Positions 1 to 52,471 of a DNA stretch of 52,471 nt are shown piece by piece; position 1 is the stretch's first letter, and each line of letters opens with the position of its first letter. The DNA is from Porticoccaceae bacterium. Lineage in GTDB: Bacteria; Pseudomonadota; Gammaproteobacteria; Pseudomonadales; Porticoccaceae. The stretch spans positions 1-52,471 of the forward strand of contig JAQXBF010000006.1 in the NCBI GenBank assembly GCA_029252555.1, given 5' to 3'. The translations under genes and the position numbers were made by a program. Below the pieces are notes generated by a model. The model saw only the letters and a program-made list of their open reading frames with translations, did no database searches and had not been told where the DNA came from.

Positions 1-1527
1 CAATATCAAGCTGGTCAATGGGATGAGGCCGAAGTACTTTCGCTGGCTTTAACAAAAAAATTCCCGAAGCATCAATTTGGCTGGAAAATATTGGGTGCAG
101 TCTTAGGTCAGACTGGCAGACCATCTGAAGCCTTAGTAGCGAATCAAAAATCAATTGAGCTTTGTCCCAAAGATTGTGACTCCCATAATCAGTTGGGTTT
201 AGCGTTTCGAGATCTTGGCCGATTAATAGAGGCCGAATCAAGCTATCTTAATGCGATACAGCTGAATCCTACTTTTGCTGAGGCCCATAATAATCTGGGC
301 AGCGTACTGAAGGGACTTGGTAGGATAGATGAGGCAGAAAAATATATACGACAGGCCTTAGCGTTTAAACCCCAATTCTATGAGGCGCTTGGTAGTTTAG
401 CCGCAATAATGAGTAGACTGGAGAGATTTGACGAGGCTGAGAGATATTATCGGCAGGCTTTATCACTGCGGTCAGACTCAGCAACTATACACTTTAATTT
501 AGGTGTCGTACTTAAGGAGCAGGGGAGAATTGAGGAAGCTATGGCTTGTTATAGGCAGGCGATAGCATTGGATTCAGATTTTGCAGAAGGTCATATTAAT
601 TTGGCTATTGCTCTCACGGAAATTAATAGTCTTAAGGAAGCAGAAAAAAATTATTTGAAAGCGCTATCACTTGAGCCGAATCTTGTTGCAGCTCATAACA
701 ATTTTGGTGCTCTGCTGCTGCGATTAGGCAGATTAGAGGAAGCCGAATCAAGGTTTAAGTCAGCCATTGAAATTCAGCCTGACACTGCCAAAGCTCATTT
801 TAACTTAGGCAAGGTTTTTTATCGGATGAACGATCAACTGCAGGCAATTATGAGCATTGAAAAAGCGTTGGTCATTGAACCGCTAGCAATAGAGTATAAA
901 ATACTGTTAAGTATTTTCAGAGCAAGAGAGCGTAAAGGATGGGAAGGTATGGTGGCCGATGACACCGAATTTAAGGGTCGAAAGACACAAAAACACTCAG
1001 ATCCTATTATTAAAAATAGAATAGTAGCTAGTGAAGAAGTGTCGGCTATGTACGAGCTTAGTTCACAATCACTCACCGAAACAGGTCACTTGGATGCTCG
1101 TTATGGGAATGGGAGATGCTCTCAAGGCTGGAATTTATTCGAAAGTAAACACCCAGTGGTCATTAATGTTGCAGATGATTTGATTAACATTATGAGAACT
1201 GCATTTCAGTCAGAAATTTTTATAGAGTCATCTTTTTATAATATTTTGAGCGCTGGAGGTGGTTTAGTGCCTCATCAGCACTTGAGCAATCTTGATCGGG
1301 AGGAAGGGTTGGACTTGCAGTATCAGAAATACTCTCTCGTTTACTATCTTTCGGTAGGAGACCAAAGTGGTAAACAGCCCGGAATATTAGAGCTTTATGA
1401 TCCAGATGAGCAGATTCTTCCGCACGTGGGAATGATTATGATTTTCCCCTCTAGCAGATTCCATTCGGCGAGTTATGATGGTTCGAAAGATAGGGTTATG
1501 ATAGGCGTAAATTTTTATACCCTGTAA
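1..1527 (+). CDS. TPR-repeat protein with C-terminal 2OG-Fe(II) oxygenase domain (5' partial)
   Basis: The reading frame is open from base 1, and bases 1-90 already encode a TPR helix (GQWDEAEVLSLALTKKFP), so the true start lies upstream of the window. At least eight 34-residue TPR units run to about base 900, with the usual W/LG-Y-A-P periodicity. The last 170 residues resemble the small 2OG-Fe(II) oxygenase domain found after TPRs (PF13759 type): an HxH pair at 1273-1281 (PHQHLS), a third His near 1462 (SRFHSAS), and an RVMIGVNFY ending that carries the 2OG-binding Arg. Such proteins are thought to hydroxylate proteins or glycans; no substrate is known. Codon use is AT-richer than in the amine genes downstream. 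It is related over the TPR part to the protein at 49288-51027, which carries a different catalytic domain. Confidence 0.85.
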   Translation, partial: QYQAGQWDEAEVLSLALTKKFPKHQFGWKILGAVLGQTGRPSEALVANQKSIELCPKDCDSHNQLGLAFRDLGRLIEAESSYLNAIQLNPTFAEAHNNLGSVLKGLGRIDEAEKYIRQALAFKPQFYEALGSLAAIMSRLERFDEAERYYRQALSLRSDSATIHFNLGVVLKEQGRIEEAMACYRQAIALDSDFAEGHINLAIALTEINSLKEAEKNYLKALSLEPNLVAAHNNFGALLLRLGRLEEAESRFKSAIEIQPDTAKAHFNLGKVFYRMNDQLQAIMSIEKALVIEPLAIEYKILLSIFRARERKGWEGMVADDTEFKGRKTQKHSDPIIKNRIVASEEVSAMYELSSQSLTETGHLDARYGNGRCSQGWNLFESKHPVVINVADDLINIMRTAFQSEIFIESSFYNILSAGGGLVPHQHLSNLDREEGLDLQYQKYSLVYYLSVGDQSGKQPGILELYDPDEQILPHVGMIMIFPSSRFHSASYDGSKDRVMIGVNFYTL

Positions 1528-2101
1528 GATAAATTCCTTGGAATTGGTTATTATAGGAATAAAACTTTATGAGCGGTTAATGACCAAATAATGTGGAGTG
1601 TCATTTTGGTATTTGTGTTTTTACAGCTCTGGCAGAGCTTAAAGAAGTAGCGTATTTTTTAAAATTTTTCAAAAGGTATCGGCTACTTTATTTGGGTCAT
1701 TATTCAATTAATTGAAAAAATAGTTTTTAATTTGAGTGTTTAATGCTGGCGAATTTAGACGCTTCTGGCGACGCTAGCTTGACCAGATTTGTCTACCGGT
1801 ATCTGTTGTCGAATTTGAAGCAAGATTACAGCTGGCCATACTCCGACATAATGCACCCATTGCAGTTTTGACACTGTTTTTCATATACAACCTAAATAGA
1901 GCCTGCATTTATTTCTACGATAATTATGTGATTGTGTCAAAGTGAGTTATCAAAGCATCTGTGAGAATCTTCAGTCCTATGCGCCTACTTACATCCTCAA
2001 GCAGATAAAAAATAATAATTATTCTTTACCTACAGGCAAGATACTTGTGAGCAGTAAATTTAGATACGGCTGGAAAAACATATCCCCAATCGGAGCTAGC
2101 T
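1528..2101. other. 574-base intergenic region, AT-rich
   Basis: No convincing gene. A 60-codon GTG-started frame (1942-2124) lacks a ribosome site and runs into the next gene. A short hairpin AGCTCT-ggc-AGAGCT lies at 1625-1639 without a T-run. A TTGACA at 1868-1873 with a weak TAAATA 19 bases later (1893-1898) could be the promoter of the downstream operon. The long spacer between the AT-rich TPR gene and the amine genes marks a change of region. Confidence 0.5.
1868..1898 (+). promoter_or_regulatory. possible promoter for the 2102 operon
   Basis: A perfect -35 TTGACA (1868-1873) is followed, after a long 19-base spacer, by TAAATA (1893-1898). The -10 match is poor, so this is only a candidate; start-site mapping would decide. 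Confidence 0.3.
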
Positions 2102-3346
2102 ATGAAAAAGAGTGTGTTTTTTGATTTCTTGCATCGTCGAGAACATCTGGACTTTGATAGTTTTTTAGCTCAAAGCGAGGAAGGCCAGGACTATATCGAC
2201 TGGAATGGTTTTCTTCTGCCTCAGCAATATGGCCTTGAATCGGAGCATGGAGCTGAGGCTGAATATAGAGCCATACGCTCCAGCTGTGCTGTATTCGATG
2301 TATCACCTATGTGCAAAATCTGCATTTCAGGCCCTCAGGCAGGCCGCCTGCTAGATTATGTAATGACTCGTCCAGTCAGCATGGCTCCTGCTTTGCGCGG
2401 GATTTATGTGGCGTTCTGCCATGAGGATGGCAGCCTGAAAGATGATTCCATCCTTTATAAATTTGCTGATGACGACTATCTGCTGATGTCCTCAGACATA
2501 GATCACTCTCTTTATTTTGAGCTGCTAAGTCAGAGTCTAAGTATTGCTCCTGGTGATGTGCAGATCAGCAAGTGCACCAATGACTTGTGCGGTTTAGCTG
2601 TTCAGGGGCCGCAATCTGCGGCAGTGCTTTGGAGTATGGGATTTGCTAAAGTTGAGCAGCTAAACCCTTTTGTGGTGGCTGAATATGCTTTTGCTGGGGG
2701 CACTATTTGGGTTGCACGAATGGGATTTACCGCTGATCTTGGTTACGAATGCTGGCTGTCCCCCGAGCAGGCGCATGCCTTTACTCAGGGTATTGAAAAG
2801 GCTCGTCGAGATTTGAGAATTGCCATTCCAGGCTATGGCTTAAGGGCGCTAGAGGCCTGCCGGCTTGAGGGAGGGTTTGTGGTTGCGGGCTGGGACTTTG
2901 CCACAGAGATTGACCCAGACCCAGATTTTCAGCGATCTCCTTTTGAAGTAGGTCTGGGCTGGCTGGTAAAGCTGAAAGGCAACGATTTTGTTGGCAGAGA
3001 TGCACTGGTGCAACAACAGGAGGTTGGCCAGACCCATGTGCTGCGCGTCATGAAAACTCAAACTCAGGTGAAACCAGCAGATGGTACCCCAGTGTTTGCC
3101 GCGGTTGATGGCAACAGGCAACGGCAGGTTGGCAGTATCAATTGTTCTGCTTGGTCTTGGGGGATGCAGCTAACCATTGGCAATATTTCATTGGCCGCCG
3201 AGTTCGCTCATCTTGAGGCCGCTTGGTTTGAGCAGGATGGCTGTCAATGTGCAATTGATTTAACTCAGGGCCCGATGCTTGTGCTAGCGCGCCGCAATAC
3301 TGTGCCTGCAGCCTTGCTAATTGGCGATGGGGATTTTCCTCTCTGA
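2102..3346 (+). CDS. GcvT-like folate-binding protein, divergent copy
   Basis: 414 residues, similar throughout to the GcvT/aminomethyltransferase family (folate-binding domain, then C-terminal barrel). Family members move one-carbon groups from amines or S-methyl compounds to tetrahydrofolate. The acidic pair that includes the catalytic Asp of GcvT is kept (D114-D115 in GSLKDDSILY), but the motif TRDI of the three other copies here is TRPV, and FTGDLGYE is FTADLGYE. It also lacks the C-terminal TPPxAF-like ending of the others, so it is a separate subtype and may have altered folate handling. ATG at 2102 has a GGAGC site seven bases upstream. It precedes the type I oxidoreductase by 90 bases and probably leads that operon. 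No gcvH or gcvP is nearby, so this is not the glycine cleavage system. Confidence 0.8.
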   Translation: MKKSVFFDFLHRREHLDFDSFLAQSEEGQDYIDWNGFLLPQQYGLESEHGAEAEYRAIRSSCAVFDVSPMCKICISGPQAGRLLDYVMTRPVSMAPALRGIYVAFCHEDGSLKDDSILYKFADDDYLLMSSDIDHSLYFELLSQSLSIAPGDVQISKCTNDLCGLAVQGPQSAAVLWSMGFAKVEQLNPFVVAEYAFAGGTIWVARMGFTADLGYECWLSPEQAHAFTQGIEKARRDLRIAIPGYGLRALEACRLEGGFVVAGWDFATEIDPDPDFQRSPFEVGLGWLVKLKGNDFVGRDALVQQQEVGQTHVLRVMKTQTQVKPADGTPVFAAVDGNRQRQVGSINCSAWSWGMQLTIGNISLAAEFAHLEAAWFEQDGCQCAIDLTQGPMLVLARRNTVPAALLIGDGDFPL

Positions 3347-3436
3347 GGGAGTGCTTCCCGTCCTATAGGCTGCTAAAGATGATCGCCTATTGCTGGTTAT
3401 ACTCGAGAAAATCAAGAATAAATCTGGTGTTGGACC

Positions 3437-5050
3437 ATGGAAAAATATGATGCGATCATTATTGGGGCTGGCCATAACGGATTGACCAATGCCGCCTTTC
3501 TCGCCAAGGCGGGGCTTGATGTGGTGGTGTTGGAAAAAAATAACTATGTAGGTGGAGCCACCGCGAGCTTGGAGCTCTACGAGGGTTGGAAGTACTCCAA
3601 TTGCTCCTATGTGTGCAGTTTGTTTCGCCCAGAGATTTATCAGGCCCTAGATCTGGGCCGTCATGGTTTGGAAGTAGTGCCCCTTCAGGGCAGTGTTTCT
3701 TTAATGCAGAATGGCGATCATTTTGGTAGCTATCATCAGTCCGAGGTTCGCCGTCGGGAAATTATGCGCCATTCTAAGCGCGACGCTGATGCAGCGATTC
3801 GCTTTGACGCGGACCTGATGAAGTGGTGCCGACTGATTCGCGGGTTTCTGCTGCGCACCCCGCCAGACCCAGCTTCATTTAGAATGCGCGATGCCATGGA
3901 ATTCGCCCATCTTCTTAAGCGGTTTTACAGCCTTACAGAAAGCCAGATTTACGAATTTATTCGCTTCTTCACCATGTCGATTGCCGAGTATCTAGAGCAG
4001 TATTTTGAGAGCGATATTATTTTGGCCCACTTCTCTGGGGGCAGCATTATCGGTACCGGCCTGGGAGTATATTCTCCGGGCACCGCTTACGTGCTGCTGC
4101 ACCATGCTATGGGAGATGTGGATGGCAATGTGGGTTCCTGGGGTTTTGCCCGCGGTGGCATGGGGTCGGTCTCCCAAGCGATCGCCTCGTCGTTCCAGTC
4201 TTTTGGTGGCAAAATTCGGACCAATGCCGAGGTGCAGCAAATTGCAGTTAAAGGTCGCAAGGCCACTGGCGTTGTATTAGCCTCCGGCGAAGAGGTCTCG
4301 GCTAAAGTGGTAGTTTCTAACCTCGATGCTAAGCGCACATTTCTCAATGTGATGGATGCCAATGATGTGCCGGATGATTTGCTTCATCGGGCTAAAAATT
4401 TCAAAATTCGCGGCTCCTCAGGCAAGGTCAATATAGCCCTTGATGGCATGCCTGAATTTCCTGCGATTCCCAGTGGCTCACCTCTGACATTGGGGCATAT
4501 GCATTTTACCGATAGCCTTGAGCGGCTGGAGCGAGCCTTTGACGATTGGAAGGACGACCGCTGGTCTGCAGACCCCTACGTGGATATGGTGATTCCCACT
4601 CAGTACGACCCGACCATGTCACCGCCGGGCAAACATATGATGTCGGTGTTTGTGCAGTACTGCCCAGCAGAGGTTGAAGGGGGCTGGACTGATGCAAAAA
4701 GAGATGCCTTTGGCGCTACCGTGATTGACCAGATCGCCGACTACAGCCCCAATTTTAAAGATTTGATACTCCATGCCGAGATTCGCACACCCCGAGAGTT
4801 AGAAGCCGAGGTTGGTTTAACCGAGGGCAATATTTTTCAGGGGGAATTAACTCTGGATCAGCTGATGTTTAATCGGCCATTCCCAGGCTATGCCCAGTAT
4901 CGCGGGCCGGTCAAGAATATGTATATGTGCAGCTCCTCCAATCATCCCGGGGGCGGTGTGATGGGTGCGCCTGGTGCCAATTCGGCAAGGGAAATACTGC
5001 TGGACTTAGGCAAGACAGACACGACTCCGGAGGATTTTGGTGATGACTAA
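3437..5050 (+). CDS. FAD-dependent oxidoreductase, PYROXD2-like type I (module 1)
   Basis: 537 residues of the phytoene-desaturase-like/PYROXD2 fold. An N-terminal dinucleotide motif IIIGAGHNGLTNAAFLAKAG (residues 7-26) binds FAD, and a C-terminal signature with NIFQGELTLDQL and HPGGGVMGAPGANSAREIL closes the FAD site. No signal peptide, so cytoplasmic. Automated pipelines tend to call these phytoene desaturases, but there are no crtB/crtE genes here and the partners are GcvT-like proteins, so amine oxidation is the better inference. Type I proteins in this window (also 10795 and 27483) share SNCSYVCS-like and GSSGKVNIALDG blocks and an acidic tail. Its last eight bases overlap the start of the type II gene, which suggests translational coupling and a 1:1 complex. 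ATG 3437 gives the standard MEKYDAIIIGAGHNG start. Confidence 0.88.
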   Translation: MEKYDAIIIGAGHNGLTNAAFLAKAGLDVVVLEKNNYVGGATASLELYEGWKYSNCSYVCSLFRPEIYQALDLGRHGLEVVPLQGSVSLMQNGDHFGSYHQSEVRRREIMRHSKRDADAAIRFDADLMKWCRLIRGFLLRTPPDPASFRMRDAMEFAHLLKRFYSLTESQIYEFIRFFTMSIAEYLEQYFESDIILAHFSGGSIIGTGLGVYSPGTAYVLLHHAMGDVDGNVGSWGFARGGMGSVSQAIASSFQSFGGKIRTNAEVQQIAVKGRKATGVVLASGEEVSAKVVVSNLDAKRTFLNVMDANDVPDDLLHRAKNFKIRGSSGKVNIALDGMPEFPAIPSGSPLTLGHMHFTDSLERLERAFDDWKDDRWSADPYVDMVIPTQYDPTMSPPGKHMMSVFVQYCPAEVEGGWTDAKRDAFGATVIDQIADYSPNFKDLILHAEIRTPRELEAEVGLTEGNIFQGELTLDQLMFNRPFPGYAQYRGPVKNMYMCSSSNHPGGGVMGAPGANSAREILLDLGKTDTTPEDFGDD

Positions 5051-6605
5051 ATCTTTCAAGGTAATCATTGTCGGGGGTGGCCACAATGGGCTGGTTTGTG
5101 CCACCTATTTGGCTGCGGCTGGGCATCAGGTGCAGGTGCTGGAAGCCAGAGACAGCTTGGGTGGCGGTGCGGCGACTAGCGAATTTGCCAAGGGCTACAG
5201 AGTTTCCGGCCTTGCCCATATTCTCCATTCCTTAAGCCCTAAGGTGCGCAAGGATTTAAAGCTTGATACCGCTGGTCTTGAGCCCGGTACAGCGGTGGAG
5301 ACTATCGCCTTGGATACGGCAGGGCAGCATATTCGCATAGGCAGCACAGAGGTTTCCGGTGACGGCTTATCTGCTGAGGATATTAATGCCTACCGCCAAT
5401 TTAAGGCAGACTTTACTCATTACGCCGGTGCCCTTCAGCCATTAATCATGAATAAGCCACCGCGGCTAAAGGGCATGGATAGCAAGGATAAAACCACCCT
5501 GGCTAAATTGGGCTGGCAGCTGCGTTTTGGGCTGGGCAAAAAATCGATGCGGGAATTTTTGCGGGTCGGCGGTATTAATATTTATGATGTGCTTGACGAG
5601 GTGATCGATAGCCCGCAACTAAAAGGGGCAATTGCCGTGGATGCTGTACTGGGCCAGCATATGGGCCCTCGCACACCGAATTCCGTACTCACCTATCTCC
5701 ATCGGCTCTGGGGTGAAACCCACAGTCAGGCAAGCTTGCCTGCTGGAGGTATGGGTCAGGTTGCCAGTGCCCTTGAACGGGCGGCTACTGATGCTGGCGT
5801 GAGTCTGCGCACCAGCGCCGCTGTTGCGCGCATAACCGTAAGCGACGGGCTAGCTAAGGGCGTTGAGTTGCGCTCTGGTGAGTGCCTTGAGGCGGATATT
5901 GTGGTCTCTAATGCCGATGCCAAAACCACCTTTTTAGACTTGGTAGACAGTGCAGAACTGGATGCCATGTTTGTGCATCGGGTCAATTCCATACGCTCTT
6001 TGGGCAATGTCGCCAAATTACATTTTGCTCTTAATGGGCTGCCAAAGATCAATGGCCTCTTGCAGGAAGGGTTGGGGCACAGGCTGCTGATTGCGCCCAA
6101 TATGCGCTATGTAGAGCATGCTTTTAATCATGCCAAATACGGAGAGTTCTCTGAGAACCCGGTGCTGGAGATCACTATACCCAGTATTGCAGACCCTTCT
6201 CTGGCTCCAGCTGGCCATCATGTAATGTCTGTATCCGCGACCTTTGCGCCCTATGGGTTAAAGCAGGGCTGGGATAAACAGCGAGAGGCTTTTACCCAGC
6301 GGGTTATCCATTGCATCGAGCAATATGCACCGGGGTTTGTCGAGCAAATTGTGGCTCAGGAGCTATTAACACCTGTGGATATTGAGGCTCAATACCATGT
6401 TACGGGAGGCCATTGGCACCATGGGGAGATGGCCATTGATCAGTTGTTTATGATGCGCCCGATTCATGGTGCGGCCCAATACGATACGCCAATAAATGGC
6501 CTGTTTCTGTGCGGCGCCGCAGCGCATCCCGGCGGTGGCCTGACTGGTATTCCCGGGCATAACGCGGCCCAGCGAATACTGGCCATGGCAAAGGAAGGCT
6601 TCTAA
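5043..6605 (+). CDS. FAD-dependent oxidoreductase, PYROXD2-like type II (module 1)
   Basis: 520 residues, same fold as the upstream gene but a different subtype: N-terminal IIVGGGHNGLVCATYLAAAG and a C-terminal GGHWHHGEMAIDQLFMMRP followed by HPGGGLTGIPGHNAA. The HWHH stretch near the expected flavin site is found in all three type II copies and no type I copy. The frame also contains TTG 5037 and GTG 5040; ATG 5043 is chosen because GGAGG lies nine bases upstream and it gives the overlap ATGACTAA with the type I stop. The stop overlaps the next ATG by one base (TAATG at 6603-6607). It probably forms a heteromer with the type I protein; which subunit binds substrate is unknown. Confidence 0.87.
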   Translation: MTKSFKVIIVGGGHNGLVCATYLAAAGHQVQVLEARDSLGGGAATSEFAKGYRVSGLAHILHSLSPKVRKDLKLDTAGLEPGTAVETIALDTAGQHIRIGSTEVSGDGLSAEDINAYRQFKADFTHYAGALQPLIMNKPPRLKGMDSKDKTTLAKLGWQLRFGLGKKSMREFLRVGGINIYDVLDEVIDSPQLKGAIAVDAVLGQHMGPRTPNSVLTYLHRLWGETHSQASLPAGGMGQVASALERAATDAGVSLRTSAAVARITVSDGLAKGVELRSGECLEADIVVSNADAKTTFLDLVDSAELDAMFVHRVNSIRSLGNVAKLHFALNGLPKINGLLQEGLGHRLLIAPNMRYVEHAFNHAKYGEFSENPVLEITIPSIADPSLAPAGHHVMSVSATFAPYGLKQGWDKQREAFTQRVIHCIEQYAPGFVEQIVAQELLTPVDIEAQYHVTGGHWHHGEMAIDQLFMMRPIHGAAQYDTPINGLFLCGAAAHPGGGLTGIPGHNAAQRILAMAKEGF

Positions 6606-7825
6606 TGTCGAAACAAGCGATAGATTTAACGCCGCAGCCAAACTTTAGGCAGGTACTGCAGCCCACGCCATTTCATCAGCGTATGGTTGAGCATTGCCCT
6701 ATACAAAACTGGATGTCATGGAATGGTTATCAGACCCCGAGGGTTTGCGACCAATTGGCCTCGGAGTACTTTGCCATTCGCAGCACCTGCAGTGTTATGG
6801 ATCTGACACCGATGGAGAAATATCGCATTATAGGCCCAGATGCAGTGAAGTTTCTCAATCGGCTGGTTACCCGAGATATTAGTGGCCTCAAGCCTGGGCG
6901 AGTGACCTATGTCATCTGGTGCAACGACGAGGGCAAAGTGCTTGACGATGGCACTTTATTCCATCTTGAGCAGGGTGACTATCGCCTCTGTGCCCAGCAT
7001 CACCAACTTGATTGGCTGCTGCTGTCGAGTCTGGGAATGGATGTGAGCATTGAGGAAGAAACTCACAATATCGCTGCGCTGTCGGTGCAGGGCCCAACCT
7101 CTTTTTCGGTGCTCAGTGCCGCTGGTTTGCAAGGTCTGGATACATTGAAACCCTTTGGTATCTGCCAATCTGTTCTACATGGTTTTGATGTCACCATTTC
7201 CCGCACCGGCTTTACCGGTGATCTGGGTTATGAGTTGTGGGTTGATCCCAGCAATGGGTTGGCTCTCTGGGACGCCATTTTTATGCTCAAAGATAATGGG
7301 CTTTTTGATATTCGAACCATAGGCTTGTCAGCTCTTGAAATGGTGCGTATCGAAGCCGGATTTATTATGCCCGGTGATGACTTTAATACGGCCGAGTCAA
7401 CGATTCGCGCAGACCATGACCGCTCTCCCTACGAGTTGGGTCTGGGCTGGCTGGTGGACTTTGACAAACCCTATTTTACGGGCAAGCGAGCACTGATCCA
7501 TGAATATAGTCAGCCGATTGCACGGCGGCTGGTCAAACTGCAAGTCGAGGGCAATAAGCCGCCGGCCGACTCTTTTTTATACGATGGCAAAGGGGGTCGC
7601 CGAATAGGCACGATTAAGTCCCACAGCTGGTCTCCAATCCTTAAAACCAATGTCTGTATGGCTGATATCGAATATCGAAATGGTCTTCCCCCGGGTGAGA
7701 TATGGGCGGAAATTTACTATCAGAAGGAACTGGAATGGCGCGCCACCTGGGCCAAATGCTCGGTGTCGGAGAAGCCTTTTTGGGTACATCCAAGGCGACT
7801 GGCTACGCCACCACAGGCTTTTTAG
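6605..7825 (+). CDS. GcvT-like folate-dependent protein (module 1)
   Basis: 406 residues of the GcvT/aminomethyltransferase family. The acidic pair D114-D115 (GKVLDDGTLF), TRDIS and SRTGFTGDLGYELW correspond to the folate and catalytic regions of the T-protein. It ends in RRLATPPQAF, closely matched by the module 2 copy. By analogy with heteromeric sarcosine oxidase and dimethylglycine oxidase, where a GcvT-like domain captures the imine or formaldehyde made at the flavin as 5,10-methylene-THF, it is inferred to take one-carbon units from the two FAD proteins upstream. The start codon overlaps the stop of the type II gene. Confidence is high for family and moderate for role. Confidence 0.87.
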   Translation: MSKQAIDLTPQPNFRQVLQPTPFHQRMVEHCPIQNWMSWNGYQTPRVCDQLASEYFAIRSTCSVMDLTPMEKYRIIGPDAVKFLNRLVTRDISGLKPGRVTYVIWCNDEGKVLDDGTLFHLEQGDYRLCAQHHQLDWLLLSSLGMDVSIEEETHNIAALSVQGPTSFSVLSAAGLQGLDTLKPFGICQSVLHGFDVTISRTGFTGDLGYELWVDPSNGLALWDAIFMLKDNGLFDIRTIGLSALEMVRIEAGFIMPGDDFNTAESTIRADHDRSPYELGLGWLVDFDKPYFTGKRALIHEYSQPIARRLVKLQVEGNKPPADSFLYDGKGGRRIGTIKSHSWSPILKTNVCMADIEYRNGLPPGEIWAEIYYQKELEWRATWAKCSVSEKPFWVHPRRLATPPQAF

Positions 7826-7836
7826 GGGGGCTTAAT

Positions 7837-8244
7837 ATGCTAACTGGCAGGTGTGAATGCGCCAAAGTGAAGTATCAGGTTGAGGGTCAAATACACGACT
7901 TTAGTCATTGTCATTGCAGCCAGTGCCGTCGTTTGCACGGGGCAGCTTTTGCAACCTTTGCCGGTGTCTCCCGCGCCGATTTCCGCTATCGCAGTGGCGA
8001 GTCAGATCTGGTCAGCTATGCCTCATCAGATAGCCATAGTCGGGTATTCTGTAGTCACTGCGGCTCCAATATTCTGGTGGCATTGACCACTGAACCCGAT
8101 GACCTCTATCTGGCTATGGGCACCATGGATGGCAATCCGGATTGCCCACCGGATTACCATATCTTTGTTGGCTCAAAGGCGCCCTGGTACAGGTTGAATG
8201 ATAAGGCCCCCGGCTACGAGACTTTTCCCGAGGATGAGGCCTAA
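7837..8244 (+). CDS. GFA/CENP-V family zinc protein
   Basis: 135 residues with the full zinc-site pattern of the glutathione-dependent formaldehyde-activating (Gfa) fold: C6 and C8, C25-x-C27-x2-C30 (HCHCSQC), and C72-x2-C75 (FCSHCGS). Family members bind glutathione adducts or act as C-S lyases; the formaldehyde-activating role was described in Paracoccus and has been disputed. The frame is open upstream to 7702, but ATG 7837 is chosen because AGGGGGG lies six bases before it and the domain begins there. It follows the GcvT-like gene by 11 bases and overlaps the next start (TAATG), so it is co-translated with a demethylation module, where scavenging formaldehyde adducts would make sense. Confidence 0.85.
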   Translation: MLTGRCECAKVKYQVEGQIHDFSHCHCSQCRRLHGAAFATFAGVSRADFRYRSGESDLVSYASSDSHSRVFCSHCGSNILVALTTEPDDLYLAMGTMDGNPDCPPDYHIFVGSKAPWYRLNDKAPGYETFPEDEA

Positions 8245-9101
8245 TGTTTAACGCCATGATGACTCGGCTAACAAACCCGTCTCCGGAGTTTCGCCAGGGA
8301 CTCAAACTAGTGGTCTACTCATTATTACTGATCAATTTTGCCCTCTACATCAGAAATGACTGGGTCATCTCTGGCCACACATTGCACGCGGGAAGCACTT
8401 TGCTGGAATGGACCAGAGCCTTTGCCGTGACCATCGATGAAAGTGCCTGGATAATACTGCTGGTTCTTTTTGAGATGGAGACCTATCTGCTAGCAGACAA
8501 TGCCCTATCCAGAAAACAATCAATGTTTATGCAGTTGGTGCGCATTATCTGTTACATCAGCTTGGCTCATACCCTTTACGCCTACACCGTTTATCTGCAG
8601 GAGTTAAATAGTGCCGTGCTTATTGATGGGGTAAGCAATCTCTGCCAGCTGGTGAGCAAGGATTTGTCTTACGCCTACAACTTGGTGTACACCGACTTGA
8701 CGGCAGATAACTGCGCCGCTCTGTCCACCGCCAATCAGTTTTACTATATAGACCCGCCCAAATTTTTTATTGTGCAAGACGGGGCAGGGTTAGGTATTGA
8801 GCTAGAGCTTGCCTGGGTTGACCTCATAGAAGCCATAGTATGGCTACTGATTCTATTTACCATCGAAGTTGCAGTCTGGCTGCAGGATGGCAATATCAGC
8901 GAGGGCGTGGCGTTTAGGGTGCTGGCCAGGATCAAGCTGTTTCTCTATTCCCTGTTGTGGATGGCGATTATCTATTGGCTGTACCGCGGCCACTACATGT
9001 TTGCCTGGGATGAGTTAGTCTGGATTGCAGGGTTTGTGGCCATTGAGATGAATATGAGGGCTTGGCGCAAAGAATTGATTGAAGCTAATCAGGCAGCCTG
9101 A
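8244..9101 (+). CDS. Conserved-looking six-helix membrane protein of unknown function
   Basis: 285 residues, not recognised. Hydrophobic segments near residues 20-38, 56-72, 87-108, 188-208, 222-242 and 248-264 suggest about six transmembrane helices, with a loop of about 80 residues between helices 3 and 4 that contains two cysteines (in SNLCQ and DNCAA). Several acidic residues lie in or beside the helices (TIDESAW, FEMETY, WVDLIEA, FTIEVAVW, AIEMNM), resembling voltage-sensor or channel-like proteins more than a carrier. The start overlaps the GFA stop, so it belongs to the module 1 transcript. It could export or sense an amine or product; this is speculation. Confidence 0.65.
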   Translation: MFNAMMTRLTNPSPEFRQGLKLVVYSLLLINFALYIRNDWVISGHTLHAGSTLLEWTRAFAVTIDESAWIILLVLFEMETYLLADNALSRKQSMFMQLVRIICYISLAHTLYAYTVYLQELNSAVLIDGVSNLCQLVSKDLSYAYNLVYTDLTADNCAALSTANQFYYIDPPKFFIVQDGAGLGIELELAWVDLIEAIVWLLILFTIEVAVWLQDGNISEGVAFRVLARIKLFLYSLLWMAIIYWLYRGHYMFAWDELVWIAGFVAIEMNMRAWRKELIEANQAA

Positions 9102-9229
9102 ATTTTGTTCTGTGGTTTTTCGATGGCCAGGTGCTTTTAAGGTAAAGCGACGGGTTTCTAAGCGTATAGGCACGGTGGCTGAAAACCGGCGCGAATAATA
9201 GGCTAAAGCTAATTGTTTACTGAGCTAAT

Positions 9230-10789
9230 GTGAGAGTTAATTTGCCACAATACGACAATATTATTATTGGTGCTGGCCACAATGGTTTGGTCTGCGCAGC
9301 CTATCTGGCCAAGAAGGGCCAGTCGGTGCTAGTGCTGGAGGCCTCAGATACTTTGGGAGGCTTGGCGGCAACCCGAGAGTTTTATCCCGGCTACAAAATT
9401 GCTGTGGCCCATAGTCTCAGTCATTTCTCCCCCCAAATTGTCAGCGACCTAAATCTGACTGATCATGGTTTTAAATCAGGCGCACCCATGCCCACCATAG
9501 GGCTGGACCTACAGGGGAAGCATGTTGTGGTCACTAGGGATACTGTTCGAGGGGTTACCGATAAAGATGCGAGTAGCTACACAGACTACCTGCAGTTACT
9601 CGAGCGTTTTGCCAACATGCTGTCGCCGTTCTGGTTAAAAACCATGCCTCGTATCGGCAGCAAAAAGCTTAAGGATCTAACAACCTTTGCCCAGCTCGGG
9701 CTAAAACTGCGCCTGTTGGGCAAAGAGGATATGGGCGAGTTTATGCGGGTTGCGACTCTGCCTGCCCGGGACCTGATGGATGAGAATTTTGACAATGATC
9801 TTTTAAAGGCTGTGTTGAGCTGGGACGGCTTAATTGGGTCGAAAATGGCTCCCCGTTCCCCCAATGCAACAGTGTTGGCCATGCTCTACCGAATGAGTGG
9901 TGAGCACAATGGCGCCTCCAGTATTCCTCAGGGCGGTATCGAAAGTCTGATTAATGCGCTGCATCAAGTGATTGCCACTGCTGGTGGCCAGGTGCAGCGT
10001 CATTCACCGGTTGCCAAAATCAATGTGCAGGGTGATAGCAATGGTCTGCAGGCAACAGGAGTCGAGTTAGCCGATGGCACAGTATTAACGGCTGGCAGGG
10101 TCATTTCATCTGCAGACCCCAAGCGCACTTTCTTGCAGTTGGTCGGAGTTGAGAATCTGGAGATTGAATTTAGCAATCGCATCAATCGCTTGCGCAGCGA
10201 TGGCTATGTGGCTAAATTACATCTCGCCCTCGATGGGCTGCCTCATTTTAACGGCATTGATATCCCCGATGGGCGCATGATTATTGCACCCAAGATGGAT
10301 AGCATTGAGTTTGCTTTTGATAACGCCAAATACGGCGAAAGCCCTGAGCAACCGGTTATGGAAATGATGCTGCCCAGCCTCAGGGATGCCTCGTTGGCTC
10401 CCGAGGGCAAACATCTGTTGTCTGCTCATATTATGTATGTGCCCCACAGCTTAAAGGGCGGCTGGACTGCTCAGGCTAAGGCCAGCCTGCAAGAACTGGT
10501 TATTGATACTATCGCTCAATATGCGCCGGAACTTCGCCAGCAGATTATCCATGCCGAACTATTAACCCCGGAAGATATTGAACGCAGCCACCATGTAACT
10601 GGGGGCCATTGGCATCACACCGAGTTGTCTATGGACCAGATGTTAATGATGCGCCCCACCTACGAAGCGGCCCAGTACAGCACGCCCATACCGGGGCTGT
10701 TTTTATGTGGTGCCGGCAGTCACCCCGGTGGCGGCCTGATGGGTGGCCCGGGCCACAATGCTGCCCGCCATATTCTGGGGGCGAAATAA
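9230..10789 (+). CDS. FAD-dependent oxidoreductase, PYROXD2-like type II (module 2)
   Basis: 519 residues of the type II subtype: IIIGAGHNGLVCAAYLAKKG at the N-terminus and GGHWHHTELSMDQMLMMRP plus HPGGGLMGGPGHNAA at the C-terminus. The GTG at 9230 is used; TTG 9242 is an alternative because the recognisable domain begins only at residue 8, and neither has a strong ribosome site. A 128-base gap separates it from the membrane protein gene, so a promoter may lie there. In this module the type II gene comes first and type I second, the reverse of modules 1 and 3, yet the same two partners and a GcvT-like gene are present. Confidence 0.85.
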   Translation: MRVNLPQYDNIIIGAGHNGLVCAAYLAKKGQSVLVLEASDTLGGLAATREFYPGYKIAVAHSLSHFSPQIVSDLNLTDHGFKSGAPMPTIGLDLQGKHVVVTRDTVRGVTDKDASSYTDYLQLLERFANMLSPFWLKTMPRIGSKKLKDLTTFAQLGLKLRLLGKEDMGEFMRVATLPARDLMDENFDNDLLKAVLSWDGLIGSKMAPRSPNATVLAMLYRMSGEHNGASSIPQGGIESLINALHQVIATAGGQVQRHSPVAKINVQGDSNGLQATGVELADGTVLTAGRVISSADPKRTFLQLVGVENLEIEFSNRINRLRSDGYVAKLHLALDGLPHFNGIDIPDGRMIIAPKMDSIEFAFDNAKYGESPEQPVMEMMLPSLRDASLAPEGKHLLSAHIMYVPHSLKGGWTAQAKASLQELVIDTIAQYAPELRQQIIHAELLTPEDIERSHHVTGGHWHHTELSMDQMLMMRPTYEAAQYSTPIPGLFLCGAGSHPGGGLMGGPGHNAARHILGAK

Positions 10790-10794
10790 GGCCT

Positions 10795-12414
10795 ATGAAA
10801 AAATACGATGCAATTATTGTTGGCGCTGGCCACAACGGCCTAACCAATGCTGCCTATCTGGCCAAAGCGGGGCTGGATGTACTGGTAGTCGAGAAAAATG
10901 ATTATATAGGTGGCGCAGCGGTTACCCGGGAAATGCACGATGGCTGGTTTTATTCCAGCTGCTCCTATGTGTGCAGCATGATGCGCCAGTCGATCCACCG
11001 GGATCTCAACCTTACCAGGCATGGCTTGGTTTTAGTGCCCTATTTGGGCACTGTGGTGTTCGGCGATAAAGGCGACACCATGGTTAGCTATCATTCCGAA
11101 GAAGCGGAATACAACCAGCTGCGCCAGCGTTCGCCCCATGATGCCGATGCGATGTTCCGCTTTCAGACGGATCTGGGTCGTTATGCCCAGCTCATTCGCA
11201 AGACCCTGCTGCGCACACCGCCGGACCCAACATCCTTCCGCCCCCGAGATATTCAAGAGCTACTCTGGCTGGCCAAACAGTTTTGGTCTCTGGGAGAGAA
11301 AGAGCTATACGAATATGTTCGGTTTTTTACCATGAGCGCAGCGGACTTTCTCGACGACTACTTTGAAGATGATTTAATCAAAGCAGCCATGGCCAGCCCC
11401 GGTGTGATTGGCACTGCGCTAGGTGTCTATTCCCCCGGTTCCGCCTATATCCTGCTCCACCATGTGATGGGTGATGTGGATGGCAATATTGGTGCCTGGG
11501 GACTTGCCCGAGGTGGTATGGGGGCTATTTCAAATGCTATTGCTGGTGCTGTGCGAGAGCATGGGGGTGAAATTCGTACCAGTGCCGGGGTGGATAAAAT
11601 CCTGGTAAAAAATAACAAAGCAATGGGTGTGGTGCTGGAGAACGGCGAAGAGGTTTACGGGGGCATTGTGGTTTCCAATATGGATGCCAAACGCACCTTT
11701 ACTCAATGTATGGATCGCGATGACCTGCCGCCGGGAATCTATGAAAAAGCGGCGAATTTCAAGATTCGCGGTTCCTCCGGCAAGGTTAATATTGCCCTGT
11801 CGGGCATGCCTAAATTTACTGGTGTGCCAGACAACCGATATATCAACCGTGGTGGCCAGGGTTTTGTTGGCTCCATGGAAACTATGGAGCGCGCCTACGA
11901 CTGCTGGAAGCATGGGCGCTGGTCCGATGACCCCTTTATCGAATCTGTAATCCCCTCGGCTTGGGACCCAACAGTGGCCCCTCCAGGGCAACACTGGATG
12001 TCTAATTTTGTGCAGTACTGCCCCTCAGAGTTAGCGGATGGCCCATGGACTGCAGAAAAGCGCGATGCCTTTGGTCAGACCGTGGTGGATAAAATTGAAC
12101 GCTACAGCTCCGGCTTTAAAGACTTGATTGTGCATATGGAAGTACGCACGCCTTTTGAAATTGAAGCGGAAGTGGGCTTGACCGAGGGCAATATTTTTCA
12201 GGGCGAACTAACCATTGACCAGCTGCTATTTAATCGGCCATTCCCGGGCTATGCCCAGTACCGTATGCCGGTCAAAAATATGTACATGTGTGGTTCCTCG
12301 ACCCACCCGGGAGGTGGAGTTTCCTCGGCCTGTGGTGCCAATGCAGCGCGGGAAATACTGATGGATTTGAAGCGGCCCAACACCGTACCTGAAGACGATT
12401 TCTACGACGAGTAG
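10795..12414 (+). CDS. FAD-dependent oxidoreductase, PYROXD2-like type I (module 2)
   Basis: 539 residues, type I: MKKYDAIIVGAGHNGLTNAA at the start, SSCSYVCSM, GSSGKVNIALSG, NIFQGELTIDQL and HPGGGVSSACGANAAREIL, ending in an acidic tail (EDDFYDE). The open frame extends upstream to 10609, but that part is read out of frame through the preceding gene; ATG 10795 with AAGG four bases before it gives the family start. Only five bases separate it from the type II stop. The HPGGGVMGAPG loop of the other type I copies reads HPGGGVSSACG here, including a Cys, so substrate or cofactor surroundings may differ. Confidence 0.87.
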   Translation: MKKYDAIIVGAGHNGLTNAAYLAKAGLDVLVVEKNDYIGGAAVTREMHDGWFYSSCSYVCSMMRQSIHRDLNLTRHGLVLVPYLGTVVFGDKGDTMVSYHSEEAEYNQLRQRSPHDADAMFRFQTDLGRYAQLIRKTLLRTPPDPTSFRPRDIQELLWLAKQFWSLGEKELYEYVRFFTMSAADFLDDYFEDDLIKAAMASPGVIGTALGVYSPGSAYILLHHVMGDVDGNIGAWGLARGGMGAISNAIAGAVREHGGEIRTSAGVDKILVKNNKAMGVVLENGEEVYGGIVVSNMDAKRTFTQCMDRDDLPPGIYEKAANFKIRGSSGKVNIALSGMPKFTGVPDNRYINRGGQGFVGSMETMERAYDCWKHGRWSDDPFIESVIPSAWDPTVAPPGQHWMSNFVQYCPSELADGPWTAEKRDAFGQTVVDKIERYSSGFKDLIVHMEVRTPFEIEAEVGLTEGNIFQGELTIDQLLFNRPFPGYAQYRMPVKNMYMCGSSTHPGGGVSSACGANAAREILMDLKRPNTVPEDDFYDE

Positions 12415-12444
12415 CCTCGGCTGAGACTGGATATTAAATAACCT

Positions 12445-13674
12445 ATGAAAGCAAATATTAAAGCCAAAAAGTCAAAAACCGACCCCTATGCAGGTGAGCG
12501 ACTTAAACAGAGTCACTTCCATCCTCGGCAGGCTGAGCTCAATTTGCGCGAGGCTTGGTCGAGCTGGAATGGCTACAAATTTGCCGATTACTATTACGAT
12601 GAAGAGTACGAGTACTTTTGTATTAGAAATAGCTGCGCCACCTACGATATCTGTCCAATGCAGAAATACTCACTTAGTGGTGCTGATGCAGAGGCTATTT
12701 TAAACCGTATGGTCACCAGAGATATAACCAAGCTTAAACAGGATCGGGTGACCTATGTGTGCTGGTGTACCGACGAAGGCAGGCTGGTAGACGACGGCAC
12801 CATTTTCAAGCTGGGGCCAGATTCATTTTTACTCACCTGCGGAAGCCCATCTCTGGCCTGGCTGCGAAAAAGTGCCTTTGGTTTTGATGACGTGCAGATT
12901 GTTGACCTATCCGATGATATAGCGGCACTATCATTTCAAGGCCCAACCACCTGCGAGGTGCTCAAGAAAATGGGCCTTGAGGGTATTGAGACTCTCAAGC
13001 CATTTAATATTATGCACTTCGATATTGCCGGCAGTAGCGACCAACCTCTGATGGTATCCCGCACTGGTTTTACCGGTGATTTGGGCTATGAGCTCTGGAT
13101 AGTACCGGAGTTAGCCTTGACCCTTTGGGACGCGCTTTACGAAGCTGGTGATGATTATGGTATTCAGCCCTATGGCGAGGCAGCCACTAATATGGCGCGC
13201 CTTGAAGCGGGCTTTATTATGCCCGGCATGGAGTTTAACGAAGCTCTTAAAACCATCCATTACAAATATGACCAGACGCCGTTTGAATTGAATCTCGACT
13301 GGTTGGTAGATTTTAAAAAGCCCCACTTTAATGGCCGATCTGCCCTGCTAAAAGAGCGTGACCAGGGTTCCGAATACCGTCTGGTTAAACTGGATATCGA
13401 GGGCAATAAGCCGGCGGAAGAATCTTATCTGTATGCCGAAGAAGGCTGTGAAACAGAAATTGGCTATGTCACCTCGGCCATGTGGTCGCCAGTGGTCAAA
13501 GCCAATATTGCTCTGGCCATGATCAAAAGTAAATATTTAAAGGGCGATATCTGGGCTGAGATTTACTATGGCAAAGAGCTGCGCCATCACAATAAAGTCG
13601 TGCGATGCCAGATGCAGGAAACGCCATTCTGGTCTCCGGACCGAGCACGGGCAACACCACCTCTGGCTTTTTAG
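12445..13674 (+). CDS. GcvT-like folate-dependent protein (module 2)
   Basis: 409 residues of the GcvT family, with TRDIT, the acidic pair D116-D117 (GRLVDDGTIF), SRTGFTGDLGYELW and the TPPLAF ending. Closest in the window to the copies at 6605 and 30669. It has a basic N-terminal tail (KANIKAKKSK) absent in the others. The gap to the type I gene is 30 bases, so it is probably in the same transcript. Inferred role: accept the one-carbon unit produced by the FAD pair onto THF. No strong ribosome site is visible before ATG 12445. Confidence 0.86.
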   Translation: MKANIKAKKSKTDPYAGERLKQSHFHPRQAELNLREAWSSWNGYKFADYYYDEEYEYFCIRNSCATYDICPMQKYSLSGADAEAILNRMVTRDITKLKQDRVTYVCWCTDEGRLVDDGTIFKLGPDSFLLTCGSPSLAWLRKSAFGFDDVQIVDLSDDIAALSFQGPTTCEVLKKMGLEGIETLKPFNIMHFDIAGSSDQPLMVSRTGFTGDLGYELWIVPELALTLWDALYEAGDDYGIQPYGEAATNMARLEAGFIMPGMEFNEALKTIHYKYDQTPFELNLDWLVDFKKPHFNGRSALLKERDQGSEYRLVKLDIEGNKPAEESYLYAEEGCETEIGYVTSAMWSPVVKANIALAMIKSKYLKGDIWAEIYYGKELRHHNKVVRCQMQETPFWSPDRARATPPLAF

Positions 13675-13707
13675 CTTAGTGGGGCAGAGTGCTTAAAAGG
13701 GGAGGCC

Positions 13708-14292
13708 ATGAGTCATATTATTGCTGTTGTTGAATCGGTATATCTGGGTGCCTCGGAAGAGACATTGTCAAAGCAGCCATGTGCCTCACTGGATGCCCAG
13801 CTCGATGGTTTGGTTGGCGATCGCCACGGCTCTATTGAGCGAGAGGCCTGGGGAGCTGGTGATAAACAGGCCGAGGGTGTGATTCGCCGCAACGAGCGGC
13901 AGTGGTCAGCGGTTTCTGTGGAAGAACTGGCGGCTATTGCCGAGGCTATGGATTTAAAAGAGCCCTTAACAGCCTCTAGCCTTGGGGCTAATCTCTGTCT
14001 TTCCGGTGTTCCTGAATTATCTCAACTGCCCAAGGGAAGTATTCTTAAATTCCCCTCAGGCGCAGAGTTAATGGTGGAGGAGTACAACCCTCCCTGTTTG
14101 GATATGGGTAAAAAGCTGGCGTCGATCCACAGCACTAACTCAGGCCAACCAATTCATAGCACTGCATTTTCTCAGGTCGCACAATATAGTCGGGGGCTGG
14201 TGGGAGTGGTTGAAGTCCCCGGTATCATAAATGCCGGGGATAAGGTGAGGGTGACCGTTTACAAGCCACCGCAATGGTTGAGAGAGAATTAG
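13708..14292 (+). CDS. Stand-alone MOSC-domain protein
   Basis: 194 residues matching the MOSC fold (beta-barrel of molybdenum cofactor sulfurase C-termini), with the VGDRHG segment near residue 36 and the single conserved Cys in NPPC (about residue 130). MOSC proteins carry sulfur or bind the molybdenum cofactor; the YiiM and mARC relatives reduce N-hydroxylated compounds. A strong GGGGAGG site precedes ATG 13708. It lies 33 bases after the module 2 GcvT-like gene, so it is likely co-transcribed. A link to N-oxygenated amines is possible but not shown. It is convergent with folD. Confidence 0.8.
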   Translation: MSHIIAVVESVYLGASEETLSKQPCASLDAQLDGLVGDRHGSIEREAWGAGDKQAEGVIRRNERQWSAVSVEELAAIAEAMDLKEPLTASSLGANLCLSGVPELSQLPKGSILKFPSGAELMVEEYNPPCLDMGKKLASIHSTNSGQPIHSTAFSQVAQYSRGLVGVVEVPGIINAGDKVRVTVYKPPQWLREN

Positions 14293-14301
14293 AATCCCAT
14301 T

Positions 14302-14326
14302 AAAAAGCCTAGCGGCAAACAGCTAG
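14302..14326 (-). terminator. probable folD terminator
   Basis: Read on the minus strand, a stem CTAGC/GCTAG with an eight-base loop is followed by CTTTTT. It overlaps the folD stop codon, and with the MOSC gene ending just beyond it may serve both convergent genes. The stem is short, so confidence is moderate. Confidence 0.45.
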
Positions 14327-15183
14327 CCGAAACGTCGGGCAGCTTCCACCGTATTTTTTAACAGGCAGGCTATGGTCATTGGGCCCACACCACCGGGAAC
14401 CGGTGTAATCGCATCTGCCACTGGTTCAACATCGGCAAAATCTACATCTCCGACCAGACGGCCCTTGCCATCTTCCGTGGCAATGCGGTTAATACCCACA
14501 TCAATAACCGTGGCACCGGGCTTAACCCAGTCCGCTTTAACCATTTCCGGTCGCCCAACCGCGGCCACCAGAATATCAGCCGTGGCGCACAGGGCGGCCA
14601 GGTCTTTGGTGCGGGAATGGGCGATTGTAACGGTGCAGCTCTCTTGCAGCAGTAACAGAGATACTGGCTTGCCGACAATATTTGAGCGACCAATCACCAC
14701 GGCATGTTTGCCGCAGAGATTGTCCCCCAGATGCTTCTTAGCCAGTAGCACACATCCTTGAGGCGTGCAGGGTACCAGTGCAGCAGCGTCGCCATTGCAC
14801 AGTCGGCCTGAATTCATCGGATGAAAGCCATCGACATCTTTCTCGGGCAAAATGGTATCAATAATCAGTGCCTCATCAATATGTTTTGGCAGGGGCAGTT
14901 GCACCAGAATCCCGTGTACTGCGGGATCATTGTTTAATTTATCTAGCTCGTCGAGCAGAGCTTGCTGGGAAGTCTCCGCAGGCATTTTGATCTCATTACT
15001 AATCATGCCTATTTCTTTAGTCTGGCGAACTTTATTGCGCACATAGACCTGACTTGCCGGGTCTTCACCCACCAGAATAACGGTTAAACCTGGAGTGATG
15101 CCGCGCTCCTCCTGTAACTGTTTTACTTCAACTGCCAAGTCATTGCGGAGTTCTTGGGCCAGGGCTTTGCCATCAATATTCAT
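14323..15183 (-). CDS. folD: Bifunctional methylene-THF dehydrogenase/methenyl-THF cyclohydrolase FolD
   Basis: 286 residues, normal FolD length. It oxidises 5,10-methylene-THF to methenyl-THF with NADP and hydrolyses it to 10-formyl-THF. Recognisable motifs are [14 protein letters not shown] (active-site Lys-containing loop), [27 protein letters not shown] (dinucleotide site) and [13 protein letters not shown] 15183 is used rather than an in-frame start 14 codons upstream, because GAAGGAA lies just before it and the domain begins with MNIDGKALA. It sits among GcvT-like and amine oxidase genes, where it would drain methylene-THF made by demethylation. It may equally be the only, housekeeping folD of the genome. 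Confidence 0.95.
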
Positions 15184-15432
15184 GTTATTCCTTCTCTGGG
15201 CTGGACTGAGATTCTTAGGGGCCAATGTTATGTGGTTAAAGGGTTAGATGTTTATCCCACAACGGCTTATTGGTATCAAAAATGTGGCAGCAATTATCCG
15301 TTTGGTAGGCAGCTTTGTCACGCCAATTTAATGGTCAATTGCAGGGGGGTGACAATAACGCAGAACCTGAATTACAATTTGGTAAGGCCGACAGTGCAAA
15401 AAATAACGTCGCCAACCTGGGAGTGAGCTGTC

Positions 15433-16200
15433 ATGCACGCCGCAAAATTTGTTGAGAGCTATATCGATGCTTGGAATCACAGTGATCCCAAAGGCGTGGC
15501 CGAACATTTGGTGAAAAATGGCATTTACTGCGATATTCCCGCCAATCAACAGCATTCAGGCGAAGCCCTCGTCGCTATTCTCAGCGATTTTTTTGCCTCG
15601 GGTAGTCATCGCTATCATCTAATTGGTGATGTTCTCTCCAATGACCTCTCTATTGCTTTCCAATACCGAATGTCCTCTCTGGATGGCATTGCCGATGACT
15701 GGTTTGGTGCAGAATTTATGACCCTGAAAGGGAGTGGCGCGATCAAGATTGCCGATTATTACGACCCGACCCATTCGGTGGGTTCTATGGCAGTGGGAGC
15801 ATCCAGCCTGCCCCTGCAAAAATATGCCAAGTCTGGGCTAGATGAAGAGCAGTTGCAGCGCTATACCAGTCAGTTGGCGAGCTTAATGAGAGATGAGAAG
15901 GTATTTTTACAGCCAGATCTGACCTTGCCAAAACTGGCTGCCATGGTGGGCTGTTCGGTTAATCACCTGTCCCAGGCGGTGAATTCCGGCTTTCATATGA
16001 GTTTTTTCGACTTTCTTAATAGCTACCGAATCGAGGCAGCCAAAATCATGCTGAGTCTGGGGGATGGCCGCTCCGAGTCTATCCTGGATGTGTCATTTGC
16101 CGTGGGCTTTAATTCCAATTCAGCATTTTATACCGCCTTTAAAAAATCCACTGGGCAAACTCCGGCGCAGTTTCGCCGGGCCTTTTTAAAGCCAATATAA
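15433..16200 (+). CDS. AraC-family regulator with N-terminal SnoaL/NTF2-like domain
   Basis: 255 residues in two parts. Residues 1 to about 115 (VESYIDAWNHSDPKGVAEHL...) look like a SnoaL/NTF2-like small-molecule pocket. Residues 150-255 form an AraC double helix-turn-helix, ending in the classical VGFNSNSAFYTAFKKSTGQTPAQFRR signature. The sensor is unusual, as most AraC regulators carry a cupin domain. ATG 15433 has GGGAG ten bases upstream. It is divergent from folD across 249 bases and 134 bases upstream of the PuuB-like/spermidine dehydrogenase operon, which it probably controls in response to an amine or aldehyde (inference). Confidence 0.85.
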   Translation: MHAAKFVESYIDAWNHSDPKGVAEHLVKNGIYCDIPANQQHSGEALVAILSDFFASGSHRYHLIGDVLSNDLSIAFQYRMSSLDGIADDWFGAEFMTLKGSGAIKIADYYDPTHSVGSMAVGASSLPLQKYAKSGLDEEQLQRYTSQLASLMRDEKVFLQPDLTLPKLAAMVGCSVNHLSQAVNSGFHMSFFDFLNSYRIEAAKIMLSLGDGRSESILDVSFAVGFNSNSAFYTAFKKSTGQTPAQFRRAFLKPI

Positions 16201-16334
16201 CTCGACTCTCTTGCCACTAAGGCAGCTAAAATTGGTGGCCGATAGGACAGGAGGTAATGGTCTGGGCTTTTTGCGATAACAGAGGTCTGATATTGCCATA
16301 AAACCGTTGTTTAACCGCAAACCTAGTGAGGCAC

Positions 16335-17612
16335 ATGACAGAATCACAACAGCATACTGGCTCTTATTATGCCGCCAGCCGCAACCAGCTCACTGAATAC
16401 CCGCAATTACAGGGGGATCAAACAGCTGATGTCTGTGTTGTTGGTGCTGGGTTTACTGGTGTGTCCACAGCACTGCACCTTGAAGAGCGAGGTTATAAGG
16501 TTAGTTTGGTTGAGGCTAATCGCGTCGGTTGGGGTGCCTCTGGCCGCAATGGTGGGCAAATGATTGGTGGCCTTTCCGGTGAGAGCGCTATTGCCAAAGC
16601 TCTGGGTGCAGAGGGCGAAAAAGCCCTGTGGGACATGCGCTGGGCTGGACATAAAATTATTCGCGACAGAGTCGCCACCTACAATATCGACTGCGATCTT
16701 AAAACGGGCTATCTGGATGTGGCGATTAAGCCCCGACATATCAAAGACTTGCACGAAGAACTTGAGATGCTCGAAAAGTATCAGTTCCCCCATGAATTCA
16801 GAATGTTATCCCGGGAGGAAACTCAGGATACAACCGGAACCAAGGCTTATATTGGTGCCATGCTCAATATGGGTAATGGCCATCTTCACCCTCTGAATCT
16901 CTGTGCCGGGGAGGCAGCTGCTGCGGCTTCTCTGGGAGCAACGATCTATGAACAGTCTCCGGTACTGCGCATCGAGCGGGGCAGCAAAGCTAAGGTTGTG
17001 ACAGAGCAGGGGGCTGTGACAGCAGATTTTGTGGTGCTGGCGGGAAACGCCTACCATTTTCTTGAGCCCAAGCTGAGAGGCATTATGTTTCCAGTAAATA
17101 GCTTTATTATTGCTTCGGAGCCCCTTTCCCCGGAATTGGTCAATCAGATTAACCCCCGTGACCTTGCGATTTGCGACCCAAATTATATTTTGGAGTACTT
17201 CCGCCTGAGTGCCGATAAGCGCCTGTTATTTGGTCGTCGCTTTACCTATTTTGGCTCTGACCCCGAGGTTATCAAACGCAACTTAATCCCCCATGTGCTG
17301 AAGAAATACCCCCAGTTGGCAACCACTAAATTTGACTTTGGCTGGGGTGGCACTATTGGAGTACCGATTAATCGAGTGCCCCAGATGGGTCGATTGGCAC
17401 CGAATATTATTTACTCCCAGGGCTACTCGGGCCACGGGGTCAATGTTACCCATTTGGCAGGTCAGATAATGGCAGATACGGTGGCTGGGACATTGGAGCG
17501 CTTTGATATCTTTGCTGGTATCAAACCGCTGACCATTCCCGGGCAACATCTCTTTCGCAATCAGATGGTTGCGCTGGGAATGATCTACTATAAATTAATA
17601 GACCGACTCTAG
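16335..17612 (+). CDS. FAD-dependent amine oxidoreductase, PuuB (gamma-glutamylputrescine oxidase)-like, copy 1
   Basis: 425 residues of the DAO/PuuB family: DVCVVGAGFTGVSTALHLEE (FAD motif), GWGASGRNGGQ, and a C-terminal YSQGYSGHGVNVTHLAGQ that closes the flavin site. PuuB oxidises gamma-glutamylputrescine to the aldehyde with release of ammonia and peroxide. The YYAAS opening (HTGSYYAASRN) is typical of the family. GTG 16326 is in frame upstream; ATG 16335 is preferred although GAGG is only three bases away. A second copy lies at 36760-38043. It heads an operon with a membrane protein and spermidine dehydrogenase. The exact substrate is not determinable. Confidence 0.86.
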   Translation: MTESQQHTGSYYAASRNQLTEYPQLQGDQTADVCVVGAGFTGVSTALHLEERGYKVSLVEANRVGWGASGRNGGQMIGGLSGESAIAKALGAEGEKALWDMRWAGHKIIRDRVATYNIDCDLKTGYLDVAIKPRHIKDLHEELEMLEKYQFPHEFRMLSREETQDTTGTKAYIGAMLNMGNGHLHPLNLCAGEAAAAASLGATIYEQSPVLRIERGSKAKVVTEQGAVTADFVVLAGNAYHFLEPKLRGIMFPVNSFIIASEPLSPELVNQINPRDLAICDPNYILEYFRLSADKRLLFGRRFTYFGSDPEVIKRNLIPHVLKKYPQLATTKFDFGWGGTIGVPINRVPQMGRLAPNIIYSQGYSGHGVNVTHLAGQIMADTVAGTLERFDIFAGIKPLTIPGQHLFRNQMVALGMIYYKLIDRL

Positions 17613-17669
17613 GGCTAGCTTCAGGGCCTGTTCTAGCGCTTTTTTATAAGGTTGAGGAGAATAACAATA

Positions 17670-18371
17670 ATGGCCATTAATTCAGTGTTCGCAAAGCCCT
17701 ATCTGAATGGCTGGAAGCTCTTTTGGGTTGTGACCTCAGTGGTGAGTGCTTTTACCCTTGTCACCATGACAACGGTCAACTTGGCTGTGGCCACGGATAT
17801 CTCCTACATGATTCAGTACACGGTGCGCTGGTCTGTGCCCTGGTTGTATCTGGCGTTTATGGCCTCTTCTCTGCAGGTGATTTACCCCAGCCTTTTTAGT
17901 CGTTGGCTGGCGCGCAATCGCAAATACTTTGGCCTATGTTTTGCTTCGGCCATGGCTTGGCAGTTGCTGTTTATTCTGTGGATGGTGGGGCTGCATAGCG
18001 AATATTACGCCGAAGAGGTTTATAACCTCAGTGACACCATCGAAGGGGTTGGGGGTTATCTGGTACTGTCGGCGATGGTGCTGACGTCCTTTCCATTTGG
18101 CCGCAACCGTCTGACGGTTTTGCAGTGGCGCTATCTGCATAAGTTTGGCATGTACTATCTCTGGGGTTATGCTTGGTCTGTTTACTGGTACGAGCTGTAT
18201 TACTTTGATGGCCAATTGCATCCGATTGATTATGCTTTTTACTGGATTGGTTTTTTTGCTTGGGGGCTAAGAATCTGGGCCTGGAGCAAAAAAGGCCTTA
18301 AAAAGGCCGCGGTCCAAAAGCCAGCTAACCAGACAACCAGACAACCAGCTAACGAGTCAACTAGCTATTAA
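17670..18371 (+). CDS. Six-helix membrane protein, ferric-reductase/MsrQ-like
   Basis: 233 residues with about six hydrophobic helices arranged as in ferric reductase-like or MsrQ (YedZ) haem membrane proteins: NRKYFGLCFASAMAW, then WRYLHKFGMYYLWGYAW. Only some expected haem His ligands are visible (His in YLHKFG; the others appear replaced by Trp or shifted), so haem binding is uncertain. ATG 17670 is chosen over an in-frame TTG 17652, as GAGGAG sits ten bases upstream. The C-terminal tail is a low-complexity Asn/Thr/Gln/Pro segment encoded by an eight-base tandem repeat (18327-18350). Next to the exported spermidine dehydrogenase it could accept its electrons and pass them to quinone; this is inference. 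Confidence 0.6.
   Translation: MAINSVFAKPYLNGWKLFWVVTSVVSAFTLVTMTTVNLAVATDISYMIQYTVRWSVPWLYLAFMASSLQVIYPSLFSRWLARNRKYFGLCFASAMAWQLLFILWMVGLHSEYYAEEVYNLSDTIEGVGGYLVLSAMVLTSFPFGRNRLTVLQWRYLHKFGMYYLWGYAWSVYWYELYYFDGQLHPIDYAFYWIGFFAWGLRIWAWSKKGLKKAAVQKPANQTTRQPANESTSY
18327..18350 (+). repeat. three 8-base tandem units in a gene tail
   Basis: AACCAGAC, AACCAGAC and AACCAGCT follow one another inside the 3' end of the membrane protein gene, and CCAGCTAAC occurs on both sides (18321-18329 and 18346-18354). They encode the polar C-terminal tail. Unit number could vary by slippage and would shift the frame, since eight is not a multiple of three. Confidence 0.7.
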
Positions 18372-18387
18372 GAGCCCCGATAAATTC

Positions 18388-20295
18388 ATGAAACCATCTG
18401 ATCGCAAGCTTGGTATGGACCGGCCCATTACCCGCAGAGATATGCTTCAGGGTATGGCCCTGGTTACTGCGGGCTCGGCTCTGCCAATTTGGGCATTAGC
18501 CAGCAGCCCGTCAGAGAACAAAGCCTATCGCTATCCTCCACTACTTGATGGCCTGCGGGGTAATCATGTAGGCTCTTTTGAGATGATCCATCAGGTGGCC
18601 CATTACGGGCGCCGAGACTGGGGTTCTGCCATTGAGCCAGATCAGGGTATCTATGATCTGGTGGTTGTGGGTGCTGGCATCAGTGGGCTTACCGCAGCTT
18701 ATTACTATCGCCGCAAACACCCTAAGGCGCGTATTCTGATTCTCGATAATCACGATGATTTTGGCGGCCATGCCAAGCGCAATGAATTTGAGGTAGATGG
18801 GCATAGGCTGATTGGTTATGGCGGCACGCAAACCCTCCAGGAACCCTCTGGGTTTAGTCGCCAGGTAAAATCTCTGCTTAAAGATTTGGGTGTTGATATC
18901 GGCGCCTTTGATCGTGCCTATGATCAGAATTTTTATACTGATAACAACCTTGGAGCCGGGCTGCACTTTGGTCGCGAGCAATGGGGCAAAACCGCTATGG
19001 TGCGCTTCGATCTCGGCTGTTTCCAAGACTATATTCCAGTGGCTGAATCTCCATTAACAGTGGAGCAGGCAGTGGCAGCAATGCCAATCTCTGCACGCGC
19101 GAAACGACAGTTTGTCTCTCTGTTAAATACCACCGAAGATCAGATACCCGAATTGTCCGAAGATGATAAATGGGACTATCTGTCGCGCATAAGTTACCGA
19201 GATTTTCTAATCAAACATCTGGCTATTAGCGAAAATGGTGTATTTGACGTGTTACAGGACCTAGCCTCAGATTCCGGCGTAGGCATAGATTCAGTATCGG
19301 CCTTGGGAGCCATTTCCTACGGTGGCCTGCCCGGCTGGGAGGCAGCGGGACTCCCAGATGAAGAGGAGGCCGAGCCCTATATCCACCATTTTCCCGACGG
19401 CAATGCCTCCATAGCCCGGCAGCTGGTGCGGCGTATGATTCCCAGTGTAGCGCCCGGAACCAGTATGGAAGATTTACTCACTGCAGAGTTTGATTATGGC
19501 CAACTTGATCAACAGGATTCGGCGGTGCGGGTGCGTCTCGATAGTTCTGTGGTGCTTGTGAAGCATGTTGATAATGAAAAGCACAGGCTGGTTAATATCA
19601 CCTATATCCGCGATGGTCAGGCCTTTTTGGTCAAAGCCCATGGCACGGTACTGGCCTGTAATAATTCAGTGATTCCCTCGATTTGCCCGGAATTACCAGC
19701 CGCTCAGCGGGAGGCACTGGCATTTCAGGTTAAAATTCCCATCCTGTATACCTCGGTCGCCCTGCGCAATTGGCGGGCATGGAAAAAGATGGGTATTGGC
19801 GCAGTGATGTGCCCCGGCAGTTACCATATCAATGCAACCCTGGACTTCCCTGTTAGTTTTGGAGACTACCAGTATGCAGCTAATCCAGACGAGCCAGTTA
19901 TTGTGCATATGGAGCGGTTTCCCCATAAGTCTAATCAGGGGCTCACCGCCCGGCAGCAGTATCGCGCGGGCCGTCATGAATTGGTAAACACTTCGTTTGA
20001 GACCATTGAACGCAATGTGCGTGAACAGTTGGCAGAGATGCTCGGGGAGGGGGGCTTTGATCCCGCTCGGGATATTGCCGGGATTACCGTGAATCGCTGG
20101 GCCCATGGTTACGCCTACTGGTACAACCCACTCTATGACCCTATCTATGAGGATTATAACGATGAGCGCTATCCCCATATGATCGCCCGCAAACCCTTTG
20201 GGCGAATTACCATTGCCAATTCAGATTCCGCTGCCACCGCAATGACCGAGGCAGCGATAGAACAGGGTTATCGAGCGGCCAAAGAGTTGGGTTGA
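18388..20295 (+). CDS. Spermidine dehydrogenase-like FAD oxidoreductase, Tat-exported
   Basis: 635 residues. A twin-arginine signal is clear: PITRRDMLQG (R16-R17) followed by a hydrophobic stretch to about residue 38. YPPLLDGLRGNHVGSFEMIH at 49-68 is the mature N-terminus typical of spermidine dehydrogenase (SpdH), then DLVVVGAGISGLTAAYYY (90-107) binds FAD, and a C-terminal GRITIANSDSAATAMTEAAI completes it. SpdH cleaves spermidine to diaminopropane and 4-aminobutanal (or to putrescine and 3-aminopropanal) in the periplasm. It follows the six-helix membrane protein by 16 bases and is followed by a small membrane protein. The family also has members of unknown substrate, so polyamine specificity is probable, not certain. 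Confidence 0.85.
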   Translation: MKPSDRKLGMDRPITRRDMLQGMALVTAGSALPIWALASSPSENKAYRYPPLLDGLRGNHVGSFEMIHQVAHYGRRDWGSAIEPDQGIYDLVVVGAGISGLTAAYYYRRKHPKARILILDNHDDFGGHAKRNEFEVDGHRLIGYGGTQTLQEPSGFSRQVKSLLKDLGVDIGAFDRAYDQNFYTDNNLGAGLHFGREQWGKTAMVRFDLGCFQDYIPVAESPLTVEQAVAAMPISARAKRQFVSLLNTTEDQIPELSEDDKWDYLSRISYRDFLIKHLAISENGVFDVLQDLASDSGVGIDSVSALGAISYGGLPGWEAAGLPDEEEAEPYIHHFPDGNASIARQLVRRMIPSVAPGTSMEDLLTAEFDYGQLDQQDSAVRVRLDSSVVLVKHVDNEKHRLVNITYIRDGQAFLVKAHGTVLACNNSVIPSICPELPAAQREALAFQVKIPILYTSVALRNWRAWKKMGIGAVMCPGSYHINATLDFPVSFGDYQYAANPDEPVIVHMERFPHKSNQGLTARQQYRAGRHELVNTSFETIERNVREQLAEMLGEGGFDPARDIAGITVNRWAHGYAYWYNPLYDPIYEDYNDERYPHMIARKPFGRITIANSDSAATAMTEAAIEQGYRAAKELG

Positions 20296-20319
20296 GAATG
20301 ATAAACAGGAGAGATAATA

Positions 20320-20577
20320 GTGGCAGATAGAGCAAGCAAAACCTCTGGTGGTGGGTTGCGGCTGGTGGGCTGGCTATTGGTTGGGTTGGGACTGGTCGGC
20401 ACCATTGGCTCTCTGTGGGCAGATCAGATCTGGGTGCTCTATGATGTGATTTATAGCTCAGGTGCCACCATGCAATGGGTTGAATCTCTGGTTCCTTACT
20501 ATCCGTTTGTGCCATTCTTCCCGGTCTTTGCCATTATGTTTGGGGCCTACTTAATCGTTAGGTCCCACCAACAGTAG
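20320..20577 (+). CDS. Small membrane protein, two helices
   Basis: 85 residues with GTG start at 20320 supported by AGGAGA eight bases upstream. Two hydrophobic helices (about 14-32 and 62-80) are joined by a loop rich in aromatic residues. Not recognised. Position 24 bases after the spermidine dehydrogenase suggests an accessory or anchor subunit of a membrane complex with that enzyme and the 17670 protein. No catalytic residues are evident. Confidence 0.65.
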   Translation: MADRASKTSGGGLRLVGWLLVGLGLVGTIGSLWADQIWVLYDVIYSSGATMQWVESLVPYYPFVPFFPVFAIMFGAYLIVRSHQQ

Positions 20578-20689
20578 AGTCTCTTTAATGGGGATGTGGC
20601 CATTATTGGCAATAGCAGTATTGGTATTTGACTCGCCAGTGGTTCTTGATTATCGTTTTTAACTAGAACAACAATATTGGAGTTAGGGG

Positions 20690-21253
20690 ATGGATATAGG
20701 TATTCCGTTACGGGATCTGGGCGAGGTCGATAGTTCGGCACTGCGCGATGTGATTCTATCTGTGGATGACCAGTTCTGGCTGGAAAATAGCTACCGGCAG
20801 CAAGCCTACGATGTTCATGCCCAAACCCAGTCACTAATGATGCTGTTTGTTGATACCGAGCGGTGGCCAGATATTGAGATATCCCGAGAGTGCGGTTGGG
20901 ATTTGCTGGCCGAGACCGCAATGCCTCTAATGGAATCCATTCTGCGGGAGTTTTATCCTCCTGGCGGTACCATTATTCGAGCCATGGCGGCCAAGCTGGT
21001 GTCTGGTGGCCTCATCACTCCGCACTTTGATAAGCACCCCTCTTTCCATGCTGGGCATCGTATACATATCCCCATCACCACTAACCCGCGGGTACGCTTT
21101 ATGATCGACGGCAAGCCTTTTCGATTTGAAGTGGGTAAGGCCTATGAAATTAATAACCAGAAGCAGCACAGCGTTATGAATAAAGGCAAAGACGACCGTA
21201 TTACCTTTATCTTTGACTATGTGCCAGCCAGCCATGTTGAAGGAGCGGCCTAG
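20690..21253 (+). CDS. Aspartyl/asparaginyl beta-hydroxylase-like 2OG-Fe(II) oxygenase
   Basis: 187 residues. Double-stranded beta-helix with iron ligands H112-x-D114 (PHFDKHP) and H160 (KQHSVMN), and R170 (DDRITFIFDYVP) for 2-oxoglutarate, as in the Asp/Asn beta-hydroxylase family (PF05118). There is no signal peptide. Family members hydroxylate proteins or small molecules; a free amino acid or amine intermediate is plausible here. ATG 20690 follows a GGAG/AGGGG purine stretch. It is the last plus-strand gene before the convergent pot operon, 112 bases after the small membrane protein gene. Confidence 0.8.
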   Translation: MDIGIPLRDLGEVDSSALRDVILSVDDQFWLENSYRQQAYDVHAQTQSLMMLFVDTERWPDIEISRECGWDLLAETAMPLMESILREFYPPGGTIIRAMAAKLVSGGLITPHFDKHPSFHAGHRIHIPITTNPRVRFMIDGKPFRFEVGKAYEINNQKQHSVMNKGKDDRITFIFDYVPASHVEGAA

Positions 21254-21278
21254 GAGGCTAAAAGCCTTGTATCACCGG

Positions 21279-22124
21279 TTATTTCTTGTGGCTGCGCAGC
21301 ATAATCCAGCTGGCAATAATAATACCCAGGCTCACTGTGCCAATGATAATAGTCGCCAGAGCATTAATATCTGGCGTCACCCCAAGCTTGATCTTTGAAA
21401 AAATCACCATAGGCAACGTGCTGGCACCGGCACCAGAGGTAAAGCTGGCAATCACCAGATCATCCAGAGACAGAGTAAATGCCAGCAGCCACCCAGAGAT
21501 CATTGAGGGGGCAATGAGGGGCATTGTGATATCGAAGGTCACCTGCATGGGCCTGCCCCCAAGATCCATTGCGGCCTCTTCCAGCGACTGGTCCATACTG
21601 GCCAGCCGCGCCTGCACAATCACCGCAATGTAAGCCATAGCAAAGGTAATGTGAGCGATGGTAACGGTGCTGGCCCCGCGACTTACTGGCCAGCCGATCA
21701 GCTGCTGCAAGCTAACAAATAGCAGCAGCAAAGACAGGCCAGTGATCACTTCCGGCATCACCAGCGGGGCAGCAATTAGCCCCGTAAATAAAAACCGGCC
21801 TTTAAACTGGCGTATTCTGGTTAGTGCCAGCCCAGCTAGGGTACCGAGAATCGTGGCGACGGTGGCACTGGTGGCAGCAATTTTCAGGCTCAGTATTGCG
21901 GCATTGATAATCTGCTCATTGTCTAGCAGGGTGCTGTACCAGCGAGTAGAAAAGCCCCCCCACACCGTGGCCAGCCCAGAGCTATTAAATGAGTAGGCTA
22001 CTAGAACTAGAATAGGCACATATAAGAAGGCAAAGCCAAAGCACATTACTGAGAGAATAAACGTTGAGGGTCTCTTACTGGGACTTAACTGGCTGTTGGC
22101 ACCTAATCCGCTGTTGACACTCAT
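21279..22124 (-). CDS. potC: Spermidine/putrescine ABC transporter permease, PotC type
   Basis: 281 residues, normal for PotC/PotI inner-membrane permeases, with six predicted helices and the permease coupling loop EEAAMDLGGRPMQVTFDITMP, in which EAA and G contact the ATPase. The start overlaps the potB stop by four bases (ATGA) and has a very strong AAGGAGGAGG site. It is the last gene of the minus-strand operon. The symbol denotes the family role; the amine carried could be a polyamine or a relative. Confidence 0.92.
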   Translation of the reverse strand: MSVNSGLGANSQLSPSKRPSTFILSVMCFGFAFLYVPILVLVAYSFNSSGLATVWGGFSTRWYSTLLDNEQIINAAILSLKIAATSATVATILGTLAGLALTRIRQFKGRFLFTGLIAAPLVMPEVITGLSLLLLFVSLQQLIGWPVSRGASTVTIAHITFAMAYIAVIVQARLASMDQSLEEAAMDLGGRPMQVTFDITMPLIAPSMISGWLLAFTLSLDDLVIASFTSGAGASTLPMVIFSKIKLGVTPDINALATIIIGTVSLGIIIASWIMLRSHKK

Positions 22125-23029
22125 TCCGCCTCCTCCTTCTGGCTGCTCTGGAATAGCATCACCGGAATCACAATAATAAACAGCAGTACCGTGGCCACCG
22201 CCGAGGCCAGAGGCCAGTCGCGGTTAATAAAGAACTCATCGTAGAGGGTGCGGCCAATCATCAATGAGTCAATACCACCAAGCAGAGCCGGAATAACAAA
22301 TTCTCCCACCGCAGGAATAAACACTAGCATGCTACCGGCTATCACTCCGGGCATGGACAGGGGCAATGTAATATTAAGGAACACCTGCCAGCGTTTAGCT
22401 CCAAGGTCAGCGGCCGCATCTTGCAAATCTGTATCCATTTTTTCCAGCACGCTATACAGGGGCAAAATCATAAAGGGGATATAGGTGTAGACAATACCCA
22501 GATACACAGCGCCATCGGTATAGAGCATCTCCAAGGGCACTTCGATTAGACCGATTTTCATCAGTAGAGAATTGATAGCCCCGGTTTTGCCGAGCATCAC
22601 AATCCAAGCGTAGACTCGCAGCAGAAAGGATGTCCAGAATGGCAGAATAACCAGCATTAGCAGTATATTGCGCATCCCTGGCCTGCATTTGGCAATGCCA
22701 TAGGCCATAGGGTAGCCCAGCAGCAGGCATAGTACGGTTGAAATAGCCGCGATTTTTAAGGATTTAAAATAGCTGATCCAGTAGAGACTGTCCTCGGTAA
22801 TAAAGCGGTAGTTATCCAGAGTCGCCAGCAGCCAGTTATCGGCTCCAGGGCTAAAATCAAAAAAGTTGGAGAAAGGTGGCTGGGCAATAATTGGGTCGGC
22901 AAAGCTAATTTTAAAAACAATGGCAAAGGGGGCCAGAAAGAAAATAGCCAGCCACCAGTAGGGCAGTGAGATCACTAGCCAGCGCCACAACCTGTCGCCA
23001 ATAGGGATATTGTATTTGGGCTGAGTCAC
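22121..23029 (-). CDS. potB: Spermidine/putrescine ABC transporter permease, PotB type
   Basis: 302 residues with six helices and the coupling loop DAAADLGAKRWQVFLNITLP. An in-frame TTG at 23062 would add 11 residues, but GTG 23029 is preferred because it overlaps the potA stop as GTGA, the same four-base coupling used between potB and potC. Works with PotC, PotA and PotF. The long cytoplasmic N-terminus before the first helix is normal for PotB. Confidence 0.9.
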   Translation of the reverse strand: MTQPKYNIPIGDRLWRWLVISLPYWWLAIFFLAPFAIVFKISFADPIIAQPPFSNFFDFSPGADNWLLATLDNYRFITEDSLYWISYFKSLKIAAISTVLCLLLGYPMAYGIAKCRPGMRNILLMLVILPFWTSFLLRVYAWIVMLGKTGAINSLLMKIGLIEVPLEMLYTDGAVYLGIVYTYIPFMILPLYSVLEKMDTDLQDAAADLGAKRWQVFLNITLPLSMPGVIAGSMLVFIPAVGEFVIPALLGGIDSLMIGRTLYDEFFINRDWPLASAVATVLLFIIVIPVMLFQSSQKEEAE

Positions 23030-24210
23030 TCTGATAGCACCACAGAACAGCTGGAGTCCCAAGAGAGATAAACCTGATCATCCCATTCTAAAACCAGCTC
23101 TTTAGTGCGCTGAAAATTCTGTGCACTAATTTGAATAATGCGGCCAGAATGGCTGCGCACTCGATAGATAGAGCGGTTGCCATAATAGGCTAAGTCCTCA
23201 ACCACACCGCTGGTAATGGTTAGATTTTTGCCCCGGGGTTTTTTCTGGCTAATACTGAGTTTCTCTGGCCTGACTCCAATGGAGATCAGATCGCCTTCTT
23301 TAAGTTTATGGGTGCAATCGGCCTCGACCAAGGTGCCAGTTTTGTCCAGTGCCGCCTCTATGGCATAGGTGTTTTTGTCTATCACAGTGCTGCCAGTTAC
23401 CTTGGCATCAAACAGATTAATGGTGCCAAAAAAGTCAGCCACAAAGCGATTAATAGGAAATTCATAGACTTGTAATGGAGTCCCTATCTGCACAAAGCGC
23501 CCCGCATCCATAACTGCCACCCTGGAAGACAATGTCATGGCTTCCTCCTGATCATGGGTCACCACAATAAAGGTGGTGCCGAGCTTGTATTGCAGATTGA
23601 TCAGCTCAAATTGGGTCTGCTCGCGCAGCTTTTTATCAAGGGCCGCCAGAGGTTCATCCAGCAATAAAACCTTAGGCCGTTTAATAAGAGCCCTGGCCAA
23701 TGCGACCCGTTGACACTGGCCACCAGAGAGTTGCTTAGGCTTGCGCGCCGCCAGCTCTTCGAGCTGCACTAGCGCCAGCATTTCTTTCACTCGCGCTGCA
23801 ATTTCAGCCTTGGGCAAGCGATCTTTCTTCAGGCCATAGGCGACATTCTGAGCCACAGTCATATGGGGGAAAACAGCATAGGACTGAAACATCATATTGA
23901 CCGGGCGATCGTAGGCGGGCAGATCAGTAATATCCACACCATCAATAATAACCTGGCCGGCAGAGGGCGTTTCAAACCCAGCGAGCATGCGTAATAAAGT
24001 TGACTTGCCGCAGCCCGAGCCGCCGAGAATAGTAAATAACTCCCCCTGATAGATATCCAAGCTGATGTTGTCTACCGCAGTGAAGTCACCAAACTGTTTG
24101 CCCAATGATTTAATCTGGATAAAAGGAACCGCCTTCGGGTCGAGCCAGGGCGCTTCTGCAAAATCCGTCGCAGGTTTTACTGGCATAATCTTATCGCTTG
24201 CTGCTCTCAT
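23026..24210 (-). CDS. potA: Spermidine/putrescine ABC transporter ATPase, PotA type
   Basis: 394 residues. Walker A GGSGCGKST (63-71), Q-loop in MMFQSYAVFPHM, signature LSGGQCQRVALARAL, Walker B VLLLDEPLAALD and H-loop VVTHDQEEAM are all intact. A C-terminal TOBE-type regulatory domain (about 290-394) includes IGVRPEKL. The N-terminal extension of about 30 residues is slightly long, and ATG 24186 is a possible alternative start. Energises uptake through PotB and PotC. Confidence 0.93.
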   Translation of the reverse strand: MRAASDKIMPVKPATDFAEAPWLDPKAVPFIQIKSLGKQFGDFTAVDNISLDIYQGELFTILGGSGCGKSTLLRMLAGFETPSAGQVIIDGVDITDLPAYDRPVNMMFQSYAVFPHMTVAQNVAYGLKKDRLPKAEIAARVKEMLALVQLEELAARKPKQLSGGQCQRVALARALIKRPKVLLLDEPLAALDKKLREQTQFELINLQYKLGTTFIVVTHDQEEAMTLSSRVAVMDAGRFVQIGTPLQVYEFPINRFVADFFGTINLFDAKVTGSTVIDKNTYAIEAALDKTGTLVEADCTHKLKEGDLISIGVRPEKLSISQKKPRGKNLTITSGVVEDLAYYGNRSIYRVRSHSGRIIQISAQNFQRTKELVLEWDDQVYLSWDSSCSVVLSE

Positions 24211-24230
24211 TGGCTTGTTCGCTTTTATAG

Positions 24231-25391
24231 TTATAGGCCAGTTTTTATTCTTGTCCAGGTGCGCATGCGTCTGCGCTCTAGCTTGGGGGTTAATACCTCA
24301 GTGGTTTGCATACGCTGCAGGACTTGCTGGTCGGGATAGATCGCGGTATCCATCTCTATTTCAGGTTTCACAAAAATATTGGCATCTTTATTGGCATTGG
24401 CGTAACCAATATAGTTGGTGGACTTGGCAATCACTTCCGGGCGCAGCATGTAGTCAATAAACAGATAGGCATTGTCAGGATGAGGCGCATCGGCTGGAAT
24501 AAAAATACTATCAAACCAGATGACCGACCCCTCTATAGGAATGGTGTAAGCCAGATTAATATCAATGCCTGCATCTGCTGCGCGGCCCGCCGCAACCCCA
24601 TAGTCTCCGGACCAGCTCATCGCCATACACACCTCTTTGCTGGGCAGGTCTAGCAGCATTTTGGTGGAGCTAAAGTACTTGATATAGGGGCGAACAGACT
24701 TGACCAACTGTTCTACCTCTGCCAAATGATTGAGATCGACACTATTGGAGGGGTAGCCCAGATACATCAACGCCAGAGGGATTACCGTTAATGGGTCATC
24801 CAACATAGACACCCCACAGTCGGCAAATTTAGAGATTATTGCCGGATCAAAAAACATGCGCGCACTGCCCACAGGGGCGTCGGGCATGCGTTCGGCAATC
24901 GCATCCACATTGTAGGTAAAGCCGGTGGTGCCCCAGAAGAACGGGCTGCCCATAAGCCCACTGCTGTAAGACCGATCCATCGTCTCCAATAAGGCCGGAT
25001 TGAGGTGGTGCCAATGAGGCAGGCGGCTATGGTCTAGGGGTTGAAGAATGCCAATGGGTTTAAATCTGGAGGTATATGAAGCGGCATGGACGACAATATC
25101 ATAGCCACTGCGACCCGTGAGTAATTTGGCATCCACGATTTCGCTAGAATCATAGATGTCGTAATTAACCTCAATCCCGTATTCCTGCTCAAAATCTTTT
25201 AGGGTCTGGGGGTCTATATAGTCTGCCCAGTTATAGATATTCAGGCGCTGCTCAGTTTGTGCGGGGGAGCTAGAGTCGGAGTTGAACTGATTGTCTACTG
25301 GTTGCCCGTTCCACAGAAAAAAACTAACCGCGGCTGCACCGAGTAAAGCGGGCAGTATTAGGCGGGCAGAATAGCGGCGACGGTTGGCCAT
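24231..25391 (-). CDS. potF: Polyamine-binding periplasmic protein, PotF/PotD type
   Basis: 386 residues with a basic N-terminus and one hydrophobic segment (about 9-27), either a signal peptide or an uncleaved anchor; there is no lipobox Cys and no obvious Ala-x-Ala cleavage site. The mature part begins RLNIYNWADYIDPQTL, the hallmark of PotF/PotD/SpuD proteins, and continues with WGTTGFTYNVDAI and a WSGDYGVA pocket segment. It captures putrescine, spermidine or a related cation for PotABC. The tail is rich in Arg and Lys. It is seven bases downstream of the acyl-CoA dehydrogenase gene in one operon. Confidence 0.9.
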   Translation of the reverse strand: MANRRRYSARLILPALLGAAAVSFFLWNGQPVDNQFNSDSSSPAQTEQRLNIYNWADYIDPQTLKDFEQEYGIEVNYDIYDSSEIVDAKLLTGRSGYDIVVHAASYTSRFKPIGILQPLDHSRLPHWHHLNPALLETMDRSYSSGLMGSPFFWGTTGFTYNVDAIAERMPDAPVGSARMFFDPAIISKFADCGVSMLDDPLTVIPLALMYLGYPSNSVDLNHLAEVEQLVKSVRPYIKYFSSTKMLLDLPSKEVCMAMSWSGDYGVAAGRAADAGIDINLAYTIPIEGSVIWFDSIFIPADAPHPDNAYLFIDYMLRPEVIAKSTNYIGYANANKDANIFVKPEIEMDTAIYPDQQVLQRMQTTEVLTPKLERRRMRTWTRIKTGL

Positions 25392-25398
25392 AGATGAG

Positions 25399-26559
25399 TT
25401 ACATTCCTTTTAGCCCGCGTTTGCGCAGGGCGCTGGCAATAACCATACGCTGAATTTCACTGCTGCCTTCCCAGATGCGATCCACCCGCACCTCGCGATA
25501 AAAGCGCTCGACGGCATTGTCCCGGCGATAACCGCGCCCGCCCCATAGCTGCAAACAGCGATCGGCAACCCGATTCGCCATTTCAGTAGCATAGAGTTTT
25601 ACCACGGAGCACTGGGCGTGCTGAGATTTAAGGTCATCACCGCGATCATGGGCAGCAGCGGCCTCGTAGACCATCAGTTTTGCGGCCCAGAGTTCGGTAA
25701 CACTGTCGGCCAGACTAAATTGGGTCGCTTGTTTGTCGATCAGATACTCATCTTGAATCTTGCGCTGCGTACACCATTGAGTCGCTTCTTCGATCATCCG
25801 CGTGGCAGCGCCAAGCATTCGCGCAGCAATGGTCAATCGCTCATGGCGGAACCAGCTGCGGCTGTAATCCATGCCAGCACCCTCGTCGCCGACCCGGTTT
25901 TTCTCTGGCACAAAAACATTGTCAAATTGGTAGGTGGGGTGATGGGAGGGGAAGGTATGGGAGAACGCAGGGTTCTCGATCATGGTGACTCCCGGCGCAT
26001 CTATATCCATAAAAAATAACGCGTCTTCGCCGTTGTCGGTTTTGGCCTGAATAAAAAAGAAATCCGCCAGATTAGCTGTCGTCACAAACCATTTCTCGCC
26101 GCTAATACTGTAGCCGCCATCGCAGGCCGCGGCTTTGGTATCAACCACCTCATGGGAGCCGGACTCGGCTTCGGTTATGGCGTAGCACTCCCGCAGGCTG
26201 CCATCCATCAATGGGTGCAGATAGTTTTTGATCTGGTAATCGCTACTGGCGCAGGCTTCAAACATCCATTGCTGGGCTTCAGGAAAACACCAGCACAGGG
26301 CATTGGTCACGCGACCAAGCTCTTCCCAAGCGGCCAACTGATCAACCATGCTCATACCGAGGCCACCGTGTTCAACTGGGGCATCCATTCTGGACAGGCC
26401 CAGTGCAATAGCATTGGTCTGCATTTTCTCGCTGGCTTGTTTGGGGATTACACCATTATTAAGTTCAGCCTCTACTTCCCATGGGATCAGATCTTCATCA
26501 ACAAACTGTCGAACCCTCCGTTGCCATTCTCTGGTGCTTTGGCTGTGCTGAATATCCAT
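25399..26559 (-). CDS. Acyl-CoA dehydrogenase family flavoprotein
   Basis: 386 residues, standard length. The three ACAD regions are present: helical N-terminus, a central beta part with CYAITEAESGSHEV and GEKWFVTTA, and a C-terminal helical bundle ending in RVDRIWEGSSEIQRMVIASAL, where E364 aligns with the catalytic Glu of medium-chain acyl-CoA dehydrogenase. It desaturates an acyl-CoA at C2-C3 and passes electrons to ETF. Lying between tetR and potF, it presumably acts on the CoA thioester of an amine-derived acid, for example a (methylated) aminobutyryl-CoA; that substrate is inference. AGGAAG precedes ATG 26559. Confidence 0.88.
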   Translation of the reverse strand: MDIQHSQSTREWQRRVRQFVDEDLIPWEVEAELNNGVIPKQASEKMQTNAIALGLSRMDAPVEHGGLGMSMVDQLAAWEELGRVTNALCWCFPEAQQWMFEACASSDYQIKNYLHPLMDGSLRECYAITEAESGSHEVVDTKAAACDGGYSISGEKWFVTTANLADFFFIQAKTDNGEDALFFMDIDAPGVTMIENPAFSHTFPSHHPTYQFDNVFVPEKNRVGDEGAGMDYSRSWFRHERLTIAARMLGAATRMIEEATQWCTQRKIQDEYLIDKQATQFSLADSVTELWAAKLMVYEAAAAHDRGDDLKSQHAQCSVVKLYATEMANRVADRCLQLWGGRGYRRDNAVERFYREVRVDRIWEGSSEIQRMVIASALRKRGLKGM

Positions 26560-26579
26560 GGCTGCTTCCTATTATTATT

Positions 26580-27212
26580 TTACGCCTGAAAGTGGTCGGG
26601 GAATTGTGTGGCCAGATAATGCATAGCCACCCCATAAGCCTGGTCTGGCTTTAAGCCTTTGGGAGTGACCAGTAAATCCAGCCACAGCCCATCGGCCAAA
26701 GCGGTATAGCAGATGCAGGTAAGCTCTGGATTTACTTTGTTATAGCCACCTTCTTGCTTTAGTTGAGCAAAAAGCTGAGTGAGGTTGGCGGCTATCTCGG
26801 CAATATAGCTCGCGCAAATTGATAGATAGGTGGGGCGAGATTTAGTCTCACCCCAAAAGGCGAACCAGACAGCCAGTTTATTGCGGTCGATAATTTTGCG
26901 ACTGAAATCATAGCGAATATGGGCGCTTATTTTCTCTGCTGTGGTTTGACTTTGGTCATTAAATATTTTACCCAGACCACTGCTGTACTCGTCAGAGATA
27001 TGGCGCAATGTTTCGATAAGCAGCTTCTCTTTACTCTGGAAATGCAGATTAACAATACCCAGGCTGAGGCCAGCCTCAGTGGTAATATCAACCATGGTTA
27101 CACCAGACAGGCCCTTTTTGGCGATGCATTGAATAGTCGCCAAAATCAATTGATCCCGTCTCGCCTGCGCTGAAACTGATCGCTTTGAACCTGTGGGTTG
27201 TGGTGCTGCCAT
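26580..27212 (-). CDS. TetR/BetI-like regulator of the pot operon
   Basis: 210 residues. Helix-turn-helix at about 20-65 (RRDQLILATIQCIAKKGLSG...TEAGLSLGIVNLHFQSKEKLL), close in style to BetI, the choline-responsive repressor. The remaining helices form the ligand pocket. First gene of the minus-strand operon with the acyl-CoA dehydrogenase and potFABC. It most likely binds the 18-bp palindrome at 27352-27369 and controls both this operon and the divergent module 3 operon, including itself. The ligand may be the imported amine or an acyl-CoA product. Confidence 0.88.
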   Translation of the reverse strand: MAAPQPTGSKRSVSAQARRDQLILATIQCIAKKGLSGVTMVDITTEAGLSLGIVNLHFQSKEKLLIETLRHISDEYSSGLGKIFNDQSQTTAEKISAHIRYDFSRKIIDRNKLAVWFAFWGETKSRPTYLSICASYIAEIAANLTQLFAQLKQEGGYNKVNPELTCICYTALADGLWLDLLVTPKGLKPDQAYGVAMHYLATQFPDHFQA

Positions 27213-27319
27213 TCAAGCTTTCCCAAGTGTTTTAAAAGAGGGCTGCGCGCTCTGAGCCCTGAAATCTTCACTCTGTGCCGTGCGATTTGAACCAACAGTA
27301 CCAAACCACATTGAGTTTG

Positions 27320-27348
27320 ACCATAAACTATCACCTTTAGCATGGCAA
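27320..27348 (-). promoter_or_regulatory. promoter of the tetR-pot operon
   Basis: On the minus strand, TTGCCA (27343-27348) and TATGGT (27320-27325) are spaced by exactly 17 bases, a fair sigma-70 match. The -35 lies three bases from the palindrome, so a bound repressor would block it. Confidence 0.55.
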
Positions 27349-27351
27349 CTT

Positions 27352-27369
27352 AATGAATGATCATTCATT
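27352..27369. promoter_or_regulatory. 18-bp perfect palindrome, probable TetR operator
   Basis: AATGAATGATCATTCATT is a perfect inverted repeat of nine-base arms, typical of TetR-family operators. It lies between the tetR gene and the divergent type I oxidoreductase gene, three bases from the tetR -35 and six bases from a TTGACA facing the other way. This position would let one dimer or pair of dimers control both operons. Confidence 0.75.
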
Positions 27370-27375
27370 TTTTGT

Positions 27376-27404
27376 TTGACAGTAGTTTGCGCTTTCGGCA
27401 TTCT
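27376..27404 (+). promoter_or_regulatory. probable promoter of the module 3 operon
   Basis: TTGACA (27376-27381) with a weak CATTCT 17 bases later (27399-27404). A poor -10 beside a consensus -35 is compatible with an activator-dependent or tightly repressed promoter. Confidence 0.4.
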
Positions 27405-27441
27405 GAAAAAAGTTCAGAAATGAAATGTTAATCGACTTAAC

Positions 27442-27459
27442 CAGCGCAGCTTGGCGCTG
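27442..27459 (+). promoter_or_regulatory. leader hairpin before the module 3 operon
   Basis: CAGCGC and GCGCTG form a six-base-pair GC-rich stem with a six-base loop in the 5' leader, 11 bases before the ribosome site GGAGC of the type I gene. No T-run follows, so it is not a terminator; it could stabilise the mRNA or act as a second operator. Confidence 0.4.
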
Positions 27460-27482
27460 ACCGATTATGTGGAGCAAGTGAA

Positions 27483-29102
27483 GTGACCAAAAAATACGAT
27501 GCAATTATTATCGGCGCGGGACACAACGGCCTGACTAATGCAGCCTATCTGGCTAAGGCAGGGCTAAATGTGCTGGTACTGGAGAAAAACGCTTATATAG
27601 GTGGCGCCACGGTCAGCCGTGAGCTTTACCCCAATTGGAAGTACTCCAATTGTTCCTATGTCTGTAGTTTGCTGCGACCGGAAATTATCCGTGATCTAGA
27701 ATTGCCCCGCCACGGCCTGCAGGTAGTGCCCTACGGTGGCGGTGTCACCTTTAAAGAAAATGGCGACTACTATGGCAACCATGCAGACCATGAGCGCCTG
27801 CTGCGAGAAGTCGCTCGACATTCAAAGCGCGATGCCAGTGCCTACGAACGCTACGAAGCGGATGTGATGAAGCAGACCCGTCTGATTCGCCCCTTCTTGA
27901 TGCGCACGCCACCAGACCCAACGTCCTTGAAACCCCGAGACCTAAAAGAGCTTGCGGTACTGGCTAAATCTTTTGGCAGCATGGGCGAAGAGGGCCTGGC
28001 TGACACCATGCGTTTCTGGACCATGAGTATTGGCGACTTTCTCGACGAATACTTTGAGTCCGATGTTATTAAGGCTCATTTGGCCGGCAGCGGCATTATT
28101 GGTACGGCACTGGGTGTTTACTCCCCAGGGACCGCCTATGTCCTGCTGCATCATTATATGGGTGATGTAGACGGCTCGGTGGGTGCCTGGGGCTTTGCTC
28201 GCGGTGGAATGGGCTCGGTGGCAGCGGCACTTTCCAAATCTTTCCAATCCTTTGGCGGCACCATTCAATGTGGCGCTGAAGTAGATCAAATTATTGTTAA
28301 AAATGGCAAAGCCAAAGGTGTGGCGCTGGCCAATGGAGATGAGCTTCACGCTGATATCGTAGTGTCAAACCTAGACCCTAAGCGCACCTTCCTGAAGATA
28401 ATGGATGAGGGTGATCTGCCAGCAGATGTGGTCACCAAGGCTAAGAACTTTAAAATCCGTGGCTCTTCTGGAAAGCTCAATATTGCTCTAGACGGGTTGC
28501 CCACTTTTACTGGCCTACCCAAAGAGAGCCCATTGTGTCTGGGTGAGAAGCACTTTAGTGATTCTCTGCCAAAAATGGAGCGGGCTTACGATGACTGGAA
28601 AGCGGAAACCTGGTCAAAAGACCCCTATGTGGACATGTTGATCCCCACTCAGATTGATCCGACCATGGCGCCTCCGGGCAAACATATGATGTCGGTATTT
28701 GTGCAGTATGCACCACCAAAGGTTAATGGCGGCGACTGGACCGCTGAGGACAAGGCGGGCTTTGAAAAGACCGTTCTAGACCAAATCAGTAACTTCAGCC
28801 CCGATTTTAAAGATTTAATTTTGCACTGTGAAACCAGAACGCCAAAAGATATAGAAGATGAAGTGGGCCTTACTGAAGGCAATATCTTTATGGGTGAACT
28901 GACCTTTGACCAGTTGCTGTTTAACCGTCCATTCCCCGGCTATGCCCAGTACCGAGGCCCAGTTAAGGGTATGTATATGTGTAGTTCTGGCACCCACCCT
29001 GGCGGTGGTGTAATGGCTGCACCGGGCGCTAATGCAGCGCGGGAAATACTGATGGACTTAAAGCTAAATAACACTGTGCCTGGAGGGTATGACGATGATT
29101 AA
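27483..29102 (+). CDS. FAD-dependent oxidoreductase, PYROXD2-like type I (module 3)
   Basis: 539 residues, type I: KKYDAIIIGAGHNGLTNAAY, SNCSYVCSL, GSSGKLNIALDG, NIFMGELTFDQL and HPGGGVMAAPGANAAREIL, then an acidic tail (YDDD). GTG 27483 is the start, supported by GGAGC seven bases upstream. Of the other two type I proteins it looks nearest to the module 1 copy. The stop overlaps the type II ATG by eight bases (ATGATTAA), the same junction as in module 1. First gene of the long operon divergent from the pot operon, so amine import and this enzyme are probably controlled together. Confidence 0.88.
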   Translation: MTKKYDAIIIGAGHNGLTNAAYLAKAGLNVLVLEKNAYIGGATVSRELYPNWKYSNCSYVCSLLRPEIIRDLELPRHGLQVVPYGGGVTFKENGDYYGNHADHERLLREVARHSKRDASAYERYEADVMKQTRLIRPFLMRTPPDPTSLKPRDLKELAVLAKSFGSMGEEGLADTMRFWTMSIGDFLDEYFESDVIKAHLAGSGIIGTALGVYSPGTAYVLLHHYMGDVDGSVGAWGFARGGMGSVAAALSKSFQSFGGTIQCGAEVDQIIVKNGKAKGVALANGDELHADIVVSNLDPKRTFLKIMDEGDLPADVVTKAKNFKIRGSSGKLNIALDGLPTFTGLPKESPLCLGEKHFSDSLPKMERAYDDWKAETWSKDPYVDMLIPTQIDPTMAPPGKHMMSVFVQYAPPKVNGGDWTAEDKAGFEKTVLDQISNFSPDFKDLILHCETRTPKDIEDEVGLTEGNIFMGELTFDQLLFNRPFPGYAQYRGPVKGMYMCSSGTHPGGGVMAAPGANAAREILMDLKLNNTVPGGYDDD

Positions 29103-30672
29103 TCTCGATAAGAACTATGATGTCATTATCGTCGGTGGTGGCCACAACGGCCTAGTCTGTGCCAGTTATCTTGCCAAAGATGGCCGCTCGGTGTTGGTGC
29201 TTGAAGCCAATAATTCAATCGGCGGCGCCTCAGCCACCAGCGAATTTGTCGACCAGTTTTCGGTGTCCTCCTGTGCCCACTGGCTAATCCAATTAAATCC
29301 GGATATCGCCTCTGATATGGGCCTTAACAGTCAGGGTTTGGAAATGGCGGCCCGCGATTTAAAGACCATTGCCCTGGCCGAAGATGCCGACCACCTAACC
29401 ATTGATGGAGATAATCTTGAGGGTGGGGGAATCTCCGATGAAGACCGCAAAGCCTATATCGCCTTTAACAAGCAGATGCTGAAATTCTGCAAGTTGTTGG
29501 CCGGTGCCTTTAATCGTCGCGCACCGAAGCTAGTTGAGGGTAACCTGACCGACCGTCTAACATTGGCCAAGCTGGGTCTAGGCATGAAAATGCTCGGCAA
29601 AGACGATATGAGCGATTTGATGCGTCTGGCATTGATCAATATCTACGATGTAATGGAAGAAAACTTCGACAACGAGCTATTAAAGGGAGCGATCAGTCTG
29701 GACTCCTTGCTAGGGTCTCATATGGGCCCGCGCTCACCCAACACGGTTTACGGTTATCTCTATCGCCGTATGGGCGATGTCTTTGGTTACAAAGGCCCTG
29801 CAGTGGTGAAAGGGGGTATGGGAGCCGTGGGTGAAGCTATGGCTAATGCGGCCCGGGCCAAAGGTGTAGATATCCAGCTGGGCGCAGCGGTGAGTAAAAT
29901 CAATATTGATGTAGACCGCGCCACGGGAGTGACCTTGGCTGATGGCACTGTGGTAAATGGCGCTTTAGTGGTTTCCAATGCCGATCCAAAAACCACCTTT
30001 AATAAGTTGGTTGGCTTGGCCAATATCGAGACTGGAGTGGCGCGCAGGGTTAAAACCATGCGCATGAAAGGCGATGCGGCCAAGCTCCATATTGCTCTGG
30101 ATAGCCTGCCTAACTTTACTGGCTTGACCGAGCAGCAGATGGGTCAGCGGCTGGTGATTGCACCGACCATGAATTATATCGAGACCGCTTTTAACGCCTC
30201 TAAGTACGGCGAATATTCCAAGGCCCCGGCAATGGATATCAGCATCCCTTCTGTTCACGATGCCAGCCTGGCGCCAGATGGCAAGCATGTGATGTCGGTA
30301 ATAGTGCAGTACGCGCCCTATGAATTGGCCGGTGGTTGGAATGACGAGCATAAAGAAGCCTTTAAAAATCTGGTTATTGATCGGATTGCTGATTTTGCAC
30401 CGGATCTAAAAGATAAAATTGTTGCAGCTCAGCTACTTACACCGGTGGATATCGAAGAGCGCTTCCATATTCACGGGGGCCATTGGCACCATGGTGAGAT
30501 TAGTCTCGACCAGATTCTGATGATGCGTCCTTTCCCTGGTGCCTCTCAATATGGCACCGCAGTGGATGGCCTGTATCTCTGTGGGGCGGGTAATCACCCT
30601 GGCGGTGGCGTGATGGGCCTGGCCGGTCACAACGCGGCAAAAGAAATTATTAATCGAGGTAAATCAGCATGA
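29095..30672 (+). CDS. FAD-dependent oxidoreductase, PYROXD2-like type II (module 3)
   Basis: 525 residues, type II: YDVIIVGGGHNGLVCASYLA, then GGHWHHGEISLDQILMMRP and HPGGGVMGLAGHNAA. ATG 29095 is chosen over ATG 29089 because TGGAGGG lies seven bases before 29095 but only one base before 29089. The stop overlaps the next start as ATGA. Together the two overlaps make type I, type II and GcvT-like genes one translationally coupled unit, the strongest sign in the window that the three products form a complex. Confidence 0.88.
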   Translation: MINLDKNYDVIIVGGGHNGLVCASYLAKDGRSVLVLEANNSIGGASATSEFVDQFSVSSCAHWLIQLNPDIASDMGLNSQGLEMAARDLKTIALAEDADHLTIDGDNLEGGGISDEDRKAYIAFNKQMLKFCKLLAGAFNRRAPKLVEGNLTDRLTLAKLGLGMKMLGKDDMSDLMRLALINIYDVMEENFDNELLKGAISLDSLLGSHMGPRSPNTVYGYLYRRMGDVFGYKGPAVVKGGMGAVGEAMANAARAKGVDIQLGAAVSKINIDVDRATGVTLADGTVVNGALVVSNADPKTTFNKLVGLANIETGVARRVKTMRMKGDAAKLHIALDSLPNFTGLTEQQMGQRLVIAPTMNYIETAFNASKYGEYSKAPAMDISIPSVHDASLAPDGKHVMSVIVQYAPYELAGGWNDEHKEAFKNLVIDRIADFAPDLKDKIVAAQLLTPVDIEERFHIHGGHWHHGEISLDQILMMRPFPGASQYGTAVDGLYLCGAGNHPGGGVMGLAGHNAAKEIINRGKSA

Positions 30673-31850
30673 TTCCCCATGATGAAACAATGATTCTGGA
30701 AACGCCGTTTTACTCACGGTGTCTGGCGGCCTGTGAGATCAATCTCTGGGAAGACTGGAAGGGCTATCGAAGTGCCCAAGCCTATACGAGCGTTGAGCAA
30801 GAGTATTTCGCCGTGCGCAGTAATACAGGTGTATTTGATATATCACCAATGATCAAATACCGCTTTATCGGCCCTGATGCAGGAGCCTACCTGAATCGCC
30901 TGTTGACCAGAGATATCAGCAAAATTGCCATTGACCGAGTTGCCTACACGGTCTGGTGTGATGACGAGGGTCAGGTGATGGATGATGGAACGATCTTCCA
31001 TCTTGGAGAAAATGACTACCGCCTCTGCGCCTATGCGCGATGCCTCGATTGGTTGATGTGGTCTGCAGAAGGGTTTGACGTAACTATTTTTGACGAAACC
31101 GCTGACATTGCCGCTCTTGCCGTTCAGGGGCCAACATCCTGTGCTGTATTTAAAAATATGGGTTTTACCGGCATTGAAAACCTCAAGCCTTTTGGTATCA
31201 CCCGCTACCCCTTTGAGGGCTCAGAAGTGATGATCAGCCGCACCGGTTTTACCGGTGATCTGGGCTATGAAATTTGGATTGAGCCGGCACTGGCCGAAGC
31301 CTTCTGGGATCAGCTTTTCGCCGCAGGCAAGCTCCGTGGTATTCGCGCCATTGGGAGTGCTGCACTGGATATGTTGCGCACCGAGACCGGCTTTTTGCAG
31401 GCTGGTGTGGACTTTGTGCCCGCGGAAGAAGCCATTCGCAACGGGCGTTCGCGCTCACCGTTTGAATTGGGTCTGGGCTGGTTAGTGTCTTTCGATAAGC
31501 CTGTATTTAATGGCCGTAAAGCACTTCTCAAGGAGAAAAAAGAGGGTTCCCGATACGCCTTTGTCTACCTTGATGTTGAGGGTAACAAGCCAGCGGAGCA
31601 CGCATTTATTTATGCGGGCAATAAAGAAGTTGGCACAGTCACCACCGCGGCTTGGTGCCCAACGGCCAAGAGTAATATTGCCTTTGCTCAGGTGGATGCC
31701 AAGTACGGCAAAGTAGGCCAAGAGTTGGTGGCAGAAATCTATTATGAGCGCGAACTTAAATGGACCCGCTTAATGGCCAAGTGCACAGTGGTTGAGGGTG
31801 CCGTATTTAATCCGCCACGGAAAAGGCAGACCCCAGCAGCGGATTTCTAA
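30669..31850 (+). CDS. GcvT-like folate-dependent protein (module 3)
   Basis: 393 residues of the GcvT family. TRDIS, the acidic pair D105-D106 (GQVMDDGTIF), SRTGFTGDLGYEIW and a C-terminal TPAADF correspond to the copies of modules 1 and 2. Starts inside the type II stop (ATGA) and itself overlaps the next gene (TAATG). Inferred to take the one-carbon unit from the FAD pair to make methylene-THF. The N-terminus is about 12 residues shorter than in the module 1 and 2 copies. Confidence 0.87.
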   Translation: MIPHDETMILETPFYSRCLAACEINLWEDWKGYRSAQAYTSVEQEYFAVRSNTGVFDISPMIKYRFIGPDAGAYLNRLLTRDISKIAIDRVAYTVWCDDEGQVMDDGTIFHLGENDYRLCAYARCLDWLMWSAEGFDVTIFDETADIAALAVQGPTSCAVFKNMGFTGIENLKPFGITRYPFEGSEVMISRTGFTGDLGYEIWIEPALAEAFWDQLFAAGKLRGIRAIGSAALDMLRTETGFLQAGVDFVPAEEAIRNGRSRSPFELGLGWLVSFDKPVFNGRKALLKEKKEGSRYAFVYLDVEGNKPAEHAFIYAGNKEVGTVTTAAWCPTAKSNIAFAQVDAKYGKVGQELVAEIYYERELKWTRLMAKCTVVEGAVFNPPRKRQTPAADF

Positions 31851-33940
31851 TGGCCGACCATCGGTTGCGCCCACTGCTGAAGCCGGCGTCAATCGCTGTG
31901 CTAGGAGCCTCCAATAAGGTTGGCTCTGTTGGCAGTGAGGTTTTTGTCAACCTGCGTAAAGGAGGGTTTGCTGGTGTCATCTACCCAGTGAACCCGTCTT
32001 ACACTGAAGTCCAGGGCCTCCCCTGTTATGCCTCCCTCTCCGAACTCCCGCAAACCCCCGAACATGTGATTTTTGCTATTGGTGATCAGCGAGTTGAAGC
32101 TGCGCTGGATGAAGTGATTTCTCTGGGTATTCAAGCCTGTACTATATTTTCCGCACTGATTCTCAATGATGATAGCGCGCCTAGGTTAAAGCAGCGGGTG
32201 CAAGCCAAAGTCGATAGTGCTGGCCTGATGGTTGCCGGAGCCAATGGCATGGGCTTTTACAATATCCGCGATCAGGTGTTGGCTGGGGGCTTTGACACCA
32301 GAGATCATCGCCCGCCGGGCAATGTCACATTGATTAGCCAGTCTGGTGCCGGAATGTCTGGTATTGTCGACTGCGAACAGCGGATTGATTTTAACTTTGC
32401 CGTATCCAGTGGATATGAGCTATCTGTGTCCATGGAAGACTATTTGGACTATGCCCTCGACCTGCCTGAAACTCGTGTGGTTGGCTTATTTCTAGAGACC
32501 AGTCGTCAGCCGCAAAAACTGATTGCCGCCTTTAAAAAAGCCAGTGCTCGAAAAATTCCCATTGTGGTATTAAAAGTGGGGCGCACTGAGCTATCGGCAC
32601 AGATGGCTATGTCCCATTCCGGTGCTTTGGCCGGCAGCTATGCCAGCTATGCAGCCCTGTTTGACCATTATGGGGTGCAGCGAGTCGATGATATGGACCA
32701 GCTGGCCACTGCTTTAATAATGTTTGCTCAACCCAATGCAACAGCTGCTGGGGGAATAGCCTGTCTCCATGATTCTGGTGGTGAGCGTCAGTTATTGATC
32801 GACTTGGCAGACCAGCACTCCGTGCCACTGGCTCAGCTGGGCAAGCAAACTCTAGAAACTCTGCAAGGGCTGCTTGATCCGGGCTTGCCTGCAGTAAACC
32901 CTCTAGACGGTTGGGGTGCTGGCGGCGCCGATGCGCCAGCCAATATGGCAACCTGTTTTACCAGTCTTCTGGAGGATAATGACGCGGCTCTGGGTGCAGT
33001 GATTCATGATCGTGGGCCCAATGGCGAGGTTTATCAGTCTTATATGGCTTATTTGCATCAGGCTCAGGCTGCGACTAACAAGCCGGTTTTTCTAGTAGCC
33101 AATAGGCAAGGTAGTGGCAGTGACGATTTGGCCATAAGTTCTACCCAGAAGGGTTTTCCTGTGATTGATGGGGTGAGCCAGTTTCTGGTGGGTGCTCGCT
33201 GTCTGTTGGGCTATCGAGATTTTCATCAGCGGCAAACCATGGAGCTTGCGGCTCTCGATCCAGAAAAAGTCGCTCATTGGCGCGAGCATCTTTGCGCGCA
33301 GGAGCAGATAACCGAAGTTGTGGCCAGCCAATGTCTGGCGGATTTTGGCATTCCCATGGTGTTGGGCGTGCAGGTGGAGAATCAGGCAGAGCTTATTCAG
33401 GCCGCTGGTAAATTGACCTACCCGCTGGTGGTTAAAACGGCGCAGCCAGATATTACCCATAAGTCAGACCAGGCAGGGGTGAGGTTAAATATTCAGTCTG
33501 AGTCTTCACTGATAGAGGCTTACCAGGATTTGAGGCAACGGCTGGGCAAAGCTGCAATGGTGGCATCAATGGTTGAGTCTGGTGGCATCGAAATGATTTT
33601 GGGTATTGCCAGTGACGATCAGTTTGGCCCAGTGGTGGTGCTTGGATTTGGCGGTATCTATGCGGAGGTGCTGGCAGATACATCGGTTTTGCTACCACCC
33701 TTTGACAGGGCGACTGCGCTCAGAACAATAGAGCAGTTGAAAATGAGCCCGTTGTTGAAGGGCGCAAGAGGGCTGCCTAAGGTAGATATTGATGCCTATG
33801 GAGAGGCGGCGGCAAGGCTCTCTGTATTCGCTGCTGAGTTTGGCGATCTGATCCGAGAGGTTGATATCAACCCAATAAAAATAATGCCTAAAGGCTGTAT
33901 TGGCATGGACGCGCTAATGGTGCCTAGGGGCTCAGGCTAA
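31850..33940 (+). CDS. NDP-forming acyl-CoA synthetase (fused alpha-beta)
   Basis: 696 residues with the order of ADP-forming acetyl/acyl-CoA synthetases: CoA-binding Rossmann domain (SIAVLGASNKVGSVGSEV, 14-31), succinyl-CoA-ligase-like domain with the phosphorylatable His256 (MAMSHSGALAGSYA), and a C-terminal ATP-grasp domain from about 480 (YPLVVKTAQPDITHKSDQAGV). It interconverts an acid, CoA and ATP with acyl-CoA, ADP and phosphate. Within this operon it would activate an acid left after amine oxidation, feeding the acyl-CoA dehydrogenase encoded across the divergent promoter. Substrate unknown; the start overlaps the GcvT-like stop. Confidence 0.88.
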   Translation: MADHRLRPLLKPASIAVLGASNKVGSVGSEVFVNLRKGGFAGVIYPVNPSYTEVQGLPCYASLSELPQTPEHVIFAIGDQRVEAALDEVISLGIQACTIFSALILNDDSAPRLKQRVQAKVDSAGLMVAGANGMGFYNIRDQVLAGGFDTRDHRPPGNVTLISQSGAGMSGIVDCEQRIDFNFAVSSGYELSVSMEDYLDYALDLPETRVVGLFLETSRQPQKLIAAFKKASARKIPIVVLKVGRTELSAQMAMSHSGALAGSYASYAALFDHYGVQRVDDMDQLATALIMFAQPNATAAGGIACLHDSGGERQLLIDLADQHSVPLAQLGKQTLETLQGLLDPGLPAVNPLDGWGAGGADAPANMATCFTSLLEDNDAALGAVIHDRGPNGEVYQSYMAYLHQAQAATNKPVFLVANRQGSGSDDLAISSTQKGFPVIDGVSQFLVGARCLLGYRDFHQRQTMELAALDPEKVAHWREHLCAQEQITEVVASQCLADFGIPMVLGVQVENQAELIQAAGKLTYPLVVKTAQPDITHKSDQAGVRLNIQSESSLIEAYQDLRQRLGKAAMVASMVESGGIEMILGIASDDQFGPVVVLGFGGIYAEVLADTSVLLPPFDRATALRTIEQLKMSPLLKGARGLPKVDIDAYGEAAARLSVFAAEFGDLIREVDINPIKIMPKGCIGMDALMVPRGSG

Positions 33941-33982
33941 AACTCAACATTTAAGATTCAATAACCAGAACCTGGGGGAAAG

Positions 33983-35362
33983 ATGAATATTGCCAGCCAT
34001 GCAGAGCTGCAAGCATTCTTAAAACAGTATCCAGAGACCACCATGCTAGAGCTGCTGATGCCCGATTTAAATGGCATTATTCGTTGCAAGCGTATTCCGG
34101 CAATTGAATTCGATACCTTTTTTAACAGTGGGGTAAAAGGCCCAGCATCCACCAGCCTGCTCAATGTCCTGGGGGACTTCTGTAATGAGGTGGATTTCTT
34201 AATGGTAGAGGGCGATCCGGACAAGCTGATTTATCCCGTCGCCAACACCCTGGCCCCTATCACCTGGTTAAAATCTGATACAGCTCAGGTGCTGGCCACC
34301 TTTGCCGAACTAGACGGCAGTCCCGCCCAGTTCGATTGCCGCAATATCCTCATTAATGCACTGCAGCCCCTCTCTGATATGGGTCTCAATCCGGTTGTTG
34401 CCACCGAGCTAGAGTTTTATCTGGTTGAGGCAGGGGAAGATGGCCTGCCCAAGCCCAAGTTAAGTAAGGTGCCGGGCACCAATATTGATCAGACGGGTAC
34501 CCAGTACGCGATGCCCGAAGATCTTTGGGACCAAGACGCCTTTCTCGAGGATGTGAGACGCACCTGTGAGGCGCAAAATGTGCCCATGACCACGGTGCAT
34601 TCCGAGTTTTCCCCAGGGCAGTTTGAAATTAATTTGCATCATGTAGGCGACCCTGTGGCGGCATGTGACCATGGCCTGCTGTTAAAGCGCATCGTCAAAG
34701 GCGTGGCGCGCCAGCACGGCATGGCGGCAACATTTATGGCCAAGCCCTTTAGTGACATTGCTGGCAGCGGGCTGCATATTCATCTGAGCCTCTACAACGC
34801 TGAGGGTGAGAATATTTTTGCTGACCCTACCTCAGACCAGACACCGGCTATTTCCGATAGTCTGCGCCATGCCATTGGTGGTCTGGCAGAGACCATGGCC
34901 GAGTCTATGGCTATTTTTGCGCCCAATGCCAATTCTTATCGGCGCTTAATTCCCGATAACTTTGCACCTCTGTCACCTAACTGGGGTTATAACCATCGGG
35001 ATGTGTCCCTGCGTATTCCAGTTTCCGGTAATGGGGACCGCCGAGTTGAACACAGAGTGGCTGGCGCAGACGCCAACCCCTATCTGGTGATGGCAGCACT
35101 GATGGCCGGGGTGCATCATGGCCTGGTTGAGCGCTGCGATCCCGGTGAGATGATCCCTGAGGGTGCAGAGATGGAAGAGGTAATTACCCTGCCGCGGCTC
35201 TGGCCTCAGTCTTTAGATGTGTTTGATGCAGCCAAGGTGTTGCCAAAGTATTTAGGCGTAGAATACTGCCGCCTGTTTGGCACAGTTCGGCGCGGTGAAT
35301 GTGAGCAGTTTTATACTCAGGTCTCCAACATAGAGTACAACTGGTATCTAAGATCAATGTAG
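33983..35362 (+). CDS. Glutamine synthetase-like gamma-glutamyl-amine ligase (PuuA type)
   Basis: 459 residues, the size of PuuA/GlnA3-type enzymes. N-terminal beta-grasp (MPDLNGIIRCKRIP), then catalytic-domain motifs: ATELEFYLVE (metal Glu), SEFSPGQFEINLHH, GSGLHIHLSL (ATP/metal His), and NRD/RVEHR-like segments (NHRDVSLRIP, RRVEHRVAGADANPY). The regulatory adenylylation loop of GlnA is not evident. PuuA joins glutamate to putrescine. It may also glutamylate a methylamine, ethanolamine or another amine, so the partner amine is open. GGGGGAAAG precedes ATG 33983; 42 bases follow the CoA ligase. Confidence 0.88.
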   Translation: MNIASHAELQAFLKQYPETTMLELLMPDLNGIIRCKRIPAIEFDTFFNSGVKGPASTSLLNVLGDFCNEVDFLMVEGDPDKLIYPVANTLAPITWLKSDTAQVLATFAELDGSPAQFDCRNILINALQPLSDMGLNPVVATELEFYLVEAGEDGLPKPKLSKVPGTNIDQTGTQYAMPEDLWDQDAFLEDVRRTCEAQNVPMTTVHSEFSPGQFEINLHHVGDPVAACDHGLLLKRIVKGVARQHGMAATFMAKPFSDIAGSGLHIHLSLYNAEGENIFADPTSDQTPAISDSLRHAIGGLAETMAESMAIFAPNANSYRRLIPDNFAPLSPNWGYNHRDVSLRIPVSGNGDRRVEHRVAGADANPYLVMAALMAGVHHGLVERCDPGEMIPEGAEMEEVITLPRLWPQSLDVFDAAKVLPKYLGVEYCRLFGTVRRGECEQFYTQVSNIEYNWYLRSM

Positions 35363-35378
35363 CGCCCAGTGGGGCGCT
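35361..35378 (+). terminator. weak GC hairpin after the PuuA-like gene
   Basis: AGCGCCC and GGGCGCT form a seven-base-pair stem with a four-base loop directly at the stop codon. Only a short T-poor tail (GATTGAAATT) follows, so it may attenuate or protect the transcript rather than end it. Confidence 0.4.
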
Positions 35379-35431
35379 GATTGAAATTGAACAGCCATTT
35401 AAACAGCTATATGATGAATCAGGCAATTGTT

Positions 35432-35437
35432 GTATAG
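35432..35437 (+). promoter_or_regulatory. possible -10 box before the Rieske gene
   Basis: TATAGT lies in the 118-base gap, the largest in the 27483-41135 array, about 44 bases before the Rieske ATG. No good -35 is seen, so an internal promoter is only suggested. Confidence 0.3.
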
Positions 35438-35480
35438 TCTCGGAAAACCAAAAATAATGGCTAGTTAAAGGTCTTTTTCC

Positions 35481-36737
35481 ATGAAATTTATCGCTACCGA
35501 CGTCTTAGATAGCAGAGAAAAAATGGCTGGTATGGCCCGTGCTCAGCTGGATAAGAAGGGTTTTGCCATAGACCCCTATTTCTATCGTTCCCACGTTACC
35601 TATCAGGCAGAGCTGGAAAATATCATTTTTAAGAGTTGGCTCTATGCCGGGCATATTAGTCATATCCCCAAAAAAGGTGATTACTTTTTATTTGATATTG
35701 GCGAAGACTCGATCATTGTCAGCCGCGACAACAAGGGCGAAATTGGTGCCATGCACAATATCTGTCGCCACCGCGGTGCCCGGGTCTGTGAAGAGCCCAG
35801 CGGCAATCGTAAAGCCTTTATTTGCCCCTATCATGGTTGGGCCTATGGCAACGATGGCAGTCTTAAATCAGCCCGGGAGATGGACCAGTTAGAGGGGTTT
35901 AAGTGTGAAGACTACTCCCTCAAGAAGGTGCGTTTTGTTGTGTTTCAGGGCATGATTTTTATTAACTGCGATCCCGACGCCGCAGATTTTATCGCCCCAT
36001 TGGAGAACATTACCAATCAACTAGGTGCCTATGATCTGGAAAACGCCAAGATAGCCGAGCGCAAGACCTACAGAATTAATGCTAATTGGAAGCTGGTGCT
36101 GGAGAACTATCTGGAGTGTTATCACTGCTCTAGCTCCCACCGTCAGTACGCCAAGCTGCATACCCTTGAGGCGCCATTTGAAAAAGTAAAGCCTATTAAC
36201 GAAGCCATGTGGGCCAGAGCCGAAGAAATAACTGGAGTCGCTGGTATTGCCGACGAATACTATGGTTACTACAACGACGCCAGCGCTTTTGGTGCCTGCT
36301 CCTATCACAGCCGTTACGCCCTGTATGAAGGCTGTAAGTCTGGCAGTCGAGATGGCCAACCCGTTGCTCCATTGATGGGCAATATAAAAGGTTATGACGG
36401 CGGTGCGGGTGATTTTCAGATGGGGCCATTGACCTTTATGCTCAATTACCCCGACCACTGTGTGCTCTACCGCTTTATTCCCCGCAGCCTCACCGAGACC
36501 GATATGGAATTAGTCTGGTACGTTAATGGCGGTGCACAGGAGGGTGTTGATTACGATCGCGAAAAAGTCGCCTGGCTATGGCATCACACCAGTTTGGAAG
36601 ATGAATATATAATCCTGCGCAACAGCGAAGGGGTGAACTCCCAGTTCTTTGAGCCCGGGCCCTATCACCCAGAGTATGAGTCGACCCTGATGGAATTTAT
36701 ACGCTGGTATTTAGGTGCCCTGGCGTCATTGCAGTAA
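35481..36737 (+). CDS. Rieske non-haem iron oxygenase alpha subunit, quaternary-ammonium type
   Basis: 418 residues. The Rieske cluster site is C95-x-H97...C115-x2-H118 (ICRHRGA, CPYHGW). The mononuclear iron site is H215 and H220 in NYLECYHCSSSH, with a downstream EDEYIILRNSEGV segment for the acidic ligand. The bridging residue between subunits is Glu212, where ring-hydroxylating dioxygenases have Asp; Glu is the mark of the choline, glycine betaine, carnitine and stachydrine monooxygenase group, which attack methylated or quaternary nitrogen. It therefore probably starts demethylation or C-N cleavage of a betaine-like compound. No reductase partner is encoded in the window, so electrons must come from elsewhere. 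Confidence 0.88.
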   Translation: MKFIATDVLDSREKMAGMARAQLDKKGFAIDPYFYRSHVTYQAELENIIFKSWLYAGHISHIPKKGDYFLFDIGEDSIIVSRDNKGEIGAMHNICRHRGARVCEEPSGNRKAFICPYHGWAYGNDGSLKSAREMDQLEGFKCEDYSLKKVRFVVFQGMIFINCDPDAADFIAPLENITNQLGAYDLENAKIAERKTYRINANWKLVLENYLECYHCSSSHRQYAKLHTLEAPFEKVKPINEAMWARAEEITGVAGIADEYYGYYNDASAFGACSYHSRYALYEGCKSGSRDGQPVAPLMGNIKGYDGGAGDFQMGPLTFMLNYPDHCVLYRFIPRSLTETDMELVWYVNGGAQEGVDYDREKVAWLWHHTSLEDEYIILRNSEGVNSQFFEPGPYHPEYESTLMEFIRWYLGALASLQ

Positions 36738-36759
36738 TTAACAAACAAAGACTAAAACT

Positions 36760-38043
36760 ATGTTTTTAAAAGCCACACCAGATACCAACGAGCACGCAGC
36801 TTCTTACTATGCAGCGTCCGCCAACTGGCCAACGGACTACCCCCAACTGGAAGAGGTTTTAGAGGTGGATGTGGTTATTGTTGGCGGTGGTTTTAGTGGT
36901 GTTGCCACTGCCGTCGAACTGGGCGAGCGAGGTTACAAGGTCGCCCTTCTGGAGAGCAGGCGCATTGGCTGGGGTGCCAGTGGCCGCAATGGTGGGCAGA
37001 TTATTGGTGGCTATGGGCAGAACCCCAGCGCTTTCAGCGCCAATATTGGCAGCGAAGGCGTTCAGGTAGTTGAAAATATGGGGGTGGAGTGCGTTGACAT
37101 TATTAAACAGCGCATTGAGAAATATAATATCGACTGTGATCTTAAATGGGGTTACTGCGAGGTTGGGCTGAAGAAACGCCACCTAAAAGATTATCGGCAA
37201 TGGGCTGAAGAAGAACCGCAGATTAAACTGCTCGACCGAGATGAGCTTAAACAATATGTGAACTCCGATCTGTATATAGGCGGCTTTTACCGTGAAGACT
37301 GGGGCCACATTCAGCCCCTGAATCTATGTATTGGCGAAGCCAAGGTGGCAGAGTCTCTGGGGGCCCAGATCTTTGAACAGACCAAGGTCACCACTATTAC
37401 CTATGGGGACCACCCCAGTGTGCAGACAGAAAAAGGCACAGTTCAGGCCAGCCATGTCATTCTATGCGGCAATGCCTATATGGGTAATTTAGTGCCTTAT
37501 CTGGATGCTCGAGTGCTGCCAGCGACCAGCTGTGTTATAGGTACCGAGCCGTTAACCGACGAGCAACTGCAGCAAACCATGGTTCGAGATGTGGCGGTCT
37601 GTGACTCGCGAACAGCTCTGGATTATTACCGCCTGTCTGCCGATAAAAGGCTTCTATTTGGGGGTCTATCCAATTATTCCGGTCTTGATCCCACCAATGC
37701 CACAGAAATTATGCGCGCCAAGATGCTCAAGGTATTTCCCAGCTTGAAAGCAGTGAAGGTAGACTACAGCTGGTCTGGCCGTATGGGCATTAGTGTGCGC
37801 CGCATGCCTCAGATTGGCCGCATCAAAGACAGTAATGTGCTGTACATCAGTGGTTATTCCGGCCATGGGGTGGCGCCGACTCATATGACCGGCCGCATTC
37901 TTGCCGAGGCGGTCGATGGGGATACTCATCGCTTTGATATTATGAACAAGATGTTCCACCTTCCCTGGCCCGGAGGTAAATTACTGCGCAGGCCAGCTAT
38001 GGCGGTGGGTATGATGTATTACAAAACCCTCGACAGATTCTAG
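36760..38043 (+). CDS. FAD-dependent amine oxidoreductase, PuuB-like, copy 2
   Basis: 427 residues, full PuuB/DAO family: HAASYYAASANWPTDYPQL opening, DVVIVGGGFSGVATAVELGE FAD motif, GWGASGRNGGQ and YISGYSGHGVAPTHMTGR near the end. It is a clear paralogue of 16335-17612 (same opening, same ending with MMYYKTLDRF against MIYYKLIDRL). It lies 22 bases after the Rieske gene and close to a PuuA-like ligase, so oxidation of a gamma-glutamylated amine is likely. The gene has no clear ribosome site, which suggests coupling or leaderless-like initiation inside the operon. Confidence 0.87.
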   Translation: MFLKATPDTNEHAASYYAASANWPTDYPQLEEVLEVDVVIVGGGFSGVATAVELGERGYKVALLESRRIGWGASGRNGGQIIGGYGQNPSAFSANIGSEGVQVVENMGVECVDIIKQRIEKYNIDCDLKWGYCEVGLKKRHLKDYRQWAEEEPQIKLLDRDELKQYVNSDLYIGGFYREDWGHIQPLNLCIGEAKVAESLGAQIFEQTKVTTITYGDHPSVQTEKGTVQASHVILCGNAYMGNLVPYLDARVLPATSCVIGTEPLTDEQLQQTMVRDVAVCDSRTALDYYRLSADKRLLFGGLSNYSGLDPTNATEIMRAKMLKVFPSLKAVKVDYSWSGRMGISVRRMPQIGRIKDSNVLYISGYSGHGVAPTHMTGRILAEAVDGDTHRFDIMNKMFHLPWPGGKLLRRPAMAVGMMYYKTLDRF

Positions 38044-38062
38044 CCCAAGTGTTGAGGCTAAT

Positions 38063-38773
38063 ATGAAGCGTCAGGTGGTAATCTTCTTGCATATGGATGA
38101 TAAGCACCCGGGCTATATAGCCGACTATTTGCATAATCACCAGATTCCTTTCCGTATTATTCGCGCCGATCAGGGCGATGCTATTCCCCCTTTAGATGAT
38201 TCCATGGCCGGTTTAGTTTTTATGGGCGGGGTGATTAGTGCCAATGACAATATCCCCTGGATCAAGGCAGAAATTGAGCTGATCCGTCAGGCCCTAAGGC
38301 GTAAAGTGCCAGTGCTGGGCCACTGTTTGGGTGGCCAGCTTATTAGCCGGGCGCTGGGACAAGAAGTAAGTACCAACTCTGTGGCAGAAGTTGGCTGGCA
38401 CAGTTGCTCTCGCCAGCCCAATGCTGCGGCCGCGGAATGGCTCGGCGATACCATAGACCCGTTTACCATGTTTCACTGGCACTATGAGACCTTTGAGTTG
38501 CCCCCTGAGGCACAGCTTTTGTTTTCGTCTCAGCACTGTCTCAATCAAGCCTACAGTTATGGCGATAATGTGCTGGCCATGCAGGGCCATGTGGAGATGA
38601 CAGAACCCCTGTTAAATAGCTGGATAACTCAGTGGCGGGACCACCTCAGTGAATCCAGTGCCAGTGTGCAAAACTATGAGCAGATTGCGCAGCATTTGGC
38701 CGCCAATATTGCGGCTCTAAATCAGGTTGCCGAGCAGCTTTATCAGCGCTGGGCTTCCCGGCTTTATTTGTAA
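38063..38773 (+). CDS. Class I glutamine amidotransferase-like protein
   Basis: 236 residues with an intact GATase triad: C88 in VLGHCLGGQL, H176 and E178 in GHVEM. It belongs to the GMP-synthase-like GATase_1 group rather than the PuuD/peptidase C26 group found at 43919. With no synthetase partner beside it, it may hydrolyse a gamma-glutamyl amide, the step PuuD performs in the Puu pathway, or amidate another product. Spacing of 19 bases on both sides places it firmly in the operon. Confidence 0.82.
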   Translation: MKRQVVIFLHMDDKHPGYIADYLHNHQIPFRIIRADQGDAIPPLDDSMAGLVFMGGVISANDNIPWIKAEIELIRQALRRKVPVLGHCLGGQLISRALGQEVSTNSVAEVGWHSCSRQPNAAAAEWLGDTIDPFTMFHWHYETFELPPEAQLLFSSQHCLNQAYSYGDNVLAMQGHVEMTEPLLNSWITQWRDHLSESSASVQNYEQIAQHLAANIAALNQVAEQLYQRWASRLYL

Positions 38774-38791
38774 TTCCCAAAGGCGAACAAC

Positions 38792-40177
38792 GTGAAAACT
38801 GACGGCTACAGAGATAAGTACAATCAGCACCTATTGCACCCCTGGGGTGATTTATCGGCACTGGGAGAAGATGTGTCTACCTCAGTTATTGTGAGAGGCG
38901 AGGGTGCCTATATTTATGATGCCGAGGGCAATCGATTGTTGGATGGCCCCGCCGGTATGTGGTGTAAGCAGGTGGGCTATGGCCGCCGTGAAATCGCCGA
39001 TGCTGTGGCAGAGCAGATAATGACCCTCAGCTATGCCACGGCTTTTAGCGTGATCAATAACCGAGAAGTTGAATTGGCCGAGCGCATTGCAGCTGAGACT
39101 CCGGGAGACCTAAACCGAATTTATTTTACCACTGGCGGTTCCACCGCTGTGGATGCCGCTCTGCGGCTCTGTCAGCTGGCCAGTAATATCCAAGGTAAAC
39201 CCCATCGCAAACAGATACTGACTCGGGAAAAAGCCTACCATGGCAGTACCTATCTGTCTGCCTCTGTCACGGGCAAAGAGCGCGATAAAACCGCCATGGA
39301 TATTATCCGTGATGGGATGCATTTTTTATCTGCCCCCTGCCATTACTACCACCCGCAGTTTGAAACAGAAGCTGCCTTCTGTGATTTTTTGATTGCCGAA
39401 CTTGAGGATAAAATTCTCGAGGTTGGTGCAGATAATATTATGTGTTTTATCGCTGAGCCTGTGCTGGCGAGTGGTGGAGTCATTGTGCCCCCGGCCGACT
39501 ACCATCAGCGCTGCTGGCAGCTGGTGAAAAGCCATGGCATTACCTATATAGCCGATGAGGTTGTTACCGGGTTTGGTCGCCTCGGCCACTGGTTTGCCTC
39601 GGAGAAGGTGTTTGGCATAGTGCCAGACATGATTATTTTTGCCAAAGGCGTGACCTCGGGCTATATCCCCATGGGTGGCTACGCGGTGTCAGACCAGTTT
39701 ATGGCGCAAATCAGCGGCGACAATGCCGATGGCTGCCTTTATTCCAATGGCTACACCTGGTCTGGCAATCCGGTTGCCTGTGCTGCGGCTCTGGCCAGCT
39801 GGGATATTCTGCAGCGAGAAAACCTATTACAGAATGTGCTGGAGGTAGGCCCTTATTTCCAGCAGCAGTTGCGCACATTGGCAGATAACCCTCTAGTGGG
39901 CAACGTCCGCGGCACTGGCCTGATGGCCGCGGTGGAGATGACCATTCAAGCCAGGGATGAAGCAGATCTACTGGAAAAAGATTACGCCATTGGCGAAATG
40001 GTCGATCGCCATTGCCAGCGTTTGGGGCTGCTGGTGCGGCCGTTTATTAATATTTGTATTATTTCACCGCCGCTGATTATTACCAGAGCCCAGGTTGATG
40101 AGCTGGTATCGATGTTGCGAGAGGGTTTAAAGCTGACTCTGGCCGACTTGCGCGAGCAGGGTATCAGGGTCGATTAA
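38792..40177 (+). CDS. Class III PLP aminotransferase, SpuC/omega-amino type
   Basis: 461 residues. PLP lysine K285 in FAKGVTSGY, the pyridine-nitrogen Asp in YIADEVVTGFGR (D255), and GGSTAVDAALRL for phosphate binding. The N-terminal HLLHPWGDLSALGED and MWCKQVGYGR are as in polyamine-pyruvate aminotransferases (SpuC) and beta-alanine/taurine-pyruvate relatives. It would convert a terminal primary amine to an aldehyde. GTG start at 38792. The exact amine is uncertain. Confidence 0.87.
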   Translation: MKTDGYRDKYNQHLLHPWGDLSALGEDVSTSVIVRGEGAYIYDAEGNRLLDGPAGMWCKQVGYGRREIADAVAEQIMTLSYATAFSVINNREVELAERIAAETPGDLNRIYFTTGGSTAVDAALRLCQLASNIQGKPHRKQILTREKAYHGSTYLSASVTGKERDKTAMDIIRDGMHFLSAPCHYYHPQFETEAAFCDFLIAELEDKILEVGADNIMCFIAEPVLASGGVIVPPADYHQRCWQLVKSHGITYIADEVVTGFGRLGHWFASEKVFGIVPDMIIFAKGVTSGYIPMGGYAVSDQFMAQISGDNADGCLYSNGYTWSGNPVACAAALASWDILQRENLLQNVLEVGPYFQQQLRTLADNPLVGNVRGTGLMAAVEMTIQARDEADLLEKDYAIGEMVDRHCQRLGLLVRPFINICIISPPLIITRAQVDELVSMLREGLKLTLADLREQGIRVD

Positions 40178-40220
40178 ATATTAAAGCTCGGTATTAGGCT
40201 GAGCAAAATTGAGGTGTTAA

Positions 40221-41135
40221 ATGTCCGATAACGATGCACTGAATAGTTACTCCATGTTCGCCAATGTCTATAGTTACCTTGGGCTGCCCCTATCCCGTGA
40301 AGTGGATAAGGCAGATCTGGTGGTGTTGGGCATACCCTATGATGTAGCTACTACAGGGCGTGCCGGAACCCGTCATGGGCCTCAGGGTGTGCGCCTGGCA
40401 TCGGCCAACCTGCGCTGGGAAGAAAAGCGCTGGCCCTGGTCATTTAACGCTATGGACAGGCTAAATGTGATTGATTATGGGGACCTGGAATTTGCCCCAG
40501 GCGAGTCTCAGTCGATGATTAATACAGTGGTTGAAACCGTTGCCAGCATCCATGCGCAGGGCAAAAAGACATTGAGTATTGGTGGCGACCATTTTGTCAC
40601 TCTGCCCCTGTTAAGAGGAGTGCATCAGCAGCGGGGCAAAGTTGCCCTGATCCATTTTGATGCCCATACCGACACCTACAAAGAGAGCTCAGAATTTGAT
40701 CATGGGGGCATGTTCTATTTTGCCCCCCAAGAGGGGTTGATCGACCCGGCCCGCTCGATTCAGCTGGGCATTCGAACAGAATACAACCCAGAGGATCATC
40801 AATTTCAGGTGATTGATGCCGCTGAGACTAATGATATGCCCACTGAGGCTATTGTGGCTGCGATCAGGCAGCGAGTGGGCGATATGCCCGTGTATCTGAC
40901 TTTTGATATCGACTGCTTGGACCCAGCCTATGCGCCGGGCACGGGAACCCCTGTCGCTGGTGGCATCACCAGCGACAAAGCCTTAAAAATACTCCGGGGT
41001 CTGGCGGGGTTAAATCTGGTGGGTGCAGATGTGGTAGAAGTTGCGCCATCCTATGACCATGCCCAGATCACATCACTGGCGGCCGCAACCATAGGGTTGG
41101 AGTTGATCTATTTGATGGCCTCGACAGCCGAGTAG
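40221..41135 (+). CDS. Agmatinase/ureohydrolase family protein
   Basis: 304 residues. All manganese ligands are present: H124 (GGDHF), D147, H149 and D151 (FDAHTDTY), D229 and D231 (TFDIDCLDP). The early DVATTGRAGTRHGPQGVR block is typical of agmatinase (SpeB) and guanidinobutyrase. It splits a guanidino compound into urea and an amine: agmatine would give putrescine, guanidinobutyrate would give GABA, both fitting the surrounding genes. Last gene of the long plus-strand array; convergent with the TetR-GNAT gene. Confidence 0.88.
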   Translation: MSDNDALNSYSMFANVYSYLGLPLSREVDKADLVVLGIPYDVATTGRAGTRHGPQGVRLASANLRWEEKRWPWSFNAMDRLNVIDYGDLEFAPGESQSMINTVVETVASIHAQGKKTLSIGGDHFVTLPLLRGVHQQRGKVALIHFDAHTDTYKESSEFDHGGMFYFAPQEGLIDPARSIQLGIRTEYNPEDHQFQVIDAAETNDMPTEAIVAAIRQRVGDMPVYLTFDIDCLDPAYAPGTGTPVAGGITSDKALKILRGLAGLNLVGADVVEVAPSYDHAQITSLAAATIGLELIYLMASTAE

Positions 41136-41167
41136 GGGTTGCCACTAAAGCCTATGAGAAGGGGCTG

Positions 41168-42358
41168 TTATAGGGCTAAAGAATACTTGTAGAAATCACT
41201 GTCTCTCTCGTAACCGAGGGCCTCATAGAGTAGCTGAGCATTGATATTGTCGATGGCAGTTTCCAGATCAATACGGGATGCACCGCTCTCAATGGCCATT
41301 GCCTTTGCTCTGTTCATCAATGCTTTGCCAACTCCGCGATTGCGCACATCAGCGTCGACAAAAAGGTCATATAACACCCAGATCGGCGAGGCCTCAACAC
41401 TGCAAAACGTGGAATAGAGCTGGGTGAAACCAAGGGCTTTTTTATCTTTTCTATCGGCATCTCCAGTGCCATCTCCATCCCAGGCAATAAAGATCACCGA
41501 GCTATCGGTGCGCAACCGTTGCTCAATATACTCCCGAGCCAAGGTTAGATTTTCGTCTTCTTCGTAAAATTGGCGATATAGGTCAAATAGCTCTGCTACC
41601 GAGTCCAGGTCATCCACTGTGGCTCTGCTAATAGGAATTGGGCCAGCCACGACTTCTTTGTAATGGTTATTTTGCTCGGGCATCTGATAGCACCAGGGGA
41701 AAATGCTAGCGAGAAAGCACAGGCATACCTGGCGGGCATCGTCGCGATCGTAGTCTTCGCCGGCAAACAGAATTTCCTTCCACACCTCATCGGTAATGCC
41801 CGAGATAGCGTTGGCAATAGCGCGGGCATTAATTTCGGCCTGCTTATTAGCCTGACGAATAATCTGCTCACAGAGGCTGAGAATCAATTTAAAATTCTGT
41901 TGATCCAATGTGCCTCTGATGCGCTGGTAGTCCTCACGGCCACGGCTCTCGGAATCAAAGGCGTGCCACACGGCCATTTTGCGATGTTCGGTAATCTCTG
42001 GGTCAAGGGAAGCATCAATAATCGCGGCCAGCCGTTTGACGGGGTCAGGCCCAGCCTGTTTGATAGCTTGGACAACTCCGCGATCAAACTCCTCCGATAC
42101 GAAATTAAGGGTTTCCAGCAGCAATGTCTCTTTGCTATCAAAATAAAAATTGACCGTTCCCGCTGTTAAGCCGGCAATAGAGCTGATTTTTGCCAGAGTG
42201 AGCTTAGACAGGCCAAACTCGGCAATGGCGGTAATGGTGGCATCAATTAATAGTCGACGCCGCTCTTGATGAATCTCAGGATTGGTGGTGGACATGGGCC
42301 GCAAACCTCCTCTTTTTACGCTGATATCAAAGGCTGACGAGCCATTTTTACTTGCCAT
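41168..42358 (-). CDS. TetR-type regulator fused to a GNAT acetyltransferase
   Basis: 396 residues, nearly twice a normal TetR. Residues about 30-80 form the TetR helix-turn-helix (IDATITAIAEFGL...IAGLTAGTVNFYFDSKETLL), and up to about 220 the BetI-like ligand domain. Residues about 230-396 form a GNAT domain (ISRATVDDLDSVAELFDLY ... VLYDLFVDADVRNRGVGKALM, then an NINAQLLYEALGY tail) resembling polyamine or amino-acid N-acetyltransferases. No stop or frameshift separates them. The fusion could couple sensing of an amine with its acetylation. Divergent from the aminotransferase operon at 42470. Confidence 0.87.
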   Translation of the reverse strand: MASKNGSSAFDISVKRGGLRPMSTTNPEIHQERRRLLIDATITAIAEFGLSKLTLAKISSIAGLTAGTVNFYFDSKETLLLETLNFVSEEFDRGVVQAIKQAGPDPVKRLAAIIDASLDPEITEHRKMAVWHAFDSESRGREDYQRIRGTLDQQNFKLILSLCEQIIRQANKQAEINARAIANAISGITDEVWKEILFAGEDYDRDDARQVCLCFLASIFPWCYQMPEQNNHYKEVVAGPIPISRATVDDLDSVAELFDLYRQFYEEDENLTLAREYIEQRLRTDSSVIFIAWDGDGTGDADRKDKKALGFTQLYSTFCSVEASPIWVLYDLFVDADVRNRGVGKALMNRAKAMAIESGASRIDLETAIDNINAQLLYEALGYERDSDFYKYSLAL

Positions 42359-42401
42359 TTTATGTCGCCTTTGAATGCCTATTTAATTGCTTGTACGTTT
42401 A

Positions 42402-42419
42402 TATAATGGTGCTTACCAT
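42402..42419 (+). promoter_or_regulatory. -10 box overlapped by a small inverted repeat
   Basis: TATAAT (42402-42407) lies 62 bases before the aminotransferase start. ATGGT-gctt-ACCAT (42406-42419) overlaps it and could be the operator of the divergent TetR-GNAT protein. The arms are only five bases and no clear -35 is seen. Confidence 0.4.
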
Positions 42420-42469
42420 AGGCCTTGGCAAGTTTTATCAATATCGCTCTTGATTAATAGGAGGTTCCC

Positions 42470-43885
42470 TTGGCTTATTCGTTACCAGGTTCATTGAGTA
42501 GAGAAAAACTGCAGGCGGGCAAAGGCTTGTTTCGTCATGGCCTGCGCTATGACAAGGCTGCTAAGGCATCGGCAGAGCGCGGGTTTATACCTCCGGCCCA
42601 GATGATTGTTGGCCGTGCCGAGGGAGATTTTGTCTGGGATCTGGATGGCAATCGCTATATAGATTTTCAAAATGGCTGGGCCACCAACCCGTTGGGTAAT
42701 TGCCATCCGGAAATTATTGAGGCGGTGCATCAGGCCCATCTGCGATATGGCTACCATTGGGAGCATCCCCTGCGCTTTGAGCTGGCAGAAAAGCTGGCAG
42801 AGATCATGCCCGGCCAGCAATTGCCCCGTTTCACCTTTGAAGTGTCTGGTACTGAGGCGGTGGAGTCTGCCGTGCATATGGCGCTTTGCTATACCAAACG
42901 CCGGCATATCATTAGCTTTACCTCCTCCTTTCATGGTGAGGGGTTGGGCACCAAGATGATCAGCGGCTATACCAGTGAACACAACGTCTATATGGAGCCC
43001 TGGGCTGGGGGTGTGATCAAAGCGCCTTATCCTTATTCGCAGAATATTCCTGCTGATATGAGCCCGGAGCAATATGTGGGCTACTGCCTCTGGTATCTGG
43101 AAACCCATATCCCCAGCTACATTACTCCCGCAGATAATATCGCTGCCATTATTGTTGAGCCCGGTTTGGCCGAAGGTGGCAATTGGATTCCCTCCCCAGA
43201 CTTTATTCAGGGTATTCGCCGCATCTGTGATAAGCATGACTGGCTAATGATTGTTGATGAAGTACTTACCGGTCTGGGCCGCACTGGTAGACTTTGGGGG
43301 GTAGAGCATTATGATGTGGTGCCAGATATTATGGTGGTGGGTAAAAACCTTTCCGGTGGTATTGAGCCCTGCGCCGGTGTAGCTGCCAGAGACGAAATAC
43401 TGGGGGATAACCCCCGCGCCTCGGCGGGCAGCACCTTTGCGGGAACGCCTGCTGGCTGCGCCGCTGGGCTAAAAACCCTGGAGATTTATAAGCGGGATAA
43501 TATTGTGGCTCAGGCGGCCAGTTTGGCTGAGCTGGCCGAGCAGCGTATGGCAGGCTGGGCCGAGCGGTACACTATTGTGTCTGAGGTGCGCTGTCTGGGG
43601 CTGCTGATGGGTATTAGCTTTACCCATCCCAATCGCGATCAAATGAGTGATGATTATGACGATAGCTGGGTGGCGCGCACGGTGCGCAACGAAATGCTGG
43701 TTAATGGCGTTTGGGCAATCTGCGATACCGAGCCCACAGTGCGAATGTACCCCGCGCTAAATATGGATCAGCAGACCTTTTTAAAGGCCTTGGATGTTAT
43801 CGAAGCTGCTATACAGAGTGTTGAGAAACAGGATGTAATGGTGGGGGATTATCCACCTATACCCAGCGGAGTCACTGGGTTTTAA
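42470..43885 (+). CDS. Class III PLP aminotransferase, second type
   Basis: 471 residues. PLP lysine K292 in VVGKNLSGG, D263 in MIVDEVLTGLGR, SGTEAVESAVHMA for phosphate binding. It is only distantly similar to the 38792 enzyme and nearer to 4-aminobutyrate/diamine or (S)-selective omega-amino acid transaminases. TTG at 42470 is the start: AGGAGG lies five bases before it. With the PuuD-like gene downstream it would deal with GABA or an analogue released from gamma-glutamyl-GABA. It is transcribed divergently from the TetR-GNAT gene. Confidence 0.86.
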   Translation: MAYSLPGSLSREKLQAGKGLFRHGLRYDKAAKASAERGFIPPAQMIVGRAEGDFVWDLDGNRYIDFQNGWATNPLGNCHPEIIEAVHQAHLRYGYHWEHPLRFELAEKLAEIMPGQQLPRFTFEVSGTEAVESAVHMALCYTKRRHIISFTSSFHGEGLGTKMISGYTSEHNVYMEPWAGGVIKAPYPYSQNIPADMSPEQYVGYCLWYLETHIPSYITPADNIAAIIVEPGLAEGGNWIPSPDFIQGIRRICDKHDWLMIVDEVLTGLGRTGRLWGVEHYDVVPDIMVVGKNLSGGIEPCAGVAARDEILGDNPRASAGSTFAGTPAGCAAGLKTLEIYKRDNIVAQAASLAELAEQRMAGWAERYTIVSEVRCLGLLMGISFTHPNRDQMSDDYDDSWVARTVRNEMLVNGVWAICDTEPTVRMYPALNMDQQTFLKALDVIEAAIQSVEKQDVMVGDYPPIPSGVTGF

Positions 43886-43918
43886 CCAGCCCATGCAAAA
43901 AATCTGGAGAGAGTAGTT

Positions 43919-44695
43919 TTGTCTAAGCAATCATCGATACAGCCCTCAATGCAGCCTCTAGTCGCTGTGACAGCAGACCGCGCCCTAAACGGTGCGCATC
44001 AATCCCATTCTGCGGGTGAAAAATATTTAACAGCGGTAAGTGCTGGTGCCGGTTGTATGCCAATGATATTTCCTGCTCTCAATGATGAGACTGCTATTGC
44101 CAATATGCTGGATCGAGTCGATGGTGTGCTGCTAACCGGAGGCTACAGCAATATTGAGCCCCAACATTATGGCCAGCAACCCGCTCTAGGTGAGGATAGC
44201 CGAGATGCGGAGCGGGATAAAACCAACCTTGCCCTAATACCAAAAATCATTCAGGCGGGCATACCTGTATTGGGTATTTGCCGGGGCCTGCAAGAATTAA
44301 ATGTCGTTATGGGCGGCACTCTAAATCAGCGCGTCTATAATATTGAAGGCATGCTCGATCACCGGGAGGACAAAACAACGCCGGTGGAACAGCAGTATGG
44401 CTTGGCACATAGTGTCAGCCTGCAAGCCGGTGGTGTGCTGGCGTCTTTTTATCAGGATCCGATGCCAATGGTTAACTCAGTACATGGCCAAGGTATTGAT
44501 CGTTTGGGCGATGGCTTAACCGTTGAGGCAGTTTCTGAAGATGGCCTGGTTGAAGCGGTCTCTGTGACAGCAGCTCAGCAGTTTGCTCTGGCAGTGCAGT
44601 GGCACCCGGAATGGCAGGTGCGCAATAATAAATTCTATCTGGCTATCTTCGAAGCCTTTGGGGATGCCTGTCGAGCCTATGCGCAGGGGCGCTAG
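43919..44695 (+). CDS. puuD: Gamma-glutamyl-GABA hydrolase-like (PuuD family, peptidase C26)
   Basis: 258 residues. Nucleophile C121 in LGICRGLQELNVVMGG, with H229 and E231 in VQWHPEW completing the triad, and GVLLTGGYSNIEPQHYG as in PuuD. The enzyme hydrolyses gamma-glutamyl-GABA to glutamate and GABA in the cytoplasm. TTG 43919 start with GGAGAGAG upstream. It supplies the hydrolytic step for the PuuA/PuuB-like enzymes of the neighbouring operon. The symbol is by family; the acyl partner may be a GABA analogue. Confidence 0.85.
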   Translation: MSKQSSIQPSMQPLVAVTADRALNGAHQSHSAGEKYLTAVSAGAGCMPMIFPALNDETAIANMLDRVDGVLLTGGYSNIEPQHYGQQPALGEDSRDAERDKTNLALIPKIIQAGIPVLGICRGLQELNVVMGGTLNQRVYNIEGMLDHREDKTTPVEQQYGLAHSVSLQAGGVLASFYQDPMPMVNSVHGQGIDRLGDGLTVEAVSEDGLVEAVSVTAAQQFALAVQWHPEWQVRNNKFYLAIFEAFGDACRAYAQGR

Positions 44696-44730
44696 CCCGC
44701 TAGCCTAAAATAATAAAAGTGAGTGCGACA

Positions 44731-46215
44731 ATGGTTAGAATAATAAACAGATTTTTGGTTTTGTTATTTTTGTTGGTGGTTATTACCTCCTGCAGTAATG
44801 ACCCTCAGTACGAGCTGGTGATTGCCCATGGGCGAGTGATAGACCCAGAGACCAAGCTGGATGGCATTCGGTATGTGGGCATTAATACTGGCACGATTAG
44901 CCAAATTTCACAGCAGCCATTGCGCGGGCTCAAAACCATTGATGCCTCTGGGTTGGTTGTGGCGCCGGGTTTTATTGATGTTCACAGCCACACACCGACC
45001 CTATTGGGCCAGCATGTGAATCTTCTCGATGGTGTTACCACCCAGTTGGACCTTGAGGCGGGTTCATTCCCAGTAAGTTTTTATGGAGAGCATTTTCGCG
45101 ATGGGGCACAGATTAATTATGGTTCTTCCGTAGGCCATTGGGCTGTGCGCACCAAGGTTATTGAGGGCATAGATATGCCCTATATTTTTTCTGGAAACAA
45201 AGTCTTAACTATGGCTGGCCCAACCTGGATGGAAACTGCGACCGCAGAGCAAATAGAGCAGATGCGTGTGCTGCTAAATCGGGGTTTAGATGAAGGGGGG
45301 TTAGGCATTGGTGTGCTGTTGGACTATATGACCAAGGCGGTCTCCGATGCTGAGCTCCGAATGCTATTTGAGGTGGCCTCCGCGCGGGATGTACCTATTT
45401 ACATACATGTGCGCCGGGGTTATACCGGCGACCCTGCGGGTTTGATAGAGGTGATTGATCTGGCCGTGGAGACTGGCGCGCCGCTATTTGTTTGCCACAT
45501 CACCCACAATGCCATGGGCAGCATTGGTGACTGGTTAGCGATGATTGATGAAGCTAACCTTGCCGGTGCCAATATCACCACGGAGACATTGTCCTATGCG
45601 GCTGGGGGTACCAGTATTTCCGCCGACGTTTTTCGACGCCGCGACTGGAAGGGGATTTTTGATATTAGTTACGAAGATGTTCAGTGGGTTGCCACAGGCG
45701 AATGGCTGACCAAAGACACCTGGGATAGGTATGCCGAAGAGCAGCCCACAGGCATGGTTAACCATCATTATGTTAAAGAGGACTGGGTAGAAACCGCGCT
45801 GCAATGGCCAAGGATGATGGTCTCCACCGATGCGCTGCCAGCTATAGACACCAGTATCCCCACCAACCCCAATATTGCCGGTACCTTTTCCCGTGTGCTC
45901 GGCCATTATGTCCGTGAGCGCAAAATATTGAGTCTTCAAGAAGGGCTGGCCAAACTGAGCCTCTACCAAGCTCAGTGGATGGAGCAGGCCTCGCCGTTGT
46001 TTAAGAAGAAAGGGCGTATTCAGTTGGGCGCCGATGGAGATATAGTTATCTTTGATCCCAAAACGGTGGCCGCCAATGCAGTTTATGGCGACCCCTACCT
46101 CCAGCCCACAGGCATAGTGCATGTATTGGTGGCGGGGGAGGTCGTGGTAAAAGACTCTGTGCGAATTGAGGGAATATCACCGGGGAAGAAATTGCTTGGG
46201 TCAATTAGTCCTTAG
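44731..46215 (+). CDS. Amidohydrolase-superfamily lipoprotein, D-aminoacylase-like
   Basis: 494 residues. Signal with lipobox VITSC, followed by Ser at +2, which favours outer-membrane sorting. The metal-dependent hydrolase part starts with VIAHGRVIDPETKLDG, then the HxH of FIDVHSHTPT, His in YIHVRRGYTGD and FVCHITHN, and Asp in VSTDALP, as in N-acyl-D-amino-acid deacylases. ATG 44731 is chosen over GTG 44719, because AGTGAG then sits seven bases before it. It could release an amine or amino acid from an N-acylated compound outside the cytoplasm. The 3' end overlaps the convergent lipoprotein gene by 11 bases. Confidence 0.83.
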   Translation: MVRIINRFLVLLFLLVVITSCSNDPQYELVIAHGRVIDPETKLDGIRYVGINTGTISQISQQPLRGLKTIDASGLVVAPGFIDVHSHTPTLLGQHVNLLDGVTTQLDLEAGSFPVSFYGEHFRDGAQINYGSSVGHWAVRTKVIEGIDMPYIFSGNKVLTMAGPTWMETATAEQIEQMRVLLNRGLDEGGLGIGVLLDYMTKAVSDAELRMLFEVASARDVPIYIHVRRGYTGDPAGLIEVIDLAVETGAPLFVCHITHNAMGSIGDWLAMIDEANLAGANITTETLSYAAGGTSISADVFRRRDWKGIFDISYEDVQWVATGEWLTKDTWDRYAEEQPTGMVNHHYVKEDWVETALQWPRMMVSTDALPAIDTSIPTNPNIAGTFSRVLGHYVRERKILSLQEGLAKLSLYQAQWMEQASPLFKKKGRIQLGADGDIVIFDPKTVAANAVYGDPYLQPTGIVHVLVAGEVVVKDSVRIEGISPGKKLLGSISP

Positions 46216-46762
46216 TAGCGCCTAAGGTAAGGCTCTCTTGGGCTGGAAATAGAACGATTGGCTCTCCCCGCGAATTTTCAATGATAGGCGCAGATTTACC
46301 CTGTATAGAAGCGGTTTTATCGCCCACCTGAACTCCTATGGCAAAGACTCTGGTCTTTGTTTGGCCCTGCTCATCAAGCACCTCAGTAAAAATATTCAAA
46401 TAATATTTTCCATCGACATCAGCACCAATGGTTTGCTCGATAATATAGGGCTGCTCTGTATCCAGAGAGAACCAATAGTTATTGGCGTTGGAATCTATAT
46501 TGAGCCCAGTGTCTGCTTGCAGCTTTATAGATAACTGCCCAGATTGATGGGCAACTTTGAAGGCTAGCTCAACAGCCTGTTGTTGACCCGGCTGCAGGGG
46601 GCCCTCGTAATTATGGCTAAAGCGAACGGCTGCGCCAGGCTTTAAATAACCTGATGCAGCAGATTCGCTAGCGTGCTTTGGGGCTAAATTGGTCCCTTTG
46701 TTATCGCAACCCATCAGCGCGAGACCAATTAACAAAACGGCAGTGGAGGTGATTTTATTCAT
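46205..46762 (-). CDS. Small lipoprotein of unknown function
   Basis: 185 residues. Signal peptide and lipobox LALMGC, with Asp at +2 (CDNKG), the classical Lol-avoidance residue that keeps a lipoprotein in the inner membrane. The remainder looks like an all-beta secreted domain (VRFSHNYEGPLQPGQQQAVELAF...), suggestive of a sandwich fold, with no recognised motif. It lies 18 bases downstream of the PKD-zincin gene on the same strand, so the two are probably co-transcribed and may work together in the envelope. Confidence 0.7.
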   Translation of the reverse strand: MNKITSTAVLLIGLALMGCDNKGTNLAPKHASESAASGYLKPGAAVRFSHNYEGPLQPGQQQAVELAFKVAHQSGQLSIKLQADTGLNIDSNANNYWFSLDTEQPYIIEQTIGADVDGKYYLNIFTEVLDEQGQTKTRVFAIGVQVGDKTASIQGKSAPIIENSRGEPIVLFPAQESLTLGATKD

Positions 46763-46780
46763 GGCTAGCCCTGCATCCTT

Positions 46781-48964
46781 TTAGTTACTAAACTGAAACT
46801 CAAAGCAATAGTCTCCAACATCGTCAGTTTCATCAATATTGTTCCAATCGTAGAACGCCATAACATGGGTTCCTGTAGTCTGAAAACTGATTGTGGTGTT
46901 TTCTGAACCTATTACTGCAGACTCGGCGACGTGAAGCAAAGTGCCGGACTGATAAATTAAAAAGTCTGGGTCTGACAGGGTTGCGCCCCCCACTTCTGTG
47001 GCACTAAAGCTATAGTTCCCGGGAGCAGGTATCTGAAATTCAACGAAGACAGTGTTGCCTAGCTTATTAAAGTAACCCACATCATCGATCGAGCAGAGTT
47101 CAATAGCATCGCCGCCCACAGTGGCGACTTTAAACACTGGCAGCGAGGAGATTACTTCACCGTTATTGCTTTCATTTTCGCCATCGGCACCAGTGCCCAA
47201 AATACTTTGCCCAACCATTAAGTCGTCTAATTGTGCTGCCTGGGCAGGCTGTAAGGTTTTCAAACGGTCGATAAAAGAAAAAATACTCGTGAAGTAGGTG
47301 CCATTGCTATAGGTGCTATCGACTAGAGTGTTGTAGATAGGCTCCAGCCCCATAGACAGAGCGTCTACTCCGTCGTTGCCCTCGTCATAAATATCATAAA
47401 GAATCGACTGCACCGAGCCTTCATTAAACCAGCCGGTATTGGTGTAGCTGTTTCTGTCGAGACTAAAGTAAAAGCCGCTGCTTTGCCCTGCACCGGCGCT
47501 ATCACGATAAAAGGGATCATTTGTAATAATGCCCGAGAGAGCATTACCCCAGCCTTCACCAAAAGCAACGCGCATATCCATGCGCTCCGATAGGCTGTGC
47601 GAACCGCCAATGGAATCAGAGCGGGAGAGTTTATCTTCAAAATAATGGCCCCATTCATGGATAAGCACGTGGCGATCGTATTCGTCGCTGTCAGAATCCT
47701 CTTTACCCAGTAAATAAATCTTGCCGCCAGAGTAAAACGAAGTGCTTATATCGCCATCATTCAGGTCACCTTCAGCGACGCTATTATTTTCGCTCCAATG
47801 AATTTCCAACGCAGGAAACTGCACATTAGCATCTACTGCCACAAATTTTTGCACGGTGTCATAAATCGCGTCGAGCACAGCAAAAGGAGCCGCTGCCCTA
47901 GGCTCAGAGTAACTAGTGCCATCCCAGCCCGAAGCCATATTGTAGTTGCGGGTACTGTCTTTCATACCTGTATCGAATAGCTCGCTCTGAGCAGCATAAA
48001 GGGCGTCTGACGCTGTATTATCGGTTACTTTGATATCCCAGGTTGCGCCAGCCGTCTGCACCAGCTTGGCCGAAATTCTGATCCGCAGAGAGGTATTAGC
48101 CGCCAGCCGGAACTGGTAACGGCCCTCGGCATCGGTAATGGTGGACAGTATCTCAGTGCCCGATTCATCGACAGCATCGACCACTACACCCCGAGAGGGC
48201 ACCTGCTGAATATTGCTATAATCTAAGCCTCCACCAGAGTTGTGTGGCACCAGATCAAAAGTCACTGTGCCGCTGACAACCACCTTGGTATCGGTGATAT
48301 TAATAGTGACTGAATCTGTCGCACTGGCTGACTGGTTATCTGAGACTGTGAGGCTAAACTCAAGTGGGCCTGCGGTTTCAGGGGCGGTAAATGTTGCGGT
48401 GTCGGTATCAGAGCCAGTTAATGTTACCATCTCCCCCGACATCTGAACCCAACTGTAACTAGCAATAGAGCCATCGCTATCAGCGGCCGTGCCGCCAAGC
48501 GTAACCGTCATAGAAGAAGCAACAGTTTGGTCATTGCCGGCATTGACTGTGGGTGGGCTGTTGGTTGGCAGGTTGATCTCGACGAGTACAGAACTTGATG
48601 CAGTAGCGCCATCATTATCGGTAGCAGTTAAACGAAAGTGCAGAGAACCCTCTTTAGCAGGCGCAGTAAATGTAGCCGAGGCATTGTTTGGCCCATTTAT
48701 TGTCACATTGGCACCGGAGGTCTGTGTCCAGCTGTAGTTTGTAATAGAGCCGTCAGAATCGTTAGCGGTGCCCCTAAGAGTGACGGTGGAAGATACAAGG
48801 GCAACCTGAGTCTCACCCGCATTCACTGATGGCGGATTATTGGTGACCACTACAGGAGGGGGAGTAGGGCTGCTATCACCGCTACCTCCACCACAGGCCT
48901 TTAGCAAAAGAGCTAACAGGGCTATTAGTAGGGGTTGGGCTCGACTGGCAGAAAATAGCGTCAT
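46781..48964 (-). CDS. PKD-repeat lipoprotein with a zincin-like metalloprotease domain
   Basis: 727 residues. Lipobox LLKAC at about 20-24, then a Gly/Ser/Pro linker, two Ig/PKD-like repeats (each with VNAGxxQ...DSDGSIxxYSWxQxSG...ATFTAP), a carboxypeptidase-regulatory-like beta domain (VVVDAVDESGTEILSTITDAEGRY), and a catalytic domain with the zinc motif HEWGHYFED followed by FGEGWGNAL. The C-terminus is a beta-sandwich resembling PPC or P-type domains of secreted proteases. It probably digests protein at the cell surface. Family assignment beyond zincin is uncertain. Not obviously connected to the amine genes. Confidence 0.82.
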   Translation of the reverse strand: MTLFSASRAQPLLIALLALLLKACGGGSGDSSPTPPPVVVTNNPPSVNAGETQVALVSSTVTLRGTANDSDGSITNYSWTQTSGANVTINGPNNASATFTAPAKEGSLHFRLTATDNDGATASSSVLVEINLPTNSPPTVNAGNDQTVASSMTVTLGGTAADSDGSIASYSWVQMSGEMVTLTGSDTDTATFTAPETAGPLEFSLTVSDNQSASATDSVTINITDTKVVVSGTVTFDLVPHNSGGGLDYSNIQQVPSRGVVVDAVDESGTEILSTITDAEGRYQFRLAANTSLRIRISAKLVQTAGATWDIKVTDNTASDALYAAQSELFDTGMKDSTRNYNMASGWDGTSYSEPRAAAPFAVLDAIYDTVQKFVAVDANVQFPALEIHWSENNSVAEGDLNDGDISTSFYSGGKIYLLGKEDSDSDEYDRHVLIHEWGHYFEDKLSRSDSIGGSHSLSERMDMRVAFGEGWGNALSGIITNDPFYRDSAGAGQSSGFYFSLDRNSYTNTGWFNEGSVQSILYDIYDEGNDGVDALSMGLEPIYNTLVDSTYSNGTYFTSIFSFIDRLKTLQPAQAAQLDDLMVGQSILGTGADGENESNNGEVISSLPVFKVATVGGDAIELCSIDDVGYFNKLGNTVFVEFQIPAPGNYSFSATEVGGATLSDPDFLIYQSGTLLHVAESAVIGSENTTISFQTTGTHVMAFYDWNNIDETDDVGDYCFEFQFSN

Positions 48965-49287
48965 TGGCTTTATTTTTATTATTTTTGGTTATTGAGGCTA
49001 GCTATCTTCCATCCTACAGTCAAAGTAAGTTTAGATGGGGCAGTGATCTATTGACAAGCGGATAAAAGCCTGGAGGACAATTTTCCCTAGCAGATATGAT
49101 AAAAAAATGTGAACGAAATTATTCTATTATGTTTTTTTGAATAACTCACCCCCCCCGCCCCTTAAATTAGCCAAAAAAACCAACTAATCTTTAATAATTC
49201 TGCTCTCAGACCCAGAATTTCTACTATAATGCGCCGCTTACTGCTAAACATAACGACTAAAAAAAAGTTCAAGCTCTAGGAATATTT
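48965..49287. other. 323-base intergenic region with poly-C tract
   Basis: No gene is visible. It separates divergent genes. It contains an A/T-rich stretch, a run of C with one G (about 49150-49164), and TATAAT at 49225-49230 followed by a GC-rich discriminator, a likely start for the TPR-SGNH gene; the -35 is unclear. The homopolymer could be length-variable. Confidence 0.5.
49225..49230 (+). promoter_or_regulatory. probable -10 box of the TPR-SGNH gene
   Basis: Perfect TATAAT 57 bases before the ATG, followed by GCGCCGC, a discriminator of the kind seen at growth-regulated promoters. No matching -35 is evident at 16-18 bases upstream. Confidence 0.4.
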
Positions 49288-51027
49288 ATGGAACTAGATT
49301 TTACAGAAAAGGTGCAGGAAGGAATTTTAGCTCATCAGAAAGGTGATTTAGAGAAAGCGGAAGTTATTTATAAGTCGGTTTTAAAAGTGCAACCTTGGCA
49401 TCCTGATGCCAACCACAACTTAGGGATACTGGCTGAAGGAATTAATCAGCTTGCGTTGGCTCTAAAATTATTCAGGACTGCACTCAGAGCAAACTCTGAT
49501 GTAGAGCAGTTTTGGCTAAGCTATATTAATGCGCTTATCAAAGCAGAGTATTTTGAGACCGTTAAGATTGCTTTTGAACAGATTAAAATTAGGCAGATGG
49601 ATGTAGAGAAATTTGAAAACTTAATTTCAACTCAAGGCCTTAATAAAGAAGATAAAAAAACTCTAAATTCTGATTCTATTCAAGATGCTTCTCTTGAGCT
49701 TGTCGCATTATATGATACCGGAAAATATATTGAGAGTGAGCGGCAAGCACTATTATTTATTGAAAAAGACCCGCAACATTATTTGGGATGGAAAATGTTA
49801 GGAGCAGCATCTAGGAAAATAGGAAATGATATTCAGGCCCAAGTCGCTTATAAAAAACTTACTAATTTAAGTCCTTTAGATTCGGAAGCGCACTATAACT
49901 TGGCAAATACATTTCGATCTATGAACAACTTTCCTTCCGCTCGGGACAGCTACAAAAGAGCTATAGAGTTAAAAACTGGATTTTTTCAAGCCCAATCTAA
50001 CTTGGCTATTTCATACATGGAATTGGGTGATGTAGAGAGGGCAATAGAGGTTCTCAAGAAGACAATCGTGAGTTCTCCTAATTTTGCTGAAGCTGTTTTT
50101 AATCTAGCGGTGATTCTTGCGTGGAGCCATGACTTACAAGAGCAACTCAAAGCACTGGAACATACCATAATTGTGGATCCTGATAACTACGGTCTGATAG
50201 CAGGGATTCATCTCAGTATTTGCTACTTTTTAGAGAACGATTTCGCGACAAGTCAAAGATTTTTGTCGGCCTCAAGAGACATCCTATTAAAAAATGCTGC
50301 AGAATATGAATCTGATAAGATATTTTATGGATTTTTGAGGCTGCTTTTGCAGTGGCGTGACGATAATGATCGTCTCGTAGCCCCAAATAACGTTAGTAAA
50401 GTTCTGCATGTTCTCGGTGAAAGCCATTCTTTTTCTCATCACGGGCTACAAATTGAAAATTTCAGTGGTACCACTCTTATCAAAGCGCAATTTATCAGAG
50501 GAGTTAAGCAGTGGCATCTCAGAGATTCTGCCTTAAATCGTTTCAAATATCGCTTCGAAGGTGTGTTTTTATCGCTTCCAAAATGCAGCCTTGTTTTGTT
50601 AGCGATTGGAGAAATCGATTGCAGAATTGATTCTGGTATTTTTAAGAGACATAAAAGATTCCCACAGACGGATATCGCAGACATTATCTCCTCTACCATA
50701 GATGGTTATCTCTCATATATTTTGGAGCTAAATGCAAGTTGTGAACACAAAATTATAGTTCAAGGAGTGCCTTGCCCGAATATTATCACCAAGGGAATTG
50801 CCGTTGATGAATATTGGCGATTTGTGGAGTTTATCAAAACCTTTAATTTTGAGCTTGAGAATCGTGTGAGAGGCAGCGCCTTACAATTTTTAGATGTACA
50901 CAAACTTACCGATAGGGGAGATGGGGTTTCAAATGAGATTTGGCACATTGATCGGTACCATTTATCGCCTGAGGGTGCTAAGGAAGCTTGGAGCAGATTT
51001 ACCCCTATAGATGAAGCACAACACTGA
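49288..51027 (+). CDS. TPR-repeat protein with C-terminal SGNH-hydrolase-like domain
   Basis: 579 residues. TPR units occupy about 1-330, with a more irregular stretch near 85-150. From about 370 an SGNH-like domain is recognisable: nucleophile S379 in VLGESHS, block III GEIDCR (441-446, where Asn of the canonical GxND is replaced) and the C-terminal D555-x2-H558 (DRYHLSPEG). Such domains act as esterases or acyl/glycan modifiers. The TPR part is similar to that of the protein at 1-1527 (YDTGKYIESERQALLFIEKDPQHYLGWKMLG against QYQAGQWDEAEVLSLALTKKFPKHQFGWKILG in its first unit). Both are AT-richer than neighbours. AGGAAT precedes the ATG. Confidence 0.8.
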   Translation: MELDFTEKVQEGILAHQKGDLEKAEVIYKSVLKVQPWHPDANHNLGILAEGINQLALALKLFRTALRANSDVEQFWLSYINALIKAEYFETVKIAFEQIKIRQMDVEKFENLISTQGLNKEDKKTLNSDSIQDASLELVALYDTGKYIESERQALLFIEKDPQHYLGWKMLGAASRKIGNDIQAQVAYKKLTNLSPLDSEAHYNLANTFRSMNNFPSARDSYKRAIELKTGFFQAQSNLAISYMELGDVERAIEVLKKTIVSSPNFAEAVFNLAVILAWSHDLQEQLKALEHTIIVDPDNYGLIAGIHLSICYFLENDFATSQRFLSASRDILLKNAAEYESDKIFYGFLRLLLQWRDDNDRLVAPNNVSKVLHVLGESHSFSHHGLQIENFSGTTLIKAQFIRGVKQWHLRDSALNRFKYRFEGVFLSLPKCSLVLLAIGEIDCRIDSGIFKRHKRFPQTDIADIISSTIDGYLSYILELNASCEHKIIVQGVPCPNIITKGIAVDEYWRFVEFIKTFNFELENRVRGSALQFLDVHKLTDRGDGVSNEIWHIDRYHLSPEGAKEAWSRFTPIDEAQH

Positions 51028-51242
51028 CCTAGGAGGCTTTGATTAATAAATATCTTTTAGTTCAAGTTTTTCTTCTTAACACAAATCGCCTAATCCTGAA
51101 TCAAAAGTTCGTTTACTTCTATAATAATTGAAGATCAGTCGTTTTAAGTAGATAAGGTATAAATTCTGATGTTGACTCAATTCCTAGGTAGGATTGTGAT
51201 GGGCAAATGCTTGCTTTATACGAATTAGGTCCTAATTTTTAA

Positions 51243-51329
51243 TGGTGCCCAGGAGAGGACTTGAACCTCCACCCCCTTTCGAGGACCAGCACCTGAAGCT
51301 GGCGTGTCTACCAATTTCACCACCTGGGC
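51243..51329 (-). tRNA. tRNA-Leu, anticodon CAG
   Basis: 87 bases with encoded CCA (51243-51245). Acceptor arms GCCCAGG (51323-51329 on the minus strand) and CCTGGGC pair fully, anticodon stem CCAGC/GCTGG encloses TTCAGGT giving CAG, the long variable arm expected of a type II tRNA is present, and the T arm carries GGTTCAAGTCC. Reads CTG codons. Confidence 0.97.
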
Positions 51330-51374
51330 GTCTCTTGCGAATTGTTCTGGTAACTGCCCATTAAAGGCGATCGC

Positions 51375-51403
51375 ACTATAGGTACAGCTGCGTTTATTGT
51401 CAA
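51375..51403 (-). promoter_or_regulatory. promoter of tRNA-Leu
   Basis: On the minus strand, TTGACA (51398-51403) and TATAGT (51375-51380) are separated by exactly 17 bases, near-consensus sigma-70. The predicted start lies about 40 bases before the mature tRNA 5' end. Confidence 0.8.
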
Positions 51404-51492
51404 TTGCACGTGATCAAAATAATGGCTTTTTGGCCTAGTCAAGTCCATGGCAAAAATGCGGCGCCGGTATCCTCTGGTCTTTGTCGTATTTG

Positions 51493-51520
51493 TTGACTTA
51501 ACTCAGCGCGTAGTTTTAAT
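51493..51520 (+). promoter_or_regulatory. promoter upstream of the broken comEA-like gene
   Basis: TTGACT (51493-51498), 16-base spacer, TTTAAT (51515-51520); five of six matches in each box. It faces the pseudogene, so transcription may persist although the reading frame is interrupted. Confidence 0.5.
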
Positions 51521-51590
51521 AATTGAGTAGCCGGCAGTTAGACAGAGATGGTATGACCGCCCAAAACCAAACTAACTTCTGATAAGGACA

Positions 51591-51917
51591 TTACTCACCC
51601 CCATTCTATTCAAACTTACTATAGTGATTTTTACCACCGTCATTGTTATTTCTTTTATCGTGCTCGCTGCAGCTGAGCCCACAGATAAAATGCGCTCTCT
51701 TGTTGTTATCGCAGATTATCATCCTCTTAATGTAAATAAGGCCTCCAACGTGTGAATTGTGGCAGCGATGAGATGTGTTGGCCTAAAGACTGCGACTGCT
51801 ATTGTGGCTTATCGCAAAGCTAACGGCTCATTCAAGACGATTGACGAATTGACAGCGGTTAAAGGGGTCGACGTCAGAACCTTGAGTAAAAATGAACGTA
51901 TAATTGTGCTCGAATGA
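51591..51917 (+). pseudogene. ComEA-like helix-hairpin-helix protein, interrupted by in-frame TGA
   Basis: One frame encodes a hydrophobic signal-like segment (ending FIVLAAAEPTDK), then NVNKASNV, a TGA at 51753-51755, and, without any frame change, IVAAMRCVGLKTATAIVAYRKANGSFKTIDELTAVKG up to TGA 51915-51917. Both halves together make one ComEA-type small periplasmic helix-hairpin-helix protein, where the first helix normally continues without a break. The stop falls on a single codon inside the first HhH, and the hairpin glycines are eroded (GVG to CVG, and GVD in the second), so decay seems real. No clean ATG lies at the 5' end; GTG 51624 is possible. A sequencing error is the alternative. 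Confidence 0.7.
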
Positions 51918-51937
51918 TAAAAACTTTAATCTAACAA

Positions 51938-51984
51938 CGCACATAAAAAAACTGGTTGCCTGTACAGCCGGTTTTTTATGTGCG
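51938..51984 (+). terminator. strong hairpin terminator after the comEA-like gene
   Basis: Arms of about 17 bases (CGCACATAAAAAA... and ...TTTTTTATGTGCG) enclose a short loop. Each arm holds its own A or T tract, so it can work in both orientations. It separates the pseudogene from the transporter gene. Confidence 0.8.
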
Positions 51985-52022
51985 AAAAAATGTTCAAATG
52001 GCTGTAAAAGAGTGATTTTCAC

Positions 52023-52471
52023 ATGAGCTTAGATGCACTTATCACCTTAGGTATTTTGGCTGCATTTTTAGCCACTGTGCTAACGGGTCGACTGGCGGTC
52101 GACTTTGCCCTAGCTGCTGCTATGACGGGGCTACTTTTTTTTGGGGTGCTGTCACCGGAGGAAGCCTTTCAGGGGTTTTCCAATCCAGCCATTTATATTG
52201 TTGCTTGCTTCTATATTGTCTCTGCAGCCTTAAAAGAAAGTGGTGCGCTGCACTGGTGGGTCATGAAGTGGCTGGGTACCAGCCCAAAGCCTTATAAAGC
52301 TATTCCTCGGATGATGTTGCCGGTAGCATTTATCAGTTCCATTATCAGCAACACGCCGGTGGTTGCGATCTTTATTCCCCTGTTGCAAGACTGGGCCAAG
52401 CGCCATAAAGTCTCGATCTCCAAGTTTTTGATTCCCTTGAGCTTTGCGTCAATTTTAGGGGGCACCTGTAC
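52023..52471 (+). CDS. SLC13-type permease, 3' end outside the window
   Basis: 149 codons visible, open to the last base. Hydrophobic helices begin at residue 5 (ALITLGILAAFLATVLTGRLAVDFALAAA), then AIYIVACFYIVSAALKESGAL, and the SLC13/CitT signature region IISNTPVVAIFIPLLQDW followed by FLIPLSFASILGGTC, the SNT motif that binds sodium and carboxylate. Members carry sulfate, dicarboxylates or citrate; this opening is nearest to the SLC13 proteins with central TrkA-C domains. ATG 52023 has only a weak ribosome site (AAAGAG). Confidence 0.82.
   Translation, partial: MSLDALITLGILAAFLATVLTGRLAVDFALAAAMTGLLFFGVLSPEEAFQGFSNPAIYIVACFYIVSAALKESGALHWWVMKWLGTSPKPYKAIPRMMLPVAFISSIISNTPVVAIFIPLLQDWAKRHKVSISKFLIPLSFASILGGTC

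Follow-up and report, generated by a model that had tools for sequence, protein, structure and literature searches.

Three copies of a gene triad coding for two FAD proteins and a GcvT-like protein in a Porticoccaceae bacterium: a candidate THF-linked oxidative N-demethylase

The window analyzed here, a stretch of 52,471 nucleotides, spans an entire contig of a Porticoccaceae/SAR92-type gammaproteobacterium and carries three gene triads on the forward strand, each composed of a type I flavoprotein (A), a paralogous type II flavoprotein (B) and a GcvT-like protein (T). Module 1 consists of A1 (3437..5050), a CrtI/amine-oxidase-like FAD protein, B1 (5037..6605, a start chosen by script and perhaps to be placed at 5043) and T1 (6605..7825), a predicted THF-binding protein. 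The same A-B-T order is found in module 3, with A3 (27483..29102), B3 (29089..30672) and T3 (30669..31850). Module 2 has the order B-A-T: B2 (9230..10789) comes first, followed by A2 (10795..12414; the listed open reading frame begins too early, at 10609) and T2 (12445..13674). Three linked FAD/FAD/GcvT-like groups had been recognized at these positions by a previous sequence-only reading, and both the open reading frames and the Pfam matches bear them out; the B-A-T order of module 2 is a new point.

The three A proteins share 61-67% identity, the three B proteins 45-47% and the three T proteins 47-48%, whereas identity between A and B is 31-37%. This pattern of A/A, B/B and A/B identities shows that the flavoproteins fall into two subtypes of three copies each. 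When the whole genome was searched with A, only the six A/B genes of the window and weak matches to two CrtI-type genes (contigs C25 and C28) were retrieved. The genome has 11 GCV_T matches, 10 of them above the cut-off and four inside the window; three others lie in frames of 838-1010 aa, presumably flavin-GCV_T fusions. One of the four, T0 (2102..3346, forward strand; PF01571, 168 bits), is a divergent GcvT-like gene that is read in the same direction as module 1, 90 bp ahead of A1, and retains the DD and GYE motifs. In L062, another genome, an open reading frame 51% identical to T0 (its best match) stands in front of a type-1 triad, so T0 may belong to module 1 as a fourth or accessory gene. 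The cluster does not appear to be a foreign island: with a GC content of 0.51, it resembles six other genomic stretches (0.49-0.52), and lower values (0.40-0.43) are found at the contig ends only.

To what extent the triad is conserved can be seen from loci retrieved with A, namely the best 80 of at least 594 stretches from at least 582 relatives, which correspond to the 79 closest named loci. In 72 of these 79 loci, the A, B and T genes stand next to one another, a few with T itself shortened by a contig end (for instance L108), and contig ends cut five of the remaining seven. Close A and close T occur in an identical set of 17 out of 56 related genomes (Fisher 1e-14, relatedness ignored), 14 of which belong to one genus; on the A side, these 17 have a best E ≤ 1.8e-178, with the next genome at 3.9e-108. 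Phylum-wide, close A and T again coincide, in 7 of 299 genomes. Conserved co-occurrence in other genomes, the test that the sequence-only reading had set for itself, is thus observed for loci as well as for genomes. The triad genes are tightly packed, with a median intergenic gap of -4 bp and 178 of 184 gaps not exceeding 20 bp, and the distance matrices of the triad proteins correlate at 0.86-0.91. In a wider set, in which some regions are counted twice (e.g. L037/L063, L038/L133, L047/L090, L052/L087), 95 of the 106 A genes are accompanied by B and T, 92 triads being full; eight of the other 11 A genes lie at a contig or locus edge and three, non-truncated, are real exceptions (the second copy of L101, L107 and L116). 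A similarity filter leaves 84, with 59 rows taken into the structure alignments and 48 into the T alignment. Collectively, these data establish the A-B-T triad as a real unit. Distant single A homologues (36-42% identical) mostly lack T where inspected, indicating that the scaffold does not need T. Four alphaproteobacterial plasmid loci carry the triad in a setting where the annotation also gives a ring-hydroxylating dioxygenase, an aminotransferase and an ABC transporter, and their records bear the labels 'NAD(P)/FAD-dependent oxidoreductase' and 'aminomethyltransferase family protein'. Shinella zoogloeoides ATCC 19623 and Rhizobium sp. SL42 are examples of strains that carry the trio. No published description of the trio was found in a search that covered subscription journals and preprints little or not at all.

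Both A and B have a predicted CrtI/amine-oxidase fold. Their DAO matches are mostly limited to the N-terminal FAD motif, and the long match is to Amino_oxidase; the triad proteins fall outside the DMGO/DMGDH/sarcosine oxidase alpha group, as defined by a DAO-type flavin domain with GCV_T and by the model cut-off. The triad T proteins contain the GCV_T and GCV_T_C domains (Pfam), with GCV_T scores of 168-191 bits for T0-T3 against a cut-off of 25.6. Among 48 aligned T proteins, the T3 residues D106, S190-R191-T192-G193, E201 and R237 are invariant; D106 aligns with D96 of the Thermotoga maritima protein, and D106, E201 and R237 are presumably THF-site residues. Furthermore, the motif SRTG[FYW][TS]G[DE]LGYE is present in 91 and DDG[TI] in 90 of 92 T proteins, a set that includes some duplicates. 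These features agree with the folate-linked T postulated earlier and suggest that its THF site is intact. A protein with an amine-oxidase-type FAD motif is conservedly paired with a GcvT-like protein that appears THF-competent, and the former would be expected to oxidize an amine.

Such a pairing recalls several known systems. In DMGO/DMGDH and TSOX, the carbon of an N-CH3 group oxidized at a flavin site is trapped at a GcvT-like THF site, the flavin domain being of DAO type and either fused or distributed in alpha/beta subunits. T3 matches the corresponding part of their solved chains (T1-T3 score 119-141 bits with the soxA model, below its cut-off of 1164), but the triad has two flavoproteins of the CrtI/amine-oxidase type, and all three of its proteins are encoded separately. 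The nearest PDB match to T3 is the C-terminal part of Tdm (9q5a, 9q59), and Tdm is also the best NCBIfam match for T1-T3, which align with the C-terminal part of the TMAO demethylase model (NF053776) at 221-259 bits, far below its cut-off of 1100, and agree more closely with this THF part than with DmdA or LigM. Tdm, however, is a single 793-residue chain without A/B flavoproteins. These comparisons point to a DMGO/TSOX/Tdm-like chemistry that would operate on a different flavoprotein scaffold.

Indications of the possible substrate come from the neighboring genes, mainly those of module 3. On its upstream side, the following genes are read on the reverse strand: polyamine-type ABC transporter permeases and ATPase (PotC, PotB, PotA-like; 21279..24210), a PotF/SpuD-like substrate-binding protein (24231..25391; in phmmer, 322 bits to 3ttl, 'Polyamine transport protein', and 295 to the putrescine-binding 1a99), an acyl-CoA dehydrogenase (25399..26559) and a TetR/BetI-type regulator (26580..27212), divergent from the module. 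Downstream, on the forward strand, an NDP-forming acyl-CoA ligase family gene (31850..33940) overlaps T3 by one base and is followed by a glutamine-synthetase-like gamma-glutamyl ligase (33983..35362; PuuA/GmaS-like, under the listed NCBIfam cut-offs), a Rieske oxygenase (35481..36737), a DAO-family flavin oxidase (36760..38043; AmaA/aminophosphonate-oxidase-like, under cut-offs), a class III aminotransferase (38792..40177; 642 bits, above the PRK07036 cut-off of 618), an arginase/agmatinase family gene (40221..41135) and a second class III aminotransferase with a PuuD-like gamma-glutamyl hydrolase (42470..44695). Next to module 1 lies a GFA-family protein (7702..8244, forward strand; PF04828), whose listed frame overlaps T1 and whose domain starts at residue 46; a GFA match is present in 5 of the 79 closest named loci. 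FolD (14323..15225, reverse strand) could be read as proving that a dedicated C1 route exists, but it is the sole folD found in the genome and is probably a housekeeping gene, so this argument is withdrawn.

Neighbors were counted in the 42 of the 79 closest named loci that offer at least 19 kb, the background being 20 regions with hand-picked coordinates from five genomes, one of them without a triad. A Rieske gene is present in 28 of the 42 triad loci versus 1 of the 20 background regions; TetR genes occur in 26 triad loci, and the acyl-CoA dehydrogenase and the acyl-CoA ligase in 16 each. The PotF/SpuD-like transporter, the class III aminotransferase and the glutamine-synthetase-like ligase are also enriched near triads. 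Genes flanking the triads of other genomes were labeled by comparison with those of the window, or clustered and inspected by eye. At the genome level, a Rieske match at E ≤ 1e-70 is found in 16 of 17 triad genomes versus 0 of 39 others, relatedness being uncorrected. The Rieske protein of the window has 3vca/4qup, presumably the stachydrine demethylase Stc2, as its nearest solved relatives (222 bits) and GbcA as its nearest model (272 bits, under the cut-off of 670). It is encoded by a partner gene outside the triad and presumably performs a first N-demethylation. No Rieske gene was detected within the DNA examined in the 16 loci retrieved by a type-1-like A (L057-L072), so the Rieske gene is linked with type-3 triads and at the level of the genome rather than with every triad. 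Module 3 has an N-methyl-amine setting, which supports the demethylase role proposed in the sequence-only reading, and the putative Stc2/GbcA-like N-demethylase is the strongest clue to the role of the triad.

Based on these sequence comparisons, we consider it probable that each A-B-T triad acts as one THF-linked oxidative N-demethylase, and that the triad of module 3 does so on N-methylated, polyamine-like amines. The earlier proposal of such a demethylase gains partial support from the gene linkage, the THF-site residues and the amine setting; from these we infer the activity itself, as well as complex formation, step order and substrate class. The differing substrates that the sequence-only reading envisaged for the three copies are a hypothesis. 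The module 3 substrate, presumably an N-methylated polyamine or a related aminated betaine, could be imported via the PotF/SpuD-like transporter, and the quaternary ammonium would lose its first methyl to the Stc2/GbcA-like Rieske monooxygenase. Acting downstream, the triad would remove the remaining one or two methyls: A and/or B, through the CrtI/amine-oxidase fold, would convert an N-methyl of the tertiary or secondary amine into an iminium, and T would take up the methylene to give 5,10-methylene-THF and the demethylated amine. The freed amine could then undergo gamma-glutamylation or transamination.

The division of labor between the two flavoproteins could nevertheless be unequal. It is quite possible, though we lean the other way, that A or B alone is catalytic, its partner serving in a structural or electron-transfer role. 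Conservation is much higher in A (mean column identity 76%, 59 rows) than in B (55%, 59 rows), and unequal subunits are known from sarcosine oxidase; yet the GxGHNG FAD motif is kept in 92/92 A and 89/92 B, in the set with some duplicates. A more distinct and unlikely explanation is that A and B oxidize the carbon backbone of an amine, like polyamine or pipecolate oxidases, to imines or aldehydes, while T separately traps formaldehyde produced by the Rieske enzyme or transfers a methyl non-oxidatively in a DmdA/LigM-like manner, the trio then being a pathway. Amine oxidases are among the nearest folds of A and B, Rieske N-demethylation releases formaldehyde, GFA and DAO genes are close by, and A-like single genes occur without T. 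However, the near-perfect co-occurrence of A, B and T, their translational overlap and fixed adjacency suggest a tighter link, the type-1 loci keep T with no Rieske gene next to it, and T1-T3 resemble the THF part of TMAO demethylase more than DmdA or LigM.

That A and B are carotenoid desaturases or ketolases with the GcvT-like gene as a chance neighbor, the objection named in the sequence-only reading, is very improbable: CrtO is the top NCBIfam model for the four of six A/B proteins scanned and gamma-carotene desaturase the top fold match for both A and B (a search that fails to tell desaturases and amine oxidases apart), but the scores are far under the cut-offs (226-279 against 1000 for CrtO, 108-150 against 238 for CrtI), the genome has a separate crt-type cluster on contig C28, with CrtI (571 bits), Blh and IPP isomerase above cut-off and genes resembling CrtB, cyclases and prenyl synthases that stay under it, and no carotenoid-synthesis domain beyond the A/B type was found in the 40 of 46 window frames scanned with Pfam. 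It is just as hard to believe that T, in spite of its GCV_T and GCV_T_C domains, is an ordinary paralogue of the glycine-cleavage T-protein, with the triad forming part of glycine or serine metabolism, as T1-T3 miss both GcvT NCBIfam cut-offs (139.5-184.5 against 235.85 and 198-226 against 300), the ARD-motif Arg (T. maritima R227) has no counterpart, ARDxLR is present in 0 of 92 T proteins (some duplicates included), and a separate GcvT-like gene on contig C38 has both the ARD motif and the top GCV_T score of the genome.

The flavoproteins of the triad can be compared to human PYROXD2, to which they may be related. PYROXD2 is likewise a CrtI/amine-oxidase-like flavoprotein but a single protein; the solved structures listed include none under its name. 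In passages of published mQTL work, PYROXD2 is tied to N6-methyllysine, N6,N6-dimethyllysine, N6,N6,N6-trimethyllysine and N-methylpipecolate, with very strong genetic signals for the methylated lysines and a mention of trimethylamine and dimethylamine, in line with the association to methylated amines mentioned in the sequence-only reading; its precise function is termed little known in the abstract of PMC8777681. A much bolder version of our proposal, rather doubtful as a whole, is that A, B and T form a channeling heterotrimer in which the tertiary and the secondary amine are each oxidized at a flavin site of their own, successive methyls being removed after the Rieske step; that SAR92, Halieaceae, Woeseiaceae, roseobacters and rhizobia mineralize N-methylated polyamines in this way (e.g. 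diatom long-chain polyamines); and that human PYROXD2 is a single-chain relative oxidizing N-methyl-lysines.

If the proposed function is correct, the triad would represent another protein scaffold for THF-linked oxidative demethylation and would explain a gene set that four plasmid records label only generically. Since these four plasmid triad carriers are named isolates, the question is testable now. The triad would also provide a testable bacterial model for a PYROXD2-type flavoprotein and would constitute an unrecognized methylated-amine sink in marine and root-associated bacteria.

The genome to which the window belongs (2.30 Mb, 40 contigs, 97.5% complete) carries it as the whole of contig C7 (52,471 bases), and Porticoccaceae and SAR92-clade bacteria are among the nearest named relatives of the window genes. 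As the sequence-only reading had claimed, three triads are present, each composed of a type I (A) and a type II (B) CrtI/amine-oxidase-like FAD protein and a GcvT-like protein (T): A1-B1-T1 at 3437-7825 (module 1), B2-A2-T2, in inverted order, at 9230-13674 with A2 starting at 10795 (module 2), and A3-B3-T3 at 27483-31850 (module 3). With 31-37% identity, the window A and B proteins are paralogous flavoproteins, and each subtype forms a family across the modules (61-67% identity for A, 45-47% for B and 47-48% for T). The contig ends (1-2000 and 48000-52471), where TPR-repeat proteins are encoded, have a GC content of 0.40-0.43 vs 0.51 in the cluster, and positions 51243-51329 hold a tRNA-Leu.

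A query built from 11 aligned A proteins led to the 79 best named loci among 582 relatives, and A, B and T were called there with profiles from the three window proteins of each kind. The three genes lie side by side in 72 of these 79 best loci, so that the expected co-occurrence is indeed conserved in other genomes; in five loci A-B is followed by a contig edge and in two A stands alone (L107, L116). When all loci are counted, the A threshold is reached by 106 genes: B and T accompany 95 of them, eight are edge-cut and three are exceptions. The close A genes of L107, L116 and L101 (18135-19712) lack B and T; L116 also carries a methylene-THF-reductase-like gene at 514-1410, scoring under the model's cut-off. 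Of 92 full-length triads, 83 are ordered ABT, eight BAT and one TAB. The median intergenic gap is -4 bp (<=20 bp in 178/184), and correlations between the pairwise distances for A, for B and for T are 0.86-0.91. With the window left out, all three proteins point to one and the same window class in 74 of 89 triads; 15 belong to class 3 by A and T, yet their B is nearest B1.

Among 56 related genomes, own genome counted, T (E <= 1e-70) was found in 17, and exactly these 17 also have a close A, with a best E of 1.8e-178 or lower (Fisher's test 1e-14, uncorrected for relatedness). Of 299 phylum-wide genomes, the same seven, five of them from one genus, carry both a close A (at least 63% identity) and T, and in 27 further ones the E <= 1e-60 threshold is passed only by an A-like gene that is more distant (36-42% identity). 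T was beside none of the 13 distant single A-like genes read with 1.5-kb flanks, and beside none of the seven single A-like genes in 16-17-kb stretches. A 90-row tree groups 26 of 27 B proteins together. Of the 34 single genes in it, 29 fall on the A side, at a fork with weak support, and several branches are long. A two-gene relative exists on a Shinella sumterensis plasmid, where a single A-like gene (480 bits) adjoins a GcvT-like gene (L141, 8995-11746) in a cluster with CoA ligase, enoyl-CoA hydratase, 3-hydroxyacyl-CoA dehydrogenase and 3-keto-5-aminohexanoate cleavage protein genes, a set that resembles carnitine-type betaine degradation. Other single A-like genes neighbour an aminotransferase, PuuC and acetylpolyamine aminohydrolase (one locus), GABA transaminase, or choline dehydrogenase and an SRPBCC protein; two more loci inspected showed no clear link and a third was linked only loosely. 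At L034, L035, L036, L050 and L054, from congeneric genomes, the single A-like gene adjoins relatives of the window folD, puuD or amidohydrolase; four of these five genomes are without a triad, and G019 (L050) has one.

T1-T3 contain GCV_T and GCV_T_C domains. In an alignment with the T. maritima T-protein, from which positions were counted, the second Asp of 'DDG' corresponds to D96 and the 'GYE' Glu to E195, residues with presumed roles in that protein; neither varies among 48 aligned T proteins. The ARD motif, present in the genome's presumed true GcvT, occurs in 0/92 triad T proteins; T scores under both GcvT cut-offs, and the best score of T1-T3 is with the C-terminal part of TMAO demethylase.

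The FAD motif GxGHNG is found in A of 92/92 and B of 89/92 triads, and HPGGG in 92/92 and 83/92, respectively. The AlphaFold models of A3 and B3 are good (mean pLDDT 85.0 and 91.6); confidence is lower in the conserved segment 461-490, before HPGGG (block means of 59-66 for A3 and 56-78 for B3), perhaps because a partner is missing. Gamma-carotene desaturase 4rep is the best PDB match of both models; behind it rank further CrtI-type proteins, Rab-GDI, nicotine oxidoreductase, putrescine oxidase and monoamine oxidases. Scores of the four scanned A/B proteins are 226-279 bits with CrtO (cut-off 1000) and 108-150 with CrtI (cut-off 238), and a carotenoid function is improbable. The genome has a carotenoid/retinal-type cluster on contig C28 (L198, 3898-10195), with CrtI (571 bits), Blh and IPP isomerase above cut-off; its CrtB-like, lycopene-cyclase-like and prenyl-synthase-like genes do not reach theirs. 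Another FAD amine-oxidase-like protein (635 aa; 18388-20295, +) has a twin-arginine-type N-terminus (ITRRDML, then a hydrophobic stretch) and is possibly exported; its relatives occur in 7 of the 79 best triad loci (of 582 relatives).

Genes within 10 kb of A in the 42 long loci (>=19 kb) were compared with 20 background regions of 20 kb. Enriched are Rieske (28/42 vs 1/20), class III aminotransferase (24/42 vs 1/20) and TetR (26/42) genes, together with PotB/C-like permease (19/42), PotD-like (19/42), GS-like (17/42), acyl-CoA dehydrogenase (16/42), CoA ligase (16/42) and DAO (15/42) genes, all from TetR onwards against 0/20; the enrichment of PotA-like ATPase (20/42 vs 5/20) is not significant. 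An aspartyl/asparaginyl beta-hydroxylase-like gene at 20690-21253 (+) has counterparts in 15/42 triad loci vs 0/20 background regions. Two proteins without Pfam match, hydrophobic-rich by eye, are encoded at 8244-9101 and 17652-18371 (+), and relatives of the former accompany triads in 10 of the 79 best loci (of 582 relatives).

The window Rieske protein (35481-36737, +) is nearest 3vca/4qup (222 bits), which we take to be Stc2, the stachydrine demethylase of Sinorhizobium meliloti, vs 130 bits for the best aromatic oxygenase and 118 for carnitine monooxygenase; its best NCBIfam model is GbcA (272 bits, under the 670 cut-off). Across the 56 genomes, the gene (E <= 1e-70) is present in 16/17 with a triad vs 0/39 others, the sole exception, G030, being 74% complete. 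Two observations count against a simple reading: this Rieske gene is nearby in 0/16 type-1-like A loci (L057-L072), and in genome G032 it sits on a different contig from the triads found. The binding protein adjoining module 3 (24231-25391, -) is by similarity a PotF/SpuD-type polyamine binder. In its alignment with PotF, W-x-D-Y, W-x-G-D and W-F-D are preserved and 'DDPEE' of PotF is replaced by 'DDPLT'; which PotF residues bind ligand is here presumed. Plasmids of Shinella, Fuscovulum, Parasedimentitalea and Rhizobium combine the triad with ring-hydroxylating dioxygenase, aminotransferase and ABC transporter genes, under generic annotations. The genes around the triads suggest a link with N-methyl amines.

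Linkage of the genes and conservation of residues are direct observations; for the triad chemistry, dimethylglycine oxidase and sarcosine oxidase are the model. By analogy, we favour for module 3 a route in which the Rieske enzyme would first act on a quaternary ammonium, the triad would oxidise tertiary and possibly secondary N-methyl groups and pass them to THF, and the freed amine would undergo gamma-glutamylation or transamination. The tie of human PYROXD2 to methylated amines that the sequence-only reading named agrees with published studies, where the methyl-lysine link is seen again in red cells (PMC9763692) and, plus symmetric dimethylarginine, in a 2025 metQTL study (PMC11988406); in urine, an excerpt describes the rare-variant signal as not independent of common variants (PMC7878905). 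Diatom long-chain polyamines, whose degree of methylation varies with species according to an excerpt of PMC12206195, are one candidate substrate, and methyl-lysines another.
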